Part shown: piece by piece, positions 1 to 33,378 of the stretch
Layout of the letters: each line of letters starts with the position of its first letter
Numbering within the stretch: position 1 is the stretch's first letter
Assembly: GCA_024398965.1 (NCBI GenBank)
Contig: JAKSIF010000029.1
Span: forward strand, 1 to 33,378
DNA length: 33,378 bases
Direction of reading: 5' to 3'
Source of the DNA: Fibrobacter sp.
Lineage (GTDB): Bacteria; Fibrobacterota; Fibrobacteria; Fibrobacterales; Fibrobacteraceae
Notes under the pieces: generated by a model
The model's input: only the letters and a program-made list of their open reading frames with translations
Told to the model about the DNA's origin: nothing
Databases searched by the model: none
Translations under genes and position numbers: made by a program

Positions 1-12
1 TCTTTATACATG

Positions 13-46
13 AAAACCCCGAAAGTTGTGTCCAACTTTCGGGGTT
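13..46 (-). terminator. Hairpin terminator downstream of the 91-597 gene
   Basis: Perfect 14-bp inverted repeat: arms at 15-28 and 33-46 around a 4-nt loop (29-32). Read on the minus strand, the G/C core runs into TTTT, as in an intrinsic terminator, and it lies 45 nt past the stop of the minus-strand gene at 91. It could also serve a plus-strand gene left of the window, but the plus-strand side has no T run. Confidence 0.6.
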
Positions 47-90
47 CACATCATAGCCGAGGACTTTTTGTTTTTACATAATACATTGAA

Positions 91-597
91 TTAGAATCTT
101 ATTGTGTATCCGGCGCCCCAGAGAAGGCTTGGTACGTCGTGCTCCTTGAACAGATAGGCGGGAACACTAATTTGTGTGTAAAAACCGTAAAGGTGCGTCC
201 AGATTTCCAGGGAGACGTCTAGATTTTCCTTGAAGTTGTATGGATATACGATAATTCCACCATTGGCCTGGTTGATTGCCTGGTGCATTTTGTTGGGGGC
301 TTCCGCATACTCGTAACCTCCGCCGATGCCAACGTCAAAGTTGAAAGGCAGGTCTCCAAAGAAAGTCCAAAGTAGGGATCCTCGAATGCCGCACCAATAG
401 TCGTTGGAACCATGGTGCATGCCAAGTCCTTGCAGGCGCAGTCCAAAGTCGTTGTAGCTGATGCCTGCAACAACGACGACCGGGGTTGTGTTGCGTGCGC
501 CAAATCCGGCTTCGAATCGCCAGGGGCTTTCACTGGCGAAACAGGCGGTGGCAAAAGCCAACGCTACTAGAACACGTCTAAGACAGCAACAGGTCAT
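91..597 (-). CDS. Small exported outer-membrane beta-barrel-like protein, unknown function
   Basis: A 168-residue protein with an N-terminal export signal (hydrophobic residues 9-20, likely cleavage after the Cys-Phe-Ala near residue 21). The rest is rich in alternating Gly/aromatic beta-strand patterns, and the chain ends in Gly-Tyr-Thr-Ile-Arg-Phe; a terminal Phe is typical of proteins folded into the outer membrane by BAM. The size suits an eight-strand barrel. The segment Ala-Thr-Ala-Cys (residues 16-19) resembles a weak lipobox, so a lipoprotein is possible. The ATG at 597 is the only start before the signal. It has only a weak AGGG very close to it, while TATATT lies just upstream (604-609), so a very short leader is possible. 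I recognise no named family. The export signal and barrel character are moderately supported; the function is unknown. Confidence 0.7.
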   Translation of the reverse strand: MTCCCLRRVLVALAFATACFASESPWRFEAGFGARNTTPVVVVAGISYNDFGLRLQGLGMHHGSNDYWCGIRGSLLWTFFGDLPFNFDVGIGGGYEYAEAPNKMHQAINQANGGIIVYPYNFKENLDVSLEIWTHLYGFYTQISVPAYLFKEHDVPSLLWGAGYTIRF

Positions 598-641
598 GCC
601 CTAAATATAGCATCGTGTGAATATTATCACTCAATACGGGG

Positions 642-687
642 TTGACTGGTTAAGTCTATTTGACTGGATATTAAATATTCCTATCTT
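642..687 (+). promoter_or_regulatory. Promoter-like region with duplicated TTGACTGG
   Basis: The octamer TTGACTGG occurs at 642-649 and again at 660-667, exactly 18 bp apart. The second copy can act as a -35 box (TTGACT 660-665) with TATCTT at 682-687 as the -10, spacer 16. The gene at 738 follows after about 45 nt of leader. The repeat could instead be a regulator site. Pattern match only. Confidence 0.35.
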
Positions 688-737
688 TCTATTAGATTTA
701 CAAACAGGCTGAACCCTGAACAAATAAAGGATATACT

Positions 738-1610
738 ATGAAGGTAAAATCTCTTCTTATGGCTTGCGCCGCCGCTTGCGCATTTGCTGTTCCCGCTATG
801 GCCGAAGGTGGCATGTTCGAAGGTGCCCTTCCCGAAAACTGGACCGCTGATGTAGTCGCTGGTGTTAAGTACAACTACTACAGCTTCAACAACTGGCAGC
901 AGGACGGAACCTCCAACTACACTTGGCTGGTTACCTTTGATGCAGACGTCCAGGGCAAGTGGAAGATCGCTAACTGGCGTAACCTTGTTGATATCGACTT
1001 GGGACAGACCTGGACCGAAGGTCTTGGCAAGCGTAAGTCCTCTGACCGCCTGTTCTGGGAATCCATGCTGGACTTCAATATGACCGAAGTTCTCAAGCCT
1101 TACGTTGGCAACCGCTTCGAAACCCAGATGCTTCTGGGCTACGCCTATAGCGAAGACGAAGATGGCAACGAAGTCAAGAAGGATATCTCTAGCTTCATGG
1201 ATCCTGCATACGAAACCCAGGTTGCTGGTCTTGCCTACATTCCTAACGACATCTTTAGCCAGCGTATTGGTTTTGCAAACCGTATGACCATTTCCAACGG
1301 TTACGGTTATGCCGACGATCCGGATACCGACAAGTTCGAAAAGCTGAAGGACGAACCGGGTCTGGAATCTGTTACCGAAGTTAAGTATTCCTTCTCTGAC
1401 ATCGTTAGCTTCCACAGCCGTCTGTGGGCTTTCGTCAACTTCGAAGGCGTCGAAGAAATTGATGGCAAGTGGGAAAACCTCCTGACCGTTAGCCTGGCTC
1501 CGGCTGTTGAACTCCAGGTTGGCTACGAAATGGCTTACGACATCGACCAGGATGAAGACGCTCAGTACAAGACCATGGTTCTCTTCGGTCTGACCTGGCG
1601 CATGTTCTAA
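738..1610 (+). CDS. DUF3078-like outer-membrane protein
   Basis: A 290-residue exported protein with a signal peptide (residues 1-22, cleavage after Ala-Met-Ala). The mature part contains the pattern I associate with DUF3078 of Bacteroidota: an Asn-Asn-Trp near residue 52, then Trp-Arg-Asn-Leu-Val-Asp-Ile-Asp-Leu-Gly, then Lys-Ser-Ser-Asp-Arg and a Tyr-Val-Gly-Asn-Arg-Phe-Glu-Thr-Gln segment. It ends in Trp-Arg-Met-Phe, with the aromatic last residue of BAM substrates, so a beta-barrel in the outer membrane is likely. The start at 738 has AAAGGA at 726-731, six bases upstream. Codon use is strongly biased (Lys almost always AAG, Glu GAA), suggesting high expression. It stands alone, with its own terminator at 1669. 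No substrate can be inferred. Confidence 0.75.
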   Translation: MKVKSLLMACAAACAFAVPAMAEGGMFEGALPENWTADVVAGVKYNYYSFNNWQQDGTSNYTWLVTFDADVQGKWKIANWRNLVDIDLGQTWTEGLGKRKSSDRLFWESMLDFNMTEVLKPYVGNRFETQMLLGYAYSEDEDGNEVKKDISSFMDPAYETQVAGLAYIPNDIFSQRIGFANRMTISNGYGYADDPDTDKFEKLKDEPGLESVTEVKYSFSDIVSFHSRLWAFVNFEGVEEIDGKWENLLTVSLAPAVELQVGYEMAYDIDQDEDAQYKTMVLFGLTWRMF

Positions 1611-1668
1611 TATAGACCGCTCGGGCTGCACGTTAGTAAAAGAACCTACGCGTTGCCCTCGCTCTCAA

Positions 1669-1700
1669 AAAATGCCCGGCATACTAGCCGGGCATTTTGT
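1669..1700 (+). terminator. Intrinsic terminator of the DUF3078-like gene
   Basis: A 12-bp perfect stem, AAAATGCCCGGC (1669-1680) with GCCGGGCATTTT (1687-1698), loop of 6 nt, T-rich 3' arm followed by GTT. It lies 58 nt after the stop codon at 1610. Confidence 0.85.
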
Positions 1701-1716
1701 TCACAAATGAAAAATC

Positions 1717-1743
1717 AACGGCTGGCGAAAACCAGCCGTTTTT
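1717..1743 (-). terminator. Hairpin terminator at the convergent gene ends
   Basis: A 9-bp perfect stem, AACGGCTGG (1717-1725) with CCAGCCGTT (1732-1740), loop of 6 nt. The plus strand continues TTTC; the minus strand continues GATTTTTC. It lies 27 nt beyond the minus-strand gene that ends at 1770, and may also back up the plus-strand terminator at 1669. Confidence 0.7.
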
Positions 1744-1769
1744 CATTGAAAGAAGATGATCGTAACGTC

Positions 1770-2387
1770 CTATTCCTGAATGCTGAGCAGATTGTTTTCC
1801 CAGCATTCCTTCGCCTTGCGGAGCTTCGCCAGGGATTCCTCGTCGGCTCCGGAGGATTCCCGCAGTTCTACAAGCTTGCGGTATTCTTCCAGAAGGCTGG
1901 CTGCCTTGGGATAGTGGGGGAGAAGTGTCTCCAGATGATCCGTGATTGCCTGGTCCGAGTACAGCTGGGCGATTCCCTCGAGACTGCATTTGATGAAACG
2001 TTCCAGGTCTCCTAGTTGGAGGGCCGCTTGCCCCTCCGCAAATTCCAGTGGCTGGATTTGGTCTAGCCAGCGTGCCTCTTCGGCGAAAAGTTCATTGTCT
2101 TCTGCCAGGGCGTTTTGAGCCTTGCTCAGTTCCAACTGCCTCTTCATGAAGGGGCGGTAAGACTCCACCTCCAGGTCCAAGGAGGCCCGTTGGGCGAAAT
2201 CCTTGAGGTTTTGTAGGTTGATTTCCGTAGGATTGTTCAGCAGGCACTCCTTGAGTACGGCCAGCTGGTCTTTCAGGGGTAGTTGTTTGAAACTTTCGTT
2301 GCGGGTGCTGGCTGCCTTGATCTTGAGCCAGATGACCCTCAACAGGATGAGCTCTATTATAATGGTAAATATGCTGGAGGCTGACAT
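1770..2387 (-). CDS. Membrane-anchored alpha-helical protein, unknown function
   Basis: A 205-residue protein with one N-terminal hydrophobic helix (about residues 5-20), followed by a Lys/Arg-containing segment and about 170 residues of charged, Leu/Glu/Ala-rich helix including likely coiled-coil or TPR-like stretches (for example the Leu-Glu-Glu-Tyr-Arg-Lys-Leu-Val-Glu-Leu region near the C-terminus). The frame stays open to a GTG at 2447. I chose the ATG at 2387 because the hydrophobic helix starts right after it and ATAGG lies just upstream; an ATG at 2405 is the alternative and has no ribosome site. The N-in orientation with a large soluble domain suggests a bitopic inner-membrane protein, but the side on which the helical part sits is not clear. 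No family recognised. Confidence 0.65.
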   Translation of the reverse strand: MSASSIFTIIIELILLRVIWLKIKAASTRNESFKQLPLKDQLAVLKECLLNNPTEINLQNLKDFAQRASLDLEVESYRPFMKRQLELSKAQNALAEDNELFAEEARWLDQIQPLEFAEGQAALQLGDLERFIKCSLEGIAQLYSDQAITDHLETLLPHYPKAASLLEEYRKLVELRESSGADEESLAKLRKAKECWENNLLSIQE

Positions 2388-2571
2388 AGACCTATTATTT
2401 AGCATTTTTGACGGAATTTTGGGCGTAAAATCAATGTTTTGGGTCACGCAAATTTGGCAAAGGGCTTTTTTTACATAGTTTTTTCAAAAATAAAATTTCT
2501 TAAATAGCCCAAAATGGAGTATATTTAGCTTTGAATATTTATAACCTGTGCACAGGTGGAGATTGGTTTTT

Positions 2572-5322
2572 ATGAAAAAGGATCGTTTTAAGCGTGTAGC
2601 TCTTTCTGCCGCGGTGGTTGGCTTGGCTGGGGTGGTGTCCGCCCAGGCTTTGCCCGCAGAAAATCAGAAGGAACTGGATATTGTTATTCGTGACTTCCCG
2701 GTAACCCATCCGGACTTTGAAAACTTCCAGGAAGAAGCTTACTATAGTAAGTTCTCCGGTAAGAATGGTGCCAACCCGAACTCCTGGATTGCTGGCTACG
2801 GCGATAACGTTGAATGGAATACCCGTCGTACTACTGAAGGCTATGCAAACTTCGGCTGCGGTAACACCCAGACCCCGCACCTTGGTATTGCCATTAGTGG
2901 CGTAGATTATCCTCATGATGTGGCCTCTTCCATTGGCGTGATGTCTACGACCCCCGAATACATTACCAACCTTGTGAATTCCAGCAGCTATGCCTGGTAC
3001 GGCGAATTCAAGAACTGTGTTGCCGATCCTAAGCTGAACCCCCTTGGCCTTAAGGTGATGCGTGGCCTGGTTCAGGACCTTTGTACTGCCAATACCGCTA
3101 GCTGGGGTCTCAATACCGACGACCAGAGCAAGAAGTGCGGTGGCAAGATTTGTAGCGAACACAGCTGGTCCCAGATTGTGTACGTGACTCCGGGCATGGT
3201 GCAGCAGACACTTGAATTCCCTGCCGATCCGGATGCTGCCGACGACTATTTCCTGGATATGATTAATCCGGTTATCAAGAGAAACCGTTATGCTTGCGAT
3301 AACCAGTATTTTGAACAGTGGTATTCCGATGTTCCGGGTGTGAACACTACAATCCAGGCAAACATGCTTTTGGATCAGGACCCGGCAGATCCCAAGTATT
3401 ACGAAATCGACAAGAACTGGAACAACGGTGGTTACTTCCCCATGGACTCCATTTCCGAAGACGGAAACTTCCAGTGGTTGGGCTCCAAGAAGGATGGCCA
3501 GTTCGGTAACCAGATCGGTCCCCAGTCCCTGTCCATTTTCTGCCCTCCCTACGATTATCGTTACGCTTCCTCCCAGACCGACTTTAAGGGCGACAACACC
3601 GCTTCCCTCTGTAACGCATGGAAGACTGCCGGTGGTCCGAGAAATCCCAATGCTGCAGTAGCCGCTGCAGAAAAGGGAGGTCTCCTTGGTCTCCGTCACC
3701 TCCGTAATTACGGCTTTACCATGATGGGTTACGCCAAGTTCAAGTACAAGAAGGGCCAGAGCGAAGTCTTTAAGTTCACCGGTGACGATGACATGTGGAT
3801 CTACGTTGACGGTGTGCTTGCTGTGGACCTTGGTGGTACTCACCTTGCTGCTGCCGGTACTGCTGACATGGACTACCTTTCCAGCATGGGCCATGGTTGC
3901 CGCCCCGGCGATCCTCTGGCAGTTGCCTGCGCCGATAAGCTTGATGCAGATGGTACCTGGAAGCACGACTCCTGGCATTATCTCCACTTCTTCTATGCTG
4001 ACCGTCAGACCGATGGTTCCAACCTCCGTATCCGTAGCTCCCTTTCTGAACTTGCTCCCTCTCGTTTCGGTCAGCCGGCTGTGAACGACGTGACTGTCAA
4101 GGTTGACGAAAATGGTGTGCAGGTTACCAGCATGTTGCTGAACACCTCTCTCGATCCGACTGTTGTTCAGTCCATGGTTTCCAAGGGCGAACCTTCTATC
4201 CTGGTGATGCGTCAGGTTCCGGTGAAGGATGCTGCTGGCAATGTTCAGTATAACCCCGATGGTACCGTGCTTACCAAGACCGAAGTCTATGGTTACTACG
4301 TTAATAACATGCAGGAACCGGTGAACAAGGGTGCTGCAGGTATCCTTTACCAGATGTCCGGTGTTCTTATGGATGCTAGCGGTAATGTGATTGAATCCGG
4401 CATTCTTGGCTCTGACCAGATGGCATTCAACTTCCCCTTCGACGAAGGCATTGCCGGTGATGAATCTCTGAAGGCTGCCTACGTTGCTACCGTGGGTGTC
4501 GATGTTTGGAACGAATTGCTGGCTTGGAACAAGAAGACCAGCTTCCAGATTAAGTCTTCCTCTGGTAAGCCTGTGGCTGGTTTCCCGGATGCTCCTGCTG
4601 ACTGGGCTTCTGTAATCTTTACCGCAGAACCGGTTATCGAAGTGGTTCCGCCTGATACAACCATTAACCGCCCGGACTTTAGCGAAAAGGCTAATGCTCT
4701 TACCGAAAAGGCTGGTAGCGATGGCCTCGACCTGAACGCTACTGCAGACCTGTTCTTTACCCCGCTTCCGGCTATTCCTGGTGCAGACCCGGGGACCCTT
4801 AGCGACGAAGACGTCAAGAAGTATTCTACTCCTGATGAAAACGGTGTCGTTCCTGGTGGTTCCGCAATGTCCGCAGGTCAGGCTACCGCTGCAGGTACCT
4901 GCTTCAGTGTTGGCGGCAAGGAAAGCTGCCCCAGCTGGTCTTTCGTAACCACAGGTCCTTTCCGCGCCAATATCCGCGTGTTTGACCACCTGGGTAACTT
5001 CGTCAGCCAGTACCAGCAGGTTGTGACCAAGGAACAGTTCGAAAAGGGACTTGGCCAGCAGACCGGTATTTGCAACGACGAATTTGGTAACTCCTATAAC
5101 CTCTATGGTTCTTCTGGTGCAATGCTCGTAACCCTCAAGATGTATCCTGTTGCACAGAGCGGTCGTCTCCTTGCCACCGGCCCCTACATCTATCAGGTGA
5201 CCATCGTTAAGGACGAATACAAGCACTGCTACATGGTGAACGGTTCTTCTCCGACCTTGATGACCGACCGTTACATCAGAACCTTCGAAACCTACCGTCG
5301 CGGCTATCGTCGCACTAAGTAA
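2572..5322 (+). CDS. Secreted fibro-slime domain protein
   Basis: A 916-residue exported protein. The signal peptide spans residues 1-24 (cleavage near Val-Ser-Ala). Opening motifs (Ile-Arg-Asp-Phe-Pro-Val-Thr-His-Pro-Asp-Phe) and a core at about residues 395-495 match the fibro-slime domain: Thr-Gly-Asp-Asp-Asp-Met-Trp-Ile-Tyr-Val-Asp-Gly near 403-415, then Asp-Leu-Gly-Gly-Thr-His, and Phe-Phe-Tyr-Ala-Asp-Arg with Gly-Ser-Asn near 473-486. That is a PA14-like, Asp-rich, probably calcium-binding lectin fold. Many Cys in the N-terminal half imply disulfides. In Fibrobacter such proteins have been linked to cellulose binding and adhesion, so a surface adhesin is likely but not proven. The frame is open from a GTG at 2548, but the ATG at 2572 is preferred: AGGTGGA lies 11-17 nt upstream and the signal peptide begins there. 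Codon bias indicates high expression. Monocistronic, with its own terminator. Confidence 0.85.
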   Translation: MKKDRFKRVALSAAVVGLAGVVSAQALPAENQKELDIVIRDFPVTHPDFENFQEEAYYSKFSGKNGANPNSWIAGYGDNVEWNTRRTTEGYANFGCGNTQTPHLGIAISGVDYPHDVASSIGVMSTTPEYITNLVNSSSYAWYGEFKNCVADPKLNPLGLKVMRGLVQDLCTANTASWGLNTDDQSKKCGGKICSEHSWSQIVYVTPGMVQQTLEFPADPDAADDYFLDMINPVIKRNRYACDNQYFEQWYSDVPGVNTTIQANMLLDQDPADPKYYEIDKNWNNGGYFPMDSISEDGNFQWLGSKKDGQFGNQIGPQSLSIFCPPYDYRYASSQTDFKGDNTASLCNAWKTAGGPRNPNAAVAAAEKGGLLGLRHLRNYGFTMMGYAKFKYKKGQSEVFKFTGDDDMWIYVDGVLAVDLGGTHLAAAGTADMDYLSSMGHGCRPGDPLAVACADKLDADGTWKHDSWHYLHFFYADRQTDGSNLRIRSSLSELAPSRFGQPAVNDVTVKVDENGVQVTSMLLNTSLDPTVVQSMVSKGEPSILVMRQVPVKDAAGNVQYNPDGTVLTKTEVYGYYVNNMQEPVNKGAAGILYQMSGVLMDASGNVIESGILGSDQMAFNFPFDEGIAGDESLKAAYVATVGVDVWNELLAWNKKTSFQIKSSSGKPVAGFPDAPADWASVIFTAEPVIEVVPPDTTINRPDFSEKANALTEKAGSDGLDLNATADLFFTPLPAIPGADPGTLSDEDVKKYSTPDENGVVPGGSAMSAGQATAAGTCFSVGGKESCPSWSFVTTGPFRANIRVFDHLGNFVSQYQQVVTKEQFEKGLGQQTGICNDEFGNSYNLYGSSGAMLVTLKMYPVAQSGRLLATGPYIYQVTIVKDEYKHCYMVNGSSPTLMTDRYIRTFETYRRGYRRTK

Positions 5323-5346
5323 GCTTCAAGGGCGTATAAAATTAAG

Positions 5347-5375
5347 AACCCCGGCTATTTAGCCGGGGTTTTCTT
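5347..5375 (+). terminator. Intrinsic terminator of the fibro-slime gene
   Basis: A 10-bp perfect stem, AACCCCGGCT (5347-5356) with AGCCGGGGTT (5361-5370), 4-nt loop, followed by TTCTT. It lies 24 nt after the stop codon, between convergent genes. Confidence 0.88.
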
Positions 5376-5396
5376 GTATGATGGCAGACGCTTAGG

Positions 5397-6023
5397 TTAC
5401 TTGTTCAAGTCCTTGTAAAGGGCTCTGATTGCGTTTCCGCGGTGGCTGATGACCTTCTTTTCTTCCAGCTCCATCTGGGCGAAAGTGCGGGTTTCTCCAT
5501 TGGGAACGAACAGCGGGTCGTAGCCAAAGCCCATGTCGCCGACAGGAGCGTGGTTGATGGAGCCGCGGCATTCCCCTTCGTAGATTTTCGGGGCGGTTAC
5601 GGTAAGCTTGCCGTCGGCAGCAGGAATGACCTGCTGGTAGGATAGGGCGCAGAAATAGCGGGCGGCACGGTCGGTAATGCCCTCGAGTTTGGCGAGAAGC
5701 TTGTTGTTGTTTGCGTCGTCATCGCCATGGCCTCCGGCATAGCGTGCGCTGTAAATGCCGGGTTCACTGTTGATGGCGAAGACTTCCAGGCCGGAGTCGT
5801 CGGCGAGGACTGTTGCCTCGATGCCGCGGTCGGCAAGCCATTGGGCGGTAACGCTGGACTTGATAATGGCGTTGGCAGCAAAGGAATCTCCGTCTTCGAC
5901 AATGTCTCCATCAAAGCCGATGTCCTTAAGTGTCTTGAATTCGTAGTGCTCGGTTCCAAGAATGTGGGCGAAGTCTCGAATCTTGCCTGCGCTTCCGGTT
6001 GCGATAACAAACAGATGTTTCAT
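5397..6023 (-). CDS. rdgB: XTP/dITP pyrophosphatase (RdgB/HAM1 family)
   Basis: A 208-residue cytoplasmic enzyme of the non-canonical purine NTP pyrophosphatase family. It hydrolyses dITP, XTP and related nucleotides to monophosphate and pyrophosphate, keeping deaminated purines out of DNA and RNA. Family motifs are all present: the N-terminal Ala-Thr-Gly-Ser-Ala-Gly-Lys substrate loop, Ala-Asp-Asp-Ser-Gly-Leu-Glu-Val (metal and catalytic Asp), Pro-Gly-Ile-Tyr-Ser-Ala-Arg-Tyr-Ala-Gly, Gly-Phe-Gly-Tyr-Asp-Pro-Leu-Phe, and Ser-His-Arg-Gly-Asn-Ala near the C-terminus. The length is typical (about 195-210). The ATG at 6023 has GGAAG upstream. It is divergent from paralogue copy 1 (87 nt between starts) and convergent with the fibro-slime gene, so it is not part of the surface cluster. 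Confidence 0.96.
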   Translation of the reverse strand: MKHLFVIATGSAGKIRDFAHILGTEHYEFKTLKDIGFDGDIVEDGDSFAANAIIKSSVTAQWLADRGIEATVLADDSGLEVFAINSEPGIYSARYAGGHGDDDANNNKLLAKLEGITDRAARYFCALSYQQVIPAADGKLTVTAPKIYEGECRGSINHAPVGDMGFGYDPLFVPNGETRTFAQMELEEKKVISHRGNAIRALYKDLNK

Positions 6024-6110
6024 GGTGCTTCTTCCAGAAATTGTTTAAATCCTTTCTGGTAAAAAATAGTTTTTTTGGAAAAAGCCAATAAATAAACTAT
6101 TTTCCTTTTT

Positions 6111-8963
6111 GTGAAAACATCCCTCTGCAGACAGATTGCTTTTGTTGTGTCAACGGTTTTATTGACGCTGCTTTTGGGCTGTTCCGATGAAGGAAGCAGC
6201 TCTGCTGTGGAGGAAGAATCCTCGTCAAGCCAGGAGTTCTTGGATTCCAGTTCATCGTCAGAGAAACTTGATTCCTCGTCGTCAATCGGTTCCTCTGGGG
6301 AAGAGGTGTCCTCAAGCGAAGTCTCTTTGGATTCCTTGACTGGAATGGCCAAGGTTTTTGCTTCCGGCAAAAAGACATACCTAGGAACGGACGAGGAAAG
6401 CGCCAAGGCCTCGGACCGCCCGAAAATGGCGGTTACTTTCGACTATGATTTCTACATGGGTGTCCATGAGGTTACCTGCGGGGAATTCAACAAGCTGATG
6501 AAGAAGGAAACAGGCTTGCAGGATGAATGTGACAATGATTCTCTGCCGGTATCCAATGTTTCCTATTATGATGCTGTCCTTTATGCCAACGCCCGTAGTA
6601 AACAGGAAGGCCTTGATACCGCCTACACTTACACATCGGCAACCTTTGATGAAAAACATAATTGCACGGGACTTGGAAAACTGAATTTCTTGAATTCGGT
6701 AGAAGGTTTCCGCTTGCCCTCTGAAGCGGAATGGGTTTTTGTTGCGGGCCAGGAATGGAACGTATCCAATAGCTGGAATAACGGAAATTCTGACTATGAG
6801 CGACACAAGGTCTGTTCAAAAAAATCCGGAGGCCAGTCTTTCTGTGACTTTGCAGGAAACGTGATGGAATGGGTGAATGACTGGAAGGGTAGCTTACAGG
6901 ATACATCTGTACAGAACTACATGGGTGCTCCGGATGGCGGCTCCTTTGGGGAACGCGTGGTAAAAGGCGGTAGCTTCAGGAATGACATTTCCTCCATCAA
7001 TCTGTTTAGCCGTGGTGATGTCTACACGGTAACATCTGCAACCAAGGCTGGTTATGTTGGTTTCCGTCTTGCTCTTGGCAAGGTAAAGAAGGCCAGCTGG
7101 ATGGATGGTAAAGGTAACGCAAGCACTAGCCGCACGCTTGTCAAGACGTCTGTGTCTGAAATGTCGTCTATGCTCGGAACCTATCATTCTAAGCTGGCCT
7201 TTAGAAATGACCTGACTGGGAATATCTCCTTTGTGGATTTTGCAGGAGGCAATCTTTCGGTAATTGAAATTCGAGATACCCTTGATTGCTATCATCCGGA
7301 GATTTCTCCAGATGGCAAGTGGGTTGCCTTTAGTACCAAGTATGAAGGCGAAAGCGGTCAGTCATCGCTATATGTAAGACATTTGGATTCCGCAGGAACA
7401 AACAGGGTGGGCCTTGATGTAGCAAGCGCCGCTATTCCTCGCTGGCGTGTATTGAATAATGGGGATACCGTTGTTGTATATGTTTCAGATGCCGGTAGCA
7501 ATAAGGTGGAGGTATCCTTCAAGGAAAAGTCCACGTGGCTGGTAACCTTTGCCAACGGTAAATTTGGAACGCCTCAAAAAATTCTGGATGGTAGTTTCCA
7601 TGGAGGCATTTCCAACGATAAGAAGTTTGCTGTAACAGGCTCGCCTCTTCTCCGAATCAGTCGTGAGGGAAAGGATTCAATACTGTATGATGGTGAACAG
7701 GCTTGTAATGTGTCCTTGGCGCCTTTTTCCAAGAAAACCTTGTTCCTTGATTTCGGTGGAAAACCGGGAAGGTCCTTTGTTGGTGAAAAATATGGTGTGC
7801 ATCAGCGGTTGTTTATTGCGGATAGCAACGGAAAACTGATTCAAAGCGTTGGGTCTCCGCGAGGCTTTAGCTTTGATCATAGTGAATGGATCGTGGGGTA
7901 TGAAAACGACAACTTTGCGGTGGTGTCCTTGTCTAACGTGAATGGCGCCCATTCTAAGATTGCATTGGTAAACTTGGCTGACAGTAGCATAGTGGAACTT
8001 GTGGATGGCGATGAACTATGGCACCCCAGCTTATGGGCGGAAAATCATAGCGATATAGAAGATGACGAAAAACTTGAGTTTGACCCGGATAGCGCTGGCG
8101 CCTATTTTAGGGAAGGTGGAGAATGGTTCCATGAGGTACTTCGTGCTAAAATGGGAATGTTCTGGGAATACAAGGATTCCATCGAAATTCTGGCTGTAGG
8201 AAGTTCCCGTATGGAAGACGGCCTTGTTTCCCGTGAGATAACTTCGGGTTTTTGCCTGAATATGGGGCATCCTGCAAATGACATGAATGCCTCTGTGTAT
8301 GTAACGCGTAATTATGGATTTAATCACCTGTCCAAGATAAAGGCTGTAGTGATTTCGCTGGATTTTGATCTATGGCAGAATTTAACAGGTTATACAGAGC
8401 TTGTCTTTGGAGGTATGCCTGGATACAATTATGATTCCAATCATGGTTTCTGGAAAGATGGTTTGCCCAAGGGCTTTGTCAAGGCGGTGTCGAATGCCTA
8501 TCCTGCATCTCCCAGCACAATGGAAATATATGCAAGTTCCCTAGGGTATAAAAGGAATGGAGCGGAATCCTGGGGGACTCCCTTGGTTGAAATGGATTCC
8601 TCCTGGGCGGAAAAGGATCCTGTCCTTATTGAATGGCAGTTTATTTTGCTGGAGGATTTCTTAAGGGCTGCTGCAGAACGGAATGTCATTGTAGTGGGTG
8701 TTGTGTTCCCGCAGAATCCGGAGTATGCAAGTACCGGCTCGTGGGGGCGCTATGGACCGACCCGCTCAACAGTTGTTCATGTTATGGAAAGGCTTGACGC
8801 CTTGACTGGCAAATACGGTAATTTTGCTGTTTTGGATGAAAATGAGATGGGAGCCCATGATTATGATGAAACCATGGCCCTCAATACGGATCATCTGTCT
8901 TATGAGGGGGCCACAAGGCTCACTGCCAAGGTGGATTCCCTGTTGCATAAATTGCTGGATTAG
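6111..8963 (+). CDS. Fibrobacter paralogous lipoprotein, copy 1: FGE-like + beta-propeller + SGNH-like
   Basis: 950 residues. The lipoprotein signal has its lipobox at Leu-Leu-Gly-Cys (Cys24), followed by Ser-Asp-Glu and a long Ser/Glu linker to residue 76. An FGE-sulfatase-type domain runs from about 80 to 323: Arg-Leu-Pro-Ser-Glu-Ala-Glu-Trp (201-208), Asp-Phe-Ala-Gly-Asn-Val-Met-Glu-Trp (246-254), Lys-Gly-Gly-Ser-Phe (285-289), Gly-Phe-Arg-Leu (317-320). The catalytic Cys pair of true FGE is absent. A TolB/PD40-like propeller spans about 360-645 (His-Pro-Glu-Ile-Ser-Pro-Asp-Gly at 395-402). The SGNH-like region is 690-950: Gly-Ser-Ser at 697-699, Asp927-His928. The GTG at 6111 is the only start giving a full signal peptide and has no clear ribosome site. 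Unlike the other copies it is separated from the array by three genes and has the longest Ser linker. Function unknown; I recall the family as TIGR02171. Confidence 0.88.
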   Translation: MKTSLCRQIAFVVSTVLLTLLLGCSDEGSSSAVEEESSSSQEFLDSSSSSEKLDSSSSIGSSGEEVSSSEVSLDSLTGMAKVFASGKKTYLGTDEESAKASDRPKMAVTFDYDFYMGVHEVTCGEFNKLMKKETGLQDECDNDSLPVSNVSYYDAVLYANARSKQEGLDTAYTYTSATFDEKHNCTGLGKLNFLNSVEGFRLPSEAEWVFVAGQEWNVSNSWNNGNSDYERHKVCSKKSGGQSFCDFAGNVMEWVNDWKGSLQDTSVQNYMGAPDGGSFGERVVKGGSFRNDISSINLFSRGDVYTVTSATKAGYVGFRLALGKVKKASWMDGKGNASTSRTLVKTSVSEMSSMLGTYHSKLAFRNDLTGNISFVDFAGGNLSVIEIRDTLDCYHPEISPDGKWVAFSTKYEGESGQSSLYVRHLDSAGTNRVGLDVASAAIPRWRVLNNGDTVVVYVSDAGSNKVEVSFKEKSTWLVTFANGKFGTPQKILDGSFHGGISNDKKFAVTGSPLLRISREGKDSILYDGEQACNVSLAPFSKKTLFLDFGGKPGRSFVGEKYGVHQRLFIADSNGKLIQSVGSPRGFSFDHSEWIVGYENDNFAVVSLSNVNGAHSKIALVNLADSSIVELVDGDELWHPSLWAENHSDIEDDEKLEFDPDSAGAYFREGGEWFHEVLRAKMGMFWEYKDSIEILAVGSSRMEDGLVSREITSGFCLNMGHPANDMNASVYVTRNYGFNHLSKIKAVVISLDFDLWQNLTGYTELVFGGMPGYNYDSNHGFWKDGLPKGFVKAVSNAYPASPSTMEIYASSLGYKRNGAESWGTPLVEMDSSWAEKDPVLIEWQFILLEDFLRAAAERNVIVVGVVFPQNPEYASTGSWGRYGPTRSTVVHVMERLDALTGKYGNFAVLDENEMGAHDYDETMALNTDHLSYEGATRLTAKVDSLLHKLLD

Positions 8964-9151
8964 TATTTTTCGGGCTTCATGACGATGAGGATTGCATCAA
9001 TGACGATGCCCACGCCACAAAGGCCGCCTGTGCAGAGCCAAAGAATGCCTGTCCAGATTTTGCCCTCGTAAAAGCGATGAATGCCAAGGTATCCAAGAAG
9101 GATACAAAGGGCCAAAGCGATCCATTTATTGTGTTCACCAACTGCAGGCAT
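8960..9151 (-). CDS. TM2 domain membrane protein
   Basis: A 63-residue protein matching the TM2 domain (PF05154): a first helix with Leu-Gly-Tyr-Leu-Gly-Ile-His-Arg-Phe-Tyr, a turn with Gly-Lys-Ile-Trp-Thr-Gly, and a second helix with Gly-Gly-Leu-Cys-Gly-Val-Gly that ends in an Asp-containing segment. Two-helix inner-membrane proteins of this kind are common and poorly understood. The ribosome site is the strongest in the window: AAAGGAGG at 9157-9164, five bases before the ATG. Its stop (TAA, plus-strand 8960-8962) overlaps the TAG of copy 1 (8961-8963), so the two convergent genes share 4 nt with no terminator between them. It is too small to say more. Confidence 0.85.
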   Translation of the reverse strand: MPAVGEHNKWIALALCILLGYLGIHRFYEGKIWTGILWLCTGGLCGVGIVIDAILIVMKPEKY

Positions 9152-9257
9152 AGACGCCTCCTTTATTCTACAATATAAAAAGTTTGCGTTTGTGAAACAC
9201 TTTGTTTAGCCTTTTTTGTTACCGGGAAATAGAAGTTTTTATATTCTTGTGGTGAAT

Positions 9258-11255
9258 ATGAAAAAGTTTAAGGCGAATTATTTTAAGATTGGATCGGCTT
9301 TTGCCGCATCAGTCCTTTCCCTTGGTTTATTGGCTTGTGCCGGTAGCAGTAATAGTGAGAATTCGGGGGCTGTTCCTCCGGCTGTCGCGGAAATGCGTGC
9401 TGCAAACGCAGTTCCCGCGGATATGCCTCGGTATGAGGCACCGTCTGCCCCGGTGACCATTTTTGAATTGAAGGCCGTTGATAAGAATAAGCAGGTCCGT
9501 GTGGTGGATAAGCCGACACTTGCCGCCCTGGATTTTGCAGCCTATTATTTCAACCCCATACGCATGGCGGGCAAGGATGAAACTCCGGAAAATTATGCCG
9601 GGAAAATGAAGGATGCTAAACTTGCTCAGTATCCTTTCGCCATGCTGGATTCCTTGACGGAATATGAACCCAAGGCTGTCGCGAGATTGCATCCCGTGGC
9701 ATGGGAACCCTTCTCAAAGGTTCTTTATGCTCAGACGGGGTCAGATTCTTTGGCGACTTTGATCAATAGCGTAGAGGCAGTAAAGTGGGATGAACCGGAG
9801 GTGTTCCGCAGTTTCCAAAATGTAACCCGTTTGTGGGGCGTTCCGTCCAGCAATCCCAAAGCCGGTTCTAATGCTATTGACTGGTGGGTGGAAGTTCTTC
9901 CTGCGCAATGGACTGGTCGCAATGTCTTTTACGGAAAGCTTCGATTGACATCAACCGGAGAAACCGCAGAAATATTGAATTTCTACTTGACGGGGGAGAT
10001 GAACTTGGATGAAGCCCAGAACTGGGCTAGGACACTATCCTCATACTGGTATCCTACTTTGAACACGGACTTGGAGCCCCATACAGCGGGAGCCCCCTGG
10101 GAAGGTAACAAGCCTTTTGCTGTGATGCGTGGAAATCCCATGGGCGAACCAATGTGGATTGCGTTCGAGGTTCCTGAGTTCCGAATGAGCGAGGAGGCCT
10201 TGAGAGCCAAGGCTGTGGCGGATTCCCTTGCCGCCAATGGCGAGGTTGTTCCTGTGGATCGTCATCTTGATACAAGTTCCACCTTCCGCCTGGAAACGTT
10301 GAAATCGCTGGAGGGATCTTGCCCGTCCAATGACGCTACGGTAAAGTTCCAGAAGGAGTTGGCCACACGCATGGCTAAGCTTCCAAAGGAACAGAATGCC
10401 TGGTCTGAAAATGGAATGCTTTGGTTCCGCCGTAATGCCAACTACCTGCTGGCAGACAAGATCAGCGGTCAGGACAGCCTTCATAATCCGCTGCCCCGCA
10501 TGCTGGAACTGAAGCAGTATCTGGATTCTATCGGAGTGCAGCTGCTTGTGGTTCCTGTTCCTGTGAAGGAAGAAATCTATGCGGAAAAAATGGTGCCGGG
10601 AACAGCTTCTGACTTGTGCGTAGCTACTGCCGGGCATGAATTCGTCCGTGAAATGCTTGCCGCGGGAATTGATGTGCTGGATGTATATCCGGCGCTGATG
10701 GCTGCCAAGGCAGGCGATGAAGGAACTCGTTACAGCTACCAGCGTTACGATACCCACTGGGCGTTGCCTGGCATGCTTGCTGCCATGGAACAGCTGGCCA
10801 GCCGCGTGACGCAGTATTCCTGGTATGAGGAGTCCGGAGCACAGCCCGGTAGCCTGAACCTTCAGGAAACGAAGACTCTGCGTGAAGGCGACCTGGTTGC
10901 CCATTTGCCGGATGCTGAAAAGTCGAAGTATCCTGCGGATACCCTCGATGTGATGAAGGTTTACAAGGGTACCGAAGCCTACAAGGGTGGCAAGAATGCT
11001 CCGATCCTCCTGATGGGTGATTCCTTTACAGGCGTGTTTGAAAGCGTTGACCAGAAAAGCGGTGGCCCTGGCTCCTTGCTGGCTTATGCTACAGGCCTTG
11101 ACGTACAGGTTGTTACTAGCTGGGGCGGCGGCCCTGGCGTTCGCAGCCGTATGATGAAGATGAAAAAGGACATGCAGAGCAAGCGCCTGGTTATCTATAT
11201 GATGACCGCAAGAGATTTCTGGCAGTCTCCCATGGAATGGGATGCTCTTCGCTAG
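9258..11255 (+). CDS. AlgJ/AlgX-like SGNH lipoprotein (putative polysaccharide O-acetylation factor)
   Basis: 665 residues with a lipoprotein signal (Leu-Leu-Ala-Cys, Cys27) and a Ser/Asn-rich linker. The N-terminal ~330 residues match nothing I recognise. The C-terminal half resembles the AlgJ/AlgX SGNH fold: Val-Pro-Val-Pro-Val-Lys-Glu-Glu-Ile-Tyr strand, Tyr-Asp-Thr-His-Trp (Asp498, His500) and later Leu-Met-Gly-Asp-Ser-Phe (Ser589). The order Asp-His then Ser is that of AlgJ and AlgX, which pass acetyl groups to alginate in the periplasm. No membrane acetyl donor (AlgI-type MBOAT) is in the window, so a partner would lie elsewhere. The frame extends to a TTG at 9216, but the ATG at 9258 begins the signal peptide. 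It is the first gene of the long plus-strand gene run, 30 nt before the transglutaminase-like gene. The substrate is unknown. Confidence 0.75.
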   Translation: MKKFKANYFKIGSAFAASVLSLGLLACAGSSNSENSGAVPPAVAEMRAANAVPADMPRYEAPSAPVTIFELKAVDKNKQVRVVDKPTLAALDFAAYYFNPIRMAGKDETPENYAGKMKDAKLAQYPFAMLDSLTEYEPKAVARLHPVAWEPFSKVLYAQTGSDSLATLINSVEAVKWDEPEVFRSFQNVTRLWGVPSSNPKAGSNAIDWWVEVLPAQWTGRNVFYGKLRLTSTGETAEILNFYLTGEMNLDEAQNWARTLSSYWYPTLNTDLEPHTAGAPWEGNKPFAVMRGNPMGEPMWIAFEVPEFRMSEEALRAKAVADSLAANGEVVPVDRHLDTSSTFRLETLKSLEGSCPSNDATVKFQKELATRMAKLPKEQNAWSENGMLWFRRNANYLLADKISGQDSLHNPLPRMLELKQYLDSIGVQLLVVPVPVKEEIYAEKMVPGTASDLCVATAGHEFVREMLAAGIDVLDVYPALMAAKAGDEGTRYSYQRYDTHWALPGMLAAMEQLASRVTQYSWYEESGAQPGSLNLQETKTLREGDLVAHLPDAEKSKYPADTLDVMKVYKGTEAYKGGKNAPILLMGDSFTGVFESVDQKSGGPGSLLAYATGLDVQVVTSWGGGPGVRSRMMKMKKDMQSKRLVIYMMTARDFWQSPMEWDALR

Positions 11256-11285
11256 ATTATGGCTTGAGGCTTCTCCACTTACAAA

Positions 11286-12020
11286 ATGAAACTGTTGAAA
11301 AAGCTTGTTCCCGTAGTATTGTTCCTCATGGCAGTGGGGGCGCTGTATGCCTTATGGGGTGGCTTTGGTGGCAAGGTCAGTTATCGTGACATGGCCTGTG
11401 GTTTTGAGGAACGTCCCTTGAATTGCCTTGATTCCATTGACGAATGGAATAGGGGACTTGTCTTTTATGATTCTACGTTGTCTGTAACAAATGATACTTT
11501 GGGGGCGTTGAAGTCTCTTTTATGGGAATTCTGGAATATTGAATTTGCTGGCGCAGGGGAGGCCGCCGTTTCGCGGGAATCCATTTTACCCTTGCAGGTC
11601 TTGCAAACGAAAAAGTCTGGCTGCATGGGGCTTTCCTGGCTTGCCATGATGGTTGCTGAATCTCGAGGCATTGCCCTAAATACAGTTCTACTTCCGGGAC
11701 ATGTATTTTTACGGTATGGCGGCAATGGTGATTCGAAAGAATCCATAAATTTGGAACCCAATCGTCGGGGACATTCTTACAAAGATGAGGAATACCGCCA
11801 AAAGTACGAAAATGGTCCTTGGACCGGGATGGAATTTAAGCCTTTGACTTCTGCACAATTTATGGGCTTGGCTGCCTTTGACATAGGAAATCTGTACTTG
11901 GATTCTGACGTTCGAAAGGCCTTGACCTGGTATCGTGTTGCCGAGGATTTCTTTCCTGAATATCCGGGGATTTCTACCAACCAGAAGATTGCGAAAAGTC
12001 GTTTGCCAGATCGTTTGTAA
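11286..12020 (+). CDS. Transglutaminase-like (SirB1-type) membrane-anchored protein
   Basis: 244 residues. An N-terminal hydrophobic helix (about 7-24) acts as anchor or signal. A transglutaminase-like core of the Transglut_core2/SirB1 kind follows: Ser-Gly-Cys-Met-Gly-Leu-Ser (Cys113), Leu-Pro-Gly-His-Val-Phe-Leu-Arg-Tyr (His139), and Ile-Asn-Leu-Glu-Pro-Asn (Asn155/Glu157), giving a plausible Cys-His-Asn/Glu triad. The last 50 residues look like one or two TPR helices (Ala-Leu-Thr-Trp-Tyr-Arg-Val-Ala-Glu), as in SirB1-type proteins. The family fold supports protease, amidase or crosslinking activity on proteins or peptides, but many members have no known substrate. The ATG at 11286 has no strong ribosome site. 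It sits between the AlgX-like gene and copy 2, which suggests work in the same envelope process. Confidence 0.75.
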   Translation: MKLLKKLVPVVLFLMAVGALYALWGGFGGKVSYRDMACGFEERPLNCLDSIDEWNRGLVFYDSTLSVTNDTLGALKSLLWEFWNIEFAGAGEAAVSRESILPLQVLQTKKSGCMGLSWLAMMVAESRGIALNTVLLPGHVFLRYGGNGDSKESINLEPNRRGHSYKDEEYRQKYENGPWTGMEFKPLTSAQFMGLAAFDIGNLYLDSDVRKALTWYRVAEDFFPEYPGISTNQKIAKSRLPDRL

Positions 12021-12065
12021 TGGCCTTGAATGCTGAATAATTCTATCTTTTGAAAGAGTGTTCAG

Positions 12066-12071
12066 TAGGAG
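12066..12071 (+). promoter_or_regulatory. Ribosome binding site deciding a TTG start
   Basis: TAGGAG lies five bases before the TTG at 12077. The upstream TTG at 12050 in the same frame has no such site and would add nine residues with no role in the signal peptide. I therefore start copy 2 at 12077. Confidence 0.6.
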
Positions 12072-12076
12072 AAAAA

Positions 12077-14899
12077 TTGGGCTATTCCTGTTTAAAAAAA
12101 TCGCTTGCCGTAAGTGTTTTTTTTGCATTCTTGACGGCATGTGGAGACGATAAAAGTTCTTCTTCAAATGGAGAAGAACTTTACAGTTCGTCTGCTCTTA
12201 CTGAAGATACAAAGTCGTCTTCATCTAGGGAACTTGATTCCGTAGAAATGATTCCAGGATTTGCTTTTGTAGAATCGCAGGGCAAGAGTGTAAAGCTAGG
12301 AACATTCAATGAAAATGCCAAAGCCATTGAACGCCCCCAGATGCAGGTGGATTTTAGTTACGATTTTTATCTAGGTGTTCATGAGGTGTCTTGCGGAGAG
12401 TACCGGGATCTATCCCAGGCAGAAAACGTGGACGGTTGTGAAAACGATTCTCTTCCTGTAACGAACATTTCTTTTTATGATGCGGTTCTCTTTGCCAATG
12501 CCTATAGCAAAAAGCTCAAACTTGATACCGTGTATTCCTACACTTCTGCGAAGTATGATCAGGAGGGGCATTGTACCTCGTTAGAAGATTTCTCTTTCCG
12601 TAATGAGGCTATAGGCGTTCGCTTGCCTACGGAAGCCGAATGGACCTATGTTGCCCAGGGCCATTGGAATCCCTCCGATGGATGGACTTTGGAAAACTCA
12701 AAGAATGTACGACACAAGATATGTACTGCACAGGATGTGTCTGACTCGTCAAATGTTTTCTGCGACATGGCCGGCAATGTAATGGAGTGGATGAATGATT
12801 GGTTAGGCTCCTTTAAGGAAACCTCGGTTACCAATTATGCAGGAGCTCCGGATGGAGGCAACCTTGGTCAAAGAGTTGTAAAGGGAGGAAGTTTCCGCAA
12901 TCCTTCGGATGCGATTAATCTATTCAATCGTGGAGATGTTTATGCGGTTGTATCGTCCTCTAGGGCTGATTATGTGGGCTTTCGTTTGGCCATAGGTGCA
13001 ATTCCCGATGCTGTTTGGATTGGGGCCGATGGCCAGGCTGTTAACTACAGAATTACTCCTGTAGCAAGTGGTTCGGAGGTAAAGAACCTGACGAAGGCTT
13101 ATTCTGCAAAGTTAGCCTTTCGTAATGATGTTACCGGAAATTTGGCTTTTATAGATTATCAGGACGGGACTCCTACTGTTATTGAAATCAGGGATACCAT
13201 TGATTCCTACCATCCGGAAATTTCGCCGGATGGCCGTTATGTCGCATTCTGTACAGGGCTAGAAGGCGTTGGGACCAGTTCAAAAATTTACGTAAGACAC
13301 CTGGATGAAAAGGGTAGCGGCTTAATTGTTCTTGATGTGAAAGGTGCCGCGATACCTCGTTGGCGGATTACAGAAAAAGGCGATACGGTCATAGTCTTTG
13401 TGTCAAGTGCAGGGAATAATGAAAATGAGAGTTCCTTCCTGGAACAGTCCACTTGGATGGTTTCTTTTGAAGGGGGTAAATTCGGATCGCCTCAAAAGCT
13501 GTTCGAGGGGGCTTATCACGGGGGCGTTGACCTGGAACGGAATATTGCAGTAACGGGGGCTCGTCGCTTGCGTGCCTATAGAAATGGCTCTCATGAGGTT
13601 TGGTATAATGGGGAACAGGCATGCAATGTTTCTTTATCCCAAGATGGCTTGAACCAAACCTTGTTCCTTGATTTTGCGGGAAAGACGGGCCGAGACTTTG
13701 TAGGGAAATCCTACCGAACGCACGAACGCTTGTTTATTGCGGATAGCACAGGAAAATTGGTGCAGTCGATTTCTGCACCTTCAGCCTTGACTTTTGATCA
13801 TTCTGAGTGGGTTTCTCGCGGAGATAATGCTGTAGCGACCTTGGTCAATTCTGAAGGCGCTCACGAACGGATTGTTCTGGTGAATTCTGAGAATGGTTCC
13901 ATTACAACTCTTGTTCTGGGTGATGAATTGTGGCATCCCAATCTTTGGGTGGAACCGATTGATACCGTTGCAGAACATGCTGCCGCATTCCGGGATAGCG
14001 CAGGTGTCTATTATTCAAGTATTTCAGCTAGCCATCATCTTTCTTATAGGATGGAGATGCTGTGGAGAATGGCAGATATGCTTGAAATAGTTGGCCTTGG
14101 AAATTCCCACATGGCTGCAAGTTTTTGTGCGTCAAGAATGAAAATGCAATCCTTGAATGCGGCAACCATGCCAAGCGATATGCATGTGAATTTATTCCTT
14201 TTCAAGAATTATCTAGTTCGCTTTTGCCCCAAGCTGAAATATGTGATTCTAGGATTGGACTTTGATTTGTGGGATGCTAAGGACGCAAACCGAGATATTG
14301 ACTTGAACATTGGAGACGCTCCTGGATTTGCCTATGACGCAAATCATGGCTACTGGTCAGAAGGGGTTTCTGAGGAATTCCTTGAAAAAGTCAAGACTTC
14401 CGTGGTGAAGGATGGAATCTACAATAGCATTCAGTCATCAAAGGGTTTTGTCCATCAAAATTACTACATAGGCTGGTCTGTAGGCGACGATCATTCTGTG
14501 GAAATTCTCAGTGATTCCACATGGAGCGATGATCCCTTAACTTACGAAGATGATTTGGCTGCACTGGATGAATTTATCCAGATTGCCAAGGAACATCACA
14601 TTACTGTAATTGGCTCGGTGACTCCAATCAGCCCCTATTATCAAAATACGGGAGCCTATAGTCGACATGGAATGAGAAGATCCTGCGCCTATAAGATTTA
14701 TGATCGTATCAAGGTCCAGGCAGATTCCACAGAAAACTTTATTCTGTTTGATGAAAACCATTTTGGAAACCATGATTACGGGGATGACCTGTCCCATGAT
14801 TATGATCACTTGAATACGATGGGCGCCGTGAAGTTTACGTCTCGTCTGGATTCACTAATTCAGACTTTGGAAGGCCGCATTTCTGCGGAAGAGAGGTGA
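12077..14899 (+). CDS. Fibrobacter paralogous lipoprotein, copy 2
   Basis: 940 residues from the TTG at 12077 (TAGGAG five bases upstream). Lipobox Leu-Thr-Ala-Cys (Cys22), then Gly-Asp-Asp and a Ser-rich linker to about residue 55. The FGE-like domain has Arg-Leu-Pro-Thr-Glu-Ala-Glu-Trp near 182 and Cys-Asp-Met-Ala-Gly-Asn-Val-Met-Glu-Trp near 229, and no catalytic Cys pair. The propeller runs from about 345 to 625. The SGNH-like region is the odd one: the usual Gly-Ser-Ser-Arg is Gly-Asn-Ser-His (Ser677), and the end keeps Asp910-His911. A C-terminal tail past the last helix is longer than in the other copies. First of six contiguous paralogues, 56 nt after the transglutaminase-like gene; its stop overlaps the ribosome site of copy 3. 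Confidence 0.87.
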   Translation: MGYSCLKKSLAVSVFFAFLTACGDDKSSSSNGEELYSSSALTEDTKSSSSRELDSVEMIPGFAFVESQGKSVKLGTFNENAKAIERPQMQVDFSYDFYLGVHEVSCGEYRDLSQAENVDGCENDSLPVTNISFYDAVLFANAYSKKLKLDTVYSYTSAKYDQEGHCTSLEDFSFRNEAIGVRLPTEAEWTYVAQGHWNPSDGWTLENSKNVRHKICTAQDVSDSSNVFCDMAGNVMEWMNDWLGSFKETSVTNYAGAPDGGNLGQRVVKGGSFRNPSDAINLFNRGDVYAVVSSSRADYVGFRLAIGAIPDAVWIGADGQAVNYRITPVASGSEVKNLTKAYSAKLAFRNDVTGNLAFIDYQDGTPTVIEIRDTIDSYHPEISPDGRYVAFCTGLEGVGTSSKIYVRHLDEKGSGLIVLDVKGAAIPRWRITEKGDTVIVFVSSAGNNENESSFLEQSTWMVSFEGGKFGSPQKLFEGAYHGGVDLERNIAVTGARRLRAYRNGSHEVWYNGEQACNVSLSQDGLNQTLFLDFAGKTGRDFVGKSYRTHERLFIADSTGKLVQSISAPSALTFDHSEWVSRGDNAVATLVNSEGAHERIVLVNSENGSITTLVLGDELWHPNLWVEPIDTVAEHAAAFRDSAGVYYSSISASHHLSYRMEMLWRMADMLEIVGLGNSHMAASFCASRMKMQSLNAATMPSDMHVNLFLFKNYLVRFCPKLKYVILGLDFDLWDAKDANRDIDLNIGDAPGFAYDANHGYWSEGVSEEFLEKVKTSVVKDGIYNSIQSSKGFVHQNYYIGWSVGDDHSVEILSDSTWSDDPLTYEDDLAALDEFIQIAKEHHITVIGSVTPISPYYQNTGAYSRHGMRRSCAYKIYDRIKVQADSTENFILFDENHFGNHDYGDDLSHDYDHLNTMGAVKFTSRLDSLIQTLEGRISAEER

Positions 14900-14902
14900 C
14901 AT

Positions 14903-17638
14903 TTGAAATCGACAAATTGGTTCGTGTTGGTATGTTACCTTTTGATGATCGCTTGTAGCGATGATTCCAGTTCTATTGCCTCTTCGCCTGAAGATTCTCC
15001 TGTAGAAACGAAACCCGACCGTACTTATGCGGATTTTGTTTCTGTAAAATCCAAGGGAAAAGAAGTAAATCTTGGAACGAATGACAGCAAGGCCAGGGCC
15101 AGCGAGCGCCCTTTGATGACGGTGAAGTTCGATTACGATTTCTCCATTGCCTCCCATGAAACCACCTGTGGAGAGTTCAGGTCGCTGATGGGAGATCGTG
15201 TGAAGGACCTTCCCTGCGATGAAGATTCCCTGCCTGTTGCAAACGTGACTTTCTTCGATGCGGTACTCTACGCCAATGAAATGAGCAAGACGTACGAACT
15301 GGATACGGCTTATACCTATCGAAGCCTTGTTCTGGATGAAGATGGTCATTGTGTTTCCATGGAAGGTTTTAGATTAAATCCTGCAATAAATTCTTTCCGT
15401 TTGCCAACGGAAGCTGAATGGGTTTTGACGGCGGGCCTGGATTGGAATCCAAAGGATGCCTGGAATAAGAATAATGCTAAAATGACTGCCCATAGGATTT
15501 GTTCGACGCCTAAAGCTTCGGCCGTTTGCGATATGGCGGGCAATGTGATGGAATGGGTTAATGACTGGATGGGTCCTTTTAAGGATACCACTATCAGTAA
15601 CTTTGGCGGAGCTCCTGATGGAGGTTCCCTAGGGGAACGAATTCTAAAGGGCGGAAGCTTCCGAATATCCCCTGAATCAATGAAGTTGTATTCTCGCGGG
15701 GATGTGTATACGGTAACATCTTCGACTCGAGCTAATTATGTTGGATTCCGTCTGGCTTTGGGCTCTATTCCTGACATGTCCCTGATTGGTCGAGATGGTG
15801 GAATTATAGAAGGGCGAGTATCGCTCTTGGCGAATGGTTCGGCAATCCAGACCATGATTGGTAAGAGCAAGATGAAGCTGGCTTTTAGAAATGACGTCTC
15901 CGGAAACCTTGTTTTTGTAAGGTATTTTGCAGGGGATGTTGTGATGACTGAAATTCGCGATACCCTGGATGTTTACCATCCTGAGATTTCTCCTGACGGG
16001 GGACGTGTTGCCTTTAGCTCTAAGTACGAAGGCGTTGGTGGAACGTCGCAACTGTATGTTCGAAACCTGGATAAGAACGGATCAGGCCTGGTGAAGCTGG
16101 ATGTGGAAAGCGCTGCCATTCCCCGTTGGCGGGTTACGGCGAATGGCGATACTGTGATTGTTTATGTAGATGATTCCGGAAATAATAAAAACGACGGGGA
16201 TTTCCTGGATAAACACACCTGGCAGGTAAAGTTTAGCGGGGGGAAGTTTGGCAAGCCTGAAAAATTATTCGCTGGCAATTATCATGGAGGTGTTAATTCC
16301 GATGGTTCGCTTGCCGTAACAGGAGCCAGACTTTTAAGGGCTCGTGTATCGGGAAAAGAGAAATTATGGTATGATGGCGAACAGGCTTGCAATGTGTCGC
16401 TGTCCAATGATGGGCATAGTCGCACATTGTTCCTTGACTTTGGCGGAAAGAAAGGCCATGACTTTGTGGGCGAGGATTACAAAACCCATGGCCGCTTGCT
16501 ATTGGCCGACAGTGTTGGAAAATTGATAGGTTCTGTAGCTTCTCCCGAGGGCTATACCTTTGACCATTCGGAATGGGCTTTAGGCAACGTGCAAAAAAAG
16601 GATGCTGAAGAACGTTTTGCCGTGACATCGCTAACCAATGTAAATGGCGCTCACGAAAAGATTGCCTTGATAGATGTTGAAAGCGGAGATGTCCTGGAGC
16701 TTGTGGAAGGCGACGAATTGTGGCATCCGTCTTTCTGGAAATCCTATGATTTTCAGCAGGATGGTGATGTAAATCTGGATAGTGCAGGCGTTTACTATTC
16801 TCCATTAAAACCTTCTGCCTTTGAATCGTCTTCTATAGAGCTGGGCATCAAGATGTCTCGTTTCTGGACAAGTTATGAAAATCTGGAGTATGTCGCTTTT
16901 GGTAGCTCCATGACTTTAAATTCCATTGATGAAAAGAACATAAAGACCTATAAGGCCTTAAACATGGCTTTCACTCTAGGCGATATTCATTGTTTTGCCT
17001 ATCTACTCAAGCATTATGTGTATCCTTATGCAAAGAAGCTGAAGGTTGTATCTCTTGAATTGACACCTGGATTCATGTATCGTGAAAGGGATGATTTTTG
17101 GAAGGAACTTTACGAAAAATCCCCTGGTTTTGTGTATGACGAAATTCATCCGGAACAGTTCAAGACTGTGTCTAGCCTGGCCCAGGACGCGATTTATCCA
17201 GAAGATGGCTTTGTTTCGGAATATATTGACGACAATTTCTTGCTGCCATCCCGATCCTGGCTGAATTATGATGTACTTGTGGATACAACATCCATGTCTA
17301 TGGATAACGAAAATGTTCAGGCTAATCTTTCGATTTTGCAGGATCTCAAGAACATTGCCGATTCCCTGGGGGTAAAACTGTTTATGAATGTGACACCCCG
17401 AAATCCAAAATATGCCAAAACGGGGTCTTTTGGCATCTATGGGCCCAGCAGGACTGTGACTGCAACCATGATGGATACAATTCGCGGAATGGATATTTCT
17501 ATTTTTGATGAGAATAAGGATGGCCTGCACGACTATACCGATGAAATGGCCTATAATGCAGTTCACTTGAGCTATTTAGGGGCAAAACAATACACTGAAC
17601 GGCTAGATAAATTCTTAAAGGACCTTGATGAAAAGTAG
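14903..17638 (+). CDS. Fibrobacter paralogous lipoprotein, copy 3 (Asp of the C-terminal dyad lost)
   Basis: 911 residues from a TTG at 14903; GAGAGG just upstream (14891-14896) ends inside the stop region of copy 2, so translation is probably coupled. Lipobox Met-Ile-Ala-Cys (Cys18) followed by Ser-Asp-Asp and a short Ser/Pro linker. FGE-like motifs near 165 (Leu-Pro-Thr-Glu-Ala-Glu-Trp) and 209 (Cys-Asp-Met-Ala-Gly-Asn-Val). Propeller about 324-613. The SGNH-like part starts with Gly667-Ser668-Ser669, but the following Arg is Met, and the terminal Asp-His is Val887-His888. The residues after the first strand read Leu-Glu-Leu-Thr-Pro-Gly-Phe instead of the Ser-Leu-Asp-Phe-Asp-Leu-Trp type, a variant shared with copy 5. 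This copy may have lost SGNH chemistry while keeping the fold. Confidence 0.87.
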   Translation: MKSTNWFVLVCYLLMIACSDDSSSIASSPEDSPVETKPDRTYADFVSVKSKGKEVNLGTNDSKARASERPLMTVKFDYDFSIASHETTCGEFRSLMGDRVKDLPCDEDSLPVANVTFFDAVLYANEMSKTYELDTAYTYRSLVLDEDGHCVSMEGFRLNPAINSFRLPTEAEWVLTAGLDWNPKDAWNKNNAKMTAHRICSTPKASAVCDMAGNVMEWVNDWMGPFKDTTISNFGGAPDGGSLGERILKGGSFRISPESMKLYSRGDVYTVTSSTRANYVGFRLALGSIPDMSLIGRDGGIIEGRVSLLANGSAIQTMIGKSKMKLAFRNDVSGNLVFVRYFAGDVVMTEIRDTLDVYHPEISPDGGRVAFSSKYEGVGGTSQLYVRNLDKNGSGLVKLDVESAAIPRWRVTANGDTVIVYVDDSGNNKNDGDFLDKHTWQVKFSGGKFGKPEKLFAGNYHGGVNSDGSLAVTGARLLRARVSGKEKLWYDGEQACNVSLSNDGHSRTLFLDFGGKKGHDFVGEDYKTHGRLLLADSVGKLIGSVASPEGYTFDHSEWALGNVQKKDAEERFAVTSLTNVNGAHEKIALIDVESGDVLELVEGDELWHPSFWKSYDFQQDGDVNLDSAGVYYSPLKPSAFESSSIELGIKMSRFWTSYENLEYVAFGSSMTLNSIDEKNIKTYKALNMAFTLGDIHCFAYLLKHYVYPYAKKLKVVSLELTPGFMYRERDDFWKELYEKSPGFVYDEIHPEQFKTVSSLAQDAIYPEDGFVSEYIDDNFLLPSRSWLNYDVLVDTTSMSMDNENVQANLSILQDLKNIADSLGVKLFMNVTPRNPKYAKTGSFGIYGPSRTVTATMMDTIRGMDISIFDENKDGLHDYTDEMAYNAVHLSYLGAKQYTERLDKFLKDLDEK

Positions 17639-20399
17639 ATTGCTTACATCCATTGCCTTTCTTGTTTTTTTAGCCGCCTGCGGTGATGACGGAAGCTCCA
17701 GCAACCCGCCGCCAGAGACTCCTTCAAAAGAAGATTCTGAAAATACAGTAAAACAGGATTTTTTGTTAATCAATGCTGTTGGAAAGACGATAACTCTTGG
17801 AACCAATAGTGAAAAGGCCAAGGCCAGCGAACGTCCCGAAATGGAGATTGCCTTCGATTACGATTTTTCCATTTCACGTACAGAAGTAACTTGTGGCGCA
17901 TTTAAAACGCTGATGAAAACGTTCCGGATGGAAGTGCCTTGCCAAAAGGATTCTCTTCCTGTCGTGAATGTAACCTATTACGACGCGGTCCTTTTTTCCA
18001 ATGAAAAAAGTAAAGCTGAAAAAAAGGATTCCGCTTATTCCTATGCTTCTGCAACGTTTGATGCGGAGGGGCATTGTACATCTTTGGAAGGACTTAAGTT
18101 CATCCCGGAAAGTCAAGGTTTCCGCTTGCCTACGGAGGCTGAATGGGTTTTGGTTGCTTCACAAAACTGGGATCCTTCGAAAGGGTGGAATCTCGAAAAT
18201 TCCATGTCTAGCACCCATGATGTCTGCTCTGCCGAAGAAGAAAGTGAAATCTGCGACATGACAGGAAATGTGATGGAGTGGGTAAACGATTGGTTGGGCA
18301 CCTTCAAGGATACCACCCTGGTCGATTTTCTCGGTGCGCCCGATGGAGGCTCCCAGGGAGAACGTGTCATTAAGGGTGGTAGCTATTTAAATGCTCCCGA
18401 CGCGACAACCTTGCATGCTCGGGGAGATGTTTATACGGTAACCTCTTCCACCAGGGCTGACTATGTGGGTTTCCGTCTTGCTGTAGGTGCTATTCCCAAT
18501 CCTTCTTGGATGAGTTCTGATGGAAAAACGACGGAAAGCCGATATGTTGTCCAGGTTAGTTCTGCTGACATTCGCAGAAAATTAGGAACAAGCCGTATAA
18601 AGCTTGCCTTTAGAAACGATGTGTCCGGAAATCTCGCTTATTTGGATAATTTTGATGGATCCATGTCTGTCGTAGAAATACAGGACTCCTTGGAAGTGTA
18701 TCATCCAGAAATTTCTCCCGATGGAAATCGAGTTGCCTTTAGTACGCGATATGAAGGCGTGGGAGGAAAATCCCAACTTTATGTTCGAAATCTGGATAGG
18801 GAAGGTTCTGGCCTGGTGAAACTGGATGCGGAAAGTGCGGCGATTCCTCGCTGGTACGTTATGCCAGATGGCGATACTGTAATCGTCTATGTAGATAGCA
18901 CTTCCAATAACAAGGATGGAGCTGCCTTTGCTAGGGGAAATACCTGGCGTGTAAAATTCAGCGAAGGGAAGTTTGGCGTTCCTGAGAAAATCTTTGACGG
19001 TGCGTTCCATGGTGGTGTCAGTCAGTCGGGAAACCTTGCCGTATCTGGGGCAAGGCTACTGAGGGCGAGGGTAAACCAAAAGGACACCCTTTGGTATGGT
19101 GGTGAACAGGCTTGCAACGTTTCCTTGTCTAAGGATGGTCTCAATAGGACACTGTTCCTTGATTTTGCGGGGAAGACGGGAAAGGAATTTGTGGGGACTG
19201 ATTACCGGACGCATGGCCGCTTGTTTATGGCAGACAGTTCAGGAAACCTGATTATGTCGGTGCCTTCTCCAGAGGGGTATACCTTTGATCATTCAGAATG
19301 GGTTGTTGATGAAACTTTAGCAGATTCTATGGGAGGACGTTTTGCTGTTGTTTCCTTGACAAATTCGGATGGCGCGCACGGGAAAATTGCATTGGTGGAT
19401 CTGGCCGACAGTAGTGTTATGGAACTGTTGGATGGCGATGAATTGTGGCATCCCTGCCTGTGGAAGGAAAAATCCATTTATGCTGGATTGAATTTGAAGC
19501 TGAATCTGGATAGTGCTGCCATCTATTTTGAAAAGCCTTCGGATCCCCTGTTGTCTTCCAAAATGAACATCTTCTGGGCTCATAGTGATTCGTTAAAGGT
19601 TGTCGCGGTAGGGTCGTCTCGAGTCAGCACGGCCTTTGCTCCAAGCGCCATTACGTATGGGCCGGCATTCAATATGGCGGCAATTCCGTCGGATATGGAT
19701 GTCTCGAATTACTTGATTGAACATTACGTGCTTAACTATTGCCCAAATTTGGAGGTTATAGTCTTAAGCTTGGATCTTGACCTGTGGAATGAAACATCCG
19801 GAGTGAATCTTCAGAAGAATACTTTGGCTTTCCCTGGATATGCCTATGATGCAAAGCATGAAGTTTGGGAAGAAAACGATCGCAAGGAAATCATTTCTAT
19901 CAGTAAAGGCCTGATTGAATCTAATTTGGCCTTGTCCGATTTGCAAAACTTCATGGGTTGGCTTCCTGTTCCGGGCGATATGTCCTGGACGTCGGGTGGC
20001 ATGAATCCAAATATTTTCGTAGCCGATTCCACTTGGAGCGATTCAACGAGTGTCTACGAGGATGCCTTGGCTCAATTGGAGTCCATTATTGAAAAATCAA
20101 AGAAAAAAGATGTTTTGGTGATCGGTGTTGTGTTCCCGCAAAGCCCTTATTACGCAACAACGGGAGCCTTTGGCAGACATGGCATGCGTCGTTCACTTGC
20201 AGAGAAGCTTCTTGAACGAATTTCGGACCTGGATGCAGATAATGCAAACTTCGTTGTGATGGATGAAAACAAGATGGGAATGCATCTGTATCCGGATTCC
20301 ATGGCTTTTGACTTTGATCATTTGAATTACCTGGGCGGCATGGAAATTTCCGCCAAAATAGATTCGCTTATTCATGCAGTGAAGGAGGCTCGCCGATGA
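17628..20399 (+). CDS. Fibrobacter paralogous lipoprotein, copy 4
   Basis: 923 residues. The ATG at 17628 has AAAGGA (17617-17622) five bases upstream and overlaps the end of copy 3 by 11 nt; the preceding in-frame TTG is less likely. Lipobox Leu-Ala-Ala-Cys (Cys18), then Gly-Asp-Asp-Gly and a short Ser/Pro linker. FGE-like motifs near 165 and 208 (Cys-Asp-Met-Thr-Gly-Asn-Val-Met-Glu-Trp). Propeller about 325-612 with one Trp-Tyr-Val in place of Trp-Arg-Val in the repeat after Ala-Ile-Pro-Arg. SGNH-like part with Gly662-Ser663-Ser664-Arg and Asp897-His898, and the Ser-Leu-Asp-Leu-Asp-Leu-Trp strand of the main subtype. It shares the Arg-His-Gly-Met-Arg-Arg-Ser signature with copy 2, suggesting these two are close relatives in their C-terminal part. 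Confidence 0.87.
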   Translation: MKSRLLTSIAFLVFLAACGDDGSSSNPPPETPSKEDSENTVKQDFLLINAVGKTITLGTNSEKAKASERPEMEIAFDYDFSISRTEVTCGAFKTLMKTFRMEVPCQKDSLPVVNVTYYDAVLFSNEKSKAEKKDSAYSYASATFDAEGHCTSLEGLKFIPESQGFRLPTEAEWVLVASQNWDPSKGWNLENSMSSTHDVCSAEEESEICDMTGNVMEWVNDWLGTFKDTTLVDFLGAPDGGSQGERVIKGGSYLNAPDATTLHARGDVYTVTSSTRADYVGFRLAVGAIPNPSWMSSDGKTTESRYVVQVSSADIRRKLGTSRIKLAFRNDVSGNLAYLDNFDGSMSVVEIQDSLEVYHPEISPDGNRVAFSTRYEGVGGKSQLYVRNLDREGSGLVKLDAESAAIPRWYVMPDGDTVIVYVDSTSNNKDGAAFARGNTWRVKFSEGKFGVPEKIFDGAFHGGVSQSGNLAVSGARLLRARVNQKDTLWYGGEQACNVSLSKDGLNRTLFLDFAGKTGKEFVGTDYRTHGRLFMADSSGNLIMSVPSPEGYTFDHSEWVVDETLADSMGGRFAVVSLTNSDGAHGKIALVDLADSSVMELLDGDELWHPCLWKEKSIYAGLNLKLNLDSAAIYFEKPSDPLLSSKMNIFWAHSDSLKVVAVGSSRVSTAFAPSAITYGPAFNMAAIPSDMDVSNYLIEHYVLNYCPNLEVIVLSLDLDLWNETSGVNLQKNTLAFPGYAYDAKHEVWEENDRKEIISISKGLIESNLALSDLQNFMGWLPVPGDMSWTSGGMNPNIFVADSTWSDSTSVYEDALAQLESIIEKSKKKDVLVIGVVFPQSPYYATTGAFGRHGMRRSLAEKLLERISDLDADNANFVVMDENKMGMHLYPDSMAFDFDHLNYLGGMEISAKIDSLIHAVKEARR

Positions 20400-23098
20400 A
20401 GATTCGTTGTGTAGCTCTCTTTATGCTGATGCTTGTTGTCATGGGCCTTGTTTCCTGCGACTATTCTGACGCTGCATACGGGGAATTACTTTTGGCGGAG
20501 GAAAGCCAAGAACATTCTGGAATGCTGTTGATTAGTGCTAGCGGCAGAAACGTAATCCTTGGAACCAAGGACAAAGAGTCTTCACTTAAGGATCGTCCCT
20601 CCATGAAGGTGGAGTTTTCCTATGACTTCTATTTAGGAAAACATGAAGTTACGTGTGGCGAAGTCCAAAAGTACCTGGAAAATTTTTCATGTCGAGATGA
20701 CGAGCAGCCTGCTGTGAATGTGACCTACTTTGATGCGGTTCTTGTAGCAAATGAGAGAAGCAAGGCTGAGGGCTTTGATACAGCATACGTGTATACCAGT
20801 GCGGAATATGACAACGAAGGCCATTGTGTTGGATTGGTTGGTTTTGCCTTCAATCCCGGAGCAGAGGCATACCGTTTGCCTACGGAAGCAGAATGGCTGC
20901 TTGCCGCAAAGCATGACTGGAATCCTCAGAATGGCTGGAACTCGGAAAACTCGGAATACAGAACTCACAGGGTTTGCTCCAACGGCACGACAACCGCCGG
21001 TTTCTGTGATTTGTCTGGAAACGTAAAGGAATGGGTGAACGATTGGCTTGGCCAGCTTCGTGATACAACCATAAGCAATTATGGCGGCGCTCCTGATGGA
21101 GGCCTTGTGGGGGAAAGGGTCTTAAAGGGTGGTAGCTATAGGGATTCTCCTGAAAATATAAAGCTTTACAGTCGTGGTGATATCTATACCGTTATTTCAT
21201 CTATGAAGGCAGACTACGTTGGCTTTAGGCTTGCCTTTGGAAAGATTCCCGATGTTACGTGGCTTGGGCGGGATGGCCTCGCCGGAAACAGCAGGGTCTT
21301 CCCTCTGGTGAATGCTTCCGAGATAAAGCAGTTGATAGGAACCTACAGACTGAAACTGGCGTTTAGGAACGATGTGACAGGAAATCTATCCTATATCGAT
21401 TTCTCTGGCGGTGCATCAACGGTAATGGAAATTACTGATAGTATAGAGGTCTATCATCCTGAAATTTCACCCAATGGCAGGAAGGTGGCTTTCTGCACCA
21501 AGTTTGAAGGAGCAGGTGGAACATCCCAGGTTTATGTTCGTGACTTGAGTGTCCGAGGTACTGGGCTTGTAAAACTGGATGTGAAAAGTGCCGCCATACC
21601 ACGATGGCGTGTGTTGCCTAATGGCGATACCGTTATTGTGTATGTTTCCGACGCCGGTGTAAATACCAACGATGTTGATTTTGCTAAAAAATCCACCTGG
21701 CAGGTTAAATTTGAAAATGGAAAGTTTGGCAGCCCCGAGAAATTGTTTGATGGTGCCTATCACGATGGCATATCTGCAGATGACCGACTGGCTATTTCCG
21801 GGGCCCGATTGCTAAGGGCTCGCGTGAAGGGGAAAGATGAGGTGTGGTATAACGGAGAACAGGCTTGTAATGCTTCACTTTCCAAGGACATGTCAAAGAG
21901 AACGTTGTTCCTTGATTTTGCCGGCAAGACAGGGCAAACGTTTGTTGGCGAAAAATACATTACCCATAAACGTTTGTTGATTGCCGATAGCACGGGCAAA
22001 TTGGTTCAAAGCATCTCTGCTCCGGATGGCTATACCTTTGACCATAGCGAATGGGTTGATAGCACAAAAGTTATTGTTTCCTTGGCTAGCTCGGCCATGA
22101 ACCATGAAAAAATCGCCGTCGTTAACTTGCAGGATAGTAGCGTTACTGCTCTTGTAGATGGCGACGAACTTTGGCATCCCTGCATGTGGATTCAGCACAT
22201 GTCCTCGTCGTCAGATGGACAGGGCTCCACCTTGGATTTTGACAGCGCTGGTGTTTATTATACGTCAAAGGTTCCGTTCTATGGACTAGAACTTCGTGAA
22301 AAAATGGAGAGATTCTGGTTGCGAAAGGATTCCGTAACGGCTGTGATTCTTGGAAGTTCCAGAGTCTTGTTTGGTATAGATGATCGAGCCATTAAATCTG
22401 AAAGAGCCTTGAACATGGGCTTCTCTTCGGGTGATATTCCCAGTGCCCATTATCTTTTCTTGCACTATGTGCTAAATCATATCAAAAACTTAAAGACCGT
22501 GGTTGTGGAACTGTCTCCTGATTTTTTCAATTCTGTTCCGGAACTATTCTTGAAACCTTTGCTAGATAATGCTCCTGGTTATAAGTACGATGAAAATCAC
22601 GATTTCTGGAAGGATGGCGTGAGCGATTCTTTCCTAGATGCGGTTTCCATGAGTCCTAAGCCCTTTGATTCCTTTACCCTTTATTACGATCCGGAAGATT
22701 TCCTGATGCCTTCAGGTCAGTGGGGCCGTGCGGAGGTTTTGCATGACTTGTCCTGGGTGACGCTTGAAGATCTAACCGTCCAATCCAACTTTATTTTGAT
22801 GCGAGACATTGTCAATCATGCAAAGGTTCGCGATGTCAAGGTGGTGGTCATTGTCACTCCCCAAAACCCTGGATATCGAAAGACGAAGGCTTTTGGCCTA
22901 TATGGAGCTGAACGTTCTGTAGCAAAATCTATAATTGATACTGTTGCTGCCATGGATGTGGTAATGTTTGACGAAAATAAGGACGGCTTGCATGACTATA
23001 CCGATGAAATGGCTTTTAATACGGATCATCTTAGTGGCTTAGGAGCAAAGCAGTTGACTCGACGACTTGATTCCTTGCTGATGAGCTTAAAGAAGTAA
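20396..23098 (+). CDS. Fibrobacter paralogous lipoprotein, copy 5
   Basis: 900 residues, the shortest copy. ATG at 20396 overlaps the TGA of copy 4 (ATGA), with AAGGAGG at 20382-20388: classic translational coupling. Lipobox Leu-Val-Ser-Cys (Cys21) followed by Asp-Tyr-Ser, with no Ser-rich linker. FGE-like domain with Asn-Val-Lys-Glu-Trp near residue 208, where most copies have Met before the Glu. Propeller about 320-598, with Cys-Asn-Ala-Ser where other copies have Cys-Asn-Val-Ser. SGNH-like part: Gly653-Ser654-Ser655-Arg, Asp877-His878, and the Glu-Leu-Ser-Pro-Asp-Phe strand shared with copy 3. Its Phe-Asp-Glu-Asn-Lys-Asp-Gly-Leu-His-Asp-Tyr segment is identical to that of copy 3 except for the first hydrophobic position. 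Confidence 0.87.
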   Translation: MKIRCVALFMLMLVVMGLVSCDYSDAAYGELLLAEESQEHSGMLLISASGRNVILGTKDKESSLKDRPSMKVEFSYDFYLGKHEVTCGEVQKYLENFSCRDDEQPAVNVTYFDAVLVANERSKAEGFDTAYVYTSAEYDNEGHCVGLVGFAFNPGAEAYRLPTEAEWLLAAKHDWNPQNGWNSENSEYRTHRVCSNGTTTAGFCDLSGNVKEWVNDWLGQLRDTTISNYGGAPDGGLVGERVLKGGSYRDSPENIKLYSRGDIYTVISSMKADYVGFRLAFGKIPDVTWLGRDGLAGNSRVFPLVNASEIKQLIGTYRLKLAFRNDVTGNLSYIDFSGGASTVMEITDSIEVYHPEISPNGRKVAFCTKFEGAGGTSQVYVRDLSVRGTGLVKLDVKSAAIPRWRVLPNGDTVIVYVSDAGVNTNDVDFAKKSTWQVKFENGKFGSPEKLFDGAYHDGISADDRLAISGARLLRARVKGKDEVWYNGEQACNASLSKDMSKRTLFLDFAGKTGQTFVGEKYITHKRLLIADSTGKLVQSISAPDGYTFDHSEWVDSTKVIVSLASSAMNHEKIAVVNLQDSSVTALVDGDELWHPCMWIQHMSSSSDGQGSTLDFDSAGVYYTSKVPFYGLELREKMERFWLRKDSVTAVILGSSRVLFGIDDRAIKSERALNMGFSSGDIPSAHYLFLHYVLNHIKNLKTVVVELSPDFFNSVPELFLKPLLDNAPGYKYDENHDFWKDGVSDSFLDAVSMSPKPFDSFTLYYDPEDFLMPSGQWGRAEVLHDLSWVTLEDLTVQSNFILMRDIVNHAKVRDVKVVVIVTPQNPGYRKTKAFGLYGAERSVAKSIIDTVAAMDVVMFDENKDGLHDYTDEMAFNTDHLSGLGAKQLTRRLDSLLMSLKK

Positions 23099-23100
23099 GT

Positions 23101-25869
23101 ATGAAGAACTTGAAATTCTTATATGTGCTGATTCTAGGGCTGCTATATGGTTGCAGTTCCGATGGCTCCTTGTCGGCTCATGAGGATTCTGCGTACGAAT
23201 CATTTAAGGTGTCTACAGAACAGGACCAGGCCCATGAGGGAATGGTTCGTGTCTTAGCCAAGAATACGACCTATTATGTAGGAACCGATGAGGAAACGGC
23301 CAAGGCTAACGAAAAACCGAAAATGAAGGTCAAGTTTGGCTACGACTTTTCCATAGGAATTCATGAAGTTACCTGCAGGGAAATGGGTGAGGACTTTTGC
23401 TCGAAAGATACTGAGGATTATGCCAACCTGCCTGTGGTATATGTGACCTATTTCGATGCCGTTCTGTATGCGAATAAACGCAGTGTTGAAGAAGGCTTGG
23501 ATACAGCCTATACCTATGGAAAGGCTTCCTATGATGAAGAAGGCCGTTGCATCGGTCTTTCTGACTTGAAATTTAAACCGGACGTGAACGCCTATCGCCT
23601 GCCAACAGAAGCAGAATGGATGCTGGTTTCCTCGGGAAGTTGGAATCCCGCAAAAAGCTGGAACAGCTCCAATTCCGAATTCAAGCGGCATCCTGTTTGC
23701 TCTGCAGATACTTCGGGCATGCCTGTTTGTGACATGGCTGGTAATGTGTCGGAATGGGTGAATGACTGGTTAGGATATTTTGCTGATACTGTAATGACCA
23801 ACTTTGCAGGAGCCTTGAATGAAGGTAGTGTCGGTGAACGTGTTTTGAAGGGCGGAAGTTTCCGTAACGGCGAGAAGAATCTGTTCCGCTATAGTCGCGG
23901 CGATATCTACACTGTGGTTTCTTCCATGAAGGCGGAGTATGTGGGTTTCCGCCTGGCTTTTGGTTCTATTCCTAAGGCATCTTTCCTAAGTGGCAAGAAT
24001 ACCGCTTCGCCTGGAAATTATAACATGGTTGCCTCTCTGACGGATTTACGTCAGGCTACAGGAACCTATCAGACAAAGTTCGCCTTTAGAGATGACGTAA
24101 CGGGAAACCTTGTTTTCGTAGATGGCCATAGCGGAAATTACGATTTTGTTGTCATCGAGGATTCTATTGAAGTTTATCATCCCGAAATTTCTCCAGACGG
24201 CAAACGTGTGGCCTTTTGCTCAAAGCAGGAAGGCGTTGCTGGAGTTTCTAAGCTGTTCGTCCGAGATTTGAATGCTTCTGGCAGTAACCTGGTTCAACTT
24301 GATGTAGAAAGCGCCGCCATTCCTCGCTGGAGAATTCTTGACAACGGTGATACGGTTATCGTCTACGTATCGGACGCTGGGGTGAATTCTGAGGAATCCA
24401 GATGGATGGAAAAATCCACTTGGCAGGTGAAATTCTCCGGAGGCAAGTTCGGAAAAACGCAAAAGCTTTTTGATGGATCGTTCCATGGGGGAGTCAGCGA
24501 GGACGGTTCTCTTGCAGTGACGGGCGCAAGACTGCTTCGGGCTCGTCTTATGGAAAGCTCTATGCAGACCGGAGAAAACCTGGTGTGGTATGGCGAAGAG
24601 CAGGCTTGCAATGTGTCTCTTTCTCGTGATGGTTCGAAACGGACGTTGTTCTTGGATTTTGGAGGCCGCACGGGACATCAGTTTGTAGGCGAGAGTTACA
24701 GGACTCATCAGAATCTTCTTGTTGTAGATAGTACCGGAGACCTTGTTCAGCACGTTGCTGCGCCGGCCGGCTATAGCTTTGATCATACGGAATGGGCTGT
24801 CGGCAGTGAATCGGCTGGAGGAGAAAATCTAGTTGTGGCGACTTTGACAAATGGCAACGGGGCGCATACAACAATCGTTCTGGTCGATATGGATTCAGAG
24901 AAGGTTATTCCCCTTGTGGAAGGTGATGAACTTTGGCATCCGTCGTTGTGGGTGAAATCTGTGAATAAGTCTGCTAATGGAATAAGCCTAGATAGCGCTG
25001 GCGAGTACTTGACGGAATTCCATGATTCAGAACAGGCTCTGTATAGGCATAAGCTTGGTTTGTTCTGGAAAAACTTCGACGAAACAGAAATTCTGCTGGT
25101 AGGCAGTTCCAGAACGGAATGGGGCCTTAATCCAGACCTGTATCCGGAAAGAAAAATGCTCAATGTGGGAGTCTCCGGAATTGACATTGGCCGTGATCTG
25201 TATTTTATCAAGAATTATGGATTGAACCATGGGAAAAACCTGAAGGCCATTGTCTTGTCTGTAGATTTGGATGGATGGCGTGGTTACGAGGACCATCTGG
25301 AGTTGGTGATGGTTGCGGGCTCTGGCTATACTTACGATGCTAACCATGGTTTTTGGGCGGATTCCATTCCCGAAGGTTTTTTGCAGGCTGTAGAAGATGG
25401 CTTGCCTGCAGATGATTTTGTAACAAAGGATTACACGGAAGCGGGGGGTCGTTGTAGAGAGTCTGTTTCATGGACGTCGGCTCCCATTGAAGTGGTCTTT
25501 GATTCTGTATTTACACCGAGTCAGGAAAAGTATCTTGATGGAAAATTGAAGGAATTGAAAGAGGTTGTGGAAATGGCCTCAAAGAGAGATATTTACGTAA
25601 TTGGAATTGTATTCCCGCAGGCTCCTCAATACAAGAATACAGGAAGCTTTGGGGTTTATGGCTTGCAGAGAAGCGTTGCCAAGAAGAAATTGCAGTGGTT
25701 GGATTCTCTAGCCAAGGAAAACTCTCATTTTGTTCTGATGGATGAATACAAGATGGGCGACCATGACTATCCAGACTATATGGCTCTTAATCGAGATCAT
25801 TTAAGCTGTGAAGGTGCGGAACAGGTAACCAACCGTTTGGTGGATAAGCTAGATTCTCTCATGAAATAA
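23101..25869 (+). CDS. Fibrobacter paralogous lipoprotein, copy 6
   Basis: 922 residues, starting 2 nt after the stop of copy 5, with a weak AAAGAAG ribosome site inside the end of that gene. Lipobox Leu-Tyr-Gly-Cys (Cys18) then Ser-Ser-Asp-Gly and an acidic, Ser-poor linker. The FGE-like domain departs from the others at several usually constant places: Thr-Cys-Arg-Glu instead of Thr-Cys-Gly-Glu, Val-Tyr-Val instead of Val-Ala-Asn-Val, Asn-Val-Ser-Glu-Trp near 213, and Ala-Leu-Asn-Glu-Gly for Ala-Pro-Asp-Gly-Gly. Propeller about 326-617. SGNH-like part with Gly668-Ser669-Ser670-Arg and Asp899-His900. The strand after it reads Ser-Val-Asp-Leu-Asp-Gly-Trp, the main subtype. Confidence 0.87.
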   Translation: MKNLKFLYVLILGLLYGCSSDGSLSAHEDSAYESFKVSTEQDQAHEGMVRVLAKNTTYYVGTDEETAKANEKPKMKVKFGYDFSIGIHEVTCREMGEDFCSKDTEDYANLPVVYVTYFDAVLYANKRSVEEGLDTAYTYGKASYDEEGRCIGLSDLKFKPDVNAYRLPTEAEWMLVSSGSWNPAKSWNSSNSEFKRHPVCSADTSGMPVCDMAGNVSEWVNDWLGYFADTVMTNFAGALNEGSVGERVLKGGSFRNGEKNLFRYSRGDIYTVVSSMKAEYVGFRLAFGSIPKASFLSGKNTASPGNYNMVASLTDLRQATGTYQTKFAFRDDVTGNLVFVDGHSGNYDFVVIEDSIEVYHPEISPDGKRVAFCSKQEGVAGVSKLFVRDLNASGSNLVQLDVESAAIPRWRILDNGDTVIVYVSDAGVNSEESRWMEKSTWQVKFSGGKFGKTQKLFDGSFHGGVSEDGSLAVTGARLLRARLMESSMQTGENLVWYGEEQACNVSLSRDGSKRTLFLDFGGRTGHQFVGESYRTHQNLLVVDSTGDLVQHVAAPAGYSFDHTEWAVGSESAGGENLVVATLTNGNGAHTTIVLVDMDSEKVIPLVEGDELWHPSLWVKSVNKSANGISLDSAGEYLTEFHDSEQALYRHKLGLFWKNFDETEILLVGSSRTEWGLNPDLYPERKMLNVGVSGIDIGRDLYFIKNYGLNHGKNLKAIVLSVDLDGWRGYEDHLELVMVAGSGYTYDANHGFWADSIPEGFLQAVEDGLPADDFVTKDYTEAGGRCRESVSWTSAPIEVVFDSVFTPSQEKYLDGKLKELKEVVEMASKRDIYVIGIVFPQAPQYKNTGSFGVYGLQRSVAKKKLQWLDSLAKENSHFVLMDEYKMGDHDYPDYMALNRDHLSCEGAEQVTNRLVDKLDSLMK

Positions 25870-25885
25870 ACTTGATGGATTGTTG

Positions 25886-28690
25886 ATGTCTTTTCGGAAT
25901 AACTGTTTCCCTTATGTGTGCCTAGTTTGCGTATTCCTATTGTGGGGATGCGATACTGGGTCGTATGGGGATTTTGCGGAACTGGACTATTCTGCCATCA
26001 AGACGGGAGTTGACGCCGAACGTGAAGGTATGATTCTTGTAAAGGCGAATGGATCCCACGGAAGAATTGGTACTAATGGTCCTAAGGGAATGCCTGTGGA
26101 AATGCCCTCCATGAGAGTGAGCTTTGACTATGATTTTTCCCTGGGAAAGCATGAGGTGACATGCGCAGAGTACAAGACGTATTCAAAGGAATGGACTAAG
26201 TTATTTGATTGCGAACATTCCGACAATCCTGTTGCAAACGTGACGTTCTTTGATGCGGTGCTTTATGCGAACGCAAGAAGTAAGGATGAGGGCTATGACA
26301 CGGCCTACAGTTACACCGGTATGAATTTTGACTCTGAGGGAAATTGCATCGGTTTGGATGGCTTAGAGTTTAATCCGGATAAGGATGCCTATCGCTTGCC
26401 TACTGAAGCAGAATGGAGCCTGGCTGCTGCTCAGGGATGGTCTTCGGGAAAAAGCTGGAATAGCCGAAATTCTGAATACAGAACCCATAAGGTCTGTACC
26501 AAGCCTGAAAACGAGGTGGGATTTTGCGACATGGCAGGCAATGTCATGGAATGGGTAAATGACTGGAAGGGCTGTTTCAAGGATACGTCCTTGTCGAATT
26601 TTGCCGGCGCTCCTGATGGAGGCCGTCTTGGTGAACGCGTTGTGAAGGGCGGCTCCTATCGCAATGAATCCAATGCCATCAATCTGTACAGCCGAGGCGA
26701 TGTTTATACAGTGACCTCCTCGACTAAGGCGGACTATGTGGGCTTTAGGATTGCCTTCGGAGCCATTCCTGAACCATCTTGGATGGGGCTGGATGGTCAG
26801 CCTGTGGAAAGTCGCGTGCTTTTACGAACCTTGGCTGATGAGGTCCAGAGAAAAACAAGGCGAAACAACGTGATTCTAGCCTTCCGCAATGACATCTCTG
26901 GAAATATCGCTTATGTGAGATATGGATTTACTCCGTTGTCTGTTATAGAAATTCACGACACCCTGGATGCGTACCATCCCGATGTTTCACCTGACGGATC
27001 CAAGGTTGCCTTCTGTACAAAGCCGGAAGGTGTGGGCGGTGAATCCGCTATATATGTTCGAACGTTGAGCTCAACAAGCAAGAAACCCATAAAGCTGGGA
27101 CTGGTAAATGCCGCTATTCCTCGCTGGAGAGTTCTGGACAACGGCGATACCGTGATTGTATTTGTTAGCGATGCCGGAAACAACAAGAATGAATCCGCCT
27201 GGAAGCAGGAATCAACCTGGCAGGTGAAATTCATGAACGGAAAGTTTGGACGCCCTGAAAAGCTGTTTGATGGAACCTACAATGGCGGCGTCAGCTCTGA
27301 CAATCGTTTGGCGGTTTCTGGAGCGAGGTTGCTGCGTGTAAGCCAGGAGGATTCCTCTGGCGTTTCCCGCGAGACATTGTGGTACAACGGTGAACAGGCT
27401 TGCAACGTTTCCTTGTCAAACGACGGCTCGAATCGAACCCTGTTCCTTGACTTTGCTGGAAATACAGGCAAGGATTTTGTAGGGGAGAGTTACAAGACTC
27501 ACCAACGCCTTTTGATCGCCGACAGTACTGGCAAACTTGTACAGTCTGTTGGCGCTCCGGATGGCTATACCTTTGACCATAGCGAATGGGCCTCTGGCGA
27601 AATCATTCGGGGCGAAACCGATGGCATTGCGGTAGCAACCTTGACGGGTTCCGATGGAAGCCATAAGAAAATTGTCTTGGTGGACCTTAAGGACAGTTCC
27701 GTGATGACGCTTGCAGAAAGCGATGAACTTTGGCACCCTAGTTTAAGGATTGTTCCGCTAGGTATACCGGAAAATTCAAAGCTTGATCCCGACAGTGCCG
27801 GGCTTTACATTGGTGATAAACAGGATAACGAATCTGTTATTTGGCGCTACAAGATGGAATTGTTCTGGCAGTATTACAACAGTACAGAAATTCTTGTGGT
27901 CGGTTCCTCTAGGGCCATGGCAGGCGTGAATCCGGGAGCCTTCAGAAGTGGCTATTCCGCCTTGAATATGGCCCAAACTCCCAACTCCATTTATACTTCC
28001 AGAGATTTCATGCGGAACTATGGCTTTACCCACATGAAAAATCTGAAGTACCTGATTGTTTCTTTGGATATTGATTTCTGGTGGAAGGCCGACGATGAAG
28101 AGGAAAATATCTTTAAGAATCGGTATGAACAGTACCCGGGATTTCTCTACGATTCCCATCATGATTTCTGGAAGGATGGATACCCGGATGGCCTGCTGGA
28201 ATTAACGAGACAGGCTACCGGCAATGAGATTGGGGGCTTGTATACCTTGTATAAGGGCGTTGACAGAGGTACTCACTGCCTTGGCTTTGGCGGCCCCTAT
28301 CCCGAAGTGAATTTCGATAGCACCTACTTTGACAAGCGCCCGGAACTTATTGACAACTCCCTTGCCGCAGTACAGGACATGATTTTGGATGCGAAGAAAC
28401 ATGATGTCCATGTTATTGGAGTCCTGTTCCCTCAGAGTCAGTATTACCTAAGTACGGGAGCCTACGGTCGCTACGGATTGAGACGCAGTAAAGCTGCCGA
28501 CGTGGTCAAGAGAATCCGTGAACTGGAAAAGAAAAATTCCAACTTCACCTTGTTCGATGAAAATAAGATGGGCAATCACACCTACGACAACAAGCAGGCT
28601 CACGACTTTGACCATCTTTGTCTTGATGGCGCAACATTCCTGGCGTCGCGACTAGACACCCTTATTACCAAGATAGACCAAAAGAAATGA
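25886..28690 (+). CDS. Fibrobacter paralogous lipoprotein, copy 7
   Basis: 934 residues from the ATG at 25886, which directly follows two TTG codons (25880, 25883) that are possible but poorer starts; the gap to copy 6 is 16 nt. Lipobox Leu-Trp-Gly-Cys (Cys22), then Asp-Thr-Gly, with no Ser-rich linker. FGE-like motifs near 170 and 213. Propeller about 331-621, with changes at otherwise constant sites: Tyr-His-Pro-Asp-Val-Ser for Tyr-His-Pro-Glu-Ile-Ser, and Ser-Asp-Glu-Leu-Trp-His-Pro-Ser-Leu-Arg where all others have Gly-Asp-Glu at the start and Trp at the end. SGNH-like part Gly673-Ser674-Ser675-Arg, Asp909-His910. The end overlaps the start of the membrane-protein gene by 4 nt (ATGA). Confidence 0.87.
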   Translation: MSFRNNCFPYVCLVCVFLLWGCDTGSYGDFAELDYSAIKTGVDAEREGMILVKANGSHGRIGTNGPKGMPVEMPSMRVSFDYDFSLGKHEVTCAEYKTYSKEWTKLFDCEHSDNPVANVTFFDAVLYANARSKDEGYDTAYSYTGMNFDSEGNCIGLDGLEFNPDKDAYRLPTEAEWSLAAAQGWSSGKSWNSRNSEYRTHKVCTKPENEVGFCDMAGNVMEWVNDWKGCFKDTSLSNFAGAPDGGRLGERVVKGGSYRNESNAINLYSRGDVYTVTSSTKADYVGFRIAFGAIPEPSWMGLDGQPVESRVLLRTLADEVQRKTRRNNVILAFRNDISGNIAYVRYGFTPLSVIEIHDTLDAYHPDVSPDGSKVAFCTKPEGVGGESAIYVRTLSSTSKKPIKLGLVNAAIPRWRVLDNGDTVIVFVSDAGNNKNESAWKQESTWQVKFMNGKFGRPEKLFDGTYNGGVSSDNRLAVSGARLLRVSQEDSSGVSRETLWYNGEQACNVSLSNDGSNRTLFLDFAGNTGKDFVGESYKTHQRLLIADSTGKLVQSVGAPDGYTFDHSEWASGEIIRGETDGIAVATLTGSDGSHKKIVLVDLKDSSVMTLAESDELWHPSLRIVPLGIPENSKLDPDSAGLYIGDKQDNESVIWRYKMELFWQYYNSTEILVVGSSRAMAGVNPGAFRSGYSALNMAQTPNSIYTSRDFMRNYGFTHMKNLKYLIVSLDIDFWWKADDEEENIFKNRYEQYPGFLYDSHHDFWKDGYPDGLLELTRQATGNEIGGLYTLYKGVDRGTHCLGFGGPYPEVNFDSTYFDKRPELIDNSLAAVQDMILDAKKHDVHVIGVLFPQSQYYLSTGAYGRYGLRRSKAADVVKRIRELEKKNSNFTLFDENKMGNHTYDNKQAHDFDHLCLDGATFLASRLDTLITKIDQKK

Positions 28691-30099
28691 ACCTTTTCTG
28701 GCCTGCCCTTGTAATCCTTACTGCTGCGTTTTCCGTATTTCCTTTGACAGATACGGATATCTGGTGGCATTTGGCATGTGCTAGAGAATGGGTTACGACA
28801 TGGACTCCCGTAAGGACCCCCGTTGTCAATGTCCATGAGTATTTTCAACTGGTTTCCGGGTTTGTTTTCGATTTAGGAGGGGCACCCCTGCTGGTTGCGC
28901 TTAAGTCTCTGCTATGGGGACTTGTATTCGGCTTATTCCTGTGGCCCATAAGAACGCAGATAAAATGGATTCCATTTGTATTATCAGCGGCGCTTCTATT
29001 CCTGCTCCGTTACCAGATGGAAATGCGACCGGTGCTTTTTTCGCTACTGTTCCTGGGCTTGTACTGGAACATTCTGCCGCTGTTTTTCAGGGATGGTTCT
29101 AAACTTAAGAAGTCCCTGGTGCTTATTTCATTACTAGTACTGCAGTGGATCTGGTGCAAGACGCAGGGCTTATTCCCGCTAGGCGTAGCCTTTGCGGTTG
29201 GGCTCGGCTTGACCCGATTTTTTGAAAAGGCTAGCGGCCCTAGGATGATTTCATCTCGGCAATGGGGTGCTTACGTTATGTTTGTCCTGCTACTTCTGGC
29301 GATGCCATTTTTACATGAAGAAGGCTTACGTCTTTTTCTGTACCCCTTTGGCTTGCTAGAACGTTTGTTGGGCTTAACCTCTTCCGCCGTGGTCTTTTCG
29401 CAGGAAATCGCGGAAAATCGTTCCCCAGTAACGTTGCTTATGGAAAGTGAAAACGTCGTTACTTCGTTAACGATGGTTCTAATGTCGCTTCTCGCTTTTG
29501 CGGGGGCGTTCTACCTGCGGAAATCCAACGCTTTTCTTTCGGTCTGTCTTTTTGCTACCGCATGCCTTGCAATGATTGCGGAACGGAATGGAATCTTGAT
29601 GTTGCCTGTTTTCTGCGTAGCTCTTCAGAGAATCCCGTTTGCTTGCAGTGGACTATGGAAAAAGACAATCCTTGTTGTTTTGATGGCTTTGCTCGGCGTA
29701 TGGGTTCGGTCGATGTTGGCCTATGACGCGTCCATGATTTCATACCAGCGAGTCCCTGTGGAAGCCGCGGAATGGATGAGGAATAATCCCCATCAGGGGC
29801 GCTTGTTTAATGACGATCGAGCTGGCGGGTATCTGGCCTTTGTGAATCCTTCTGACTCCATTTATATAGACGGACGGTTCATATTGAAAACATCGGATTT
29901 CTTTCAGCAGTACTTAGGTTTTGCTGAAAACCCTGAAGCCTTTATGCGGTACGCTGATTCCCTTGGTATTGATCGAACCTTGTTCCCGTTGCGTTATTAT
30001 GCCCGTTGGGGGAAAGTCATTGACTCGCTGGTTGAAAATGAACAGTGGTTCTTGGCTTATCGCGATGAGTATTTTTGTGTTTTTCAACGAAATTATTGA
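28687..30099 (+). CDS. Polytopic GT-C-like membrane protein, unknown substrate
   Basis: 470 residues. About nine or ten hydrophobic helices fill residues 5 to about 345. The first loop carries Asp-Thr-Asp-Ile-Trp-Trp-His-Leu (22-29), like the acidic loop-1 motif of GT-C glycosyltransferases and their uncharacterised relatives. The last ~120 residues are soluble, probably extracytoplasmic, with Leu-Phe-Asn-Asp-Asp-Arg-Ala-Gly-Gly-Tyr near 371 and Ile-Asp-Gly-Arg-Phe near 396, a pattern I associate with large uncharacterised GT-C-like proteins. GT-C enzymes use lipid-linked sugars, so a glycan role is plausible, but no catalytic assignment can be made. The start at 28687 overlaps the stop of copy 7 (ATGA), so its product is probably made together with the paralogues. 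It is the last gene before the terminator. Confidence 0.7.
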   Translation: MNLFWPALVILTAAFSVFPLTDTDIWWHLACAREWVTTWTPVRTPVVNVHEYFQLVSGFVFDLGGAPLLVALKSLLWGLVFGLFLWPIRTQIKWIPFVLSAALLFLLRYQMEMRPVLFSLLFLGLYWNILPLFFRDGSKLKKSLVLISLLVLQWIWCKTQGLFPLGVAFAVGLGLTRFFEKASGPRMISSRQWGAYVMFVLLLLAMPFLHEEGLRLFLYPFGLLERLLGLTSSAVVFSQEIAENRSPVTLLMESENVVTSLTMVLMSLLAFAGAFYLRKSNAFLSVCLFATACLAMIAERNGILMLPVFCVALQRIPFACSGLWKKTILVVLMALLGVWVRSMLAYDASMISYQRVPVEAAEWMRNNPHQGRLFNDDRAGGYLAFVNPSDSIYIDGRFILKTSDFFQQYLGFAENPEAFMRYADSLGIDRTLFPLRYYARWGKVIDSLVENEQWFLAYRDEYFCVFQRNY

Positions 30100-30102
30100 T
30101 GA

Positions 30103-30134
30103 AAAAAATCCGGCGATTACTCACCGGATTTTTT
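30103..30134. terminator. Bidirectional terminator between the array and the GH5 gene
   Basis: An 11-bp perfect stem, AAAAAATCCGG (30103-30113) with CCGGATTTTTT (30124-30134), loop of 10 nt. The A run on one side and T run on the other give U tracts in both directions. It sits just after the stop at 30099 and 33 nt beyond the stop of the minus-strand cellulase at 30167, so it can end both transcripts. Confidence 0.85.
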
Positions 30135-30166
30135 CTCTCTCAACGTAGTTTAGGCTACGCTGTAAA

Positions 30167-31675
30167 TTACTTGAGGCTGATGGCCTTGACCAGGCTCTGA
30201 TTGCCGGCCTTGACGCGAATCATGTACTGACCTGCAGGGAGGGCTGCCATGGAAAGGCTTCCGTTTACTCCAGAAATGCTGAAGAGCTTGTTACCCTGCA
30301 TGTTGAATACTTCCACTTCTGCAGCAGAAACTCCAGAGATGTGGAGAGTCTTGCTTTCAAAGGCCACATTCATGCTTGCGGTGTGGAAGTTGATGATTGC
30401 CTGGTTGTTGGGGTCCCAGGGATTGGTGTTACCCTGGTTACCGTTGTTATTGCCCCACTGGTTGTTGGGATCCCAGGGATTGGTGTTGCCCTGATCGCCA
30501 TTGTTGTTTCCTGTGTTACCCTGGTCTCCGGTATTGGTGTTACCTTGGTCTCCACCTTGCTGTCCATTCTGGTTGCCGTTGCCTGTGGGGCAAGCAGTGT
30601 ACGAGGTGGGGTTGGTGGCCAGGTAACCCTTGACAAGGTTGCCAGAGGTGGTGTAGCTGAGGCTTGTCTTGTTGGAGCCACCGCCGAATGCTGCGGTGCC
30701 TTCGCTAATGTGGGATGCGGACCAGTTTGCCCAGGAAAGCTTGTACTTGTTGATGAAAGTCTGCCACTGGGTGTTTTTGTTTTGGTCGGGAGTGCCACCG
30801 CCGTTGGCATCGCCGGTTCCCCATTCGGAGACGAATACGGAAAGACCCGCCTTGATTGCCTTTTCGCCGTTAGAGCCTTCGCAGCCTCCACCCCAGTCAT
30901 AGTTGCCGCTGACGCAGTGGCTGTTGGCGTAGTAGTGCAGGGTGTAGGCGGTGTTCTTCTTGCTGTCGGTAACTTCCTTACCAATGACTTCTTCCGGGTG
31001 CTGGTCCCAAGCGCGGGTACCCACGAGAATCAGGTTGTCGGAGTACTGGCGGATGGTGGGGATAATCTGGTTGGCGTAGTTCTTAATGTTGTCCCAGGAA
31101 ATGTCCGTGGGTTCGTTGAACAATTCAAAGATCACGTTGTCATACTGGCCGTAGGTTTTGGCCATTTCTTCGAAAAATCCCTTTGCGGATGAAACCTGAT
31201 CGGTTGCATTGTGGCTGTGCCAGTCGATAATAACGTAGATGTCGTTCTTGATGGCTGCTTCAACGACAGCCTTCATCAAGTTCTTCTGAAGGGTTGGATT
31301 CGTGCCGTAGCCCTGAAGCTTCTGTCCATTGTATTCGCCGGACCAGTCTTCAGAACCGGTAGCCATGGCGGCACGGACAATCTGGATGTTCATGTCGCGG
31401 ACCATGGTAGAGACACCTTCTTCACTCCAGTATTCGACGGCTTGTGGCATCAGGCTCCAGTAAAGACTCATACCACGAACCTGGACTTCGGCGCCGTCCT
31501 TCACGCCTTCGCAAGAACCGTAAATGCGGCCTTCACCGGCGGAATTCTTGCCGGTCATGAGCTGGCCGTATTGGCTAACGGGGCCTACGCGGGTGGAGGA
31601 AATCGTTTGGGCGGAGGCCAGGCCAAAACCTAAAGTCATGGCACAGGCGAGAGCGGGAATGGACAAGAATTTCAT
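30167..31675 (-). CDS. GH5 endoglucanase (cellulase) with linker and C-terminal sorting-type domain
   Basis: 502 residues. Signal peptide 1-22 (Leu-Ala-Ser-Ala). The catalytic domain (about 30-355) is a glycoside hydrolase family 5 barrel, most like subfamily 2 bacterial endoglucanases: Val-Arg-Gly-Met-Ser (Arg67), Ile-Asp-Trp-His-Ser-His, Phe-Glu-Leu-Phe-Asn-Glu-Pro (acid/base Glu188), Leu-His-Tyr-Tyr-Ala (His247), Val-Ser-Glu-Trp-Gly (nucleophile Glu284). It cleaves beta-1,4-glucan in cellulose. Then comes a Gly/Asn/Gln linker (about 363-420) with a repeated Asn-Pro-Trp-Asp-Pro-Asn-Asn unit. The last ~75 residues are a small beta domain (Asn-Met-Gln-Gly, Leu-Pro-Ala-Gly-Gln-Tyr) of the type IX secretion sorting kind common in Fibrobacter. 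The frame is open from 31696, but the ATG at 31675 has GAGGA five bases upstream and starts the signal peptide. No carbohydrate-binding module is visible. Confidence 0.93.
   Translation of the reverse strand: MKFLSIPALACAMTLGFGLASAQTISSTRVGPVSQYGQLMTGKNSAGEGRIYGSCEGVKDGAEVQVRGMSLYWSLMPQAVEYWSEEGVSTMVRDMNIQIVRAAMATGSEDWSGEYNGQKLQGYGTNPTLQKNLMKAVVEAAIKNDIYVIIDWHSHNATDQVSSAKGFFEEMAKTYGQYDNVIFELFNEPTDISWDNIKNYANQIIPTIRQYSDNLILVGTRAWDQHPEEVIGKEVTDSKKNTAYTLHYYANSHCVSGNYDWGGGCEGSNGEKAIKAGLSVFVSEWGTGDANGGGTPDQNKNTQWQTFINKYKLSWANWSASHISEGTAAFGGGSNKTSLSYTTSGNLVKGYLATNPTSYTACPTGNGNQNGQQGGDQGNTNTGDQGNTGNNNGDQGNTNPWDPNNQWGNNNGNQGNTNPWDPNNQAIINFHTASMNVAFESKTLHISGVSAAEVEVFNMQGNKLFSISGVNGSLSMAALPAGQYMIRVKAGNQSLVKAISLK
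30401..30494 (-). repeat. 57-bp-period direct repeat in the cellulase linker
   Basis: Two 37-bp copies (30401-30437 and 30458-30494) differ at three positions and sit 57 bp (19 codons) apart. They encode the repeated Gly-Asn-Thr-Asn-Pro-Trp-Asp-Pro-Asn-Asn part of the linker. In-frame repeats of this kind can expand or contract by recombination. Confidence 0.75.
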
Positions 31676-31768
31676 AAACATCCTCATGTAAACCATAAAA
31701 GCATTGGTTTAATCGAAATGTTGTGGGTTTCGAATGCAAACCATGCTTATTTCTAATCTTAAGATATA

Positions 31769-31783
31769 TCCATATTATATGGA
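31769..31783. promoter_or_regulatory. 15-bp palindrome in the cellulase/TolB-like intergenic region
   Basis: TCCATATTATATGGA is a perfect inverted repeat around a 3-bp centre, 94 nt before the cellulase start and 184 nt before the plus-strand start at 31967, in the 291-nt divergent region. It could be an operator, but the region is A/T rich and nothing identifies a regulator. The rest of the region shows only weak promoter-like boxes. Confidence 0.3.
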
Positions 31784-31966
31784 ATGTTGTGGATGTAAGT
31801 TTTTTATTGGTTACAACAAGAAACAAATGTGTTCTAAATCAACAAAGAATGGTGAGAAATGGTGTTTTTGACGCAATTTTGAAAAATGTTGTTGCTATCT
31901 TTTCTGTAAATAAAGAGGTTCCTTCCGGGCAACCCCGGTTTTGGAGTTTCAAATATTGAGGTTTTT

Positions 31967-33211
31967 ATGAAAATGAGAAAGTTTGCCCTGGTTTCCGCAA
32001 TGGCTATGGCCTGCACCGCTTTTGCCCAGCAGGGGGCCCCTACGGGTGCCGCCGTGGATCCTACAGCCGACGAACAGAAGGCTTTGGATGCTCTGAAGGG
32101 TAAGGTGGAAGGTGTGATCGCCTGGTCCACCAGCCGTGCAAACTCTCATCACGACATTTGGCTCATGAATGCCGATGGAACTGGTGCCCATGCCTTGACC
32201 GCAAGCGACAATGTGGACTGGTTCCCCCGTATTTCCCCCGATGGATCCAAGGTGCTCTTTAACCGCAGCAAGGGTGGCTGGGTTCCCGAAAATGATGCCA
32301 ACTATCCCGAAAAGTGGGACCTGTGGACCATGGATATTGATGGCGCAAACCAGGTGAAGGTGGTGGAAAATGCAACCTGGGGCACCTGGCGCCCTGATGG
32401 AAAGACCATCGTCTTTAGCCGCGCAGGCAAGGTTTTTACCATGGATGTGGCCTCCAAGGCTGAAACCATGATTTTGGATGGAGAGGTCGCCTTCAACAAG
32501 TCTGGCGTAATTCTTCAGGAACCTAACATGAGCCCCGATGGCAAGCACTTGGCTATGACTCTTCGTGGCTCCATGCGTGAAACCGGCGTGTGGAATCTGG
32601 AAAAGGGTGGCTGGACCAAGTCCGGTGACGGCTGCCAAATCGACTGGAACTTTGACGGTTCCAAGCTTTACCGCGTGAACCCCACAGGTAACGGCGGTAC
32701 TGCCGCTCCCAGCGAAATCTTGTGGTTCTCTGCCAAGGACGGCAAGCAGGTTGAAAAGGTGGGCTTCTTCGGTATTCCTAAGAACGTTCGCCTGATGGAC
32801 TTGCCGGGCCGCCGCAGTCACGAATACTTCCCCCGTATTTCTCCCGATGGCAAATGGCTGGTTTGGGGTGCTACCGACAAGGGCCATGACCACGACATGT
32901 TCGACTACGAACTTTACATGTGGAAGATTGGCGAGCCGGTAGAAACTGCAGCCCGCATTACCTACCATTCCGGTAATGACCGCTGGCCGGACATTTGGCT
33001 GGGTAAGGTCCCTGTTAAGGCCGCACCTGTTGCTGCTGTGGCAGAAGTGAAGGCTCAGGCTGCCGCTGTTGTTTCTGGTGGTGTCAGCGAAGCTAAGATG
33101 GACGAACTGATTCAGGCCATCAACAAGCTTACCGAAGCTGTGGACGCCTTGACCCGCACCCAGATGGACAAGAACATGGCCGCCGAAGGCGCTGAACACG
33201 TTGGACAATGA
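31967..33211 (+). CDS. Secreted TolB-like beta-propeller protein with C-terminal coiled coil
   Basis: 414 residues. Signal peptide 1-20 (Ala-Phe-Ala-Gln). Residues ~45-345 form a TolB/PD40-type propeller with at least five visible blade motifs: Phe-Pro-Arg-Ile-Ser-Pro-Asp-Gly, Trp-Arg-Pro-Asp-Gly, Met-Ser-Pro-Asp-Gly, Trp-Asn-Phe-Asp-Gly, and Phe-Pro-Arg-Ile-Ser-Pro-Asp-Gly again. An Ala/Val-rich linker leads to a short coiled coil (about 375-405, Met-Asp-Glu-Leu-Ile-Gln-Ala-Ile-Asn-Lys-Leu). It is not TolB itself: the TolB N-terminal domain is missing and no Tol-Pal genes are near. The propeller resembles that of the lipoprotein array, but the protein lacks lipidation and the other domains. 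Start at 31967 with TGAGG five bases upstream. Highly biased codons suggest strong expression. Role unknown; a periplasmic or surface scaffold is plausible. Confidence 0.82.
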   Translation: MKMRKFALVSAMAMACTAFAQQGAPTGAAVDPTADEQKALDALKGKVEGVIAWSTSRANSHHDIWLMNADGTGAHALTASDNVDWFPRISPDGSKVLFNRSKGGWVPENDANYPEKWDLWTMDIDGANQVKVVENATWGTWRPDGKTIVFSRAGKVFTMDVASKAETMILDGEVAFNKSGVILQEPNMSPDGKHLAMTLRGSMRETGVWNLEKGGWTKSGDGCQIDWNFDGSKLYRVNPTGNGGTAAPSEILWFSAKDGKQVEKVGFFGIPKNVRLMDLPGRRSHEYFPRISPDGKWLVWGATDKGHDHDMFDYELYMWKIGEPVETAARITYHSGNDRWPDIWLGKVPVKAAPVAAVAEVKAQAAAVVSGGVSEAKMDELIQAINKLTEAVDALTRTQMDKNMAAEGAEHVGQ

Positions 33212-33214
33212 AAA

Positions 33215-33249
33215 ATGAAGGATGAAGGATGAAGGATGAAGGATGAAGG
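33215..33249 (+). repeat. Tandem heptamer repeat, five copies of ATGAAGG
   Basis: Five perfect copies of a 7-bp unit begin 4 nt after the stop at 33211, followed by a partial sixth (ATGA). No reading frame is associated with it. Confidence 0.9.
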
Positions 33250-33307
33250 ATGATTATAATCACGGCTTCGCCGTTTCATATTGAGTGCGAAGCACCATTA
33301 TTATCAT
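33250..33307. repeat. Imperfect inverted repeat enclosing two small hairpins
   Basis: ATGATTATAAT (33250-33260) pairs with ATTATTATCAT (33297-33307) with one mismatch. Inside lie ACGGC-TTC-GCCGT (33262-33274) and GTGC-GAA-GCAC (33285-33295). It may act as a terminator or mRNA stabiliser for the gene ending at 33211, or belong to a dispersed intergenic element. Confidence 0.55.
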
Positions 33308-33315
33308 TATTCATT

Positions 33316-33336
33316 GTTAACTGTTAATTGTTAATT
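33316..33336 (+). repeat. Three tandem heptamers GTTAAYT
   Basis: GTTAACT, GTTAATT, GTTAATT in a row, on the far side of the inverted repeat from the ATGAAGG units. The same 7-bp period on both flanks suggests one composite element. Confidence 0.7.
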
Positions 33337-33362
33337 GCTCAAGCCTATGTTCTCCTCCCGCG

Positions 33363-33378
33363 TGTCATCCTGAGCGGA
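33363..33378. repeat. Start of a REP-like intergenic repeat, cut by the window end
   Basis: TGTCATCCTGAGCGGA is the opening of a dispersed repeat I recall from many bacterial genomes, usually continuing into an inverted GAAGGATC-type end. Only 16 bases are in the window, so the assignment rests on recognition alone. Confidence 0.45.

Follow-up and report, generated by a model that had tools for sequence, protein, structure and literature searches.

A conserved Fibrobacter gene cluster links the TIGR02171 lipoproteins to a putative envelope-glycan acylation system

A conserved gene cluster of Fibrobacter probably serves to attach acyl groups to a sugar polymer of the cell surface. Our main reading, to which we give a probability of roughly 60%, is that an AlgI/AlgJ/AlgX-like relay acylates an envelope glycan, that this system has been split in Fibrobacter, and that TIGR02171 lipoproteins have been recruited to it as acceptor-specific factors. 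TIGR02171 is a large Fibrobacter lipoprotein family, listed in NCBIfam as a Fibrobacter succinogenes paralogous family annotated without function; it is not mentioned in those parts of the literature that our search covered, term searches of F. succinogenes envelope proteomics included. New for the family are its three-domain layout, the catalytic residues of its SGNH-like domain and a connection to an acylation core. The tie to an AlgI/J/X-type core and a single orphan MBOAT provides a first role that can be tested, in the cellulose-degrading Fibrobacter, where the cell surface governs adhesion to cellulose.

The window, by which we mean the whole stretch of 33,378 nucleotides analysed, contains at positions 9258-30099 a single co-directional run of genes, from the ATG of an AlgX-family lipoprotein through a transglutaminase-like (TG-like) protein and six lipoproteins of ~920 aa to the stop codon of a GT-C membrane protein. 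The gene positions claimed in an earlier note on this DNA are confirmed as a co-linear run, and six lipoproteins do lie between the flanking genes; a seventh paralogue lies just upstream at 6111-8963:

6111..8963, + strand: seventh TIGR02171 lipoprotein, upstream of the core; SGNH-like domain 8085-8960
9258..11255, + strand: AlgX-family lipoprotein (AlgXL); lipobox LLAC, ~400-aa N-terminal region, C-terminal circularly permuted SGNH domain
11286..12020, + strand: transglutaminase-like protein (Transglut_core2); N-terminal hydrophobic segment, C113/H139
12050..14899, + strand: TIGR02171 lipoprotein 1; FGE/CLec domain, propeller, SGNH-like domain 13991-14896
14903..17638, + strand: TIGR02171 lipoprotein 2; SGNH-like domain 16775-17635, Val replacing Asp before the catalytic His
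17625..20399, + strand: TIGR02171 lipoprotein 3; SGNH-like domain 19506-20396
20396..23098, + strand: TIGR02171 lipoprotein 4; SGNH-like domain 22238-23095; structure model pLDDT 89
23101..25869, + strand: TIGR02171 lipoprotein 5; SGNH-like domain 24988-25866
25880..28690, + strand: TIGR02171 lipoprotein 6; SGNH-like domain 27788-28687
28687..30099, + strand: GT-C membrane glycosyltransferase; STT3/PglB/AglB-type predicted fold, DTDIWWH motif

Gene-to-gene gaps across the run are -14 to +30 bp, and a terminator scan found no terminator-like site in any of them; sigma-70 and terminator scans at the locus performed no better than on shuffled sequence. The next gene downstream of the run, in the window and in several relatives, encodes a GH5 cellulase.

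The order AlgX-like, TG-like, TIGR02171 (about one to six copies), GT-C is found in 44 of 61 Fibrobacter genomes, and in 40 of the 44 genomes that have the TG-like and GT-C genes on one contig, the distance separating the two comes close to an integer multiple of the ~2.77-kb copy length. The earlier note had held that its linkage would fall if the flanking genes were not conserved next to the array in other strains; they are conserved, so this test failed to refute it. The association is not obligatory, as TIGR02171 is present without AlgX-like and MBOAT genes in some genomes (G150, G135, G060); in three others (G066, G078, G063) the core is present and full-length TIGR02171 absent, and in G059 the GT-C gene lies apart from the cluster. 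Array positions are subject to turnover, and further TIGR02171 copies are found elsewhere in the same genome, as might be expected if the linkage were merely historical and array and core had no common pathway. We consider this very improbable given that the gene order is so widely kept, with genes overlapping or abutting, and that core and array are jointly absent from nine genomes of the genus.

The older core consists of the AlgX-like, TG-like and GT-C genes without TIGR02171. Deep-branching Fibrobacterota (L297, L286 and L287) carry MBOAT, AlgJ-like, AlgX-like, TG-like and GT-C genes in one operon, and L283 has the same operon without the TG-like gene; an MBOAT and its SGNH partner are encoded together in these lineages. 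Genes for a family 2 glycosyltransferase and a sugar epimerase adjoin the deep-lineage loci. Full-length TIGR02171 homologues also occur in deep-branching Fibrobacterota beyond the gut genus, and in the deeper lineages their genes are dispersed, not clustered. The locus is an example of a putative envelope-modification operon that was split and enlarged by an inserted paralogue array.

No MBOAT is encoded in the window, as the earlier note had remarked in proposing a search for one that co-occurs with the cluster. An AlgI-type MBOAT of 472 aa is encoded in trans in the same genome (G000:C14:61716-63131), with His H327 in VWHG and a C-terminal FLYFQF of the FxYxxF type, an acyl-shuttle motif demonstrated to be functional in PatA (PMC12148441); an FxYxxF tail is present in every MBOAT orthologue inspected. 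An AlgJ-like SGNH protein, which has DxH and GDS and is anchored by a hydrophobic N-terminus, is encoded at G000:C3. The AlgI/J/X-type genes are spread over three loci in Fibrobacter, where the MBOAT gene is either unlinked to the AlgX-like cluster or 7-9 kb away. Across 168 Fibrobacterota genomes, MBOAT and AlgX-like genes are both present in 94, both absent from 64 and discordant in 10, counts which ignore kinship; the discordant genomes are all fragmented or less than 80% complete. In the sister species G065/G066 and G076/G077 the two genes differ jointly. A second MBOAT of ~620 aa (G000:C55) was set aside as a partner, having two GDSL neighbours of its own and being present in genomes without the cluster.

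The earlier note's AlgJ/AlgX-like lipoprotein with DTHW and GDS motifs stands as far as motifs and family are concerned. The protein matches PF16822 (ALGX) over residues 420-645 (E 2.6e-20; 73.6 bits against a gathering cut-off of 26.5), with D-T-H-W at residues 498-501 and G-D-S-F at 587-590, and its catalytic Asp, His and Ser do not vary among 14 orthologues, the most distant of which share ~29% identity. DTH precedes GDS, the permuted catalytic order described for the AlgX family (PMC9487903), and the profile of the protein matches AlgJ (4o8v; E 5.6e-7) and AlgX (7ula) in the PDB. The domain layout differs from that of AlgX: the Fibrobacter protein is a lipoprotein whose SGNH domain is C-terminal, behind an N-terminal region of ~400 aa for which a profile search gave no family match, and it has no C-terminal CBM, the PF16822 match stopping ~35 residues short of the C-terminus. 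The system resembles AlgI-AlgJ-AlgX of Pseudomonas alginate O-acetylation in its MBOAT with FxYxxF, its anchored AlgJ-like SGNH protein and its AlgX-family protein with permuted DxH...GDS, and in deep Fibrobacterota also in having all three genes in one operon. It differs in the split into three loci in Fibrobacter and in its partners, which are GT-C and TG-like proteins and not alginate polymerisation or export genes, none of which was seen at the locus. We know of no counterpart to the GT-C partner or the TIGR02171 lipoproteins in PatA/PatB or WssH/WssI. Those systems share with the putative relay the logic of an MBOAT acyl-Tyr shuttle and an SGNH transferase (PMC12148441).

The far-end gene had been called a GT-C-like membrane protein, and the predicted model (pLDDT 93) bears this out, matching the STT3/PglB/AglB-type fold with Z 17.3 over 444 residues. 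STT3, AglB, PglB, DPY19 and ArnT head the fold search (Z 12-17), the matches to the oligosaccharyltransferases covering the whole length (Z 13-17 over 415-453 residues). Unlike these, the protein has 470 aa and about 10% identity to them, and the WWDYG acceptor motif is not recognisable in it; FNDDRAGGYL, in the C-terminal domain, stands at about that place, judged by eye. The TG-like protein matches Transglut_core2 (PF13369; E 1.4e-8; 34.8 bits against a cut-off of 23.5), with C113, H139, N155 and E157 invariant in 11 homologues. Apparent in-frame stops in the TG-like genes of G023, G055 and G057 proved to be terminal stops.

All seven lipoproteins of the window match TIGR02171 over their full length with 1103-1206 bits (curated cut-off 544 bits), and close to the N-terminus of each of the six array paralogues there is a lipobox-like Cys. 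The predicted model comprises an FGE/C-type-lectin fold and a TolB-like propeller, followed by a C-terminal domain of SGNH type by motif. The modelled FGE domain resembles TvpA (2y3c; Z 27.9) and PorK/GldK (Z 21.4 to PorK), differing from them in its fusion to a propeller and an SGNH-like domain, and the modelled propeller resembles TolB (Z 21.9). FGE activity, and with it sulfatase activation, was rejected for these proteins because the two FGE active-site cysteines are absent: LCHESYC of FGE aligns with RNESNAI, and beyond residue 204 the domain lacks any conserved Cys. The paralogues had also been described as SGNH-bearing, and motif order, topology and weak family matches support this without a fold match. 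Ser655, Asn673 and His878 are invariant in 60 of 60 sequences, the order is that of SGNH proteins (the Ser following strand 1, then the Asn block, with the His preceding the last helix), and the order of modelled secondary structure elements matches a flavodoxin-like SGNH domain. Matches below cut-off were to DUF1574 (5e-4), SGNH PF19040 (0.0066) and DltD (0.041), from one or two TIGR02171 members each; the domain has no sequence match in the PDB, and the fold-search matches of TIGR02171 are taken up by the FGE-type and propeller domains.

These folds would also suit structural outer-membrane scaffolds or ligand binders beside a core that acylates an envelope glycan, with FGE fold and propeller used for docking, as in PorK/GldJ of the type IX secretion system, and the SGNH-like domain a binding module. 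PorK sets a precedent, within the Bacteroidetes-Chlorobi-Fibrobacteres superphylum, for an FGE fold repurposed as docking hub (PMC12421860), and the lost cysteines and the conservation of FGE and propeller domains relative to the rest of TIGR02171 agree with such a role. We nevertheless think it unlikely: an invariant Ser, Asn and His are hard to square with a pure binding module, and the array sits inside an acylation operon. Surface esterases acting on acylated plant polysaccharides in fibre digestion, their adjacency to the core incidental or for co-expression, seem improbable. Fibrobacter does use SGNH-type acetylxylan esterases to break down acetylated xylan (PMC9487903), and the GH5 cellulase gene would fit this setting; however, a profile search found no carbohydrate-esterase family match among TIGR02171 proteins, most genomes hold many copies within a biosynthetic operon, and full-length homologues extend outside the gut genus.

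In the acylation relay that we prefer, the window would represent one arm of a split system. The AlgI-type MBOAT would load the Tyr of its FLYFQF tail with an acyl group, probably acetyl taken from acetyl-CoA, and the inner-membrane AlgJ-like protein and the AlgX-like lipoprotein would hand this group on to an extracytoplasmic glycan. The GT-C protein may add a sugar from a polyprenyl-linked donor to the glycan or its carrier, with the TG-like protein as a putative accessory. In Fibrobacteraceae, TIGR02171 genes would have entered the cluster between those for the TG-like and GT-C proteins. Their products may serve as surface-side acyl-transfer or esterase factors, in which a conserved FGE-fold/propeller platform bears a divergent SGNH-like domain and the latter determines the acceptor. 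A bolder and rather doubtful extension is that one trans-encoded MBOAT donor serves a strain-variable panel of interchangeable FGE-propeller-SGNH lipoproteins; if true, there would be a strain-specific acylation pattern on the surface glycan that faces plant fibre, phage and host.

The TIGR02171 paralogues of the window are old lineages. Recent tandem amplification of the array was rejected, as its copies are mostly not mutual nearest relatives and the scatter of locus labels matches that of shuffled ones (91 versus 92.6). Identity between the window paralogues is 17-42% in the SGNH-like region versus 41-67% in the propeller and FGE domains, and old lineages with their greatest divergence in the SGNH-like domain would suit paralogues that act as alternative specificity factors.

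Nine forward-strand genes fill positions 9258-30099 of the window, which makes up all, or the first part, of contig C29 in a genome of 3.59 Mb that its relatives place in the genus Fibrobacter. The earlier note's reading of this region as a paralogue array co-linear with AlgX-like, transglutaminase-like (TG-like) and GT-C genes holds for the gene order; the copy number has to be revised, as a seventh paralogue lies 294 bp upstream of the run:

6111-8963, +, seventh TIGR02171 gene
9258-11255, +, AlgX-like, first gene of the run
11286-12020, +, transglutaminase-like, second gene of the run
12050-28690, +, six TIGR02171 proteins (NCBIfam TIGR02171)
28687-30099, +, membrane protein (GT-C), last gene of the run

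Gaps within the run measure -14 to +30 bp, and consensus scans, which did no better than shuffled sequence, found no terminator-like site in them. The window also encodes a 924-aa secreted protein without a Pfam match, by eye resembling the fibro-slime type (2548-5322, +), a GH5 cellulase that is convergent with the cluster and has a weak type IX secretion sorting tail (30167-31696, -; other genomes have a similar gene downstream of GT-C), and a 414-aa protein with PD40/TolB-type repeats (31967-33211, +), which a 343-aa protein directly after GT-C at locus L286 resembles.

The flanking genes are conserved beside the array in other Fibrobacter. TG-like and GT-C share a contig in 44 of 61 genus genomes, and in 40 of these 44 the distance between them approximates a whole number of ~2.77-kb copies, giving arrays that range from 1 to 6 copies, with 3 or 4 the commonest; in G059, an exception, GT-C is located elsewhere. 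Nine genus genomes without a full-length TIGR02171 gene also lack all three flanking genes. Since AlgX-like, TG-like and GT-C occur at locus L214 without an intervening lipoprotein gene, and the core is present at 27-29% identity in deep Fibrobacteria (L216, L223), the three flanking genes are older than the array. At L297, L286 and L287 (genomes G066, G104 and G146) one strand carries MBOAT, AlgJ-like, AlgX-like, TG-like and GT-C, which is read as the ancestral operon; L283 has the same set without TG-like, and in further families MBOAT, AlgJ-like and AlgX-like, at the least, have stayed together.

The candidate MBOAT donor absent from the window was found elsewhere in this genome (C14:61716-63131), as was AlgJ-like (C3:28272). 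Two MBOAT classes occur, of ~620 and 472 aa, and members of the latter throughout the genus share 83-88% identity with the copy in this genome; at the loci mapped, this class has no neighbouring SGNH gene. By raw counts uncorrected for kinship, 94 of 168 Fibrobacterota genomes have both the 472-aa class and full-length AlgX-like and 64 have neither; nine have this MBOAT without AlgX-like and one the reverse. Among these ten, completeness is 70-77% in five, a contig end interrupts the pair in four (G093, G096, G097, G075), and G099 has AlgX-like in pieces; within the same-genus pairs G065/G066 and G076/G077 both genes differ together. Nine Fibrobacter genomes have MBOAT 7-9 kb upstream of AlgX-like, an arrangement that resembles a half-dispersed state. 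All MBOATs inspected end in F-x-Y-x-x-F, a motif shown to serve as acyl shuttle in PatA (PMC12148441). In most genomes the gene immediately upstream of the orphan MBOAT encodes a 132-170-aa protein that matches no family (L157, 10141-10554, -), possibly a small partner of the MBOAT.

Membership of the AlgX-like lipoprotein in the AlgJ/AlgX family is borne out by an ALGX match (Pfam, residues 420-645), profile matches to AlgJ and AlgX in the PDB, and catalytic Asp, His and Ser unchanged in 14 orthologues, the most distant at 29% identity; the AlgJ-like N-terminus is a hydrophobic anchor. The TG-like protein matches Transglut_core2 (Pfam), its Cys and His unchanged in 11 homologues. The 470-aa membrane protein, as modelled (pLDDT 93), has the GT-C fold expected of the far-end gene, with matches along its entire length to STT3, AglB, PglB and DPY19 (Z up to 17.3). 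It carries a near-invariant DTDIWWH motif, but the WWDYG motif of the oligosaccharyltransferases STT3/AglB/PglB is not recognisable, so that the fold is supported as a model and no reaction is assigned. A family-2 glycosyltransferase and sugar epimerases beside two deep loci are consistent with a polyprenyl-linked sugar donor for GT-C.

All seven window lipoproteins are TIGR02171 members (1103-1206 bits), with an N-terminal FGE-sulfatase match (Pfam). In the predicted structure (pLDDT 89), residues 38-285 form an FGE/C-type-lectin domain (best match TvpA, Z 27.9) and residues 301-601 a TolB-like propeller (Z 21.9). These domains filled the fold-search list, and the last ~285 residues, judged from sequence and model order, appear SGNH-like: a strand, G-x-S, an invariant Asn, and a His directly before the last helix. 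Ser655, Asn673 and His878 occur in 60/60 sequences and Asp877 in 58/60 (Val in window copy 2). Family matches of this putative SGNH domain are weak and confined to one or two members each (DUF1574, an SGNH family of no known activity, PMC9487903; SGNH_AT3; DltD). Pairwise identity of the window paralogues, per 50-residue block, is 0.17-0.42 in the SGNH-like part, against 0.41-0.67 for FGE domain plus propeller.

Recent amplification of the array was considered and rejected: the seven copies fall in different old lineages common to other species, and locus labels change 91 times on the tree (92.6 when shuffled). Array position changes 35 times against 50.7 (shuffled minimum 43) and is thus partly kept, which together argues for long-kept, different functions of the paralogues. 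In deeper families TIGR02171 genes are dispersed and can occur without the core, which indicates that they were recruited to it.

From gene content, order and co-occurrence, catalytic residues, and the folds modelled for two of the lipoprotein domains and for GT-C, all observed here, we infer that an AlgI/J/X-like relay would acylate an envelope glycan that GT-C helps to build, with the TIGR02171 proteins as surface-side factors whose acceptors would differ. Alternatively these proteins may be scaffolds, as is PorK, a repurposed FGE fold (PMC12421860) shared by their N-terminal domain (Z 21.4), in which the FGE active-site cysteines were sought and are absent. MBOAT-SGNH acylation and TIGR02171 are each already known; a search of papers outside subscription journals found no mention of the five-gene core that includes GT-C and TG-like, of its being split in Fibrobacter or of its link to TIGR02171.

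The ~620-aa MBOAT class occurs throughout the genus; in this genome its 616-aa member (tail FIYFQF) lies with two GDSL-type partners in a separate acylation operon (L161, C55:2367-7675, -). Truncated TIGR02171 genes (about 355-380 aa) lie between AlgX-like and TG-like at L179 and L190 and after TG-like at L180, and extra copies 3-5 kb downstream of GT-C (L173, L174, L177, L183, L210) form their own clade. A dispersed copy in this genome adjoins a 705-aa lipoprotein with collagen-like repeats (L160, C4:346-2463, +), and at L216 (13355-17935, -) a penicillin-amidase family protein and a Ser/Thr kinase are encoded beside GT-C.
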